Shown here piece after piece: positions 1-64,000 of a stretch of DNA of 64,000 nt (positions are counted from its first letter, which is position 1; each line of letters starts with the position of its first letter). Below the pieces are notes generated by a model that ran no database searches, had not been told where the DNA came from, and was given only the letters and a program-made list of their open reading frames with translations. Both the position numbers and the translations under genes were made by a program. This DNA comes from Trebouxia sp. TZW2008 (Eukaryota > Chlorophyta > Trebouxiophyceae > Trebouxiales > Trebouxiaceae): the NCBI GenBank assembly GCA_002118135.1, contig BDIU01000048.1:212318-276317 (forward strand), written 5' to 3'.

Positions 1-556
1 TAGAATTTGGCTTTCAGATCAGCAACTAAGTAACCTGTTAGGCAAAGTGCACACCTCAGGAGCAAGTCAAGCATTCACTGCCTTGGCTCAACGTTTTTGC
101 ACTGTATGTGGTATGCTGTTAAGCCTCATGTGCAGCAGCAACAAGCTGCTTCCATGCATCTCTTACCACAAAGTCTCCAAGATTTGTGTGAAAGACGCTG
201 TTCTCTAAACAGGATGATGCACTTGACAAGCTTGCAGACAGCGCTTGTTATTGCTACTCTACAGTGCAACTACAGCTCAGGTTACAGTGCGAAACAGATG
301 CAGCAGCAACAGCAACTGCGTAATTATAATCTGTGCAACATTGTGCGGCATACGCATCAGTTTAGCTGTGAGTGATGTTGCAGATACTCTCACGCCCAAG
401 TGAATTGGGAATCTCAAGCTTGCAGACAGCAATTTGGTGGTTGCCTGCAGGCTGCTCAAGTACGCAAGTATAGCTATGAGCCTGGGGACAACCCCAACAA
501 TGCTGCATACCACCCCACCACCCATCAAGCCTACACTGTCTACGGTGGCACTACTG

Positions 557-800
557 TCCAACAGGTGCAACCAATTACAAGAGCTGCAACATGCACATGG
601 GGCACAGACCTTAGCATGCACAACATTCTGTATGCGTAGATTCTGATGGGTTGCAAGAGCTGCAAATATAAAACATGCTGCACAGCCTCCAGCAAGCATA
701 ATACTCACCCTGTATGCATAGAGTCTGATGGTTTGCAAGAGCTGCAACATGACACGTGCTTCACAGACTCTAGCAAGCCCAGATTCACCCTGTCTGCACA
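557..800. repeat. Three diverged ~81-bp tandem repeats
   Basis: Units begin near 557, 639 and 721. Each carries a GAGCTGCAA core followed by a CA-rich stretch and ends in a TGTATGC- or TGTCTGC-like segment. The second and third units match best, sharing TCTGATGG, TTGCAAGAGCTGCAA and the CTCACCCTGT-type end. Confidence 0.6.
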
Positions 801-907
801 CAATCCAATGGGTTGACATCACTCATTCTGCATGACAATCTGCTCTGTAGCATAACAAGCGTCAAGCATGGTCACACATTTTTGACCCAGGAAGCGACTG
901 CGGTATC

Positions 908-1270
908 ATTGCCTGATGCATGTGCACTGACTCCCTCACTGAACCCCAAGCAAACAGAGGCATCCTGTAAAACAACTTTGTCTTTGCCCAACACATACGA
1001 ATATGTAGGTGTGGGGCATGCAAAAAGCAGCTGAGCTCTCCGTGCCTAACGCGTGTGCAGTCAATCCCTCTTGGACCCCAAACTACCGGTTACATTGTGT
1101 ATGACAACTTTGTCTTTGTGCACATGTATGTGGGGGGCATGCAAAGAGCAGCTAAGCTCTCCATGCCTCATGTGTGTGCACTCATGTGTGTTGATCCCCA
1201 ACCTTACAGAGGAATCCTGTAAGACATCTTGTCTTGGGGCAACACATATGTACATGTAGGTGTGGGGTGC
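908..1270. repeat. Three diverged ~125-bp tandem repeats
   Basis: Each unit contains GAGCTCTCC or a variant, a TGTGCA-rich stretch, AACTTTGTCTTTG or similar, and a GTGGGG(C)ATGCAAA-type end. Divergence is high and no protein frame is kept across the units. Confidence 0.6.
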
Positions 1271-2379
1271 TGGTGATACAGATGAGGAAGTTCTTGGCAT
1301 GGTGGTGAGGACTGGTACGCTGCAGCAATCTATTTTTATTGGAAGCACATTCTAGAATCTGAGTGCATGATGCAAAGCACATTTATGCAGACTTTGTACG
1401 GGGTCTGTTTGGAGCACATTCACGAGACCAAGTGCATGCTGCACATAATGTTCTCTCAGGCTTCATGTGGGTCTGACCTGTGCACTTGGACCTTTGCATC
1501 CAGCTAAGACATTCATGCCATGTGCATTGTTCCAAAGCCACTTTGTGGGCAGTAGCTGCAGACAATGGCCATGTCGCAGCTTGAATGTTGCTGCAATATG
1601 TGAACATGGCAATTCTGCCAAGCTTGCTTGTCAGTGCAGTTTTGGGAGTCTGCTTTCAGATCACTAACTCAGTAAACACTGGCCACGTCTACTGCTTGTT
1701 TAAGCACAGCTGCAATTCATACTGCATTCTTGTTGCATTGACTGACAAGTCGAGGACCGACTCGTGCAAGCTGTTTGTGTCCAGACTGTACTCAACCATC
1801 CCGTGAATGCCTGTCTGAGGAGTGCTCACAGTGCTCAATCAATTCGGTTGGCAAGTCTTTTTGCAGGACGTCTATTTTGTTTCTTCCTTTGCTGTTACTT
1901 TTGCCTTTTCAACTTCTGAATCTTCGCATAATTGCGGCAGGGCTGAGGTCCACTATTGGCAGCATGTTGCGCCAGGTTGTGGCGCCAATGCGTGAGCAAG
2001 ATTTGGCCCATGACCTTTTGCTGCCGGTGGCAAGCTCTCTTGCAACAATCGCAGCGTCACCCAAATTCGTTTGTGCTGATTTGAAGCAGCGTCAGTGTCA
2101 TGCCACTCCAGTGCTCTGTCATGCTTCCTGTCCGGATGTTCCCAACTATTGGTCCATTGCCTGCTTGTCCTGCCAGCCATTGCAAGCTGACAGATCTGCA
2201 CTGACTGTCTGAAATTTGCATGTTGTGAAGCAAGCATGCTCTCATGCGTTCTTTTCCCAGCTGCTTGTCCTGCCAGCCACTTCAAGCTTACAGATCTGCA
2301 CTGCCCCTCTCAGTCACATTGGACTATATTAGAGACTCGTCAGGGGGCCCATACAGACTGTTTGTACTGAAGTTGATTG

Positions 2380-4850
2380 CCCAGTCAGATGGTACAGATG
2401 ATGCTTGCTATGCCGACTTTCCTGCTAGCTTGCATGATGTCTGTGCCCATGACTGCTGTTGCCCTCATCAGCACAAAGTCTGTTGACATTTGCTGCAGAG
2501 GCATCATGTTCATGACACTGAAACCAGGCAGTTTGTTGTGCTTGAGCATGACATTTTGCCACTTGTTGTGTGACAGGGCAAAGCCACAGGAATGATGAGT
2601 TGTGCAGCCAAAGTTCCATGGCATGGTTCCAGTGGAAGGGGGCAGACTGACATCCTTACAGCCCATGGCATTCCGCTGGCCTGCACGTCTCAAGCTAGCA
2701 GCTGCCGTTTGCAACTCCCTCAACAGCATTGCCAAACACCAGGTGGTTGGCGATGTGGCTGATCAGCAAGCATGCCAAGCTGTGGAGGCCCACTTTCTGG
2801 TGAGAATTAGCAAAGTGCTCACCATTTTTCTTGTCCGTTCCCGTAACCCCGTCGGGGCTAGGAGCCACATGTACGTACTGTGGAGATGGCATCAATGACT
2901 TGCTTGCCCTAGCAGCAGCAGATGTAGGGCTAGCTATTGGCCATAGCCATGCTTCCGCAGCTGCTGCTATCTGCACTACATGGCCCTCTGTTGAAGGTAT
3001 GCTGATGCTACAGTGATTTGCCATTGTAATGACTGCTGTGGTCACTGAGGCATTGTCGTCACCTTGAATTGTCCTTACTGAGAGGTGCCAATGCAGTCAA
3101 AGTGCAATGAATTGTTCCCAATTGCCTCGTCCTCACATGCGAATGTTGTTCCATTGAATGCCCGTACAACAAGAAGTCATTGTACAACGTCAAGCCATAA
3201 CCCAAGACAGACACACTTTGAGCTCAATTGACTGTCAGTGCCATTTTTGATTTGCAGTATCTATTGGGTTGCCTTGACCATGTCACTTGATGCTTTGTTG
3301 GGTCTTAGGGGCATCAGATACTGTTGATTCAGTAGTCGGGGAATACACATTGCCTTGCTGCTTGTGTTGCTGCAAGCAAAAGTCTGCTGGGTGGTTATGA
3401 TTGCATGAGCCAGCCACTGCAACAGCAGCTGAATGTTTGATATGGTTAACGACAGTCAATACTTGCCTGTCAACTAGCTTCCTGTCCAATGTGTTCAATG
3501 CTGTTGCAGCATTTGTGAGCATGCTGCGTGATGCTCGGTCAACACAAGCAATCAAGCTCTCAGCCATCAAGGTACAGCAAGTCACATGCAATGATCCTGC
3601 TGAACAGCATTACTTAGCCCTGCTGTCATGCCAAAACTGCATGGCATGAACTCAGACATGTTGCTCTGCTTCTATGCTTGCTCAACAAGCTGTGTTGCCT
3701 ATGTTGCATACTGTTCTGCACTGTTGGAGAGCTTGTAGTGTCCTACAAAGCTCAGACATGTGGTATGTGTATGCAGTACATGGTGGGGTATACATTCCTG
3801 ATGGCCACAGGTGTGAATACCCTCTTTGCCTGCAATGGAGCCAATTTCTCTGTCTTGCAGGTGAGGCTCCAGCCTCATGCTGCTGAAACGGACAATTCTT
3901 CTTTATACCATCTCATGTACATTCGGTCTCAATGTTCCAAGCCTCGCCATCCCTCCTTTGCGGTGATTTTGGTGCACCTCTGTCCTCTGTGAGGCTCATT
4001 CTCTTCTGTAGTAATTTGTTTGCAGCATAATCATCTGCTCTTCAATGCACTCACGCTTCAGCCCTGTACCAGTCTGATATTTGTAGTGTGACATCTCTTC
4101 TGGTAGTCCTGGAGCCCATGTCTGTTGTCATCAGCTGCTTGCATGACACTCATTTGAACAGTGACTTGCTTGTCACTGCTGTCTGTTTGCACGACAACAA
4201 CATCAACATAGAGCCGTGCATGCTGTTAATGTAGCCGACGCTGGACTGTTGTCAAAGGCAAGAGCCTGCTCTGTGGTCACACACCATCATCATAGCAAGT
4301 CAGCCTCAAGGGAAGCAGATCACTGGGCAAGCCTTTGATCTCCCTGCAACCCAAAGGTACCCCTTTTCCGGGTGCTCCTGTCCCAAATCACACTTCACAT
4401 GGCGCGCGTGCATCCAATCTTACACACTGTTGTGCGTGCAACCCAACTCACAAGGCCGAGCTGTGCATTCGTTCCGTCTCTGGGCTCTCTACACAGGGTA
4501 CCATGCACGGTCTCTTCAGTCCAAGCAAAATGCACAATTGGTATGCATACATTGACAAGGAGCTTTGCTGCTGCAGAGTCCCGTCATAGAGTTTGTGGCA
4601 ATTACAATTGGGATTGTGGCTTGTCTGAGACCAGCAGCCCCACAGCTGACGATGTACATGCCATCCCAACGCTTGTGCACATTTCAGAACTGTGTGCTGG
4701 TATCCATCAGTCTGCTGGTCGCCATTGTGGGGTTTGCGGTTCTCATCAAGTTCACTGAGGATCAGCGGTGGTTTGCAGACAGCAACAACAGCAGTGATGT
4801 CAAGGGACGTGTCGACTTCAGTGGCTCATCTGTGTTACGACTGCCTTGAT
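2380..4850 (+). pseudogene. Degenerate P5-type cation-transporting ATPase-like gene
   Basis: Ordered pieces of a P-type ATPase lie on the plus strand. A segment near 2690-2800 resembles the N-domain, with CNSL followed by VVGD. The hinge follows at 2875-2997, with CGDGIND, ALAAADVGLAIG and ASAAAAICT, and a GTATGC donor after PSVEG. A membrane-approach segment lies near 3510-3550 (FVSMLRDAR), then YMVGYTFLMATGVNTLFA near 3775-3860 with a GTGAGG donor. C-terminal hydrophobic segments follow at 4335-4400 and 4590-4800. The hinge followed by ASAAAA and PSV is more like P5 than P1B or P2 pumps; that assignment is family knowledge. I could not find the DKTGT phosphorylation motif, the fragments cannot be joined in phase, and part of the gene recurs at 6.3-6.65 kb. 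I treat it as a relic. A badly read living gene remains possible. Confidence 0.45.
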
Positions 4851-5179
4851 TATCCAGGAACTTGCCCTCAAAACCAATGTGTCCTTATTCAGAGTTTCCA
4901 CTGCAGTCAGAACACAGTGATCGTTTCCCGAACACATTGTCTTTGCATCAATACCTGTCCTTACATTGAGTGTCCTTGATTAAAGCAGATATCTCTTGTG
5001 ACCCCTCATTGGGAGGCAGATTTGTCGTAGTGTGTGCATTCTCGTAGTCGTAGTGCATAATGTCTTGCATAATGTTGACAGCAGCTCCGCCAGTTGTGGA
5101 ATGTGCCTCACGTGCCATGTGCCTTTGCCTGCATTGATGCACCGTCATTGTGACAGTCTGTAGCGTTGACTGTTGTAGT

Positions 5180-5480
5180 CATGCCAACTGCTCGACATGT
5201 GTAAGCTTGCGTAAACCTGATGGCATTGCAAGGATGACATTTGCATCATGCATTTATGCACCGGCATGCCCACTGCTCGACATGCGCAAGCTTGCCCAGG
5301 CCTGGTGGGATTGCAATGATTGATGTTTGCATTATGCACTATGCACTGTCATGCCAACTGCTTGACATATGTAAGCTGACCTAGGCCTGATGGTATTGCA
5401 ATGTTTGGCACTTACGTATGCATTCATGCAACGTAATGCCAAATGCTTGACATGTGTAACCTTGCTTAGGCCTGATATTA
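5180..5480. repeat. Four ~85-bp tandem repeats
   Basis: Units start near 5181, 5265, 5350 and 5436. Each carries ATGCC(A/C)A(C/A)TGCT(C/T)GACAT, then GTAA, then CTAGGCCTGATGG-like and ATTGCAATG segments. The period grows slightly from 84 to 87. No conserved reading frame spans the array. Confidence 0.75.
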
Positions 5481-6309
5481 TTGTAATGATTGACAGTTGC
5501 AACACGCATGCCCGCTGATGGTTCCTGTGTGTTGCAGAATCCATTGTTGACCATGGTATGGGTGTCTGAGCTAAATTGTACCTTGTTGCCCACTGTAATC
5601 TTGCCATAGAAACGTATGGCTTCTGTCAGAAGTATAGCAGGGGAGAAATCATACTTTTCTCCACCTATGGTGTGTTCTGTATTTTCTGTGGTATATTGAG
5701 TCCAGTGTGGTTGAAAAATTTTGGTGCATTTCATTTTTTCAACTTTCCTACTGACTTTGGTTGGAGGTTCTACTGTATAGGCTGGAGCTTCATGATCTTG
5801 TACTGAATCATACAAATTTTAGGTGCTTTATGGAGTGGGCGCAGGCGAAAGCGTCAAGTCGGCCCTGCAGTTGTGTCGTGTACAACAATGTCAAGCTGAG
5901 TTGCAAGTGCTGCAGTGCGGCTGAAGGAGATGTAGAAGTAGTTATTTAGTTTCAATTAGCAGCAGCAGTATGTGTGAAGATAGAGGACTGATGCAAGTTA
6001 TGCAAGCGACGTTGAGGTGGCCTGATGTTGGACTTGTGAATAAGCTCAGCTGACAATGCTGCAGCTGCAGCTGCCAGTCTTCTATAGCAAAAAGACTTAA
6101 AGAAACCATTTGAGCTGAGGCAGCTTGGCAAATCTTGTGGCAAAAGCAAGAGCACAATGCAGTTCAAGCTCTCTGTCACAACAGAACCACCGGACTGAAG
6201 ATGACACTGAAGGCTGCGCAGCACCAGCTAGTGCATTTACGCAGCACATATTGTGACTTCTGGTGCTGCAAAGAAATGTCCTGAGCACCCTACCAATACC
6301 TAACAAACA

Positions 6310-6650
6310 TAAGATTAGTCCTAATCCTATTGCACTTAGCTGTGTTAACTCAGCAGCTGCAAGCATGCTGCAAGGAGAGTATGCTTCAGCAATCCGTCAA
6401 CACAAAGAGATGCATAACATGCAGTGCAGCAATGCTTGGGAACACACTCAGTGACATACTTGTAGTAGCTCAAAGTCCACCTGTGTGGCGCTCAGTTTTG
6501 GCAGTGTGCCAAAACTGTAGGGCATGCAGTCAGACATGTCGCTCTGCACTTCTGCTTGCTCAGCCAGCTGAATTGTCTGCATTGCATGCTGCTCTAGCTA
6601 GATATCTGCACTGTGTGAAGGCTGAAGGGCTGGGTTGCTGCATGTAGTTC
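6310..6650. repeat. Diverged duplicate of the 3.45-3.72 kb segment
   Basis: Shared words in the same order include TGCCAAAACTG, then CAGACATGT(C/T)GCTCTGC, TATGCTTGCTCA or CTGCTTGCTCAGC, and AAGCTG or AGCTGAATTG. The two copies lie about 2.9 kb apart in the same orientation, so a piece of the decayed ATPase region was duplicated along with its surroundings. Confidence 0.5.
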
Positions 6651-6981
6651 ACTGCAAACGCATGGACACAATGAACACCATTGCAGCAGCTGCAGGATGA
6701 CACACAAACAAGCAGTGTCTAGCTGACATCCAGCAGGACCGCCGTATCAACACAATCCCTTTTGCCTTCTAAGCTAAAGATCAGGGTCGTGTGAAAATAT
6801 GCTGTGATGCTGAGTGTGTAAAGGCTGAGTGATGTGAGCACCAAAGGGCCTTCTGAAACAAATGTTGAAACTTTGGCGCCATATTCACCTGTAGAAACGG
6901 CGCGTATCCTGAATTTCGATCTGCAACACCGCCTGGCTTGCTTGTTGCGCAGAACACCTAGCATCTGTCGTGAGGACTGTC

Positions 6982-8552
6982 ATGACTCGACAAATGGTCT
7001 TGGACCAAAGTCGTGAAGGTAAGGAAGTCAGACTTGCGACTTACGTTCAAGCTCAAACGTTTGGATACAAGCCCTTGATCACTGCCTTCTTGATTTGCAG
7101 TTTTCTGCGGCAACGGGTTTGAGAGCCTACTGCACCACTGTGCAGCGGTGTGGCAGTATTTAAGTCGTCAGCCAATCAGCTCCATCCTAGCCTTGTCTGC
7201 CACAAATCACGGCATCCGTGACTATGTACTGACACATCTGACAGACCTGGTCAGTCCTGTCAGTTGCCATTGACTTGCAGCAGCTCTGAGCTGACACACG
7301 CTTTCTCTGCAGCGTGGGTCGATTTTGCATGCTTCAAGCAAGGAGCAACTGCGAGACAGCCCATTCAACATATGGTCAGCGCTGCAAACGCTGTCCCTGT
7401 ATCGCATGCCTTTCGGAGCAGCCTCCTGTTTTGCTAATCTCAGTATGCAGCATTTACGATGCCTGTGCCTGTCTTCGCAATTTTGCGCAAGTGTAGAGGT
7501 ACCAAGACTTACAAAAGTGCTGGCAGAAGGTAGCTTGCCTGCCCTTGAAGAGCTAGAGACTTCTTTTGGCATTCGTAAAATTAGTGACTTGAAGCACCTG
7601 GCCAGAGGATCATGGCCACGCTTGAAAGTGCTTAAGCTTCATCGCTCGCCCAATGTGTCAACACAGCAGGTATAGCAAGAGACCCATTTAGATCCGCGAG
7701 CAGACAGCAGATCTACCGCCGCTGGAGCGCCTGGAGGCCCGGAGGTGGACCATTCATCTAAGCAATGCATCGGGGGAATGCAAGTGGCCGCTTCTGGAAA
7801 GTATCGTCGCAGCCTATGTGATCAGTCACCCTGCAGCAACATATGCACACTTGAAGTACGTTGTAGTAGATCCAATCAATGTCCCACAGTGCTTATTTCA
7901 GGTGCTTGACATGCATTTGCCCCGCCTGGAGCATTTAGATATTGCACTGAATGTTGGACGTGGCATTGTTGAGATGGCTGAGATAGTGAACAGCGGCCCA
8001 TGGAACCATCTGACGGCGCTATGTATTGGTGGATATCAGCTGGCCTGCTACTCCATGACTGCCGTGCAGCATGCGGGCTGGCCGCACTTGAAAGAGCTAG
8101 ATTTGTCAGATGGCTGCATGGATGCTGAAGCCGTGCGTTGCTTGAAAACATGCAATTGGCCATGTCTCAAGTCTCTTAGTCTGACGCAGAATGACTTGGA
8201 CCATGATGCTGTGCTGCATTTGATATGCGCTGATTGGCCTTGTCTTTCCTCGCTGTATCTGAGCGAAAATCGTCTCTGCAATGCGGCTGTTCAAGTGTTG
8301 ATCAAGGGAAACTGGCCAAAACTTATGCACCTTGATTTGGCCAAAAACAATCTTGGTTTAGATGCACTGAAGTCCTTGCTGCAAGGGTATTGGCCAAATC
8401 TAGCAGAGCTATGCTTGGAAGACACAAGTATCCGGTCTGATGACGCTTTGAAATTGTATGGTGATGCTGTCTGTGTTGAATCATGCAAGTTTGGCCATTT
8501 ACTGCAAACCTGGTGTGATATTCACAGTAGTAGCTCTTGCTCAAGGAATTGA
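6982..8552 (+). CDS. Leucine-rich-repeat protein, algal WP-type LRR family
   Basis: Exons are 6982-7018, 7101-7249, 7313-7669 and 7704-8552, giving about 463 residues. Exon 2 encodes an F-box-like opening (VWQYLSRQPI, then ILALSATNHGIRDYV) of a kind common at the start of algal LRR proteins. Exon 4 carries at least five LRRs of about 27 residues, each opening with WP(H/C/K/N)L and continuing L.L..N.L...A. The best run is at 8075-8420. Such proteins bind partners through the LRR arc; an SCF adaptor role is inference. Splice phases are 1, 0, 0. Intron 3 would be only 34 nt (GTATAG...GAGCAG), so a frameshift at 7670-7703 is a serious alternative. The start is uncertain because an upstream open frame exists from 6834. 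The gene ends with TGA. Confidence 0.8.
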
Positions 8553-9475
8553 GCCTGACTATGGAGCAACCTTAGGATGTTTTTGACAGTGTTTGAGTTT
8601 CTTTGAAACTGAAGTCCTGAGTCAAGCGACTTGACCTCTTGCAAAAGCTTTTGTTTGCTTCAAGTATGCTGCCATGCCGTAGGAATTTTCTTCAGCCTAG
8701 TCACGCATCAATGCTAGCATATCAAGAATGCCATGCTTGACGTTGAAAAGCGCCTCCATGATGGCTGTCATGCTGTTTTGGCGCAAAGCATTTGATAGAT
8801 CGAAACATTACAATTGATGCATTTCATCTTTTCATAATTTCAAGCCTCGCGTAAGTCAACCTTGATGCATGACACGAGAAACATCATTGATGACCTTTCG
8901 GACTGCTAGAAGCTAGCGCACTGAAAAATGCCTGATCCGGTCCTGGCACTTACAGGCCAGACAACGCTACTAACAAGGATACTATGTGCAGCAGCTGTGG
9001 TGACAGCAAGTTCAAGTCCTGTGACATATTCTGGATCTCTGTGCTGTTCTCGTGCGCAGTGCTGTTGTTCTGAAACAGGTAAGTATAACTTAGGAAGGCA
9101 AACTTGCATACCAATTTTGCTCAACCTGAAGCAGCATAACCTTACACGTAGGTATGACAAAACCGCTTGGTGGAATGCTATGCTGACAAAAGCCACAAAT
9201 GTAAAATACACGCAACACGGAGTAAACACATGGAGTAAAGGTCACACTGCTACACTGCCCGTGCATAGTGAAGCAACAAAGAGATACACCGAACAACACT
9301 TCTGCTGCCATTGTAAAGCACGCAACATGAACCCTGGGCTGTTTCTGCTCACAGATGCTCCCTGTGACGCCTCTCAACCTTTCCTCTCTATCGCTGGCAA
9401 CACTATACAGTAGGGCTGCTTCTGCTCACAGAACCTCCGTACTGTATCAGGCCCAATGGCCAATATTTTGCTATA
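8553..9475. other. Convergent intergenic region
   Basis: This lies between the 3' ends of the LRR gene (+) and the coiled-coil gene (-). No conserved coding signal was seen. An open frame at 8928-9413 shows no family resemblance and lacks splice context. Confidence 0.45.
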
Positions 9476-12400
9476 TCAAGCTGGCAACATTTCGCAGTAC
9501 TCCCTGAGCTGCTGTATCTGCTGTCCCTTCCTCTGCATGGCCTCCAGCACTTGCGTGATAGTCCTTGACAAATCCTCATGTTGCATCTGCACCATACAAC
9601 ACCACTTTCAAGCCTTGCCACTCAATGCGCTTCTAAGACTGTACTCCCAGGGTGCATGGCCTCCAGCACTTGTGTGATTGACCTTGACAAGCCCTCATGC
9701 TGCGTCTGCACCATACAACACCATTTCACAGCCTTGCTAGTCAATGCATTTCTGAGACTTTGTTTCCATGGCGCCTTGCCCCCAGCACTTGCGTGAGGGA
9801 TTCTGACAGGTCCTTGTGCTCCATCATGCAGCATCACTCTTACCCCTTGCTAGTCAATGCTCTCTGTGTTCTGAGAGAATGCACCATTGATGTGAGAAGC
9901 CCGCCGCAAGGGGTGGGGGTTGGAAGCCGGGGGGGGGGGATTGAGGGGCACAGAAGATCCCTCACATGGGAAGCTGCAACATGAGCATCGTCCACACCAC
10001 TCTATGCGTTTCTGATGTTCTCATTTCAGCATAAGCCACCATGTGCAGCGCCAAACATCAAGCTGAATAATCACAATGGAGATACAAGGTAGAGAAGCCT
10101 ATCTATGCAGCTGTCGAGACAGTCATGTAGCTTGAGACGTTTGAAAGTGTTTGCTGCTGCTTGCTAGTCAATGTTGCAATGCATTGAGTGGCGCGTGGCA
10201 CCGTCAAGCTCTTCAGATCAGGCGCTCTTCTCAAGAACGCAACATGTTAAACACCCACATTGATGCTCTTAGGCTGCTGCTACTCACAGAGCCTGAAACG
10301 ATGGTAACGCTCAGTAGCGAAGACTTTTCTTTTCTTATGATACTGCAGTCCACTTAGCAATCGAAAGGATTTCACCTCTACATCTTCATCATCTGAGCAA
10401 GCCAGGGTCTGTACTGACTGCAGCAGGTCTGCATAGCGCAAGTCCAGGACAGCCAACTCATCCTCTAGGCTCAGCAGCACTGATGCCACTTGCTGCCTGC
10501 ATCACAATATGACTGTTGACCAAAATCTGGAAAAATCGGAAAATCCAGGACCCTCGAATCCAGGTATGGCATCCACACATGTCATGGATGTGATGCAGTT
10601 CCCTGTGCTCTGCGTAAAGTCGTCACCCAAAGCCTCAACAGCATCAAAGCCACCTGCTGCCTGCATCAGCACACAACCCTGTCAGAACAGCCAGTTAGCT
10701 GAGTGTGACTTCCTGGTGTGTATGTGGGTGCAGCACAGCACCTTGTGACAGAACCCACAGGCGTGAAGCATAGTGCAAGGCCAAAACTGCCAAGCCACCC
10801 TATGGGCTCAGCAACACCGGAGCTGCTTGCCACCTGCATATTAACACGCCACTTCGAGTTCAGCTACACATAATTTCATGAGCGGCAGCAAAATATGTAT
10901 TGACTGCAGCAGGACTGCCAAGTCAATCTCCAGCCTCAGCAGCATTGAAGGCACCTGCTGCCCGCATCGCAAACACTGGCATTGACAAAAACATTCAAAA
11001 CCTGTTTTCGTCCATGATCCTGCAATGCTTACAGCATAGGCCCGGGGGAAAGGGTCACATCCCTGTGGGCATAGCTGATGAACTCCATGTGGCTGGGTAC
11101 TTTGTCGACAGACGACGGACAGACGGAACTCACGTTCCTGGAGTTTATGCGCAGGAAGCATCCACACCAATATAGAGCTAGAACAGTCAAGCTGTTGTCA
11201 TTGCTGCTCACAGGCCGTTGTAGAAAACGCCCAATATTACCTGGTTTGCCAGGATTGCTGCTGCTTTCGGCTAAGTACAACGGCCTGACAGCCACTGTCA
11301 CCCCTCCTAGCGCCTTTGCTTTCTTGCCCCTGTTGCCTCCCTTCCAGTTGCCCTTCTCTAGGCAGCCGGCGGGGCAGGGCTGGGCCCAGCAGCCCTCTAG
11401 TCTGCCCTCTGCCCTGCCCTTTTGCCCCTGCCCCTGAGGGTTGAGCCTTGCAACGCTGAGCTGACCGGTGTATGCATTGTGGCTGGTGTCTGTCACAGTG
11501 GTGTGTGTGAGGCTCAGGGCCAGGAGGGGGTAGCAAGGGGACGGGCAGTCTGATGGGCAGTGCTAGATGCCTTGGGCTGCACACGCCTGCAGAAAGAAGA
11601 TATTTTGACATGACTGCTGTATGCACTGCAGCTGTTGTCTGTAACAGAGCTGTGTGCGAGGCTTGGGGCTGGGACGGGGTAGCAGGGGGCTGGGCATTCT
11701 GATGTGTACTACTAGATGCCTGGGACTGCACATGCCTGAAATGATTTGTCTTGCTTCAAGAGCATGTGAACGATTTATGTGCACACAATCTTTGTGCCAC
11801 GAAAACAGTGGAACACAGAAGCTTACCATCAGCTGGCAATGAAATCAGTTGCAATATCAGAGGGACTTGAGACCAGACATGCCAGTCTGCAGTCTATCAC
11901 GCATACAGCTGACAGTAAATTCCCAGTGCATGAGCCCGAATATGCATCGACATCCTGCCAAGCATAGTCATGCAGGCAAATGGCTAGGCAGCCACATGCT
12001 GGGCCCTTGCTCAAGGCCCTGCAAAGGCTCATGTATGCAGGCAGGCTTTTGTGGCAAAGGGTCGCCAGACGACAGACCCTTCGTGAGTGTTTGCTGCTTG
12101 TGACTGTTGCACAGCTTGGGCATGGTTACTTGCACTCTCTTGAGGGGGTTACTTGAGAGATAGCAGACCTGCTGTGAGTTTTGAAGGGGAGCTATGGCAA
12201 GCTTTGGGGCAGGCAGGAGGGTCCGAGGAAGGCTCTGGGGTGGGTTGCTGGCGGGTGAAAGAGTCCACCAGCGATTGATTCAACCCCAACACCCTCTCCA
12301 TGCTTTTCTCTGTGCGCCTGTGCGCAAAACAGACTTTTCATAGAGGCACTTGCACCAGGTTGAACATGTCACTTGTGCATACCGACATGGGCACATGCTG

Positions 12401-15400
12401 TCAGAAATTTTGCAATGACTGATTGCAGAACTGCAAGCAGGCAGCTGGGATCGAATGGAAGCCAAGGCCTACTGCACTCCTGTTTGACATGACATGCATC
12501 CTGCTTCTGATTGACACTGGATGCCAATGATATGTATGTGAAAACTGCATGAAGATAGCAATGTAGCGGTGAAGGTGTTGATGATGGTAGTCTATAATTG
12601 AATGGCTAATTCCATGCATGCATTTCTTCCAATCAGGCCAGCTATGCTTGCCACACTGAACATGATGCGCCATAGGAGCAGCACAAACATAGACACAAAT
12701 CCAATATCACAAGGCTGGATATCTAATTGACAACAACTCTGCAAAGTCAGGCTGACATCAGGGTTGCATCAAGACTCCCTGCTGCTGCAGAAACTGTGCT
12801 TCAACTGCTCTGATGCTTCTGATCGAGAAATCTGTACTGAAAATGAGTTTTGCAAGCACAAAAGCAGTCACTGGTCAAGAGCGGAAGAAAGTAACAGAGG
12901 CTAGACCTAAGAGCGTCCCCCAGTGCAGTGCACATGCCCCTCTCCTGGTGTAAATATCTCTCCGCCTTCTCAGTAGCTACCCTCATGTCCCCCATCTCCC
13001 TGCCATGTGCACACTCAGATTCAACGCCTGCTAAAGAGACAACAGTTACTGGGCTCGCCAAATCAGTAGCATCTGTATAACCTGGCCGCTGTTGTCAGAT
13101 CAGGCAAAATCGACATGTGCATTGTGTTGCATCAATCTTTGATTGTGGGTTTGCTTGGCACAGGATGATTTGATCTGCTGTGCTTAGGAGCTGCCTAAGA
13201 TGCACACTTACAGGCTATCCTCAGACCTTGTTTAGAAAGCTTTTGAGCGTTCAACTTCCTTGTTGAGCTAGGTCAGCATGACATATTCAGAACTGTCAAG
13301 AGCAATTGCAGTGTCGTATCACGTTGGTCATTCAGATGTCATTGTGCGTGGCAGGCTTACCTGGCATGCTCTGCTGATGCATGGCGCAGCACAGAGGCCT
13401 CCAGCTTGAGGTCAGCCAGCTGCTGCTGGTGCTGGTCCACTAGTGCTTGGGCTGAAACTCTCTCAGCATGCTCCTGCCTCAACTCCTCCTGTACGCAATA
13501 TCCTTGTCAGTTTGGTCATGTCAGCTAGACGTAGCAAACAGTGTGTTGTTGAAGCTGATGCTGCTCCACTAGTGCTTGGGCTGACACCCCCTCAGCATGC
13601 TCCTGCCTCAACTCCTGCAGCAAAACATCACAACTATGTCAGAGTGATGAGCGTTGCAGCAGCTGTGCGCCACAGATGCCTTCAGTTTGAGGTCAGCTAG
13701 CTGCTGCTGCTCCACTTGATGCCTCGGCTGAGACCCTCTCAGCATGCTCCTGCTGCAACTCCTCCTGCACACCAGTCTTGTCTTGCCCTTTACCCAATGT
13801 GCTGTGTTGACTTGCAGCGTTTTCTGTTCAGATATGTGCTCCAAGTGCTCTCAGAGCAATGCAGTACTATGTCATAGGTTGCATGAATCTGATGGACATA
13901 TAGTCAACGTCACTGTATGGTTTGTGCAGTCAGCCTTGTTGTTTGGCTTGTGATATGCTTTGCTTTCTTCTGTTCTGTCAGCATTGCCTTGCACTGCCTT
14001 GCCTGTTTTCTCTCTCAGCCGCATTGGGTATGTGTCGTGCAACAACCTGAATTGCTCTAGAATCACGTGATAGCCAGAAGGCAAGTTGCATGCCTGAAGG
14101 TCTCTGTAGCGCTGCTCACAAGGCAGAATGAGATGTGCAAACCTTCAGACACATGCTCTGCTGATATTGCCATGCAGTGCCTAGCCTGTGCCTTTGATGC
14201 AATGACCAAGCTGCCTCAGCAAAGAGAGATGGGCAATAGTCAAGGTGCTTGCTCTGTCAATACTGCCTTGCATGAGCCTAGCCTGCATGCCTAGCTTCTG
14301 AGTGTCTATCATGCAAAGGACAAGCTGCTCTGGAGAGCTGGGATGGATGAAAGGCAGAGTGCATGCCTTGAGATCTCTGTAGCGCTGCTCATGGGGCTAT
14401 AGGGGTAGACCCCTATAGAGGGATGGGAGGCCTCTGCCTTGGCAAAACGAGATTGCTACATGTCTAGGCGCAAACTCTGTTGACGCTACGATGCAGTGCC
14501 TAGCCCATGTCTGTAATGTAATGTTCAAGCTGCCTCAAAAAAGAGAGATAGTCAGAAGTGAAGATGAATACCTGGAGATCTCTGTAGCGCTGCTCATAGG
14601 GATGGGAAGCCTCTGCTTGGGCTGTGGCTGCCTCACACTTGAAGCTGAGGTGCTCAACATTGCTCCTCAGCTTGCTGATCACACTGTCTCTTTCCTGAGG
14701 CACAGGCCAAGGCAAAACGTGGGTCCCAAGCATGAAGCAGGCAAATGCAATGATTTCATGCATCAGGAGGACAGCCAAAGCAGCCTGAAGTTGTGTTGTC
14801 TGATGAGGGATCTGCTGCGTATTACAGAAATACTTGGGAGTTCGTGATTGCCAGACTGCAGTGTGGTGGACAGGGTGCAGTAAGGCTGCACTGATGCATG
14901 AATACACTGCTCTTGACATGCAGTCACTTTTCCATTAGTGAGACAGTGAGCTGGATCAAAGGAAAGCTGCATAAATTTGCTGAGATCAGCTTTGTTAGCA
15001 ACTTGAGCTGCCTCGTGCAGTGCTGATACCAAAGCAGATGCTGGAACGTGCAAGCCAGGCGATAACCTTGAGTTGACGCGCAGACTGTGTTGTCTTGTCC
15101 TTGAGCTGCCTCTGACATTGCTCAAGCTCCCATTGAACATCACCCAGCTTCTGGCTCACCTTCTCTGCATTGTGCTCAGCAGCTGCGGCAGCAGCAGACT
15201 GCTGAGCTGATGCTGCTTCTGCATTCTGAGCCATGAGACTGGAAGAAGCCATACGCGCACTCATCTGTCGTGAATTATGCTGTGCATGAGCAAGGTCCTT
15301 CCTGCAGCAATGAAGATGTCATGAGTTGATGCATGAGCATGGTGCATTGTTACCAAAGTCCTAGCTTTAGATCACTACAAGCATTGATCAGCATTTCGCA

Positions 15401-15869
15401 GTGATGATCTATGCAGCTGGTGCAACTTCCTGATTGCAAACTATGCATGCAAAGATGTGTAGATCTCAGCTGGCAGGTCACTATGCATGCAATATTTCTC
15501 TGCACAGTCTGAGCAGACAGACCTGCAGATTTCCAGCTCTTGCTGCAAAGACTTGTCAGCCTTGCCCTGCCGCTCAGCATCCTTGATCAGCTTTGCATTT
15601 TCATCAGCAGTTGCCTCCAAGGCATCACGCATTTCCTCAAGCATGCTGCGCATCTCTGTGACTTGCTGTGTCAGCTTGTCTCTCTGAGTCTCACTGTCTT
15701 GCAGCTCAGCTTTACGTGATTCCGTCTGTGCATGCAATTCGGCACGCAAGTCGCATCGCTCTTGCTGCAAGTTGGCATTATCGGAATACGCTGTGGACAG
15801 CTGGTCTTGCAGCTGTCTCAGAGCTAGTGCTGCTGCTTGCGAAACACTTTTGCTGCCATACATGGCCAT
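9476..15869 (-). CDS. Coiled-coil protein of six exons
   Basis: In transcript order the exons are 15523-15869, 15067-15301, 14572-14694, 13361-13488, 10376-10496 and 9476-9586. Every phase closes (2, 0, 0, 2, 0) and the product is 354 residues. Exon 1 opens MAMYGSKSV and is almost entirely heptad-like and rich in Q, E, L and K (LRQLQDQL, RAELHAQTE, MRSMLEEMRDAL). Exon 2 has an Ala/Gln-rich stretch, then QWELEQCQRQL. Exon 3 ends YEQRYRDLQ. Exon 4 has QEHAERVSAQ and LADLKLEA. Exon 5 has LEDELAVLDLRYADLLQ and an acidic DDEDVE. Exon 6 ends QQIQQLREYCEMLPA and TGA. It looks like a structural, cytoskeletal or centriolar rod, but I recognise no named family. Exons 3-6 each have decayed tandem copies nearby, which accounts for much of the long introns. 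ATG at 15863 is an alternative start. Confidence 0.75.
9590..9900 (-). pseudogene. Decayed tandem copies of the coiled-coil gene's last exon
   Basis: Two further copies of exon 6 lie upstream of it in transcript order, at about 9600-9705 and 9715-9830, with a period near 117-120 bp. They keep the GGTGCAG acceptor, the QHEGLS-like start and TQVLEAM. They lose the RKGQQIQQLREY end and the stop context. On the plus strand the shared words are CCAGCACTTG(C/T)GTGA and CACCATACAACACCA. Confidence 0.8.
10590..10980 (-). pseudogene. Decayed tandem copies of coiled-coil exon 5
   Basis: Pieces at about 10595-10690, 10795-10860 and 10905-10980 repeat the start of exon 5. On the minus strand they read as CAGGCAGCAGGTGGC or similar, followed by a TGCTG(T/C)TGAG(G)CT stretch. 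The 10905 copy still gives LEIDLAVLLQS in a different spacing. None keeps the acidic end or donor of the intact exon at 10376-10496. Confidence 0.7.
13535..13775 (-). pseudogene. Two decayed copies of coiled-coil exon 4
   Basis: Copies at about 13545-13620 and 13670-13775 lie 5' of the intact exon (13361-13488) in transcript order. Both keep EELRQEHAE(G/R)VSA or a variant. The nearer one breaks off after the QH region. The farther one has a frameshift in the middle, so that LADLKLKA appears in another frame. The period is about 130-150 bp. Confidence 0.75.
14060..14420 (-). pseudogene. Two partial copies of the end of coiled-coil exon 3
   Basis: The plus-strand word TCTCTGTAGCGCTGCTCA, which encodes EQRYRD on the minus strand, occurs at about 14099, 14380 and 14579. 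Only the last lies in the intact exon 14572-14694. Here the decayed copies are 3' of the intact exon in transcript order, unlike those of exons 4-6. A GGGGCTATAGGGGTAGACCC stretch at 14393 interrupts one copy. Confidence 0.65.
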
Positions 15870-16438
15870 AAGGCACCCCTAAAACAACCTAGCAAGCTTT
15901 GCCTCGACCATATGCAGTCTCTGAAGCAGCGCAGGCGTTACTGAGGACTGAGCGCGTGCAGGCTGTCTACGTATCAACCGCTGATTGCCACCATGACAGG
16001 TGACACAGGGCTGGTCCGCCGAACACGCGACGGGTGTCAGCGAAGTCGCGTGCCGACAAATTACCACTGACCTTAGCAAAGTTGGCCCGAGAAGATGCGG
16101 CTGGCCTTGTCGTGTTTTCAGCGCAATGATGTCAACATCTGCTCGGTCAAGTAAAAGTGTCAGTCAAGTGCCAGAGCATTTGACGTGCGAGGGCGGTGCA
16201 GCGATGAAGGGGCGATACTAGGTACAAAGCGCCCTTCCCAAGAGTTTGTGCCATTCACAGGCTTATTGAAGCGATTTACCTTGCGCGTGGCACAAGAGTT
16301 CAGCAGCTAGAAGGCTTCAGCAGTTATGATTCAGCTTCACGACAATGAGACATAAAAGTAAAGCTGCTCTTGCTGTGCTCTATGCTGGGTAGGCAGAACT
16401 GCTGACCATCATGATGATGGTGATCACAAGCCTTCAAT

Positions 16439-17352
16439 TTAGCCTCCTAGCAGTCTTTCAAGAGCTGCGTTTTGATCTCCACCAGCACTCAACAACGCTC
16501 GCGACACAGCATTGTACTCAAATCCCATGTCCAGTAGTTGCTGCACCTGAAAACACAGTAAAAGGCCTAGAATGAATGTTGCGCAAGAGTTTATGCTTCA
16601 CTCCTCATAAGACTGCAACAGCTGGAACACTTGCTTGAGGCAATGTGCACCAAGACTGCACGCACCCGCGAGTCGTTTGCGCTTGGCCTAGCTGCATACG
16701 TCTGAGTCCATTCTTTCGCTTGTCGCTGGAACTCCTTGTTTTGTCGCATGTACTGCTTTGCAACAACAGCGTCCTGCAGAGACAATGAAGGTCATCACTG
16801 TCTGTTGTGATCACTCAAAAGCCAGGACATGTTCCCTTGCCTGTGGATCATTTGGTTCTGGAGACGACAGCAGCGCCTGCAGACTGAGCAGCGCTGTCTT
16901 CAGCGTGAGAGCAGGCGACCACTGATCCTTGAGAATGTCAAGGCATATGGCACCATTGGCACTGCTCACATTAGGATGCCAGACTTTTGTGATGAAGCGC
17001 ATCTTTGGGGGCACAAAGGGATACTGGTTATCTGCATGCATCACAGCATTATGTATGTGCATGAGACTCAATACAACTTGCGCTGTCTCGTTAAAGTGTT
17101 TACCAAGCGCTATATCTACAACAAAGTAGCCTCCATCATATGCGGTGTCTTTGGGGCCTTCAACAAATCCAGTTAGTTTCTGCAGATTGCCGTCAGTGAT
17201 TTGTATGGTGACCCCAGAAGCTTTGTCCCGGTCAATCTCCTTGAGCTCTTTCTGCACAGTGATTGTCGCTCAAAACAACTGCGCAGCTTGTGATAAGCGC
17301 ATGAAGCGTTGTGCAGCTGAGGCTCAACCTGGATCCTGCCAAAATCGGCCAT
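16439..17352 (-). CDS. UBC27: Ubiquitin-conjugating enzyme E2 with UBA domain (UBC27 / E2-25K type)
   Basis: Exons in transcript order are 17329-17352, 17104-17251, 16841-17031, 16666-16773 and 16439-16546. All phases close and the product is 192 residues, the length I know for plant UBC27. The start MADFGRIQKEL is typical of the family. The UBC fold spans about residues 3-150, with YPFVPPK, the HPN motif at 76-78, and catalytic Cys87 in GAICLDILKDQW. Residues 158-192 form a UBA domain (LLDMGF...ALL...GGDQNAALERLL). E2s of this type take ubiquitin from E1 and build K48-linked chains; the UBA binds ubiquitin. Intron 3 (16774-16840, 67 nt) must use a GC donor (CAG/GCAAGG), since no GT lies near the conserved NDPQ-DAVVA junction. 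No decayed exon copies were seen. Confidence 0.95.
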
Positions 17353-19381
17353 AGCAAGGTCAAGTCAACGGACTACGGCTAGCGACAAGCGTAAGTCAAC
17401 TGTTTTGGAAGACATCAACCCCAGCGCTATTGTTCACAACCTGTATTGCGCGACAAAACAGTGTGCCGCGTCATGAGGCGCAACACTTGCACTGGCGATG
17501 GACTGTTCGTATGCAGAAGGCTCGCGATCTGGCTTTCAGTACAGCAGCGTGCACTTGTATGTGCCAAGACTGTGTTGATCAATTTATTGCAATCTCTTGA
17601 GTCATGCATAGACTTTCGAACTTCGACTTCGACACGCTTTTCAGCATGGTGTCGCCTGATGCGGCACAGCGACGACAAGTGACGTCTGCCCTGGTTCCCA
17701 ATTTGATACGATGCCTGCCCCGCTTGCACTAGAGAGCACCGCGCTGTGATCAGCAGGTGCACACGGTGTCAGATCAAGACACGGCCGTATTGACTTGACA
17801 CGAGCAGCTGTGCTGATCTATGTTGTGAAGTGTGCAAGGTTTGGGGCATGGCCTGCTGCAAAAGTGAAGCAAAAGCAAACAGAGACTGGTCAGGTTTGCC
17901 CGAGGCTCCGCCTAACATGCCAGCACGAAGGCCTTGATTCAGCCAAGTACATACAAGCACATACATGTCGAACGGTGTGCCAAAGGCGTCTTTAATGACA
18001 CTGGAAGCTGCTAGAATAAGTCTGCAGTCAGCTTGCTTATATGCTCTGACCTACCTGTTACAGTATGCACAATGTTGTCGTCGTTTCATGTCAAAGCATC
18101 ATTGGTGCAGTCCAATGTAGCAAAGATCCAATTGCTGCAAGCCCTGTGTATGCCTCGTTCTGCCTCCAAGCATTCCAAACATCATGAAAAGTGATCCCAA
18201 AGTACAGTCTCTGACCATGTTGAGGTCTAACAAGCTTGCTATGACACTCCCATATGACCATCGTTGACATCAGACGCCTGACAGGAGCTTCAGAGGGTGT
18301 CGTCATGTCTCAATGCCAGTGCAGCAGTGCAGCTTCACCAATCAATGTATGCGCATTTCCACAAGCCTTCACCAGCGTTGATGCCATTGCTGGAAGCTGT
18401 CAACAGCATGATGACGCTGAACAATGCAAGCTCAAAGTGGCACTGAATGGCAGAATGTCAAAATTCTGCTGGGGCTGCAAATGCCTGAAACGGTGTATAG
18501 CCTTGGTTATGCCACAAAAGTTCGTGCACAACAGCCGTGCATCTTTCTGATGATGCAGCAAATTGAATGTTTGCAGAGTCATAAATATTGATTGTCACTG
18601 GAAGCACGGGCGTGGTGCAAAGCTGTGATCAGGAGTTAGTGTCCTGAAAGTGGCATTGAGACTTCTACAGAAGAGTGCTTAACTTGATTTGGCAGTTGTG
18701 CATCTGTACAAAACCCATACAGGCAACAAACATAGTACAGGAAAAATAGAGTCTATGCGGTCAAGCATCATGTCTGGAAGCCTCTGTCTATAGGGGCAGC
18801 CCAGGAGAGCATAGTACACAGTGTTCACAGGATCTATGCTCTTTCATTTCTTGATACACGCTCAAAGAGCTTGGCGGGTTGTCACAAATCCAGAGGGCAA
18901 AAGGCTAAACAACAGCACAACTCCTGCTGTTTGTACAGCAAAATTGCTGGTACAGTGTATATAGTACAAAAAGGTATTGTAACCTTCGCCTCCTCCTCTG
19001 AGCATAGCAAAACAGCTCGGCAGACTGTCACAAGCCCAGAAGCATTGCAGAATGCAGCAAAGCCATTGCTGTTGTATCTCGTCATGAGACAGCTGCATCT
19101 TCACTGAGTCTCTAGGGCGCCCCATGCTGCGGAATAGACTTTCCACTAGTTATGTCCGCTAGGAGTGCTGATGAAAGTGCAGTGCTGCAGTCGGTACCCT
19201 GAGCGTGTTTTGCCCTGACTTTCAACAAGGCGCTACAACAACATGCTGCAATATCCAAGCCGCTCTGCCTGACAAGGCTGGTCAGTCTGCTGGCAGGATC
19301 AACCTTGGGCAAGGGCTGAAGCAGAGACTTTCTCGGCATGAAAGGTTCTGAATCTGTCTTCATGCAGGATGATGCCCTTTG
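17353..19381. other. Intergenic region, no gene supported
   Basis: Open frames around 17.4-18.6 kb and 18.86-19.36 kb show no family resemblance. A minus-strand frame at 19112-19363, just 3' of the F-box gene, has coding-like composition (RKSLLQPLPKVDP, LTSLVRQSGLDI). It could be an extra 3' exon, but I cannot place it in phase. Confidence 0.4.
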
Positions 19382-20073
19382 TCATGACAACCTTCGCCTC
19401 TTGCAAGGCCTGTGTTTGGATGTTTTTGCGATCAATCGCTTTGTGCCAGAAATGCTCATAAGATCGACATAAAGGCTGGCATCTACAAGTCTGCTTTGGA
19501 CTGATGACAGTTTGGCACACCTGCACAAGGTCAACAGAGAGACGTTTCTTGTGCCAGCTCAGCTTTCGATGAAAGAAGTCTGCATTTCCACCTTTTACAA
19601 ATCAAGAATACTATCGGTGCTTGCTTTGTCCCAGCTGTGTGTCCAGACCGCACGGGAAACTCCCCAGGCTCTCCACAAGACGCACAAGCATGGCGTCTGC
19701 AAGGCAAATTGAATTTGCTGCTGAGAGAGACCTCACCAGCACAAGCAAGCAAGTTTGGAGCAAGAGAAACGCTGACCTGTACAATGCCCTGAGAGGGAAA
19801 TGATATTGCTTTGCAGCCTGCCCTCTAGGCTTGCGTGGCTGTGTCCAATGATTGCTCGTGCAGATGCTCTCAAAGTTCACTTCGCAAGCTTGAGCAAAGC
19901 GTTTAGAAACCTGAAGAAATTTGACTTTTGAGCCTAAGTGAGCAGCTTATTGCCCTGCCTTGTTGCTGTATGTGCCTGTAGTCACTCACCAACGACAGTT
20001 TCAGCAGAATACCTGGCGTGAGGCTGGAGAAGATAGCAGGCAGCACTTCGTCGGGCAAGGAATCAAACGACAT
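19382..20073 (-). CDS. Small F-box protein with a zinc ribbon
   Basis: Exons in transcript order are 19990-20073, 19777-19910, 19592-19696 and 19382-19520. Phases 0, 2, 2 all close, giving 153 residues. Residues 1-40 are an F-box (LPDEVLPAIFSSL, then LLKLSLVSKRFAQ), which in this family binds SKP1 in an SCF ubiquitin ligase. Two CxxC knuckles, ACASCGE at about residue 76 and ICKRC at about 106, would bind one zinc. The second is assembled only by joining exons 3 and 4, which supports the model. The end is basic (KHRPCKRRRLS). I do not recognise the substrate class. The start codon lies 147 bp from that of the divergent channel gene. A further 3' exon cannot be excluded. Confidence 0.75.
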
Positions 20074-20220
20074 TTCGCCTGTAGTGCAAGCCCGCAGGGC
20101 ATAGCAGAAGCCTTCGGAGCGAGCCTATAAAAGCGCATAGAAACGGTTCATCTTCTGATGGCCGATCTGGCATAGCCGAGATCCTGATGCGCTGTGATCG
20201 CCAGCAAGCGGCATTCGACG
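20074..20220. promoter_or_regulatory. Short divergent promoter region
   Basis: Only 147 bp separate the start codons of the F-box gene (-) and the channel gene (+). Both promoters and both 5' UTRs must lie here or overlap the neighbouring gene. The stretch includes CCTATAAAAGC at about 20125, a good TATA-like sequence in the plus orientation. Coupled expression is inference. Confidence 0.55.
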
Positions 20221-23200
20221 ATGGCTGAACTTCCCCTTCTAAATGGTCAGGATGCAAGCGGTGCCACCAGCCTCGAAGCGCAGTATTTGTCCGAGGAGCA
20301 ACCCGACTTCGGTCAAGTCATCGCACACGATCCAGAAGGCGTTGTGGCGTATGTCGAGAAGAGAGGGGTCCAAGATCTTGGAACTTTCAAAGTTCAGGTG
20401 CCTGCAGCTGCACACTTCGATTGCGGCCGAATGCACATTGCAGCGTCTATCTTTGCTCAGCTGATCGTCTGCGTGTACAGCATAGGCTTTTTGGCTGATC
20501 TTGTGTCCGTACCGTCTCAATGTCCGCAGTCATAAGCTATCGTGACATTTTGACAGAGTTCTGGCTTACATGATGTAGCGTAGTCTGTCCGACAAACCCC
20601 CTCAAGCCAAACACAACTTTGATGTGCCTTCACAGGATGATACAGTACTGGAGCTGTTACAAGATGGAGCCATGTTCACGATTGGCAGTGACTCACAGTA
20701 CCCTGACTGGGAGAGAATGTGGAAAAACGAGCTTTCAAAAGATGACAGCCAAAAGCCGAAAGGTCTTTGTGCCTCTGGCATCCACGTCATGTGAGCTGTG
20801 TGCAAACAAATAGCAGCATCCAGTTGCTGTTGAGACGCATTGAAGTCTTCAAAGTAGCAGAATCAAAACCGCAAGTCAGACTGTCAGACAGTTCACGCTG
20901 AATTGGACATTGACTACTGCATCTAGTGTCTATGTGTAAGCTCATGCTACACTGCAACAAGCATGTTTCCTGGCTTACACAGCAACTGTGCCTGTGCGCC
21001 AATGGCTTTTAGCTTAGTATTATGCTGCTTGCTTGTGACTTTTGGCTTGTCACTTGCTATGCATGCAATCACTGCATTGGAAAATGCCTCCTAAACTGCA
21101 ATTGACAAAAGGAATGCTTGCAGGATGGACTGCCCACATTGAGGTGCAAGCTTCAGTGGTCACCCTGAGAAATGCTGCACACGCTGATGACTACGGCCTG
21201 CTCAACCCCATTTTGCACCGGTACATGAATGGAGCATGTTCCCTCAAGGTAAGACAGACAATCAGTCACAGCACCTAATGAGAGCACAGCATGTATGGAG
21301 GAAGCAGCCAACATTGCATCAGTATTGGCACAGCTACAGTAAATTATGCCCAGCTGTGGTGTCCCAGAGCTTTGCAGGCAGTGGCTTTGACACTTAGCTC
21401 TCCCCTCGCCCCAACATCCCCCACCTCCCTAAAACCAAACTTACAAGGAGCCCCAGCTACTCCTCAATTTCAGGTTGACAACACAAAGAGGTTTTTGTTT
21501 TTGTTCTATTGAATACTGAGGTGCAACTCTTTGCAGGTATGGGGCCTGCAAGCTTTGCAGGCAGTTGTCAACTTCAAGTGAAACACATAGGCAGGAACTT
21601 CCCTGTACTGCAATCTTGCCTGCTACCTGATTTGGCTTCCAATTGGTCTCAATAAGGCTTTAAGCCTTCATGTTGTTTTTGCAGGTATGGGGCCTGCGGA
21701 CTGTGCAGGCTGTTGTCAACTTTCAATGAAACACCTGGGCGCAGATCTGCCTATACTATGAGCTTGCCTGCTACCTGCTTTGGCTGTTGGGCTGCACGCA
21801 TTCACAATCATCTTTCAAGCCTTTCTGTTGTTTTGGCAGGTTTGGGGCCTGCAGGCGGTGCAGGCAGTTGTCAACTTCAAGTGGAATACCTGGCCCAAAA
21901 CCTATCTATACTATGAGCTTGCCTGCCACCTGGTTTGGACATTGGGCTTCCAAGCATCCACCATCATGTTTCAAGCCTTCCTGTCGTTTTTGCAGGTTTG
22001 GGGCCTGCAGGCTGTGCAGGCAGTCGTCAATTTCAAATGGGACACATGGGCGCGAACCTACTTGTATTATGAGCTGGCCTGCTACCTGGTTTGGCTGTTG
22101 GGCTTTCAAGTATTCACGATCATATTTCAGGTGTTCCTCTGCTCCCGTCATGCCTTCTTCTGCACGCTCCGTATGCCTGTAATGCTTCTGTTGTGAAAGG
22201 CAGCATGCTTACTGTTTTGTCAGAACTGCACACCTCAATTCATTCTGACATATTCAATACGTGTAAGTGTACTTCTGAGTTTGCCACTGTAGAATGTACT
22301 TTTGAAGTCCAATCAGACATTGGCACAGCCTGCTCTAGATATTGTCGACTGCGTTTCCGACGAGCACTGGCGTGCAGGATGAAGACAGTCATTGGAGTAT
22401 GTCACAGCTGCTGAAATCTGGCCCTGGCAGCGCCATTGAACCTCACACTCTGTCTGAACTTGGTCTGCACACGCCACTTTTTTGTTCACATCAGTCATAC
22501 AAGCAACAGTATCTGAATGTTGACACAGACCTTGCTCTGTTAATAGAGCCCTCACCTTGAGAATTTTACTTGATCTCTTAGTCAAGTGTTAGCACGCAGG
22601 ATGAAGACAGTCATGAGAGCCTGCCACAGCTGCTGAAGCACAATCTTGGCAGGGCTACAGTTGCTGCAGAGCTGCTGTGCCTGTGTGGCATGGCCCCCTT
22701 CTTGTACATTGAAGCAGGGACTTTTCTGGAGTACGGGTTTTATGGCTGGCAGTCAGTCTGGAACTTCATGGACGTTGTAGCCTATGTCAATCAGGCGAGT
22801 AACTTGGACATTCTGCGTTGTCTTTTGACTGGCATGGTCCTCTTCTTGTACATTGAAGCAGGGACTTTTCTGGTACATGGATTTCACAACTGGCAGTCAG
22901 CCTGAAACTTCATGGACGTTGTGGCCTATGTCAATCAGGCAAGCAGAACAGGCTTCTGATGATGTGCTTGCCTATGTCACTCAGGCATGCAAAATGGAAC
23001 TTCTGTGTTTGTCACCAATCTGGGACTTCATGGATGTTGCAGCATGCATTGATCAGGTTTGCTGAGCAGCATCTGCCCTGTGCTTCTGGCTGACAAGCAG
23101 GTCCAGCTCTTATCAGACAGGAATCAGTGATGCTGTGGATGATAACAGGTTGCGCACCATGTATGCGGTATACATTCAGGTGCAGACAACTTTGGCATGC

Positions 23201-26200
23201 CATGCTGGGATGTACTTGCTTTGTAACATATGTCCACAGGGCATACATGTCTATTCCATTACATATGTCCTTCAATATATCAGCATCATGTACTTGAGCC
23301 ATGAAGATCTGAATTTCAAGATGCACCTCATATTGATTGACAATGGTCATAGTATACGTACAAGTGACATGAAGATTGCTATGCTTTTGTGCAAGCAGCA
23401 TGTACTTCACTCCTGATGACACTGCTCTTATACGACAATCAGACATAACCTGTCCAGGCACTACCATTGTCATTCTTGGCCCCTAGCAGATAGCAGAAGA
23501 GTCACTCTTGATTGTTGTTTTTGCAGATTGTGATAGCAGTAATGCACCTGGGTCGGTATGCTGTTGGCGGTGAAACACTGTCTGTGTTGGTGTCCTTTCA
23601 GATCCTGCTACTTTGGATCAAGATACAATACTTTGCCAGGTGAGGCATGCAGGTTTTGTGCTTCACACATGACTGTTTGCGCCAAGTCAACACATGCTGC
23701 TGTGAGACGTCATTGAGTCAAACAGGTGCTCAAGTCTGGTGTGCAGATTTTGTGCTGGCCTTATCATAACACAAGTGTGACCATCCAGCATAGGTTATGT
23801 TGCTGGCTGCTTTTGCAAACATGTTGCATTATGCATGGCTTGAAATTCACCACCAGCAAAGTATGCATGTACATGCATGCATCTAAGCTCTTGCATGCTG
23901 TCTGTGGAAAGTCAAGTGCTGTAGATGCAGACTTTGTTTGTGATCCTCTGTGCAGAGTATTGCAGCCTACAAAGAACCCTTTCATGGACACTTTGAGGGC
24001 TGTCATTCAAGACGTCAAGTGGTTTCTGTTCCTGCTGATCCTGACAGTCTGGGGCTTCACATGTGCGTTTTACATCCTTTTCCGCAAAGATCAGCAGTAT
24101 GAGGTATGTGTCAGGCTGGCGACTGGCATTTGCTGCAGCTGACGTACCAAATCTCTTTGGAGTTAGAATCTTGCATGAAGTCCCTAAAGTTCTTGACTAG
24201 GCATGTGTCTTTGAAAGATTGGGATTGCATGTCTGTTGATATTCACCTTTTCAGTGCACTCTTTTCAGCTGCATCCATACGGCAGCGATACAGGTTGTCT
24301 GCGTCTTGCATATGCTCATGAACCAATTGTTGATTTGCTTCTGAGGCAAGCGAGTCATGAGAAAAAGCATGCCTTGCCATTGCACACACACTACCAGCAT
24401 TGGCAGTTGCTGCATGTATCGTGACCGGCCACGTCTGTGCCCAATGCACAGCTGACACGATGATATGTGTGCTCTGCAGCAATTCAGCAACATCCCACAC
24501 GCCTTTGTGACCCTCTTTTCCACAATGCTGGGGCACAGACCTGGATTTGCTCTACAATGGCCAACTCCATGACTGGCACAACACCAACATCATCAGATTT
24601 ATGCGTATACACTGATTGGTGGTTGCCCTTGAAAATCAATGCCTACAGCAATTAGATGCTTATATCTCCCATTTACTCACTTGAGATGATGTATTTGCCC
24701 TGCAGCAATTCAGCAACATCCTACACGCCTTTGTGACCCTATTTTCCATCATGCTGGGGGGTACAGACTTGGATCTATTCTACAACAGCCACAACCCCAT
24801 CATTGGCATCATCCTGCTGCTGCTCTTCGTCTTCACCATGTCCATGGTGCTCCTAAACTGCCTCATTGCCATCATGAGCGACGCCTGCTCCAGGGTGAGT
24901 TCTGACCATGTACAGAAAATGCAGAAAGCTTGTTTGCAAAATTGATTGCAAGAAAAGCTTGCAAATCTTTGCTTTGCATGCAAGTGCTAAACCAAGCTGA
25001 TTGACAGCTGTTCAGATATCAGAACAGCTGTGCTTCAACAGGATGTTTTGCATTTGTTGTTTGCATGCGTGCAGTTGCACACAGGCTTGTACATTGCCTC
25101 CTTGTGAACATAATGCTGTAAGTTGTGAGACTTGAGCTCAGGCTTGCAAGCATTTGATGTCCCTGCTATCGTTTTCTGTTGTTCTTGTGTTGCATCTGCC
25201 TGCAAGTGCCCAGTACAGTTTATCACCAATGAATTTATCACCAGTGAATGCTGCACAACCAAATGCACAATGCCCATCATGCCACAAGATGCCAAGTGAA
25301 TGTCATTGTGCAACCCTGTGCTAGGACACTCATGGTTTCACAGCACTGAGCAGCAATGTCAAGATGACAGTCGTGCTTCAGGTTGCTGAGAATGGGGACC
25401 TGAGGTTCACAGCCAGCAGAGCACAAATTATTGATGAGCTTGAAACAACTATTCCTGCCTGGCTGAGGCGCCGCAACCCCCACTGGTATCCCAAGTTTGT
25501 GCACATCCTGACGGTGGGTGTTCCCCCACTACAACATGGCATTTGCCTTGCTCCAGTTAATGCTCAATTACGGCAACTGCTTTGTGCAGTGCAGTCAATA
25601 TGCAGCAACTCTGCTGCTAGTTTCACCTGCACATATCATGGTGTAGGGTTATACTGGTTTTACACAAATATGCTGTTTGTGCTTCAACAGCACAGGAATG
25701 TGAAGCACGGCTGCAGCACTGCATACTGCCGACAACCATTCAGTCTGCCTTGTTTTGTATTGCCAATTACGCACACTATGGCAAGCACTACTTTGTTGTG
25801 CTTCTGTATAATTATAGCAAGGCACCCTGGTTCCAGGTGAGCATTAATGAGCATCCACATTAATGACTGCATCAATATGGCAGAGCTGCTCCAGCAATCA
25901 CAGCACGTCTGTGACACATTATTGCACTGTGTAGATGGTACCAATTGGCTCATTGGTGGTTTTTGCTCAAGATGGCACAGCAGCAAGCGCAGCCAAGCCT
26001 GATCCCATACAGCTCTACAAAACCACCATTACAGAGCTACAACAGCAGATCCAGGCTATGGCCAAGACTGACACATGAACGCATTGCGTAGGTGGTACCA
26101 AGCGGCTCACTGGCAGTCTTCACTCAAGATGATACAGCAGCAAGCGCTGCAGCTGCCAAACCAGATCCCATAGAGCATCTACAAGCCACCATTACAGAGC

Positions 26201-26412
26201 TACAACAGCAAATTCAGGCTATGGCCAAGACTCAGGAGGCCATGGCAAAGCTTCTTTTTGAGAAGCAGTCTGACACACAGGAGCAAAGAGACAATGTGCA
26301 GTCACAGTCTGATAGTGAAGCGAGCTCAGCAACAGCGCCCAGGAATGAAACTAATGAGGGCTCCAGCAAAAGTTGGTTGCCATTGATGCCATCTATTCTG
26401 AGAAGCTCATAG
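20221..26412 (+). CDS. TRP-like (ion-transport family) cation channel
   Basis: Exons are 20221-20397, 20636-20762, 21124-21248, 21996-22130, 22600-22794, 23527-23639, 23956-24103, 24706-24894, 25382-25513 and 26092-26412. All phases close and the product is 553 residues. Exons 4 and 5 give the first hydrophobic helices (YELACYLVWLLGFQVFTIIF; FLYIEAGTFL, then WNFMDVVAYV). Exon 6 gives MHLGRYA and LLLWIKIQYFAR, exon 7 the S5-like KWFLFLLILTVWGF. Exon 8 gives the pore (FSIMLGGTDLDLF) and the last helix ending LNCLIAIMSD. Exon 9 is a cytoplasmic RAQIIDELE block, and exon 10 a coiled coil (ELQQQIQAMAKTQEAMAKLL) with a polar tail. TRP-type channels pass Na+/Ca2+; ion choice cannot be read here. The start is the second of two close ATGs (the other at 20194). 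Intron 5 uses a GC donor (CAG/GCGAGT). Exons 4, 5, 8 and 10 have decayed tandem copies. Confidence 0.85.
21537..21995 (+). pseudogene. Three extra tandem copies of channel exon 4
   Basis: Copies begin at 21537, 21685 and 21840, then comes the intact exon at 21996; steps are 148, 155 and 156 bp. Each starts right after a TTTGCAG or TTGGCAG acceptor with GT(A/T)TGGGGCCTGC. Copies 1 and 2 carry TGA where the intact exon has TGG (VNFK-W), copy 1 also a TAG, and copy 2 a frameshift. Copy 3 is open and reads straight into the intact exon. All three have TTTCAAGCC or TTTAAGCC where the intact exon has the donor TTTCAG/GTG. Confidence 0.9.
22378..22470 (+). pseudogene. Truncated upstream copy of channel exon 5
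   Basis: It begins after a GTGCAG acceptor with GATGAAGACAGTCATTGGAG, as exon 5 does at 22600, and keeps the QLLK region. It then diverges before the IEAGTFL helix. The offset to the intact exon is 222 bp. Confidence 0.75.
22830..23060 (+). pseudogene. Downstream decayed copies of channel exon 5
   Basis: A copy at about 22830-22940 keeps LYIEAGTFL and NFMDVVAYVNQ, but TGA replaces TGG before NFMD. Two shorter scraps follow. One near 22960-22990 reads DVLAYVTQ; one near 23023-23058 has DFMDVAA. Each ends in a CAG/GC or CAG/GT-like site. Confidence 0.8.
24478..24605 (+). pseudogene. Decayed copy of the channel pore exon
   Basis: It starts CTGCAGCAATTCAGCAACATC exactly like exon 8 at 24701, and keeps HAFVTLFS. 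It loses bases in the GGG run at the selectivity loop, changing frame. A remnant of the next helix region (ACACCAACATCATCAG) follows. The offset is about 224 bp. Confidence 0.85.
25935..26075 (+). pseudogene. Decayed copy of the channel's last exon
   Basis: It begins after a TAG acceptor with ATGGTACCAATTGGCTC, parallel to GTGGTACCAAGCGGCTC at 26092; the offset is 157 bp. It keeps PIGSLVVFAQD and ELQQQIQAMAKT, then meets a TGA where the intact exon continues with QEAMAKLL. Confidence 0.85.
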
Positions 26413-27295
26413 GCTCCTACAAGCTGTTTGTGTACTGTTGCAAGGAGCGGCAGCAAGATGGCAAGTTGCAGTTGACCAAATGTTCTGCAAAACTCAGCTG
26501 GTCTGAAAAGCCAGTTGTGTACAGTTGCAAAGAGTGGCAGCAAGAAGGGAAATTTGTTCTCTGCATACTGATGTCCAGATCAAGAGTCAAAGCGTGTATG
26601 ATCTGCCTGCGCAGCTTGTTTGCAGTGAGCGTTATTGATAGTCTAGCCTAAGTGCTATGACCATGTGCTGATGTACATGCACAGATAAATTGTAGTCCTG
26701 CTTGTTGAGCTGCAGTGCTGCCAAATTTTCTCTGCAATGGTAAGTGTTGGGGTGTCTCAGATTATGGCATAGTGCTGGGTGTGCTTGAGCTGATATCTTG
26801 CAGATATCTTGAGCCTGTTATGTGTAGGATCAAGCATAAAGCAAACGATAATCAGTTCCCACAGCACAGTTCTCAGATTACGCAGCACAAAAGCTTGCGC
26901 TGCCATTAACATGCGCATGTGCATGCAACAAGAAGACCTGAGGTGTGTAACGGAGGACATGGCACACTATCTGGCTGGTTTGAGCAAGGCTTGCTCAAAT
27001 GAGCCTCAGCAAGGTAGATTTGAAGGCGTCATGACCAAGGCAGATGCCTGGCAAGTCAGAATCCAGTCAACGCTTGCTTGCTCATCAGCTGTCCATGCTG
27101 AGCATATCGACGTACTACTGTGCGCAGAAGCAGTTTCATATGGCATTTGGACTGCAGGCAGCAGCTTTGCCACACCCGCCTGCGACACGCGCCGACCGGG
27201 TGTCTAGATCAGCTGTATTGAGGGCAAGTTTGCTTCTGTGCTTGGGACCACAAATCGCGGCCGCAAGCGCTCAGCCCAGCCGAGCGTCCTCCAGC
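26413..27295. other. Channel 3' region and intergenic stretch with a short duplication
   Basis: Two diverged ~84-bp units follow the channel stop at about 26405-26550, with shared words GTGTAC(A/T)GTTGCAA and GCAGCAAGA(T/A)GG. The rest holds no exon I can support. A plus frame at 27044-27295 runs in phase into the aldo-keto reductase. It might be a transit peptide or 5' extension. Confidence 0.45.
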
Positions 27296-28736
27296 ATGGG
27301 ATCAAGTGTCAAATTGCGCACGGGCGCTGCAATCCCTGCAGTAGGTCTAGGCGTATTTCTGGCAAGATCTGGCAAAGAGACCTATAATGCAGTGTTGAGC
27401 AGCCTGAAAATCGGGTATCGGCACATCGACACAGCCAGAATGTATGGCAACGAGGCAGATGTAGGCAAAGCAGTCAAAGCGAGTGGGTTGAACAGAAATC
27501 AAGTGTTTATCACTAGCAAAATATATGATGTTGATTGGGGTTATGAGGCAGCTACGCGAGCTATTAGTAAAAGCCTAAAGGCTCTTGACATGCAATATAT
27601 TGACCTGATGCTAATGCACCATCCTGGCGACCGGCAAGGCAGGAAAGAGACCTGGCAAGCACTTGAAGCAGCACATAAGCAGGTACACAGGACAATTTTG
27701 CAACAATTTCTTGCAGTCCTCAGTTTTTGCTAACTGCTGTGCACGCCATTTGCAGCCGGCTTATCTTGAGCATCACAAAATGGACGTCTGATGTTTGACT
27801 GTTGGAAGTAAGACAAAACTATGTCATTTCAGTTCTTTCTTCTGATGTTCAGAAAGTGTGCTGCAGGGTTTCTGCAAAAGCATAGGCGTCAGCAACTTTG
27901 GCATTGGCCATCTTGAACAGCTCTACAAACATGCCACAATTCCTCCTGCAGTGAATCAAATAGAGCTATCACCATTTTTGCAGCGCCAGGAACTTGTAGA
28001 CTACTGCAGAAGCAAGGACATAGTCCTAGAGGTAGGCATTCATGATCATTTGCAAACCCCTGGTTGGCTGATTGGTCGACAGATTAATGGATTGACTGAC
28101 TGACTGATTGTTGAGTTGATTGTTTGATTGATTGAATGACTGACTAACTGACGGATTGGTTGATTGACTGATGATTACAGGCGTACTCCCCTCTTTGCAA
28201 AGCTACAAAGCTGTCACACCCAGTCATCAGGCAGGTGGCTGACAGGCATCAGAAGACACCAGCACAGGTTTGTTTCCTTGCACTCCACATGCAGCAAAAG
28301 CACAAGACCATTAATGCTTTGCTCAGTCATAATGCGTATATCCACTTTCACTGATGATAAACAAAATGCGTCGTTCACTTGCATTGTCCTCTTGCTTACG
28401 TTTCTGCAAAAGCTGACTGCATTGTCTGTCCCATGCATACTCTGTGTTGCAAGATTTTGTGCTGAGAACAGTTTTGCATTGGCATCAAGGCATGTTCACG
28501 CTGCAATCAAGCCGTGAATGGGCAGGGTGTGGACTGCACCACATATGCAGGTCTTGATCAGGTGGAGTCTTCAGAAAGGTTTTGTGCCATTGCCAAAGTC
28601 TGTAAAGCCAGACAGACAAGCTACAAACTTTGATGTGTTTGAATTTGAGCTAGATCAGCAAGACATGGCAAGCTTAGACAAGCTAGAATGCTATGGAGTG
28701 ACTGCATGGGACCCAGTCAGTCAAGATCCTGTTTAG
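27296..28736 (+). CDS. Aldo-keto reductase
   Basis: Exons are 27296-27682, 27867-28031, 28181-28267 and 28551-28736, all phase 0, giving 274 residues. The AKR barrel is clear. Strand 1 reads IPAVGLGVF, and the catalytic tetrad is Asp45 and Tyr50 (HIDTARMYGNE), Lys75 (ITSKIY) and His108 (LMHHP). SIGVSNF, then NQIELSPF, AYSPL and IRWSLQKGFVPLPKSV complete the NADPH site. The enzyme reduces aldehydes or ketones with NADPH; size and sequence fit the 2,5-diketogluconate-reductase-like group, but the substrate cannot be read. An in-frame upstream extension from about 27044 could hold an organelle-targeting peptide. The longer start at 27152 has an Ala/Ser/Arg-rich run. Intron 2 contains a TGAC/TGAT-rich run. 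No decayed exon copies. Confidence 0.92.
28060..28175. repeat. Degenerate TGAC/TGAT microsatellite in an intron
   Basis: A run of GATTGACTGACTGATTG-type tetranucleotides fills most of intron 2 of the aldo-keto reductase and ends just before the TTACAG acceptor. Confidence 0.85.
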
Positions 28737-29003
28737 CGTCAATTTTGTGTTGAGCGACAGTTCACCCCTGTGTCATGTAGAATAGCATGTATGTACATTA
28801 ATGTTTTTCCAAGAGTGTCAGAAGGTTTATGAGGCATTGCGCCATGGCACACTTGCAACACTGGCCTGTGTATTGTCAGCATACTGCGAGTGCCATTGCT
28901 ACTCTGCTGACGACTTTGTTTTTGTTGGAAACGCTGGACGTGAAAGTCTTTTGGCTTTTTGAGATGCAACGTAGCCTTGTGACGGTTGTGTAGATACTTA
29001 TGA

Positions 29004-29067
29004 ATATACTCATAGATTCTATGTCATATGTCATAGAATCTATGAGTATATGTCATAGAATCTATGG
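29004..29067. promoter_or_regulatory. Three phased 13-bp palindromes and a 20-bp perfect inverted repeat
   Basis: CATAGATTCTATG at 29011, CATAGAATCTATG at 29032 and again at 29054 are self-palindromes spaced 21 and 22 bp. The first two, with flanks, form a perfect 20-bp inverted repeat (29004-29023 with 29032-29051) around an 8-nt loop. The block lies between the aldo-keto reductase stop and the DDI1 start. It could be a dimeric regulator site or a cruciform; nothing shows which. Confidence 0.7.
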
Positions 29068-29431
29068 TGTGCTGAAGGAACACTGTGACACTCAAATTTC
29101 GTTATTGCCTGCCGAAGGTTCTATCCGTCACCTTCTTGTTGTGCACCATGTATGGTACTTGTTTCATCTATTTGCATTCATGCATACAATAGCCGACTTC
29201 GCATTCATTTGCTGCTGTCTGCTTGTGGCTACATTCTGCAATCCGTTAATTTTCAGTTGCCAGTAAGACCTTGTGATGCATTGCATGCTGCTTGAGATCA
29301 TTCTTCTTCTCCACTGAAGGTGCACGAAACGTTCTACAGTGTGCATCACCAGCGACAGCGTTCCGCAGGATTGGGCTTGTGCAAGCGCGTTTCGCTGTCC
29401 CAATTATTTCTTCAGCAATCAGCTCGTGAGT

Positions 29432-32400
29432 ATGCAGCTGACCGTGAGTACTCATGACGACAAGGTGTTCACGATCGAGGTAAAGATCACTGGTTTATTT
29501 GCTGAGCTTCACACCCTTGCTGTTGAATCGCTGACACAGAACAAAACTTTGATGCGAAGCTCAATGCTGATACTTTTCCAGGTCGATGGCGACACCGACA
29601 TGGCAACACTGCAAGCCATCATAGAAGCCGAGACCGGCCTGCCTACTGCGCAGCAAGCCGTCTTTCACAGTGGGAAGCTCATTCCAACCAGGTCTGAACA
29701 AGCTCAGGCTTGGCCTGATGTCAGATCTGTCTTGTCATCGTTCGCTTTCTTCAACTGCACCTCTGCATCTGCAGTGGCACTCTTCAGGCAGCACAAATAC
29801 AGGACAACGACCTTTTGATGCTGTCTCCAAAGCAAGCAGCGCGTCCACAGCCTCAAAGTGCTCCTGTATTATCCCGGAATAGAGACGGCAGCCTACAGAA
29901 TCCACAAGCATTTCTTGACGCCTGCCTTAGCAATCCTGCCAGCATGGCCCAGATGCCTCCTGCTATCAGAGATGCCATCAGCTCTGGTGACATTGACTCC
30001 TTGCAAACTGTGTTCAGACAAGCACAGAGGGAAGCAGAGCAAAGGCAAATGGAGTCACAGCTGATCAGACCTGGTGAAGACCCTATGGATCCAGAAGTGC
30101 AGGTAAATATAGTTGGCATCCACTTTGAAGTCAGAGTTTGTGACATGTTGGCAACACGCTCAGTTGAGGGAGCTAGCCAATTAGTGCAGAGTGACCATTC
30201 CAGACTGAAAATGTTCTTTTCAAATAAACTCCAGATTCATGCTTCGAGACAAATGGTGTTATCAAAGATATTATGGTAACAAACTTACAAGGCTGCTGGT
30301 CAGTGTGCAATTTGGCAAACATTGCTACTGGACATACAATGCAGGATCATCGTTTGTTGTAACTGATTGTGAGCACTGTCTTTTGTTGATCGTCAGCACT
30401 GTGGAGCTGCTATGCGCCAAAGATGATCCTGTGCAATCCTTGCAGGCTAGAATAGCAGAGTACATCAGGCAGAAGAATATTGAAGAGAATTTTGAGCAAG
30501 CAATGGAGTTCAACCCTGAAGTGTTCGCACAGATTACCATGCTATATGTCAACATGGATGTAGGTACTTCTCTGACTTTTCACGTTTCATGCTGCTCCCT
30601 CTGTTGCCTGATGTATTTTGCGTTGAAACAAAATGAGATCTCCACAATTAAAGTCTTCAAGAGCTGATGCTTTGACTCTCTTTGCAAGAATTCAAACATT
30701 GTTGGCTTTATTGTGTAATCAGCATAAGTAAAGCACAATTCCTGTCATGCAATTGCCCTTGCACACACAATCAGAATGATGCATGCCCATAAACAAAATG
30801 CATGATGACCATACTACTTATTGTGATCACAGCAGTTGTCATGATTCGCTAGCTGCATTTTCCAGTATGGTAGTCTAAACTTGCCGCAATGGCTGCATAG
30901 TAAAGTATTGCTGCACGCGACAGGTCAATCGCAACAGAATGGCAGCATTTGTGGACAGTGGCGCTCAGTCGACCATCATGTCTGCCAAGTGTGCTGAGCA
31001 GTGCGGCATTCTTAGGCTGATGGACACGCGCTACCAAGGTATAGCCAAAGGCGTTGGTACCTCCAAGATTCTAGGCAGGATACATCAGGTGATACGGCTG
31101 TCAAGTGCTGGCACCGTTTGTTGGCCAGTGCCTGTTTCATGTGTTCACCTCATGCAAGATGCATGCTGTGATTTGCAATCAGGCGCCCATGTTAGCCGCA
31201 AAGGCTATGTTGATCAATCTTCGCACCCAGTGTCAGAGTCTAAGCAAATATTCTGAGCTGATACGTGCTGTCTGCTGATTTCAACTCCGTAACAAGTTGC
31301 TATTCATGATGGGTCACCAAATCACAATGCTAGTCATGTTGAGTCAGCATCAGAATGTGTAAGTGGGCCATGTTTGCATCTAGCAGCTAATAGTAATCTT
31401 TGCTCAGACGCGTACAACCTGTGCAGGCGCCACTGACGATAGGGACCCAGCACGTTTCCGCAAGCATCACCGTCCTAGAGGATAACAGCATGCCATTTCT
31501 GTTTGGCCTAGACATGCTGAGGCGCTACCAATGCTCAATAGACCTCCACAAGAATGTCTTGCGCTTTGGCAGCATCAATAATGCTGAATTGCCGTTTCTG
31601 GCAGAACATCAACTGCCTGAGAGGCTGAGACGTGAGAGCAGTGATGTAGCAGAGGGGGCGTCAGGGGGTGTGGGTCAGGGGTCTGCACCGGGCCCTGCTA
31701 CTCTTTCAAATGCCGCACCAGGTCAGTGAAAGAAGCCTGATCTGTGGGTGCTGACTCAGTTCTGTCTGCATGTGGCTCTAGGTCGACGCTGTTGCAAAAG
31801 CCTTGGTCAGATCCTACTGATTTTTACAGAGGTTGTGGTCTGCCTGATGCATGCCCAACACAGCAGCAGACAGCAACCTCATGCAGCTCAGCGTCGCAAG
31901 GAGTCAGCTTTTATTGTGTGTATACAGCAAAAGATCTGTGCTATGCTTTAGACAGCTTGCTTGCATGTATAGAAGCCTTAGCAAGTGTCCTATCTGTAGC
32001 AAGTGTCCTATCTGTGTCCCTGTACAGTACAGCATGATATGTTGTATCTTTTATAGCTCTTTCATCAATCATGCCTGGCATCCTGCAGGCGGTGTGACGG
32101 CGGTGTTGAACCCTACGCCTGCCAGCACCCCGCAAAGAGCAGCAGCTGCAGCAGCGGCAGCTAGGGCAGCAGGAGCTGCCAGCCCTAGTGGTAATGCCCC
32201 AACAACAAGTACAGCACCAGCTGCCCCTGCAACAAGCAGCAACCCAGCAGGTAGCCATTGTCTTATCAAGGCTTGTGCACTTGCAGGCCGCATCCTTGCA
32301 AAGTTCAGCATGTAGGCACTTATGCAACAGGGGATATGGCTGAAGCCAACTTGTGTGGAAATCCATCATGTGTTGGCACATCATTGAGATGTCAGTGCTG

Positions 32401-32663
32401 CAAATTTTAATGCCGTGCGGCTGCACAGAGTTTGATGCAAACGTATGTCCTAGCATGATGTTCTGGCTAGCATAAAACGGCAACACAAGCTGTCAGTCAT
32501 TACGAATTGCGTTAATTGTTTGTTTGCAGGTGGCCCAAGCGCAGCAGTACAACGGCTCATGGCGCTTGGTTTCAGCCAGCAGGAATGTCAGCAAGCACTG
32601 CAAATGTGCAGTGGCAATGAAGAGCAGGCTGCATCAGTCTTGTTTGAAAGCAGTTTTGGGTAG
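29432..32663 (+). CDS. DDI1: DDI1 ubiquitin shuttle with retropepsin-like protease and UBA
   Basis: Exons are 29432-29479, 29582-29691, 29775-30102, 30446-30559, 30924-31088, 31427-31721, 32089-32250 and 32530-32663. All phases close (0, 2, 0, 0, 0, 1, 1), giving 451 residues. Residues 1-75 are a ubiquitin-like domain ending DLLMLSP. A helical region follows ([13 protein letters not shown], then [12 protein letters not shown]). The retropepsin-like domain is at about 185-330, with catalytic Asp211 in [12 protein letters not shown], then GILGRIH-like and [11 protein letters not shown]. An Ala/Pro/Thr linker follows, and residues 408-451 are UBA ([18 protein letters not shown], then GNEEQAA). 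DDI1 carries ubiquitinated proteins to the proteasome and, as an aspartic-protease dimer, cuts highly ubiquitinated substrates. The gene is complete and shows no decayed exon copies. Confidence 0.96.
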
Positions 32664-33432
32664 CTGAGCACGATTGGCACGTGAATGCATGACAAGCAGC
32701 AAGGCGCAGTCTCGTGATGTGCAGGATGGCATATTCAGAAACACATCACAAAACGCGACAGCCATGTGCGTGTAGAGTAGGTCTATCAGTGCTTATATAC
32801 GGTACCAGATGTCCAAATTTGAAAGCAGACAAAGCATGTATCTGGTTTGTGCATTTTGCTCAGGTCCGTTTCAATCCACAAGAGAGCTCTTCAAGAAGTG
32901 TCAGACAAATTTGCACAATTAGAGCACATCTGACCCAGAAGCAAAAGTCCTGAAGATGGCCTGAACATTTGAGAAACAAGTTGACTTGACCCACGATGGC
33001 AGCAACCAAAGACAGTTATTCAAACTAAAAATCAGATCAGACTTTTGCAACAACGTAAAGTTATGGCATGCGCTCTGGATGAGTGGCAGAAAGAGGAGCA
33101 GAAAGATGTAAAGGGGCACTCATGAACTTTCAAATAGCAGCTGAAGGTATGACCTTCTCAGGCACAGAACCTGCACGACGCAATGAGTGCATTTCTGTCC
33201 TGCCCTGCAGTTCAATGAAACATCAATGCTCCCAGGTCAAGGACGAATTTTAAAAGGGCACGAAATGTATCATTAACTCTCACCCAAATAGCTCAGCATA
33301 TCAATCACTTCAGCACAAACAATCACATTAGCCTGGGACTGCAGCACTCAGACCTTGCATCAAGTCTGAAGGACTGTGCAACAACTCGCCACACAATTCA
33401 ACTTCTGTATGACTCATTCTTTTGTTGCAAGT
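32664..33432. other. Convergent intergenic region
   Basis: This lies between the 3' ends of DDI1 (+) and the F-box gene (-). No exon, RNA gene or repeat was recognised. Confidence 0.5.
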
Positions 33433-34695
33433 CTAGTCACAAAGGTATACATGGGGCTGCATTGCAATTTCACCAGATTCTTCAACATGAACGTGCTGAT
33501 GCTTTGCAGCCAAGTCATTGTGAGAGCAGCAACGCTGCTTGCAGGGAGTCAAAGTCAATCCTTGAGCACCGCAAGATCCAGCAGAGATATCAACATGCCT
33601 TTGCACTTGCCTAAGCTGTAGCAACATTGGCTTCTGCGGCAATCCGAGGAAAGCCAGATGTAAGGCATGCAGATTCGCAGGGGGCTGGTCAAATGTGACC
33701 TCGCGACCTAGGCACAGCCCTGTCACATGTCGCAAATCTTGGGACGCCAACTTGCAGGGCATGATGCCGGTGTCTAGCTTCAGGCAAGTGACGTTTGGGA
33801 GCTTTGACAGTACACTGAGGACTGCAGCTGATTGAAGTGAGGCGCCAGTTGCATGAAGCTGAAGGTGGCTAAGTTTTGGCAGGGTCAGAAACAGCCTCTG
33901 CAGCTTCTCAACAGCTGCAGCATCAGTAGCAAGTGACAATTCCGCATCCCCTGTGTAACATGCTTGTGGTAGTGTCAGCCTCAGATCTGTCAGTCGGCAG
34001 AATAAAGATGGCTTTTGAAGTATCTTGTGAATGTCGCCATTGGCATTCATGGCAGCAATGTATGGGACAAGCTTGGCGAACGCTGTGCTGAGTTCGCTCG
34101 CTGAAGGGCCTGAGTGAGTGTGTGTTGCCTTTACCTTCAATTGCAACTTGGCCTGTGCAACAGGCAGAGCCAAAAGACTGGAAAAAGCACGAATTGAGTC
34201 AATTTGGTATTGGCGGCTTTCCTGAAGCCATTCCCTGCCTTGAAATTGCCCTGATTCGTATGAAGTGAAGTTGTAATACAGCCTGACTACATCGCAGTAG
34301 GGGTTTTCCAATAGTTGCGTGCATTCCTCAACACCAGTAGGACCGCCACCATAGGCAGCACGAAGCTGTATGTTGAGTTTTGGGAATTTGATTTTCAGAT
34401 GCTTTGCCTTTTCTTCCCATCCTTCCTCAGAGCAAAGGCAAACTGTGTGAGAGAGCTCATGGGCTTTAAGGTGATCGCGCCAGCTTCTGCACGTGAGGCG
34501 TAGCCGTGCTTGCTCCGTGAGGTGAAGCTTCTTCACAATTGTAGCCCGGACTAGCTCGGGCAGCTGCACACGCGCAGCACCATCAACCAGAAAAGAGCGA
34601 TATCAGCAGCAAGTACAGCAGCAACTTTTATGGCATCAGTGATGACCATTCATATTGCAAGTCACACGTACATGGGCGAAAGGGCTTGCGTCCAT
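33433..34695 (-). CDS. F-box protein with LRR-like C-terminal part
   Basis: Exon 1 is 34672-34695 (MDASPFAH, donor CAT/GTACGT) and exon 2 is 33433-34563, joined at phase 0, giving 384 residues. Residues 5-45 form an F-box (FAHLPELVRATIVKKLHL, then LRLTCRSWRDH). The middle has ENPYCDVVRLYYNF and a charged stretch. Repeated L.L motifs follow (LTDLRLTLP, LPKLSHLQLH, LPNVTCLKLD), suggesting a short LRR-like fold. The role would be substrate recognition in an SCF ligase; this is family knowledge plus inference. Near the end, CTTAG/GCAAGT is a perfect GC donor, so the last 50 or so residues could be intronic and the C-terminus different. No GT donor near the end is better. Confidence 0.75.
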
Positions 34696-36426
34696 GACGG
34701 GTAGTGCGTCACTTCGATGGTGGCCCTGGCTCTGTACACTCATATTGTGTTGCTGACGAGCGTCGCCTTTTGGCAACCCCGATGTCTCAAGAGCTTGCAT
34801 TAACATCATGTATGTCTATTAAGCTGCACTCGAGGCTTTCAACTAGCAGACAGCGCAAGCTGAAAACCTCACGTTCATGGCTGCACTTGGTGGCTGCGCA
34901 GATCTAGCCGGTTGTTGGGTACGCAAACCCGTCGTGCCTTTGTGGCCTTGTACTTCACAACGACCGTCCGTGGCGATGTGGAGCAGGCTGTCACATCCGC
35001 ACAACCGCACATAAGCACGACTGAGCGACAGCGAGAGAGTAATTTTACAGGCCTTCGTACCAGAACGGGCACGTGGTATCACCATGCAAAGGCGCAAGAA
35101 GCATGTGTTGCAGTGCCCTCAAAGCACTGCAACTGAGAAATCAATGCAAGTCATGATTGCAATTAATCCAGTCACACACCAGGTGAAAGCTTGTCGTCTT
35201 CAAGCTGCCTGCCCAACCAACAAACTTTATACGCTTGATCTGGCTCGATGCGCCGAACAAGAACAACTGAAACTAGGCTTGAAACATTGCACAACTGATG
35301 ACAAAGGTTGTTCTTCAGGATCTTTTCAAGCATGCACATGATGTACATGAAGCACAATTGCAAGGCGGCTTGAAACATTGAAAAAGTAATGACAAAGGTT
35401 GTTTTTCGAGACGCTTTAAATGCACAAAATTCTAGAATACACATACTCGGCCACATTGCACCATCCAATACAGGTTGGCAGCTACGCGGAACAATATGTA
35501 GCAGATCCATTATTGCATCACCGGGCTAGATTGATTTGCAAAACTCGACTGAGCAATCCACCCCCTGGCTCATACTGATGATGAAACCATGAGAGTTCAC
35601 TGTGGTGCTGTTACTGCTGCTATTCCCCTTCACCTGATCAAATGTGCCATCGTTGATGTTTGCATTGCTGATTTGGAGCACATCTGCCCTTTGTTGAGTC
35701 CAGTCGCCTATGGGAAATCAAACACATGATTTGCCACCAGGTCAAATTTACCACTTATGTCAAGAATGGCCACAGACGCAGTTGCTATCTTGTACAGTAC
35801 CTCCTTTGCAGCTGTGGATTACAAGACAAAACCCGGTAGCTCTCCCTCTGTAGTCGATGATCTCGTAAGCCCACGCGTTTTCGGGCAATACAGTTGAGCC
35901 CTGACGATTGCAGTGGCTGAACTGGGCGTGCGTATGCGATTAGGTGCTGTTGCCATTTCGTTGTCCTTGCCGTGCCAATTCCGCCCACCCACGCGGGTCA
36001 GGGTGTACTCTGTCCTGTTGTAGACCGTGATGTGGATGATGCCTCCAGATGCCGCTGCACCCGTAGTGCTGGCGATACCGTCGACTCGATTATGCAGGCA
36101 GTCTCTGCTGCAGTCCGAGGCCAATAATGAGCATAAACGAAAGTCCTGCGGTTCTTGTACATGTCCTGAAGCATGTCGCTGTCTCGGAAGCTGCTGCTCT
36201 CTCTCTCTGCAATTATTTCACATTGCAAAGAATCGCAACACCTGGGGTTAGACCTGTCATGGAAGCCTGGATGGAAGCTGTCAAGGAAACCGCGAATGAC
36301 CACCATGGGCAAGTCTTGTTTGCCAGCGCAGCACCGGGATTCGGGGAAAACTCCTGTCTGGTGCACTGTACAGCTTAAATGAATGTTGACTAAGCCAGAA
36401 GCAAAGCTGCAAGACTGACGCGGAGC
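34696..36426. other. Intergenic region with one weak minus-strand coding signal
   Basis: Most of the stretch shows nothing. On the minus strand at about 35819-36124 a 101-codon frame has protein-like composition (IIHITVYNRTEYTLTR, then GGRNWHGK), suggestive of a small beta-sandwich. The best continuation lies in another frame near 35920. It may be broken, or split by an intron I cannot define. I do not assign a function. Confidence 0.3.
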
Positions 36427-36585
36427 TTGTCACTGAGTGATTGCGACAAGTCTGACAAAGATCAGTCGGCAGGAGAGCTTGAGATTGAGCATCCCAGCGG
36501 CCTTTCTGATGACAAGGCTCGGAACTATGTCGACTGTGGATCTGGAGTGATTCTTTTCTCCGGACACAACTATGGCAATGTACAT
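36427..36585 (+). CDS. Possible first exon of an unrecognised gene
   Basis: A 53-codon frame from ATG to a GTGAGA donor (NYGNVH/GTGAGA) has a polar, acidic start (SDCDKSDKDQSAGELEIEH) and a hydrophobic centre (GSGVILFSGH). An acceptor-like TTATTGCAG at 36690-36698 leads into the 21-bp minisatellite, where two frames stay open. A further open segment at 37297-37530 after TTTCAG (QYDTAIASILQ, LVQIMINGLQSL) may belong to the same gene. I cannot make the phases agree. Confidence 0.3.
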
Positions 36586-36698
36586 GTGAGAAGGAGTCAT
36601 TTATTGACTGTGCACGGTCAAGAGCACCTGATAGACCAACAGGCCAAATCGTGCCTCGCTGCTTACCCATTTTGGACCGCAGTCAGCGATTATTGCAG

Positions 36699-36955
36699 CA
36701 TGGCAAGTCTCTAGCTAGTGCAGCATGGCAAACCTCTGATAAAATATGGTCAACCATTAGTGCAGCATGGCAAACCTCTAATAGCACATGGTCAACCATT
36801 AGTGCAGCATGGTAAACCGCTTGTGCAGCATGGCAAAGTTCTGGTAAAACATGGTCGGCCATTAGTGCAGCAGGTCAAATTTCTCAATGAGCTTGGTCAA
36901 ACCTCAACACACTACGGCCAAACAATTAACGGGGATTGCCAAGCAATCAATGAGC
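36699..36955 (+). repeat. 21-bp minisatellite of about twelve units
   Basis: Units of 21 bp alternate between GTGCAGCATGGCAAACCTCT(A/G)-like and ATAAAATATGGTCAACCATTA-like types, decaying after about eight units. In one frame this encodes heptads (QHGKPLI, KYGQPLV, AHGQPLV, KHGRPLV). In another it reads SAAWQTS and WSTI. Either could be part of the weak gene around it. Confidence 0.85.
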
Positions 36956-36959
36956 CAAG

Positions 36960-38860
36960 ATCTGTATATCAAAAGCAAGGCTTGGCAGCCGGCAACTGGC
37001 AGGGTACAGAGAAGTACATCTTGCAATACAACTTCTGCTGCTATCTTGCTAGACAGAGCTCATTCTGAATAGCTTGTGTCAGCGATAAGCTGAATCATGT
37101 GCGCGCGTACTCTCAGACTTGCATAGCTCGACAGCTGTTGTATACGGAGGAGGGTTACTGAGCTTCAACCTATGCACATTATCAAACATGTTGATCAGCC
37201 ATGAATATGCCTGCCATATGGACGGTTTGGCAATTGTCATGAAACAGTGGCGCACAGCGTTTGAGCGTCTGTACATTATGCTGTGATTCCTTTCAGCAAT
37301 ATGACACTGCAATTGCAAGCATTTTACAAGATGGAAACCAAGGTCTTGCAGAGTCACAACAAGCAATGCTTGACAGCTCAGGCAAAATCTTAGTACAGAT
37401 CATGATCAATGGTCTACAATCGTTGATTGGACAGGCAGCTGCCTGCAGTTATGCTCTGATTCAGGCATTGCAACTTGAAGGTGCTTGGCCTCATGGCAAC
37501 GTGCAGCAAAGTCAAGTTTTCTGCTTGTAAATCTGCTGTTGAGGGGAAAATGCAACAGGCATGTTATCTTTTGCAGCACAGCACTACCATTTGATGTGCT
37601 CAGAGGCGGAGTCTGTGGAAATATATGCTGGCCTATCTGTACAACTATGGCCACCAAACAGGATCAAGATTGAGCTTGACAAGTAAGGTTTGGTCTAACT
37701 TAATCTGCGACTCGAGCTGAGTGATGATGGCTACAAAATGGCATCACCAGCCTATATCTATGTCAGTTCGCATCAGCTGAATGGCAGAGGCTTAGATAAA
37801 GCATATGCATGTCCGAGAGACACAGCATGTTCACACGAGTCTACCAGGATAGATGAAGATAGATAGATGTCTTCAGCATCAGTTCTCACTTGTGCACACC
37901 GCCTAGATGCTGTGCAGAGGTGCTCAAGCGGCTTGTGCTGTTGACGCCGACAGCACTACTTTTGCAGTGTCAAACTCGAGCTGAAATGTGGGCAGTGACT
38001 GCAGTAAGCGAGCTTGTGCTGTAGACGACAATAAGGCAGTAAGCTTGCAAACTTACACTCAAGGTGAAAAGTAGACAGCAACAACATCTTGCTCAAAGTG
38101 CCAAACCCAAGCTGAATTGTACACAGCAACAAAATTCAGCTCGCAGTATCAGACCCAAGCTAACATGGCTGCACTTTCTAGTCAGCAAATGTGAGCCGTC
38201 TCAGGCACCAGAGGCACCTGACCGATCTCCAGCGCAGCAAACACCAGTATGGCATGGTCCTATAGCAGCTGCTAGCAATGCAGGACTTAGCGCAGCTGTA
38301 CAGAACTCAGCTCTGAGGAGCAAACAGGAATTTTGCAGTCTTACCTGGACTGTCAAGAGCCTTATTGGCAAAATGCTGAAAGCAGCAGAGTGCATCCAGC
38401 AGGCGTTTGTGCACATTTGTGCACAGCACTTGAATGATGCAGCAAGATTGCTGCATGATCAGACATGTGCTGTGCAGGGCTTGTACAGATGACTAGGCAG
38501 TACCAACGCATCAAGAACAGTTCACAGAAACTTTGAAACTAGAGGGCAGCTGACAATGCTTTGAATGCTGCACCCTTGACACAGTCAATCAGCTGCTGCA
38601 ATCAGGGACTCAGCAATGCCTTTCCCAGACCCAGAGTGTTGCAGTCAAAACATCATGCTATCTTTTGTGTGACTTGCAGCATATGAGGTTTTGATGCGAA
38701 TGATCTGCTTTCAGCTGATCAAAAAGCAACTTAGGACGTCAACATAAGCTTTCATGGTACTGTCTTGCTGGCAAACTCTGAGAGACTTCACATCCTTTAG
38801 TCAGCCAAAGTCTGATCGGATGTGATATGATTGCTAGCTACTGCTGCGGCCTGCTCGCCA
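36960..38860. other. Stretch without a supported gene
   Basis: Open frames at 37261-37530 and 38064-38492 have some protein-like composition but no family match. At 37960-38165 three or four diverged ~46-52-bp units (CAGCAACAA(A/C)AT, then CCAAGCTGA) form a tandem array. Confidence 0.4.
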
Positions 38861-38868
38861 CAAGCATT

Positions 38869-38972
38869 TGCAGGTCATGCAGACAGCTGCACCTTGAAAG
38901 GCTTGGCTTTGCTGCTCTTGGCTGAGTATCAAAGCCAAGCCTTTCAAGTTGCAGCTGTCCGCATGACCTGCA
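38869..38972. ncRNA. Candidate 104-nt fold-back hairpin (miRNA or siRNA precursor-like)
   Basis: Arms 38869-38911 and 38930-38972 are 43 nt each and complementary except for two positions, around an 18-nt loop. The 5' arm starts TGCAGGTCATGCAGACAGCT. Both arm mismatches are isolated, as in plant and algal precursor stems. It lies in intergenic DNA 0.8 kb before HSP20, away from obvious genes. A recent inverted duplication or a small inverted-repeat element would look the same. The strand of any transcript cannot be told. Confidence 0.55.
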
Positions 38973-39122
38973 GTATCAGGACCAGGCTGCCCAAATGATG
39001 CTTGTGGCTGCAACAATTTGGTTTTGGGGTTCTGCAAGGATGTGTCATGGTGCTTGTTGAGCTGTGCCTGTGCACATACACCAGCAACTGCCAACTGCAA
39101 AAACAAGCAGCAGAAGAAGTTT

Positions 39123-39166
39123 AGAGAGAGAGAGAGAGAGAGAGAGAGTAAGAGAGAGAGAGAGAG
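39123..39166. repeat. AG dinucleotide microsatellite
   Basis: Two AG runs are separated by TA and followed by GTAATTTTACATGCTT. The flank resembles those of AG runs at 35030 and 44755. Confidence 0.95.
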
Positions 39167-39464
39167 TAATTTTACATGCTTCAGCTAGACAACAAGTCTA
39201 ATCGCTTGTGCCACAAGTGGCAAACTCTAATTCAATCAACTGAGTTGTGTGACTGTATCATTGTAAGTCATGAGCGACAACAAAAAAAAACACGATAAGC
39301 AAAAAAAGTTTGTGTTGTAAAGAAATAACAGGAAAGCAACCTCAAGCGTTAGCATTGGAATCAACAGCCATTGAAGTAGACCCAGCAGCATCTACAATTG
39401 AGGCAGCAACAAAGTAATAGAGGGGAAGACTAGACATCATGCATGCCGCAAGACGAGCAAGCTT

Positions 39465-39560
39465 TCGGAAGGTTCAGTAACACGAACGAGGCTTCCGGAA
39501 CAAACAGGAGTGTTCCGGAAAACCGGAAGTTGCGCATACAAGAGCCGCTCTTCCGGCTGA
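39465..39560 (+). promoter_or_regulatory. Heat-shock-element cluster upstream of HSP20
   Basis: Within about 95 bp there are several nGAAn/nTTCn blocks at 2-nt spacing. GGAAGGTTC lies at 39467, TTCCGGAA at 39493 and again at 39513, followed by CCGGAAG, and TTCCGGCTGAA at 39550. These match the known heat-shock-factor site. They lie 180-270 bp before the proposed HSP20 start codon. The GC-rich palindrome TTCCGGAA used repeatedly is a strong form of the head-to-head GAA pair. Confidence 0.85.
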
Positions 39561-39735
39561 AAGCGACACTGTTGGCTCTGTTTTCCAAGCCTTCTTTGAA
39601 TTGTTTGCAAAGACTGTCATGTTTTACCGACAACTTTACGAGGTCGTCCCACTGATATCTGGTGGATTGCCGAGATCAACCCGGTGCGGCTGCCTCGGCA
39701 GACCCCACAGCAGCTTCGCCGCTGTCGCAAGAGCC

Positions 39736-40808
39736 ATGGCAAATGCGCAAGGTCCAGACTTTGGTTACGTACAGCCCTGGCGCGCTACCTCGCCACCTCA
39801 GGACGTGTTCTTCCCGCAGTCTGCCTTCGGCAACGCCTCGCATTTGCTGCGCGAAATGGTACGATGAGCGTCCGCACTGTTTGAATGGTTTCTGTCGTCT
39901 GCTCTGCATGAGCAAGGTCGCTGCAGTATGCACGATACACTTGTTTCTGTCATGAGCGTGCAGTGCGTATTAGCTATGGCGTCTGTGATCTCGTCCCTGA
40001 ACAGCTGCTGACGACACCTGGAATATATACAGGAAGAGGACATGACGAGCATGCTGCAGCTGTTTGACAGGTCATCTCCACGACCCGGAGCGGCCGCTGC
40101 CTCCCAGCCTGCTAGCGTGGTCTTCGACATCAAGCAAGATGACAGCAGCTTCATATTTGAGGCGAAAATGCCTGGCCTTAACAAAGAAGACATCAAGGTA
40201 GCTTCCACTGCCAAATGCTTCTTGCAGTGCCTGCTCACAACCTGTGCAACCATTTCCACATGCACACACTCAGCTGTTAGCTGAACAGAAGATGCTGCCT
40301 GTTGTGCTTCAGAAGTATGACATAATAAAGCATGCAATGTTGCTGTTGGTGCTGAATGCATGATGTCTACCTGCAGGTGAAGCTGACGAAGGACAAGGTC
40401 TTAGTCATCTCAGGGCAGCACACAGCAACTCATGAAGACGCTCAGAATGGCCACACCTACGTGCACCACCATTCCAGAAACTTCTCAAGGCGCTACCAGC
40501 TACCTGAAAACACAGACACAGACAGCATCGCTGCCAAGTTTCAGGACAATGTTCTGACTCTCACAGTGCCCAAGACTGCAGTGCCAGAAGTTGCTGATCA
40601 GGAGATCCAGATTCAGCATGTGTCATCTGACCCACAGCCAAAAGCTGCTGCAGCACCTGCAGATGAACCCTCAGCCCAGCTCATGAGTGCAGAGACCGAA
40701 CAAGCTGCTGCTGATGCTGCTGCTGCTGCCGCAATTCATGACCAGAAGCATGATGCTGCTCTGGCCTCGGGCAATGAGCAGGATGATCAGAAGCCACATT
40801 CTGCTTAA
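39736..40808 (+). CDS. Small heat-shock protein (HSP20 / alpha-crystallin)
   Basis: Exons are 39736-39858, 40033-40197 and 40377-40808, all phase 0, giving 239 residues. The N-terminal arm carries FGYVQPW. The alpha-crystallin domain spans about residues 66-165: ASVVFDIKQDD, then FIFEAKMPGLNKEDIKV, then FSRRYQLPEN, then the family signature DNVLTLTVPK at 153-162. The tail of about 70 residues is unusually long and rich in Ala, Glu and Gln (an AADAAAAAAIHDQKHD region). Small HSPs form oligomers that hold unfolding proteins for HSP70. The heat-shock elements at 39.47-39.56 kb fit heat induction. An in-frame ATG at 39601 would add 45 residues, perhaps a targeting peptide. I prefer 39736 because family similarity begins there. 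Confidence 0.93.
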
Positions 40809-42090
40809 AACATCACCAGCTTGTTGGCCCATGTATGAATGTTGCTTTTGTCAGGCCTGTTGTTACAGAGACCTAGGTCATGACTTTGTCACATCACTAT
40901 GGTGTGTTAGGCTGTCAGATGCAGCAACTGTTGTTTATGCTAGTTTACTTGGTATGAATGAAAGCACACAGCAGGGCATTGGACCCTAATGACAGTCTTA
41001 TAGCCGAAAACACTCTGCTTCTTATGCAAAAGCTCTGCAGCTTGCAGACACCTTGTAAGCACCAACTGTTGCAACTTCTGGGTCAAGTGCTTGTCTGTGC
41101 CAAAGAGTGCTGTGACCACCAGCATTGACATTGGCAATGAATGCATTCTGAATGCTAGCACTGACATTGGCAATACATGACATGTGAGAAGTGTGCATGG
41201 CAGAGATGTAGCCACCTGGGTTACAAGTTGCACTTTCTCAGAGGGCAAAGCTGTACAAGCTTGTGTGATATGCATGTTTCAAAAGTTGAGCTTGCAAAAA
41301 CTGTACAAAATCTTGTGTCGTGCTCAAAGCCGACGCAAGCCTCATCAATCTTGCCAACCCAAAAGAATTGTACAGCAATGTCAGCAGTTCCCAATCCTAG
41401 CAACCAGGGTACAATTTGACAAAACGCAAAGCAGGGAGAGGTAATTGACCTACTTCCTTTTCCTAACTGTAACCAAAGCAGAAGCCTAAAAGGATCCCCA
41501 GAGAAATTTCAGCACTGCAGCTAGGAAATCGCACTGTACACACTCTGCACAATAGCTATCAATTGCTGCAGCCCAACACGCAATATCATGCAGCTAAGTG
41601 AGCTGTGCACAATCAGTCAGCCATGCTGCACAGGTCAGTTGATGACCATCCACCCATAAGCCACGTCAAAACAAATTCTATGTACATGTATGCTTTGTAT
41701 GGCACATTGTTGGCCTGTTGCCTGGTAGTGACACCACATTTAACAGCAAGCTTGGAGCTATGTACATAGGCCATCACACCTGTTCCAATTTGTTGAGGAA
41801 TGTCCACTGCAGACTGAGCTTGTTCCAGCAGCAATGGCCCTTGATGTGATGACGGACTGATGCATCAGTCAGCAACGAGACTCATTGACAGTATGCATCC
41901 AACACCATAACCACTGCCTGATCATCAAGCAGACCTCCTGCTCAGCACTCATCGGGTACAGCTGCTGCTCAACACTCAGCAAGCATGTGATGTGCCAGCT
42001 CAGCCAGATAATCCAGGCTGATCATGCTCCTTACATCACGAGCACAGTGTGTCTGTGAGTCAGTGTATCTGAATGCCATCCACCTGCTGC
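40809..42090. other. Convergent intergenic region
   Basis: This lies between HSP20 (+) and the 3' end of the CBP60-like gene (-). It contains a short duplication near 41115-41180 (CATTGACATTGGCAAT) and, from about 41940, the spare copy of the last CBP60-like exon. No other coding signal. Confidence 0.5.
41960..42065 (-). pseudogene. Tandem second copy of the CBP60-like gene's terminal exon
   Basis: On the minus strand it reads DVRSMISLDYLAELAHHM followed by AEC and TGA, parallel to DVRSMVSLDDLAELAHNM, IEC and TGA in the exon at 42091-42221; the offset is about 120 bp. Unlike most spare copies it keeps the frame to the stop, so it could serve as an alternative last exon. Its 5' end lacks the CCCTAG acceptor of the first copy. 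Confidence 0.6.
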
Positions 42091-45000
42091 TCAGCACTCG
42101 ATGGGCATGTTGTGAGCCAGCTCAGCGAGGTCATCCAGGCTCACCATGCTCCTTACGTCACTGGCGGTGTGAGTCTGTGAGTCGGTGTGTCTAAAAGCCC
42201 TGGAACAGTGGCTGCTGCCCCCTAGGGTTGAACTGTTGGCCATAGCCACACTCCTTACTCCTGTAGGTTGCCATCAAACAAACAGCTGAGTTTCCACCCA
42301 AACAAGTATACCTACAAATCGCTACTGCCAGCACGGCTCACTCTTGTGACATTGCGTACACAGATAGCAACTACTGCTTGCCTGGATGCATACAGCAGAC
42401 TGCTGAACAATCACAACATGTTTGTCAGCACGCTGTCATCTCTTGGACAGATCAATTCATGTCAGCTGACACAGCAGCTACAGCGTACAGGTCACAAAAC
42501 AGGTGTTCTTGTCTTTACATAAGGTAAGCTTCAATGCTTGCATAAACAAGGCAGACTAATGAAAGCATCTACCTCTCTTCCACTTGAAGCAGCAGTCTCG
42601 CAGCACCAGCTCAACGCTCAGACTCGGTCCTGAGCCGAGGCCCACAAGCTCATGCGAGTCCTGCCGTTGCTCGTCTTCAGCGCTGCTCACACTTGGCACC
42701 AGCCTCAGGCCGGCTGCTGCTGAGGTCTGTGATGGTTTGACGAAACAATTTTGCCTTGTTCCAGATTGCTCCCTGTATCAACATGCCAGTGACAAATAAA
42801 AGAACTTTCTTCAAAAGCAAATAAACAGATAAACAAAAGCTGCTGGTGTGAGTGCTGATTTGATGAGACATGTTTTGTGCTAGATCGCTCCCTTCGTCGG
42901 CAAGCCAACAGACCTTGGACAGATGTATTTGCAAGCCAAAAACAGACGCACAGCAGCTGTTGTGTGTCAGTGCTGGTTTGATGAAGCCATTTTGCCTGGT
43001 GCCAGACTGCTCCCTGTGTCAATGCTCCCAGTTACAATGGTGACTGAAGCATTTGTCTTCAAAAAAAGGACAATTAGAAGGTGCTCAAGACTGTGATGAT
43101 TTGATGAGGAAGTGTTACTTTGTGCCGTGCTGTTTCACAGTAGGGCTATCAAACATAAAGACATCCTTGGTGTCAGGACATGGCAACTGGGAAACGGTCA
43201 CTTGCAGTCTTGTTGCGGTGGCACCTCTGAGCAAGAAGATCTTCAAGTACTTGGTCTTGTCAATCATTGCAGTCAGTACAGAGAGCAGCCACTGTATGCC
43301 TGACTTGCCAGGGTGACTGCAACAAAGCAAGGGAGGGAAGGCGCATGTGTCAGCTGCCATACAGAAGAAGAAGAGGAAAAAGAAGAATGATACATCAGAT
43401 AAAAATGCGGCTTACTTGCCAGGGGCACTGCAGGTGAGCAAAGGAGGGAAGGCACATGGGCCAGCTGCCAAACAGAAAAAGAAGAAGAGGAGGAAAAAGA
43501 AGGAATGCAGAGTCATCGGGAAAATGCCTTACTTGCCAGGGGTACTACAATTGAGCAAGGGAGGGAAGGCACATGAGTCAGCAGCCGGGGAAGCCCCTGC
43601 AGGCAAGTCCATTGACCCCTCCCAGAGGCTGTGGGGTTCAAAACAGGGGTCAAACCAGGGGGATTCGGCTGCTGCCCCAAAGTCTAGCAAGGCGGTTCCT
43701 GCAGCACGGAAAACACTTGCTTGTCTGAAACTAAAAGGCGCGTGAGCCAGAGTCAACAGGCGCCTTTCCTGGGCTATCAACCTATTACATTGCTCTGACA
43801 AAGCACTGGCAAGATTGACACCCAATCAAGAATTCAGCAACAGTGCTGAGTTCATGTGGTGTCAACCTTGCCTTGCCTCCTTTTGCATGCCTATGTGATA
43901 CAGGGCTCAGCATGAAGTATCAGAACACACAAGTAAGAAGATCTTTTTGCAGCTTGAGAACACAACATTAGCTTCCTGTGATCCAAGCTGTCTGCAGGAA
44001 TATTTGTCCATGCAAAGTGCAAATGCAACAAATTTGACGCTTGTCTGCATCATGGCAGTGGATGGCATGAAACACACTGGCAATGAACACTTGAGGTTAC
44101 TAAATGTGGACACACAAGTGTTGTTCCTATTACTGTGTGGTACATTGTCTTGACTTGCCTTGCAAAGATGATTCACTCACCAGAGCGGCTTTCGTGCTCT
44201 GCGTCGCCCTCATCGTCACCCTGCTCTTCTTCTTGCTCTTCTTTCATGGCATCTTCTTCTTCCTCTTGCTGTTGCTGCTGCTGCTGCTGTGGCTGTGACT
44301 GTGCTGGTGGGCTGTCAGAGGAGCCAGGACCAAAGCCGCCTACAGCATCAGTGGAGAAAAGCTAAGCAGAGTCCGTGTCAATGCCCAATATGAACACACC
44401 AAGTGAAAATCCACAGTAAACATGGCTTGGCAGGCTCAAAACAGCAGCCAGCACAGCTAAACAAGCCCAGCACAGCAATCAGCACAGTTATCAACTTAGC
44501 ACAATGTGCTGAACACATGCTCAGCGTGCTCAGCACAGCATTGTGAACCACATAGCATCGTTGTTGCATAACATCATCGCCAACTGTACAGCTCCCAGGC
44601 ATGCTCATCAGTTTTGAAAATGCGCAACTCACAAAGTCCTCAAAGCATTGCATTGTGGTTGTTGCTGCCGAAGCAAGTCATGCAACACAGTTGGTGTTGC
44701 AAAGGCAGGTCATTGTGTATACTAATTGACAACCCAAAACTGCCAGTCAGAGAGAGAGAGAGAGATTACACGCTTTGGCCAGCCAACAAGTCTGATCGCG
44801 TGTGTCAAAACCTGATCAAATATTGAGACAATCAAGGCAATCGAGAGTAACTTGAACACCTGCATATGTTCCCTTTGACCAGAGGCTCACCTTGGACTTG
44901 GTGTGGCAGCAGGCCAAAATCCTGGCAGGCCACAGCAGGCTGGGCAGCATCAGATGGACCACTGGGATAAGCAGCAGTACTAGGATAAGCTGTGGTACTC

Positions 45001-46049
45001 GGGTAATCAGCAGTACTAGGGTAGGCAGCAGAGCCTACAGCAACAGCATACTTCAGTTAAAGTCTGGCATGAGAATGAACTGCTCTGACAGTTATTGCTG
45101 GGTGGTTGAGCAGCAACACTAGAGCAAGCAGCAGTGATGATGTCATAGTCAATACTAGGGTGCTGGTAAGCAGCAGATCCTGCAATGGTAGAAGTTTCCG
45201 CAAAAAATTGGACTATAGACTGCTGATTTAGATGGACCACTGGGATAAGTGGCACTACTAGGATGAGCAGCCGTTGTCGGCAGTACTAGGGTAAGCCGCA
45301 GACCCTGCAGTGACGGCAGAGTCACATGAATGACACCTACTGGCGACCATAGTTGCCAATGAAATCATTGTGGGCTGGCGTTCATACACTGAGGCATTGC
45401 TAGAAGTTGTGAAGAAGGACACCAGCAACAGTCTGTTGTGTTATCGCCGGCATGGTTGGATTGAAGCTATGAACTGTGATTCATGCAATGGCAATGATCA
45501 GCTATGAAGTGACCACAGCAGGAAGGTCCTCCTGCAATCTTGGCACCAGTCTGCTATCACATCAACAAGCTCAGCCAAGGCACGAGAAGCAGCAGATATA
45601 AGTGCAAAGCAGGGCAATGGTGAGTCACCTTGTTGTGGCACGTGTGGCTCTAGACCAGCTTGCATAGGGGCTGCAGAAGCTTCTACAGCAGCTGTTGAGG
45701 AACCCATGATGTCAGGTGCACTAGACTACAGGTCCGCATCAGCGTCATACAGCTGCATGCAAAGTCATGATGAGTCACCTTGTTGCAGCATTTGTGGCTC
45801 TAAGCCAGCTTGCATAGGGGCTGCAGAAGCTTCCACAGCAGCTCTTGAGGAGCCCATGATGTCAGGTGCACTAGACCATGGGTCCATGTCATACAGTGGC
45901 GGCCACTGTGGCAACTGCTGCTGCTGCTGCTGCTGCTGCTGTAGCTGCTGTTGCTGCTGCTGAGGCAGCAGTGCACTCAACACAGGACTACTCGAAATCT
46001 GCTGCTGCTGCTGCTGCTGCTGTTGCTGCTGCAGTTGCAGTTGCTGTTG

Positions 46050-46082
<33 letters not shown>

Positions 46083-47504
46083 TAGCTGCTGTTGCTGCTG
46101 CTGAGGCAGCAGTGCACTCAACACAGGATTACTCGAAATCTGCTGCTGCTGCTGCTGCTGCTGTTGCTGCTGCAGTTGCAGTTGCTGTTGCTGTTGCTGC
46201 TGCTGCTGCTGCTGCTGCAGAAGGAGGGCCTCCAGATCAGGCAGAGGCTGCTGCAAAACGCCCTGGGGCTGCTGCAAACTGGCCTGGGGCTGGTGCAGAA
46301 CGACCTGGGGCTGCTGCAAACCGCCCTGGGCTCTTGCACTTCTGGCAGCAGGGCTGGCGGGAATTGCCCTGACCTGAAGGCTCTGGAGGGGGCCTTGAGG
46401 GGAGCCCCTGGGCCGTTTCTGAGCTGCAGCAAGCACAGTAGTGTTGTGTGACGACAGTACTCAAGAGCAGCATGATTTGTAGCCACAGGAAAGCCTGTAA
46501 AAGTCACAGGTGCAGGGGTCATTGCAAACAGACGTTGACTGCACATGCATACCTTACACTCATGGCATGCAGTCATAGCATGCAGTTATGGCATGACGGC
46601 AGGAACTGACTTGTTTATATACACAGTGCATGTGAAGCAATGCGTTTTGTGTAGGTGTGTGTACCCGCACACTGTCTGCCTGCATACCATGAGTACAAGC
46701 AAACAGTGTGCGTTTGTGTTATCAGTGTGAACCAGTGCCGTGAGAACATGCAAGCACTGTGTGTGTGTTCTTGGAACCTTCCTGAAACTCATGATGACAA
46801 GATGCATTCAAGTTATCTAGGATTTCATTTAGCTCATCAAGTCTGAAATACACCAGGATTGATTTGCTTACCTGGTTCAGATTCAGGCTCTGCAGTGCCA
46901 TGCAGCATCCATTGCCTCTGACCCTCCACAGATCTGGGGTTAGGGTTCTGCCCCCAAGGCAAATTGCTCTGCAATTGGAAAGGATTTGCAGGCACATTTG
47001 CCCAATCCTGAAGACCCCCTTGACTGCTTTGCTGGGTAGGGTCTGAGAAAGCCAGCTGTTGCTCTGCTTGAGGGTTGGCAAATATGGTACGCTGGAGAGC
47101 TTGCCCTAAAGGGTTTCTCATGGGGGGTCCCCGCTCTGGGCTTGGGGTGGGGCTGGGGGTGGGTCGGGCTTTAGGGGGGGTCCGGGGGGGTCCCATCAAG
47201 CCAGGCTGGGGACTAAATCGATCCCTGGCAGGTACAGATGGCATTCCCGCCAAGGCCTGCAGGTCATGCTGTGCACGCTGAGCCTGCTGCACCAGCTGAG
47301 TTTGAATTCCTGGGATCGCATTCCTAGGCATTGACCCCAGGCTCTGACTACGGCCTCTTGTGGCGCCTCTACTAGCCCTAGGGCTGCTGGTAACTTCCCT
47401 TGAGGGCATTCTCAAAAGCCCTGACTGAGACCGCATTTGAGGACCGCTCATTGAGCTTGTACTGCTGGACGTGTTGCGCCCTTGACTAAAGGTGAACTCT
47501 GGCA

Positions 47505-47536
<32 letters not shown>

Positions 47537-50500
47537 AGCTGTGACTGCAACATGTCTGATTGGTTGGCTGTCCAAGGGGCCGGTACAGGTCTGCCCTGTT
47601 GAGGATTGCCCTGCCCTCTTGGGTTTTGAAATTGCAAAGGAGCAGCCTGCTGTTGATTGCCTTGCAACAGATCCTCTGCTTGCAGCTGCAGCATCGGCAT
47701 TTGCTGACCAGTCATGCCGTGGTGTTGTCGCATCCCAGAGGGCATCAAAGCCTGTTCCAACATGGCCTGCCCTGTGGCCCTCGCTTCTACAGGCCGTCCA
47801 GACAGAATCCCTTGGAATGGCATCTCCGCCTGTTCATGCTGTGCATGCTGAGTTTCAAACAGACTGCCCCCAGGGCGTTGCTGGATGCCCTGCCCCAGAG
47901 CTTTACTGCGGCTGCTGGGGCCTGTCTGTCTGAGCGACTGTGCAAGCAGGCCTGAGGGCTGATCCTCAAGATTGCCCCTGTCCAGCCTGCCTGTCATTGA
48001 CGCCAGCCGGTCTTCGAGTGAAGCCTGATACATCAATGATGGTGAATGCTCTTGGCTGGGCTGCCTTGAGTATGGCCCTTGCATCGGGTCAAAACACTCA
48101 AAGTCACCAAAAAAGGGCACAGGATCCTGCAGATCAAGCAAAAGAAGAGTGTCAACCATCAGCGGTTGATTGCAGCACTCATTCAATCACAGGCAGCTTG
48201 GCTGGCAGCATCCTGACAAGGTAACGCAGCGCAACTACGCACAGCACCGCACAGCACCATGCAGCGCATCAGGTGGCTCAAAATGGTATGGGGACAGCAC
48301 AATGCTGTACCACGTAGTGTGTAGAAGGTACAAAGCTGAGCACAGCGCAGCACAGCACAGCACTGCACTGCACTTTGAACTGCATTTGCGGGCTCAGCGA
48401 GCTGTCACCACAGTACAAGTCTGTGCCGAGCATCCAAGATGCAGCACAGTATGGCATAGCAAAGCACAGCACAGCACAGCACCTTGAAATGCATCAGCTG
48501 GCTCAAAAACATGTCGCTGTCCTGCTCCACCACAGACCAGCCAGGGTGGTTGTTTTCCCGCCAGTTTGCAAACGCCTGAGCAGCCAACTCACTGATCCTG
48601 GTTGCTTGGCGGCTGTCTGCTTGTCCCGCCAAAACCAGCTGAGAGGCGCCTGGACCTGCTAGGGGCTCCAACAGCACTGCATTGCAAGTCTGTTGTTCAA
48701 ATTGCCTTGACACTGTGTACAAGTTGCACTTCTGAGAGCAGCAAATTTGAACTGCAGCTGAGAGGCGCCTGGACCTGCTAGGGGCTCCAACAGCACTGCA
48801 TTGCAAGTCTGTTGTTCAAATTGCCTTGACACTGTGTACAAGTTGTACTTCTGAGAGCAGCAAATTTGAACTGCAGCTGAGAGGCGCCTGGACCTGCTAG
48901 GGGCTTCAATAGCACTGCAAAACATTATGACATCAGCCTGATCATTTCCCGCCAGTTTGCAAACGCCTCAGCAGCCAACTCGCTGGTCCTGGTTGCTTGC
49001 CGGCTGTCTGCCTGTCCCGCCAAAACCAGCTGAGAGGCCCCAGGACCTGCTAGGGGCTCTAGTAGCACTGCATAACAAAATTGTGGTCAAGCTGCCATTG
49101 ACTTTGGCTCAATGTACCCATTTCAAATAGTCTGCCGCAAGCACTGCAACACTCTAAGCCAACTGTCAGCTCAACTTGAGCGCACAGTATCGTTCAAAAA
49201 TGTATCAGAATCAGGTCTTGCACATGAACCACAGCTGTGCATGCAGCATTGACGCACAGCTATGCATGCAGCATAAAAGCACAGCTATGCGTGCAGCAAA
49301 GAAGCACAGCTATGCATGCAGCATGGATCAAACACAGGGCTAGGCTGAATGCACACCTTGCCTTTAGTGCAGCCATCTCCCTACAACCACAATCCCACAA
49401 ATGCGCTCCTAACCTATCAAGAGGACCTAAGCAAAGTAAGATACCAATGCATGAAAACATCTAACCCATTTCCAGCATCAACAACAGTCTACACGAAACA
49501 CAGGAAATGCAGAGACGCACTGGCGGGGCTGCTGAGGTCAATCTGGGCTTAAGAACAGTGATACAGCAGTCCCAAACTGGATTGAGCACTCAAAAGTGGA
49601 ATCAAGCTGAACCAAGGCTTTTGCAGGAATGCACAGCTCAGACTGCAGCATACACAAAACACCATACATTAATGCAGAAACAAATGACCGCATGTAGAGG
49701 CTTACCAGCAGGACTGTTGAAGTCAATCTGAGCTTGAGAACAGTGGTACAGCAAGCCCTCAGCAGATCGCACGTCAGGCTTCCAGCTCCGTATCCTATCA
49801 TCAGCCTCCAAGACCTTCTGGGAATGCTCCACGGCCGCTTCAGGAATCAAGGCTCTTCTGATTTGCTTGGGGCAGTTGGACCAGTCCCTTAGGGCGTCTA
49901 CCAACTGCTTAAAGTGCTCCACTGCAAAAGGCAAATTGGTATCAGTCAGTACACCTGTGTTGTCTAGTTGCTGACAGCAGTTGCTGACTACAGTTGTGCA
50001 CTGCTGCTTCAATAACCAGGGCTCTTCTATTCTGCTTGGGGCATTTGGACCAGTTCCTTAAGGCCTCTGTCAACTGCTTGAAACGCTCAACCGCAAAATG
50101 GAAAGACTGCTGTTGACCACTCGAATTGTGTTGCTTGCTGACTTTTGCTGTTGCTGTTGCTGCTGAACGTTGCTATGTTGTCTAAATTGCAGATGCAGTG
50201 GCATGTTTTAGACAAATAGCTGTGTTATCAATGCAGCTGTAGATGCTAAAGACAGTTGATGGCTCCAGTACATACCTAGCTGGGCCTGCTGAGCCTGTTT
50301 GGCATGCGTCGTGAGTGAGCGAGCGAGTGAGTGAGTGAGTGAGTGAGTGAGTGAGTGAGTGAGTGAGTGAGTGAGTGAGTGAGTGAGGCAGGGAAAATGG
50401 GAATGAATGTATGTGGATGCTGTGGGAGGGTTTGTCATGGACATAGCGCTTGCACTGCTCGAAAAAAAGAATTCCATCCAGTTTGCTAGCAAGATGCATG

Positions 50501-53500
50501 TGAAGCATGAAAGCAAGCTGTAAGCAGGCAGGCTGCAAATGAACAAATGACCTTTGCCGTTTTGTTTACGGGCTTGCTATCAGCTGGCTGGCGAAACATA
50601 TGCAATGCAAGAAGGTGCATTGGCAAGGTTCAGCCAAAAGTGCAAATGAGCTGACATTTGTTGTGCTGATTTGTCATTGAGCCAATGCACAGTAGCAGCT
50701 CACCAGTTCTGATGGTGTTGAGGGCTTCAGACAGCACCTGGCACAGCTGAAGAGGCTTTGCACACACTCACAGATGCTGCAGGACAATCTGCAGGACATG
50801 TCATTGCAGTTTGACTACGCAGCAGTCTGCCAGTCGTGTTGGAGCAGGGCATGGCATGTTTACTAAGCTGCAGCCTACCAGTCGTGATAGTGTTGGGGGC
50901 TTCAGACGGCACCGCAGCACGGCTGTTGAGGCTGCGCACACACTTACGGACGTCCTTCAGATTTTGCTTGGTTTTGCCTCCTAGGCCTTCCAGCTTGTCT
51001 ACTGGGTCTGTGAGGCAGGGAATGTCAGGCTTTACACCACCTTTTGACCGCATTGTGGTCACCTGCAGCAAAAAACCAACTCGAGTTCAGACAAATTCGA
51101 GTTGAATTTGACTGGGATGGCATCTGCAGCATGATCAGGCCTTTCAGCTTGTCTGCTGGGTCTGCGAGGCAGGGAACGCCAGGCGTTATACCGCCTTTTG
51201 ACCGCATTGTTGTCACCTGCAGCATTCACAACATGACCATTCAATGTCTGCCGTCAGCAACGCACGGAGAAAACACACCAGGGGAACAAGTTTCAATCTC
51301 AGCAATGTTCAGAACAGTGGGTACTTGGTGGACCAGAGACAGGTGCAAGCATTTGCAACCAAGACAAAGTATGCCAGAGTGATGCAATCTTCTTGACAAG
51401 GCATGCAGCAAACAATCAAAGCAGCTTCTTGAGGCAGAGCTCACAGTAGTAGTCATGGCCGTCTGACACGAGCTGTGACACGCACACAACAGATTGCAAG
51501 GCATGCAAATGAAGCCAAGCCCAGAGCCAACACAGCTCACAGAGAAACTCTTTGACACGAGCCTTATGTATCTGTGAATAAACACTCCAACGCTATAGCA
51601 GCAAGGTTTTGCCAGGTTATGGGCATGCATGCAAGTCCGCATTCAGAGATAACAAAGCTTACAGTAAAGCCTTCTGACACAAGCTGAGCCAGCTCTTCTT
51701 CAGTGTCCAGATTCAGGGCTCTGACCAGCATCTTGTACTTGACGTCCTTCCCCATCTGGGTCTCTGAATTCTCTGTACAAGACAGCGACAAGGTCATTGC
51801 ACATTCAACTAAATAGGACTCTCTGCACAAGTAAGAAAAAGTTGCCACTGCTCAACTTAGCACAAAAGCTCCATGCATGTCAAGGTTGACAATTAATTGA
51901 CATGCTGCAGCAGAAAACTTCAAACGACAGTTCACCTTGGACTACAAAGTCTGCCGGGGACACCATGTCATGCTGAGGGACTCTGCTGTCTTTGAGCGTC
52001 CTGACAATACTCAGTCTTGGGAGGCACATGCAGTTTTGGCATTGCATGCTCTACACACCTCCAAAATAGGCACATCACATATACGAACATTGATATGCAA
52101 CCTTTGACACCAAGCAAACAGTGCATATCTTGGCATCAGCATGAGGTTGAACTGGCGCTTTACCTTGAACCACAAAGTCTGCCAGGGACACCATGCCATG
52201 CTGAGGCACTGCTCTCACCCTCAGCTCAGCTGTGTGCTGCGTCATGTGACCTCCTTCCAGCAGAGGCCTCTCCTGCAGTGATCAGGAGGGATCAGTCAGT
52301 GCAAGAGTCAATTGATCAATCAGTATCCAGCAGACCACTTGAGCCCACATCAACACAAAAGTCAGCGCTGTGTGCAATGGTGTAAGTGGCACTGAAAGTG
52401 TAACGTAAGACGCTGATGCCACAGGCAATGTACGGCAATGTATGTACATTGCCTGTGATACATTACAGCTTGACAAAACATGTTGTCTGTTATGTTATTT
52501 GGACAAAAAGGTGACTACAACTCTTCCTAAGAGATTAATGCTTGTCGACACTTGCTGGCAAGCCTTTTTCTGCTGCAGCAGCAGCACAAAGAACATCGTG
52601 AAAGGCTTCTCAAGTCTCAGTGTCACCCACATTGCTGGCGTCCCAGGTTGTCGTATAGCGCCTCAGCAAATGCCACCCCAGGCACACTCCAGCAGAGTTG
52701 TGCCATCACATAAGACATACCTCATCACTCACATCGCAAAATGCAGCACTGTTACAGCTCAGGCTAGAGATTGACATGCATGCAGCATCACCAGTAACAG
52801 CAACTGTAACATTCACATTCTGTGCAAAATCATGCAGCAGATGCATGAGCTTAGGTGTGAGCTCAAACTGATCTGCAGTCCACAAAGTACAACGCATACC
52901 TCAGCAGACTTGGCAGCCTTCTTTTTGCCTGGTTCTGAGGGGTGAGGCTTGCTGCATGCCAACACCTCACACTTGTCCCTGATTTCCTCATCCATGGGAA
53001 CTCCCTCATGCCCTTGCTGTAGCCAGCTGTCATGGATGGCCCCATTCAACAAGGAGAACTGCAGCAGACAAGCACCTAACAGTAAGGACTGTACACACTG
53101 TATATAGTGTGCAGCCTGCAGTGCGCAATGTTTGTGGGCAGCGCTGTGTCTGAGATTCAAGGCATAATTTCTGTGCTTTGGCACCTGATCAAAGTGTCAT
53201 GCTTGAACCATGACACAGCATGTTACCATGATGGGCTGTCATGAATGGCGCCATTCGACAAGGAACCTGCAGCAGGCAAGTTTGACTTGAATGTTGAGCA
53301 ACTTTGCTGCAGCCAGCTTTGAAGGACGCCAGCATAGGCAAGCACGCAAAGCTGAGTAATCTGCAAACACAATGACTGTGCTGCAGTGCCAAAAGCCTCT
53401 TCAACAGGCAAGCATACAGCTGAGGGAGCTGGAGGTTAGATGGCTCTATTTCAGTGTAGCGGTCACACTGCAGTCAAGGAACCAAAGCAGACAAGCATGT

Positions 53501-54453
53501 AGTGTTTGCAGTACAAATGCTGAGACATGATTGTAGTGTTTGCTTGGTGCTGAGGTGCAGGCGTTTCTCTATTGACTGCTTCGATGGCTCAGAAGATGTT
53601 GGCCTGCAGATGCACTCATGCATGTGCATCGCGCCAGACTGCTCACCTCTAAGCAGGTTTTGCTGGCAAGATCAGCAGAAGCAGCCGCAGCAGAGCTGCT
53701 CGGTTCAGCCCTGCTGGGACTTGCAGTGGTTCTCTGGCCTGTGAACGACACTGCAATGGACGCTCCGCATTGCGCAAGGAGCGACTGGGTCTCAAGGTGC
53801 TTGGAGGCAAAGTTATCGCTGTGTCTACAGCGCCTGAGGGGGTTTTTAGCACATAGGGGACAAAACTTGTTTTCCGCGGGGCAAGTCAGGTGCCTGCGGG
53901 AGGTTCGAACTTGAAGCGACTTCCGTTGATGCCGACACATTATGTTGTTGAGAACGCAGGCGAACCAGAATCAGGGTTGTGAACGAAAGACGGCAACGCT
54001 TTGCAGCTAGGAAAGTCAACCATAGTCAACGCCTCTTATGCAAGTCTAGCGGGAACAGCCTGACTGCAGGGCAGGCCGCAACGCATGGAAAGTAAGAGCG
54101 AATCTTACTGGCAGTCGTGCTGAAATCTCAGCTGTGGTTGCACCGGCTGAGCTTGCTGTTCGGGGCTCTGCAGAGGTGGTATGATTGGCTCGGGGAAAAG
54201 CCGTTCAAACTCTTCCAGCAGTCGGTCTTGCGGCACGTTCAAGTGTGGCGACATGGCGACCAGCGTCTGCCGCATTGACTGGCGCACGTACGTCTGCACG
54301 TGCACATGTCATGATCTCGTAGGACGTCGTGACTTTGCTCACAATCTTGCACCATTGCATTGTCACTGCAGAGGTCACGAACTGACGCGAACATGCCTGC
54401 AATACGTCTCGGGGCAAGCCTGTGAGCTCCTCTAGCCGCGTGAGGTCGTCCAT
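42091..54453 (-). CDS. CBP60-like, Q-rich putative transcription regulator (15 exons)
   Basis: Exons in transcript order are 54397-54453, 54109-54293, 53647-53893, 52900-53058, 52164-52272, 51663-51772, 50879-51062, 49706-49921, 48483-48676, 46872-48126, 45779-46423, 44891-45034, 44181-44339, 42573-42719 and 42091-42221. All fourteen junctions agree in phase and the product is 1313 residues. Residues 1-80 are helical (MDDLTRLEELTGLPRDVLQ, then YVRQSMRQTLVAM). Exon 3 has CPLCAKNPLRRC and LLAQCGASIAVSF. Exons 4-8 follow the order of the plant calmodulin-binding CBP60 core: SLLNGAIHDSW, ERPLLEG, VDKLEGLGGKTKQNL, then EHFKQLVDALRDW. Similarity is weak, so the family name is tentative. Exon 10 is P/Q-rich with an 11-Q run. 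Exon 11 has long polyQ tracts, exon 12 AYPST repeats, exon 13 Q then acidic residues. This suggests a nuclear activator. Intron 1 uses a GC donor. The last two exons are the least certain. Confidence 0.7.
42724..43140. repeat. Four ~120-bp tandem repeats in an intron of the CBP60-like gene
   Basis: Units near 42724, 42846, 42963 and 43090 share GTG(A/C)TG(A/G)TTTGA(T/C)GA, a TTTTG(C/T) segment, and GCTCCCTGTGTCAA or a variant. No frame is conserved. They lie immediately 5' of the small exon 42573-42719 in transcript order. Confidence 0.7.
43347..43745 (+). CDS. Lysine-rich tandem-repeat ORF, antisense inside a CBP60-like intron
   Basis: A 132-codon frame ends with TGA at 43743-43745. It contains units of about 39 codons with YLPG(A/V)LQ, SKGGKAH and a K/R run (KKKKRRKKK). 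A third unit upstream at about 43300 is interrupted by TGA after LPG. After the repeats comes a Ser/Ala/Lys tail (SSKAVPAARKTLACLK). Such basic sequence suits a nucleolar or nucleic-acid-binding protein, but nothing identifies it. It may be the last exon of a plus-strand nested gene; each unit contains a CTGCAG/GTGAGC-like junction. The other possibility is a repeat that happens to be open. Confidence 0.35.
   Translation: MSAAIQKKKRKKKNDTSDKNAAYLPGALQVSKGGKAHGPAAKQKKKKRRKKKECRVIGKMPYLPGVLQLSKGGKAHESAAGEAPAGKSIDPSQRLWGSKQGSNQGDSAAAPKSSKAVPAARKTLACLKLKGA
45620..45925 (-). repeat. ~150-bp direct duplication at the end of exon 11
   Basis: The intact part (SSAPDIMGSSRAAVEASAAP, then QAGLEPQ) at 45779-45900 is repeated at about 45620-45740 as MGSSTAAVEASAAP, then QAGLEPH. 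The downstream copy is separated by a TAG in the joining frame and lies in the intron of the model. Offset about 151 bp. Confidence 0.8.
45918..46218 (-). repeat. PolyQ-coding CAG/CTG tract with a 141-bp internal duplication
   Basis: CTG/TTG runs encode Q tracts broken by QISS(N/S)PVLSALLP, which occurs twice. TGAGGCAGCAGTGCACTC starts at 45961 and again at 46102, so the unit is 141 bp and nearly identical. This is a recent duplication compared with others in the window. Confidence 0.9.
48650..48920 (-). repeat. 123-bp tandem repeats carrying the start of exon 9
   Basis: GAGAGGCGCCTGGACCTGCTAGGGGCT occurs near 48639, 48758 and 48881, and a variant at 49032. Units 48660-48782 and 48783-48905 are almost identical. 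Each includes the CCAACAGCACTGC acceptor end of exon 9 (minus strand). Another partial copy at 48950-49065 extends farther into the exon (TTTGCAAACGCCTCAGCAGCC). Confidence 0.85.
49229..49326. repeat. Four 25-bp tandem repeats
   Basis: CACAGCTATGCATGCAGCA-type units begin at 49230, 49255, 49280 and 49305. They lie in the intron between exons 8 and 9 of the CBP60-like gene. Confidence 0.9.
49985..50110 (-). pseudogene. Partial upstream copy of CBP60-like exon 8
   Basis: On the minus strand it reads VERFKQLTEALRNWSKCPKQ, against VEHFKQLVDALRDWSNCPKQ in the intact exon 49706-49921. It breaks off after RRALV. The offset is about 170 bp. Confidence 0.8.
50311..50386. repeat. (GTGA)n microsatellite
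   Basis: About 19 units of GTGA or GCGA. It lies in the intron between exons 7 and 8 of the CBP60-like gene. Confidence 0.97.
50695..50835 (-). pseudogene. Scraps of CBP60-like exon 7's 3' end
   Basis: At about 50700-50760 the minus strand gives VLSEALNTIRTG before GTGAGC, like VPSEAPNTITTG before GTAGGC at the end of exon 7. Another scrap at 50818-50850 repeats GCAGTCTGCCAGTCGTGTTGG. Confidence 0.6.
51118..51225 (-). pseudogene. Truncated upstream copy of CBP60-like exon 7
   Basis: It begins with CACCTGCAG... as VTTMRSKGGITPG, then CLADPADKLKGL, parallel to exon 7's VTTMRSKGGVKPD, then CLTDPVDKLEGL. It is lost before the conserved GGKTKQNL segment. The offset is about 155 bp. Confidence 0.85.
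51925..52015 (-). pseudogene. Downstream copy of CBP60-like exon 5's 3' half
   Basis: It reads VPQHDMVSPADFVVQ before a GTGAAC donor, against VPQHGMVSLADFVVQ in the intact exon 52164-52272. The 5' half and acceptor are missing. The offset is about 220 bp. Confidence 0.8.
53210..53275 (-). pseudogene. Upstream scrap of CBP60-like exon 4
   Basis: After a CAGG acceptor-like site the minus strand gives SLSNGAIHDS in a shifted frame, parallel to FSLLNGAIHDS at the start of exon 4 (53058). The offset is about 208 bp. Confidence 0.7.
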
Positions 54454-56300
54454 GATGTTCCCCGCATGCCGGATCGCCGAAGTTATAAGAAGAAAGGCTT
54501 CGAAACTGTTCGTAACCACAGACCTCTGTTGCCATCCCGGCTTCCGAAACCACTTCCATCACATCACTTTAAGCTCTCTTGAGGTTAAATTGCCAAAACA
54601 GGCTGGCACGTGACAATTGTACTTCAGCTTTTCCTGCTACGTAATGCCGCAGCTGGAACTTAGGTGGGCCTCAGCGGGTTAAGTGACTGTTTATGGTCAA
54701 CCAGACGCGGCCACCGCTCCTCAGTAAGGCCTTGTCTAAAGCATGCCTTGATGTGTGTTGCTGTGTCGGGACTTTTAACACAAGATCATGATATCAGCAA
54801 CTGCAAATTCTGGCACGACGTGATTCAGCCCAAATCTTAAGCACTATAGTAGCTACTGATTATAATGCAGCCCAATGTGTTGATGTGATTAACATTGTCA
54901 AGAACAGGCCTCACTTAGGAGTGCGAGACACACAGTCTCTTGATATAAATGCAATGTTGTGTATGCGAGAATCCCTTCCCTCGGAAGACAGACTTGTCAC
55001 TCGATCACTACAAATTATGCTGTGTAGTTGTTGCTGATTTGCTTGGTTTTCGCTGTTAGGCATCAGTCATTGCCATGCAAAGTGCATTTCACAGATACTC
55101 AAGTTTGCCATTGAGAAGTTCAAACTTGAACAGTATATATATTTACAGTACTGACCATTTGCTATCCCTAAGCATTTGCATGGTTATGTCATGGTTATGT
55201 CAGGGGGTGTCCCTTACTAAGCAGGGAGAGCATGAGTAAACCACGGTATTTTTACTTGTAGGGTTTTAACTGTTTGAAGTCAGGTAGTCATCTGTCCATA
55301 ACATTACCCTATGGTCCACTGGTCCACTGCTTATTTCTTATACTAATCTGACTGTAATTCTAGTAATTAGTGTAGTGTAGAAGTGTAACGGCCGGTGTCC
55401 CAGTGTCCCAGTGTCCCAGAGAAAGCACAGAGAATCCTGAATAACGCAGAGTTCTGAGTCTGAGGAGGAAGTGCGTGGGACACCATTCCACTGGGACACC
55501 TGACTAAAGCTGGTCATAAGTGTGTGAAACCAGGGTCACACGCGCAACCCCCTGTTTTTGCGCCGCTTGCGGCGCTGCCCTTGTACACAACCCTGGGACT
55601 CTAACATAATACATTCAAATGCAAACGTTCGAGTTTCTGCATGCAGAGCTAATGACAGCTGTACGCAGTGGTTACAGAGGTTGTACGCACAGCGCGCAGA
55701 CTTCAGACGCTGACGCTACAGTGATGTGTCGCTGATCCTACAGAAGTTGCACGCAGTTTCTGCAGAAGTTGGGCCAGAAAATCTACTGAATTCCCCAGCT
55801 TCCTGACAGGATTCTGAAAGGATGACATAAGCTTGATCTTTTCTGCGTACAGACACGTGGATATCTGTCTTACTTCAAATTCTGTGTGTTTGGTTTGTAG
55901 CTACAGTAGGATGGCAGCTGGCACTTTTTAGAGCTTGACAAGAGTGCCTAAGTTGGCCATGGTGGCAACCATAGGCAGCTACACAGACCTGAGTAATCAA
56001 CCAACCATTCAGCAGCCCAGGTGCAATCCAATTGGACAGAGACCAACACATCAGCTGCTGCTTTCATCTTGAACAAGCCTCTTTTGGCTGTCGTTGCAAC
56101 TTCAGGCAATTAAGCTGACTTGGCAGGCACCCCAGCTCTAGCACCAGTGGCTACAGCGGGCACTTTCCAGAAACTGATGGGCGTGCCTAAATTGGCTATT
56201 GTCGCTAGCAGCGGTAGTTCTGAGTAATCAACCGACCATTCCTGCAGCACAGGTGCAGAAATGGTGCAGAGCAGCTGAACAAAACCAGCACCATTGCAGC
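54454..56300. other. AT-richer intergenic stretch between host gene and retroelement
   Basis: No coding signal. It holds the word GTGTCCCAG three times at 55396-55420, with an inverted partner CACTGGGACACC at 55489-55500, and a GCCGCTTGCGGC hairpin near 55563. This may be part of a decayed long terminal repeat or its flank, but no matching 3' copy was seen. Confidence 0.4.
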
Positions 56301-59300
56301 AGATTACATGCTAAACAAGCCAGTTCTGGCCGCCGGTGGCCACCGCTGGGACCTATACCAGCTTGACGGGTCCCTCTCCTGGTTTCTCCGCCGTCTATAA
56401 CGGCGGCCAGCCACAAACAAACACGAAATTGTGGACAAGGCAAGCCAAAATATCTGGTGGTCAGGCCAGCGTCGTCTTCTTAGCCGTTTTTGTAACTTCG
56501 AAGTCTTGCAGTAAGCACCGCTTAAGAGGACCTCAAGCATCTGGAGCCAGCAATCAGACAGCTCAGAACATTTTAGAGAAGGACAATCAATTCGACGAAG
56601 AAAAATTGTTCCGTCTGCAATTCGAGCTCAATGTTCCTGTATCAGGTCTGGGAGATTAGGAGAATCGAAAGCAGCAATCATCAACCCAACAGAGGTCAAC
56701 AGTCAGAAGCCACCCTGAGGCCGTACGACAGCGGCTGTACCGCGCTTGCAGCCAAGGTCGCTGGTGAGGCAGCTGACTTCTGGCTCATTGCCACCTCTTT
56801 GCCTGCACCTGAGCGTTTTGACACCATTTCCTTTGATGTGACAAACAACGCTGGACGTCTGCAAGAGTACATGAGCCTTGCTGGCTATGACAGCTCTGTC
56901 TGGAATACTCTTTCAAGCCAATCTCTCGACAAAGCCCCATCGCAACTATGGGAAGCACGCAAGTCTTGCCTGCCGTTTAGAAACGTGTGATTTTCAAGAC
57001 ATGGTGCATGTCCCTCTAGTTTGTAGGAGCTTTACAGGCATGCCGTTACTCAGCTAATCTTGCTGCGTCAGACTCACTCAGTGGCTGAGAACAAGGCTGC
57101 CCATGATGTGCTTGCTGCCGATACTGATTTGCCTATGGCACAAACCATTTATTGACGGGGAGCAAGGTCGCGAGCCTGGGACCTGGGCTGAATGTACTGT
57201 GGACACTGTCATTTTGACGACTACAATGATGTTGCAATAGCTCAATCTGCTGCCATAGCTGTTGACCTTCGTCTTGCTGCTGCAGCTGGCAAGCAGCAAT
57301 CATCACCTTCTTCAGGTGGCCCTTCAGTTGCTGCCGTTCCTGCCAAATCAGGCAAGCAGGCCAAGCAGCAGCACACAACCTGTTGGGTCATTGAGAACAA
57401 CAGATTTGAGTGAGCAAGCTTTGCGCCTTGGCCAAGCCTGTGCCAGCCTTCTTCCAACAAAGAATAGACTGTTGCAACGAGCGCTACAAGCGCACATCAC
57501 TGCCAGGAATACCTCATCAAAGAGACTGTCATGGCCAGGTACTTCAACAAGCACTGCACCCAAAAGTCGTTAAGGACTGAGTGCACCATTTTGGCTTCCC
57601 ACATCTTGAATTTGCAACACATGGTGAGTGGGTCATAGCAAACACAGCAAGACTCGCCTTCTTCTGTTGATACTTGCAACAGGCTTTCGTCTACTGTTGC
57701 AACTTTGGTTTGTGGCAAGTCACAGCCCTTATCCTTATCACAAATCTTCAGCTAACAAAAACAATCATGTCACAACAGTCACAACTAGGTGAATGCACCT
57801 TCCACTCAGCTGATAGCTTTTGTGCAACACTACTTGACCTGCAAGCAATTATCACCTGACAAAACTTCTGCATGCATTTTTTGCTCTTGGTTGTCTGCTA
57901 ACATTTTAGAAACCTTGGCTGTCTGGTATGCGTTTGCTGAAGAGACTACAAGCAAAAGCATTGCCATTTTCTAGTAGTCCTCACGCAGTGGTCATGAGGC
58001 CACTTTCCCTGATATCAATTGCCCCATTTAGATGTACTGATATGTTTGTGAGGCATTTGATCAGGGTCAGCCCATGCACAGGTTGCACAGACATGCCGTC
58101 ATAGCTGCTGCCCATGACGCTCTTGTTGACAAGCTTCTTGCAATGCCATTTGAAGGGCGCTTTTGGGGACAGCATGGAGCAAGACAGACTTCCTCAGTCT
58201 TGCTGGACTGGGGCACGAGCTCCAATCTTGTTAGCCTGGCTTCACTTCAGTGGTAGGGCGCTTCCTCCTCGTCAATGCAAGGCTCAAACTGGCTGATAGC
58301 TAAGAAGCACTCATCCTGGGTAAGGTTGAACGCTGTTCCGGGCATCAGCAGCACTCCCTTGTCACAGCAACCTGTTTTGTCACTGACTTGTGCAATGAGT
58401 TTTGCTTGAGTTTGGAAACCGGTCGATGCCAAGCCATAAGGCAGTTTGGGACAGAGATAGCATGCTTTCGACACCTGTATCATTTTTGAATGATGGTGGC
58501 ACATCTTCTGATCAGGTTCCAAATGTCAGATGCAGGCAAACTAACCTTTCTTGCAATTTGCCGAGGACCAGCAAGGCCAAGGGCAGATGTGATCAGTATG
58601 CTACAATTTCTGCCATCTTGTGCAATTCAGATCCCAGGCATTTCTTGTGTGTTGCCAGAGCTAGCAAGTCAATTAAGCATGGCTGTTGTGCGTTTCTTGT
58701 CTCGCTTAGCCCAGCTGACATTGCAGCTTCAACTCTTGTCTCTGCCACAAGTAATTGGACCAGATGTAACCCATCTTTCTTCTGCTGAATCTTCTTCTCT
58801 CAATGCTGAAGTGAACAAGCAAAGTTGCACGAGCATGTTGACAGTGTGAAGTGTTTGGCAAGTGTTGAGCATGCCATCCCTTTCTCGCCTGACTCACAGC
58901 TCCCTTTCAGCGCATGTACAGGCCTTCAGAACTGTGTGGGATTCAGCAGCAGGTCGCACACTTGCTGTCAAGGCAGCTCGTTGAGCCTTCAACCAGTCCT
59001 TTCAGCGCTCTTGTTTTCTTTGTACAGAAGGAGACTGAGCTCAGGATGGTGGTGAACTGTGCTGTCAACAAGGTCACGGTTAGAAGTGGCTTTCCACTGC
59101 CTCACATGGATGATACATGTGACAACCTGTTTGGTGCAAAGTACTTTTTGAAAATCTGATGCAACTTCTGTTTTCAGCCAATTTTCTCACAAGCTAAAAC
59201 TAAGCCTAAATCTGCTGTTAGGATGCCTTTGGTCATACCAGCTGAAAGTATTGTCGTTAGGATCGCCCCATGCACCAAGCATCTTCCAGGCGGTGATGGA

Positions 59301-61564
59301 CAATGTGTTCAACCCACCACGAGTTTGTGCTGATGGCACTCTGAAGCCCAAGCACAAATTGTTTGCGATCATGTTCCTAGATGACATTCTCATTTTCAGC
59401 AAGTCTGTTGCAGAGCATACAGTGCATTTGCAAGTAGTACTTTCTGAGGTGGTTGAACACAACCTGCTGATCAAGAATTGTATGTGTTTGCGGGGCCAGA
59501 TTGAATTGCCTTATCTGGGCCATGTTACTGGCGAGGGTGGCACCCAACCTGACTCCAACGAGGTACAGTCTGCTGTGACTTGGTCACATTCTTGCTCGCA
59601 TAAACTTCAGCAGGGCTATGCTCAACTTCTGGGCCTCACCAACCTCTTCATCAACATCATCAGGGCTATGCTAACTTGACTGAGCTCCTGACTGACTTGA
59701 GCAAAACAATTGTGCCATTTGTATGGATTGATCCCTGCACAGAAGTGTTCAATGCACTGGAGCGTGCGCTACATCAGCTCCAGTCTTGGCTTTGCCAAAT
59801 GATGAGTCTTCTGAGCTGCTCTGTGATACTTCAGGCTTTGGTCTGATGCTATATTGCTGCAGCAGGAGAGGCGTGTTGCTATTTCAGGACGACGACAGCT
59901 GCTGAAAGCAACCATGTTGTCACAGAGCAATAGCTTTGGCTACTCTTGAACCTCTTCACGTCTTCTGCTGTTACCGGTTGTCAGGTGAGCAGTTCAACTT
60001 GTTTGTTGACATTATCCAGAACACAAGATCGGCAACACAACACTCTGTCATGGCGTCAAGCTCGCTGGAGTGAGCATCCGCAGCATTTTGTTTTCAAGTA
60101 CGTGCATAGGGCAGGGCATTGCAATGTCGCTGACACACAGAGCTGCATTCCTGACTTGTTGCAGTGAATGCTGTGATGACCAGGCGGGCAGCTGCATTGG
60201 TGTCATCTTCTTCCCTGCTGGCTACTGCAACAGTTGGTCACACATGCAGCAAAGACAACTCTACCACAGGCGCAAATGCTGTAATTGTTCAGACATGCAC
60301 AAAGGCCAGTTCAGATGCTGCTCAGCCTTCTGCTGGCACTCTGCTATCGTCTTTGCTTCCTGATACACTGTGACAGCTAATGGCTGTGAGATTGATCAAT
60401 TACGAAGATACTGCAAGGTCGCGTCGTGATGCCCCAATTTGCTCACATTGACCAATTGGTACTTCAGGCCATACATCGCCCTTTGGTTGTCCATTTGGAC
60501 GTCACAAGACAATCAAGACCGCATTTTGGGCAAAACTCTCAACAAGAGGTGAGTGACTACAGTTGCCATTGCCCCAGCTGCAAGTTGCAGATTGAATGCC
60601 ATGCTAAGCCCACTGGCTTGCAACTCACACCTGATGGGCACAAGGTCATTGTTGTGTTTGTGGACCGAGTACCCAAAACATGTTTATCAGTGCAAGGCAC
60701 TAAACAGGTTTGTTGCAGTTGATTTTGCAAACATGTATGCACATCGTTGTTGTGCAACATGAGGATTTACTCTTTGTCACCATTTCTGACAGGACATCCT
60801 AGCTTTTTAATGAGCTTACTCTTTATTTGCGCATTGAATAGACAATTTCCACAATGCGGCATCCACAGACTGATGGCCAAGAGGGTTATGGACGGTATAT
60901 TGCATCATCTTGTTGCTCCTAACATGACTTATTGGGATCAATGCTTGCATTGAGCTCAGGCTGCAATCAACAATGCGTGGTATTAGGCTAGTTGGACTCG
61001 CTTCATGGTAGAGCTGCCAAGACTCCTCTTGACATTCTTTTGCCTTGGATCGAGAATGTGAAGAACCCGATCATCTGCAGCATACGGCGGCTTGTGCATA
61101 AAAGCTCACTATTGCAGCTTAGGAGAGGCAGAAACCCTACCATGATGCTAAACCTGTTCCTGCTGTTCCTACTGTCAACGATGAGGCGCTTTTGTCAACT
61201 GCTGGTCCAGACTTGAGATGTTTGGTCATAACAAGCTTATTGGCAGATTGGACCTGGTGATGTGCCTGAGCGCATTGATCAGGCTGCTTACAAGCTGAAG
61301 CTGCCAGAACCTTTACCTCTTCAGGCGTCTTTCATGTCTCTTTTCTCCAAGCCTGATCGTAGGGATGATAGAGCTGCCACATGGCAATCGCCAGACATGA
61401 CTCTTTTTCAGCTAGGATGGGAAGTGGACAGACCGTACATGCATCAAGCGAGGGTGCAAGAACAGCTTGAGTACCTTATAAGATTTGTTGACAACGGTCT
61501 TGAACACAACATGTGGCAGGATGACATGAGCAACAACTGTCAAGATTATAGGGCTGAGTACTGA
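56300..61564 (+). mobile_element. Decayed Ty3/Gypsy retrotransposon of the chromovirus type
   Basis: Plus-strand remnants lie in Ty3/Gypsy order. A gag-like region is at 56336-56990. A protease remnant near 58200-58260 has the active-site Ser replaced (DWG, then SSNLVSLA). Reverse transcriptase spans 58914-59157 and 59251-59679, with FPLPHMDDTCDNLFGAKYF, NAPSIFQ-like context and the FLDDILIFSK box at about 59375. An RNase-H scrap with LLCDTSGFGL is near 59810, and integrase scraps lie at 60420-61060 (HRLMAKRV, LVAPNMT, LPWIENVKNP). A chromodomain-like segment at 61405-61564 reads LEYLIRFVDNG, then HNMWQDD. Stops and frameshifts separate all parts, so the element is inactive. I could not identify terminal repeats. 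Confidence 0.85.
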
Positions 61565-63436
61565 GCTTGCAAAGCCAGCATCCAAACGCCCTTCTGTCAT
61601 GCTCAACTCCACTACAAGCTGCGGCACGACAAATGCATAAGCTGTTTCTTCATCCCTATGTAGTATTGCTGTTTTTTAGCAGTGCCACTGGACTGGGGCA
61701 GTTACTGTGCTTGAAGCCCAGTCACCCTGTGTTTGCAATGCGTAATGCAATTTTTGCAAGGTTGTATTAGACTTCACATGTGGCCCAGCTGCAATTGCTC
61801 TTGGCACTGAAGTGCATGATTTATCTGACTTGGAACGTTGATTTCTTGTGCTGTTTATTGCAGTTTGCAAGCATCTTGACTTCAGAGGTATGGTGAGTAA
61901 TTGATGGCTTGCCCAGGAGGGTGACTGCTGCGCGCTGCCACATTAGTAACAGGTTCCGTGCTGTCACACCCAAAAGACATACATCTTGCAGATGCCTATG
62001 CTATCTTATATACTGCCTGTTACAGATTTTGCTGAATTTACAGTGCTTTCAGCGGTGTTGCTTCAGCATCATCATCTACAGTGGTAAGAAATCTGTAAAT
62101 GAGACAAGCATGTTTTACCCTTTTGCGCAGGTTTGTGGGCTTGCTGACTTGCTTGTGAGTGCCTGTCTCAAACGTAAGCTCGGTGACTCCTTACATGCCA
62201 TGTACAAATGCTCACCATGATGGTATTTGGCTTTGCCAGCGCTGCCTCTGGTTGCCTGTGTCTACAATCTGCCAGCTGGCTTGTCTGTGAAGCACAGTCT
62301 GCAGCTTTGAGTGATTCTGACGCGCTACCATGAGACAAGCTCTGACCTCAGAGCTCTCCTGGCAAGCCTGAGCCTGCTTTTGCTGCTTGCTTGACAAGAT
62401 GCATACAGTCTTTGGCCTGATGTGCTTGAGGTCACGTGTCTTAAGTAAGCTTCTGATGGTTCTAGCAGCCAATTTGACACTTTGCTTGCTCTGACAGCAA
62501 AAGACTTGCGAGACTGAATCTATGCTATTGTAACAGCATGTTACGCTGCCTGAGCGGACACTTCTTGGGGGACTGGCTGATTTGTAAATGTGCCATGCTG
62601 CTCAGGAAGTCTCATCCATGTCACAAACAAAGGAGTGATTTTTGCCAGTTGCTCAACTTGCAGGATACTTCCGTCAGGATTGAGCTGTGGAGATGCACAG
62701 CTTCCCACCTATGTTTGTCAGGAACTTGCACATGATTGCAGTGATCCATGCAATTGCAGTCACAGCGGGAGGCTGTAAGGAGACACAGTCAAGCATGCTT
62801 GTGACAGGCTGATCGATGCAGGATGCCGCCTAAATGGTTGCCTGTGTGTCAGGACTACAACAGGGTGCCAAAGCATGTGCAACCGTGCAACAAGGTCAGA
62901 CCAACCCAAGCAGATGCAGAGATGTGCCGCAAATCACTTTCACTAATGAAAAGGCGCATGAATACAGCAGCAACAACAACTTTACTTTGACTCCCTGCCT
63001 GCTGAGCAGAACAGCTTGCGCATCGTGGATAAACAGACTTGCTGGCCATGCTGTGATGCACACTTGCCCAGGCATGTTTTGCACGCTGTTGAAGTTGTGC
63101 GGCAAGTGGCATCTATAGCGCTTGTATGAGGGCATTGACTACCATCTTTGCTTGCCCTACTAAAGCCGATCTAGGGAGGGGGCAAACCTTGCAGCAATGC
63201 AGCTCTCAAGAAAAAATTGGCAAAAGGCAAGCAGTGCTTGGAGGACCAGCTGTCTAGCAAAACAAGTCGGCTTGCTTGCCTAGTATCCCCATTTCCTGTG
63301 AAAGCAAGTTGTTGCCGGCAGCCGTATGTTCACAAAGGCCAAGAAAAAGGTCTCTTGAACAAGCTCTGCTGCAACTTTCAGCAAAGCTTGTACAAGAGGC
63401 ACTCATCTGTCTTCTGAGCAAACACTTGCAGCAGCT

Positions 63437-63456
63437 CCTAAACCCTGAACCCTAAA
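63437..63456. repeat. Short interstitial telomere-like motif
   Basis: CCTAAACCCTGAACCCTAAA is two and a half imperfect copies of CCCTAAA, the usual plant and algal telomere unit. It is too short to be a chromosome end. Confidence 0.5.
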
Positions 63457-63703
63457 TTGCTTTTTAGCATTCAGACTTTGGGTTTGAGATAGACACTGAT
63501 CTGGCTGGCAGCAAGAGACAAAGCTCCAAAGACCCTGCTCCTGCTCCTGCTCCTGCTCTTGCACCTGACCCAACAGCAGGAAGATAGCCCTCATCGTGCA
63601 AATTTAACAGCAACAGCAATATTAATGTCAGGATTGTATTGAGTCATGACACAGTGACAGACGATGAGGCTGACCCTCCTGTTGAGCTGCAGAGTTGCAA
63701 TTA

Positions 63704-63815
63704 TTTACTCCTGCCATGTTGGCAAAAGACCAAGATGGCAAGCAATGTCAAATGCCATATTTACTCCTGCCATGTTGGCAAAAGACCAAAATGGCAAGCA
63801 ATGTCAAATCATCAA
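63704..63815. repeat. 56-bp tandem duplication
   Basis: TTTACTCCTGCCATGTTGGC begins at 63704 and 63760. The two units differ at very few positions (CCAAGATGG versus CCAAAATGG), so this is young. Confidence 0.9.
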
Positions 63816-64000
63816 GTGGGTGGGCTACGTTTTACAGCTTGAGTGACTTTGGATTTGTCAGCTTTCCTGTATGCTGCAACCCTACAGTCCCCCCAGAAAG
63901 TTTTGCACCACGTGTCTGCAGTGCTCAGCATCCTAGTAATCTGACTCAGACTCAACCAGCCCATGATTACAGCTCAGCACACCTCTGAGTACATGCGGTG

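Follow-up and report, generated by a model that had tools for sequence, protein, structure and literature searches.

Small tandem duplications across exon edges, whose extra copies would be left as intron, probably explain the arrays of exon copies that accompany the genes of this lichen alga, a Trebouxia. In this analysis, 264 kb was surveyed, namely the window (the whole 64-kb stretch of DNA) and 20 genome samples of 10 kb each, drawn from an assembly of 68.5 Mb in 527 contigs; exons, introns and splice sites were predicted by the study's own gene-finder, which over-calls small exons, yielding 378 predicted exons and 413 predicted introns. An acceptor-type copy comprises an acceptor with the 5' part of an exon, and a donor-type copy the 3' part of an exon with its donor. 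In the polarity counts, made per distinct exon, a partner is termed dead when the gene-finder makes less than 10% of it exonic; a pair is distant when its copies lie more than 1 kb apart, within 10 kb. An earlier low-complexity filter, based on distinct 4-mers across the whole alignment, removed alignments of at least about 180 bp, and with them the best-preserved tandem units; it underlies the counts over 26 × 10 kb, the 72 tested pairs, the codon positions and the AGGT geometry, and the stop and frameshift counts and the array totals were recomputed using a corrected, windowed filter.

Across the 264 kb, 242 local direct pairs were detected and grouped in 115 arrays. The copies beside exons are not a product of chance, because 26 × 10 kb contained 175 local direct pairs as against 15 local inverted pairs, 14 distant pairs and none in Markov shuffles (earlier filter). 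Tandem pairs occur in introns and intergenic DNA too, and a decayed, non-exonic copy lies near 72 of the 378 predicted exons and inside 65 of the 413 predicted introns; introns with a dead copy are longer than those without (473 vs 282 bp). Over all samples, spacings of 140-160 bp are the most frequent (23 of 115 arrays), and a second, lower peak lies at 220-239 bp (10 of 115). Several claims of a first-pass annotation of this DNA can be set against these figures. Its count of at least a dozen window exons with extra copies is borne out by 18 such exons with a non-exonic copy in 9476-53275 (of 19 listed, the one at 21840 drops out because the orthologue shows it to be a dead copy), and the genes it described as copy-free (UBC27, DDI1, AKR and HSP20) hold no pair, nor does the F-box gene (earlier filter; a further comparison likewise gave no local pair there). 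Its two offset ranges, 117-160 and 205-225 bp, stand as a pattern but not in their exact limits, the window values being mainly 85-175 and 205-255. The confinement of the phenomenon to 9476-53275 fails, with further arrays at 575-815, 892-1267, 5178-5509 and 63702-63809 and local direct pairs in 19 of the 20 samples.

The position of the dead copies depends on the splice site they carry. Acceptor-type dead copies lie upstream of the intact exon in 38 of 41 exons (downstream only in 2, on both sides in 1), and donor-type dead copies lie downstream in 28 of 30, the rule being broken or mixed in 5 of 71 exons. Such polarity is expected if a segment with a single splice site is duplicated in tandem, whereas random local insertion would place half of the copies on each side. 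Wholly exonic pairs have a spacing divisible by 3 in 24 of 25 cases; among pairs with a dead partner, the proportion is 16/52 for the acceptor type and 16/42 for the donor type, as if free of the reading frame. Among dead pairs, the exonic portion carries a stop or a frameshift in 34 of 52 of the acceptor type and 13 of 42 of the donor type; counting stops only, the figures are 18 and 6, respectively. Moreover, the proteins of Trebouxia relatives carry the duplicated exons once in the three genes compared (P0001; P0040 and P0041; P0042 and P0043). The TRP/polycystin-like channel gene displays both classes of copy:

21990..22130, + strand: live exon and fourth array copy (tblastn, 83% to P0001)
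21528-21638, 21679-21792 and 21837-21974, + strand: three dead copies upstream of exon 21990-22130, with an acceptor in each
22375..22434, + strand: dead acceptor-type copy upstream of exon 22600-22794 (tblastn, 70% to P0001 residues 188-207)
22830..22943, + strand: dead donor-type copy downstream of exon 22600-22794, matching its 3' part (86.8% to 22686-22799, offset 144)
24459..24578, + strand: dead, frameshifted acceptor-type copy upstream of exon 24706-24894 (82% over 124 columns, offset 226)
25912..26069, + strand: upstream copy, a complete 157-bp tandem unit at the last channel exon (aligned 165, offset 157)

The protein P0001 belongs to the relative Trebouxia C0010 and carries the array exon once; 21990-22130 is the sole array copy that reaches the orthologous exon end, with the donor TCAG/GTGTTC. 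Stops are present in 21528-21638 and 21679-21792, 21837-21974 keeps the live frame open, and the gene-finder placed short exons in all three. At the last channel exon, the live start lies near 26092 by tblastn with P0001, as against 26153 by the gene-finder. The copy at 22830-22943 contains a stop and has no acceptor; the earlier description of every copy as bearing its acceptor is right for only about half of the dead copies (rows in which the partner is dead number 53 for the acceptor type and 42 for the donor type). Similar features recur elsewhere in the window:

9534..9860, - strand: tandem units of 119 bp where the coiled-coil gene has its predicted last exon (9476-9586)
11611..11738, - strand: dead acceptor-type copy upstream of the predicted exon 11241-11586 of the predicted coiled-coil gene (79.7% over 128 columns, offset 149)
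43300..43586, - strand: predicted exon edge in the CBP60-like gene, with tandem units of about 111-117 bp
48636..49102, - strand: copies upstream of exon 48483-48676
48239..48283, - strand: dead donor-type fragment downstream of exon 48483-48676
49999..50104, - strand: dead acceptor-type copy upstream of exon 49706-49921 (tblastn to P0040/P0041; offset 169)
49507..49568, - strand: dead donor-type copy with a stop, downstream of exon 49706-49921
51137..51224, - strand: acceptor-type copy upstream of exon 50879-51062 (89.8% over 88 bp, offset 154; tblastn 70% to P0040)
50695..50774, - strand: dead donor-type copy downstream of exon 50879-51062 (offset 175)
51931..51982, - strand: dead donor-type copy downstream of exon 52164-52272 (88%, offset 228)
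53235..53280, - strand: dead acceptor-type copy upstream of exon 52900-53058 (87%, offset 209)

At 48636-49102, an older duplication encloses a young array of 119-bp units (2.4 of them, 98% identical), and the copy at 51137-51224 was called an exon by the gene-finder, P0040 and P0041 having one. The CBP60 label found no Pfam match in the gene parts tested. In an ascorbate peroxidase gene (L026), six tandem units follow one another at 122-137 bp spacing, and only the last extends to the orthologous exon end; the dead units are 74-85% identical to the live one, and their intron parts align too. Several of these copies keep an open frame, as does 21837-21974, which makes the statement that exactly one copy per array keeps phase too strong.

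These arrangements suggest a simple course of events. Small tandem duplications, with a mode of about 150 bp, would arise throughout the Trebouxia genome, presumably from a DNA lesion that generates duplications. Duplication of an acceptor with the 5' part of its exon would give the order fragment, fragment, complete exon; since the last copy alone reaches the exon's own donor, splicing from the last acceptor would restore the old mRNA and turn the earlier copies into intron. Conversely, duplication of the 3' part with its donor would leave the first copy live and turn the later ones into intron. The dead copies would thus stay out of the mRNA, and because the protein would be unchanged in both classes, the duplications could become fixed, presumably neutrally, and then decay, leaving a longer intron; further units may be added later by unequal exchange or slippage, and duplications within an exon would survive in frame only. 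The proposal of local tandem duplication that lengthens introns agrees with the polarity, the frame rule, the single-exon relatives and the difference in intron length. The description of the process as active goes beyond the data, an identity of at least 95% being reached in 3 of 115 arrays, one of which is a 27-base match.

A different origin is the repair of staggered breaks, or repair by end joining, in which a short piece is copied and joined with filler DNA, so that piece, filler and piece follow one another. This origin draws on the aligned length, which has a median of 0.54 of the offset even among pairs at least 88% identical, and on the predicted duplicated intron, in which residual homology reaches significance (P < 0.05) in 33 of the 72 pairs tested but not in the other 39 (earlier filter); in many pairs, the homology ends about 12 bp inside the intron (earlier filter). 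However, alignments are just as short when old, plain duplications are simulated, complete tandem units (aligned over at least 0.9 of the offset) make up 42 of 115 arrays under the windowed filter, and both long-aligned arrays among the three at 95% identity or above are clean tandem units. Across exon-intron boundaries, the copies are direct and adjacent, arranged as in a tandem duplication, and single segments hold both intron and exon sequence in the peroxidase array and at 25912-26232. Filler-joined repair is unlikely. A separate filler process, or two repeat classes, had been suspected from a ratio of 0.45 under the earlier filter, a reading dropped because the corrected filter gave the full-length arrays just described. 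With the earlier filter, exon pairs did not differ from non-exon pairs. Acceptor-type segments had been expected to be longer, a branch site being required, but the offsets were not distinguishable (medians of 190 for acceptor-type and 184 for donor-type pairs, p = 0.61; earlier filter).

In some arrays at least, both copies could instead be in use, as functional exons in tandem that are either mutually exclusive or repeated. In 78 of 189 exon-bearing pairs, the gene-finder, with its tendency to over-call small exons, made both copies exonic, and 41 pairs join a whole predicted exon to an exonic partner, subject to the same over-calling; 10 arrays lie wholly within exons, some dead copies are open, and mismatches are commonest at the third codon position (.161/.115/.244; earlier filter). 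The both-exonic pairs follow the side rule only weakly (acceptor-type: 18 on the expected side, 10 on the wrong side, 1 on both; donor-type: 8, 6 and 1). Against shared use, the partner lies in predicted intron or intergenic DNA in the remaining 111 of 189 pairs, stops and frameshifts are frequent in dead pairs, and the relatives have single copies. The gene-finder called four of the five extra peroxidase copies exons although relatives have one, so that some both-exonic pairs are over-calls. Functional use is quite improbable as an explanation, though real double exons may be present among these pairs; duplication across exon edges may nevertheless sometimes produce new exons, the both-exonic pairs being read with that over-calling in mind.

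Insertion of dispersed elements in introns, whether introners (reported from about 5% of species surveyed, PMC9860276) or of another kind, is highly improbable in view of the local, direct placement of the copies and of the channel array, the one array searched genome-wide, whose DNA matched a single place in 68.5 Mb. No relative turned up in a scan of viral contigs. Assembly error or collapsed haplotypes can be virtually dismissed, for even in an assembly of this many contigs the copies mostly differ by 10-30% plus indels, the live copy is the best fit to the relatives' proteins, and errors would not segregate by splice-site type.

Whether tandem duplication favors exon edges is a separate matter. 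In the raw counts, the excess of exon-overlapping duplicates implied by the first-pass annotation is present, with 191 of 242 pairs touching exons against 137.8 expected by rotation and 81 one-splice-site against 16 intron-only arrays (expected 0.30 vs 0.36), about six-fold over random placement. As proof of targeting, this raw excess was rejected, because matching on the non-coding part shrank it (29 vs 22 at the array level). Survival or longer detectability of exon-bearing copies explains the excess in part but not as a whole, since 23 of 53 clusters still touch an exon after such matching at the pair level, against 28% expected (p = 0.02). Full-length arrays alone give 24 one-splice-site and 10 intron-only cases (0.30 vs 0.36 expected), and simulated detectability differs only 1.07- and 1.18-fold, where natural repeats of the template DNA account for a background of about 0.2. 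On account of this residual excess, the full-length arrays, the weak simulated effect and the 140-160 bp mode, a tentative and rather doubtful reading is retained in which exon-intron junctions are hot spots for tandem duplication of about 150 bp, roughly nucleosome length, with splicing architecture or exon chromatin directing the site and exon fragments ratcheting intron length upward.

Although the first-pass annotation knew of no standard name for so pervasive a form in algae, a related process is named in print: in the available part of Ma, Lan and Niu (2016, PMC4974935), tandem genomic duplication crosses an intron-exon boundary in potato RdRp, the splice signals coming from the parental copy. 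As described there, the potato case concerns a new intron in one gene with a cryptic donor, whereas in Trebouxia an old intron is lengthened at many exons, with acceptor-type and donor-type cases and a six-unit array. Similarly, the creation of introns when an AGGT segment of an exon is duplicated (Rogers 1989; Hellsten 2011; Gao and Lynch 2009, as relayed in excerpts of PMC4974935 and PMC3443670) shares the internal tandem duplication and, under the course proposed for Trebouxia, would share the spliced-away extra copy and the unchanged protein; by contrast, most Trebouxia pairs lengthen a pre-existing intron, the AGGT geometry fitting just 2 candidate pairs in 413 predicted introns (earlier filter). 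Degenerate exon copies in introns are catalogued by Exonize (PMC12343006), whose set, as far as the excerpted text goes, likewise includes matches inside introns and over exon boundaries of the same gene, with about 4-7% of vertebrate genes having a full-exon duplication, and partial and intronic events being more numerous. Break-end fill-in, which yields small tandem duplications (Schimmel 2021, PMC8355091, in part), resembles the local direct duplication seen here and is a candidate DNA mechanism, but the short insertions in that excerpt are <100 bp, below the Trebouxia mode. The kind of process is thus already known; its density and two-sided rule as in Trebouxia were not found in the literature searched.

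Intron lengthening and the origin of new introns and exon repeats are usually inferred from few cases. In Trebouxia, one genome presents the process at about one-fifth of its predicted exons, in arrays of varied age and in two mirror-image classes, so that direct measurement could show how often exon-edge duplications arise, what sizes they span and how they are spliced. Caution is due in annotation, as a gene-finder can take dead copies for small exons, which happened in the present analysis.

Local copies are abundant in this genome and were probably produced by small tandem duplications, often across exon edges, a step visible through its products alone. With a local direct pair defined by an offset (copy spacing) of 30–600 bp and E <= 1e-4, 264 kb gave 242 pairs, which group into 115 arrays (4.4 arrays per 10 kb), after 37 were removed as low complexity by the corrected complexity filter; 49 pairs lie within the window, and 19 of 20 samples contain them. 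Under an earlier filter, which dropped alignments of about 180 bp and more, 26 pieces of 10 kb yielded 175 local direct, versus 15 local inverted and 14 distant, pairs, and their Markov shuffles yielded no local direct pair. Offsets fall at 100–199 bp in 77/115 arrays, with the mode at 140–160 bp (23/115), and at 220–239 bp in 10/115.

The genome (68.5 Mb, 527 contigs; published Trebouxia genomes are given as 63–74 Mb in the available text of PMC11523091 and 69 Mb in that of PMC12712428) carries no annotation, and exons and introns are predictions of a purpose-written two-strand gene-finder, trained unsupervised on 264 kb, made up of the window plus 20 samples of 10 kb each, with window reading frames as seeds. 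The converged model has 420 exons (median length 124 bp) and 413 introns (median 313 bp), with the learned consensus TGCAG/G at acceptors and AG/GT at donors; predicted exons below 30 bp were counted as intron. Its errors include small spurious exons within dead (non-exonic) copies, fusion of adjoining genes, and a late start of the last channel exon (26153 versus about 26092 by the relative's protein). GC donors are common, beginning 67/382 predicted introns in the whole sample (e.g., window 22794/22795, sample L026 395/396) and forming 2/15 of the donors inspected in the channel and peroxidase genes. Relatives' proteins confirm the live exons of the TRP/polycystin-like channel gene and of the ascorbate peroxidase gene in L026; in the large gene at 42–54 kb they confirm the majority of live exons. 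Trebouxia sp. C0010 holds the best protein match of the channel gene (83% identity, whole query covered), and the peroxidase is 92% identical to a Trebouxia C0006 protein. The large gene (42091–54453, minus strand), earlier labelled CBP60-like, was matched in the protein search only in two strains, Trebouxia C0004 and C0005, one relative being labelled 'PSII 6.1 kDa protein', apparently a misnaming; together these protein matches suggest Trebouxia as the genus. The parts of the large gene that were tested have no Pfam match. A long CTG/CAG triplet tract (45915–46218), poly-Gln coding in this gene's frame, encloses a 141-bp duplication of 99% identity. The window forms the final 64 kb of its contig, near whose end lies a fragment of a reverse transcriptase (59152–59676, plus strand; Pfam RVT_1, E 1.9e-13); imperfect palindromes, 87–89% self-complementary, occupy 38869–38972 (104 bp) and 28991–29064 (74 bp).

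The position of dead copies follows the splice site inside the aligned segment. Exon-bearing pairs (20 bp or more of either copy exonic, n = 189) have a dead partner in 111 cases and two copies called exonic in 78. Where the partner is non-exonic, it lies upstream for 38 of 41 exons whose acceptor falls within the aligned segment (acceptor-type; 2 downstream, 1 both) and downstream for 28 of 30 whose donor does (donor-type; 2 upstream); under the earlier filter the window alone obeys this rule in 10/10 and 8/8 cases. Tandem duplication of an intron end with an exon start would necessarily place the incomplete copy upstream, and that of an exon end with an intron start downstream; random insertion of a fragment nearby would land on either side, unlike the observed polarity. 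The dead copies would be left out of mRNA, judging by the stops they carry, the splice sites they lack and the proteins of relatives. A rival reading, functional tandem exons with both copies used, draws on the two-exonic pairs, in which the rule is weak (acceptor-type, 18 on the expected side, 10 against, 1 both; donor-type, 8, 6 and 1) and which include 41 pairs where one copy spans an entire predicted exon and the partner is exonic too. Over-calling accounts for some of them, since in the peroxidase, the sole case traced with relatives, four of five extra copies had been called exons; true double exons may be the source of others. The 78 pairs lowered confidence in duplication across exon edges, still held to be likely, and raised that in functional tandem exons, still quite improbable.

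The channel gene presents both classes side by side:
21528–22130, channel exon VWGLQ..., four tandem copies, only the fourth extending to the orthologous exon end
22375, acceptor-type dead copy upstream of the channel exon next to the VWGLQ... array
22830, donor-type dead copy downstream of that same exon

Stops occur in copies 1 and 2 of the VWGLQ... array; copy 3 is also open, contrary to the first-pass annotation's claim that exactly one copy per array keeps phase. The C0010 protein has this exon once, and two paralogues of the channel gene at other places in the genome (contigs 339 and 315) revealed no extra exon copies at the search sensitivity used. In L026, outside the window, the peroxidase exon DVKKHDDPDLVVLATDEC stands in six copies spaced by 124, 132, 124, 122 and 137 bp, and both the exon part and the intron part of the units can be aligned. 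Identity of the five dead units to the live one is 74–85%, and the last unit alone extends through the remaining exon to the donor. The exon is single in two other Trebouxia species (proteins P0042 and P0043). At one exon junction the C0010 peroxidase 'variant 2' is longer by 36 residues (P0043 versus P0042 and P0063; Trebouxia C0010 and C0006), possibly because part of an intron was retained.

Offsets are divisible by 3 in 24/25 pairs wholly within exons versus 16/52 acceptor-type and 16/42 donor-type dead pairs, which indicates selection on duplications staying in mRNA and none visible on those that splicing would remove. Mismatch rates at the three codon positions of acceptor-type dead pairs are 0.161, 0.115 and 0.244 (earlier filter), close to the pattern expected when one copy is constrained and the other neutral, with perhaps some past constraint on the dead copy. 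In many pairs a dissimilar stretch separates the copies, and homology reaches only some 12 bp inside the intron (median for 44 pairs of acceptor type, earlier filter). Age can explain this shortness, because clean duplications simulated at 0.2–0.25 substitutions per site and searched identically gave, at the two lower indel settings, median intronic alignments of 7–36 bp and aligned-length/offset ratios of 0.5–0.7. Filler DNA at the junction is possible for some pairs, intronic homology being not demonstrable in 39/72 pairs tested (earlier filter).

The excess of exon-overlapping copies over intergenic DNA on which the first-pass annotation had staked its proposal was found in raw counts: 191/242 pairs touch an exon against 137.8 expected (range 121–156, 200 rotations), and 13 are intergenic against 38.5. 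One-splice-site arrays make up 81/115, with 30% predicted by random placement. Two neutral copies should cease to align sooner than a dead copy and the conserved exon opposite it. When the non-coding part alone had to be detectable, 23 clusters touched exons and 30 did not (43% versus 28% expected, p = 0.02), a coarser array-level match gave 29 versus 22, and simulated detectability accounts for just 1.1–1.2-fold of the excess. Taken together, these results place duplication in all compartments and assign part of the exon excess to survival, beyond which a true preference for exons is possible. The incompletely explained excess raised the standing of exon-intron junctions as hot spots for tandem duplication of about nucleosome length (about 150 bp), a proposal that is nonetheless unlikely.

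Identity reaches 95% or more in 3/115 arrays, in one of them over a match of only 27 bases, which gives weak support to recent activity; young arrays may have been collapsed in assembly. The word 'tandem' is absent from the main text, as available, of the Trebouxia genome papers PMC11523091 and PMC12712428, and the titles and abstract openings returned by literature searches disclosed no genome with about one-fifth of exons bearing such copies in acceptor- and donor-type classes of opposite polarity. According to the accessible portions of the respective papers, an acceptor-type event occurred once in a potato gene (PMC4974935), degenerate and partial exon copies were reported by Exonize across 20 genomes (PMC12343006), and small tandem duplications arise in mouse cells from fill-in of break ends, with natural cases cited in humans and plants (PMC8355091). 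Tandem genomic duplication is, in the available text of PMC3443670, an accepted route of intron gain, and in this Trebouxia the dead copies left at exon edges would probably become intron and so lengthen it.
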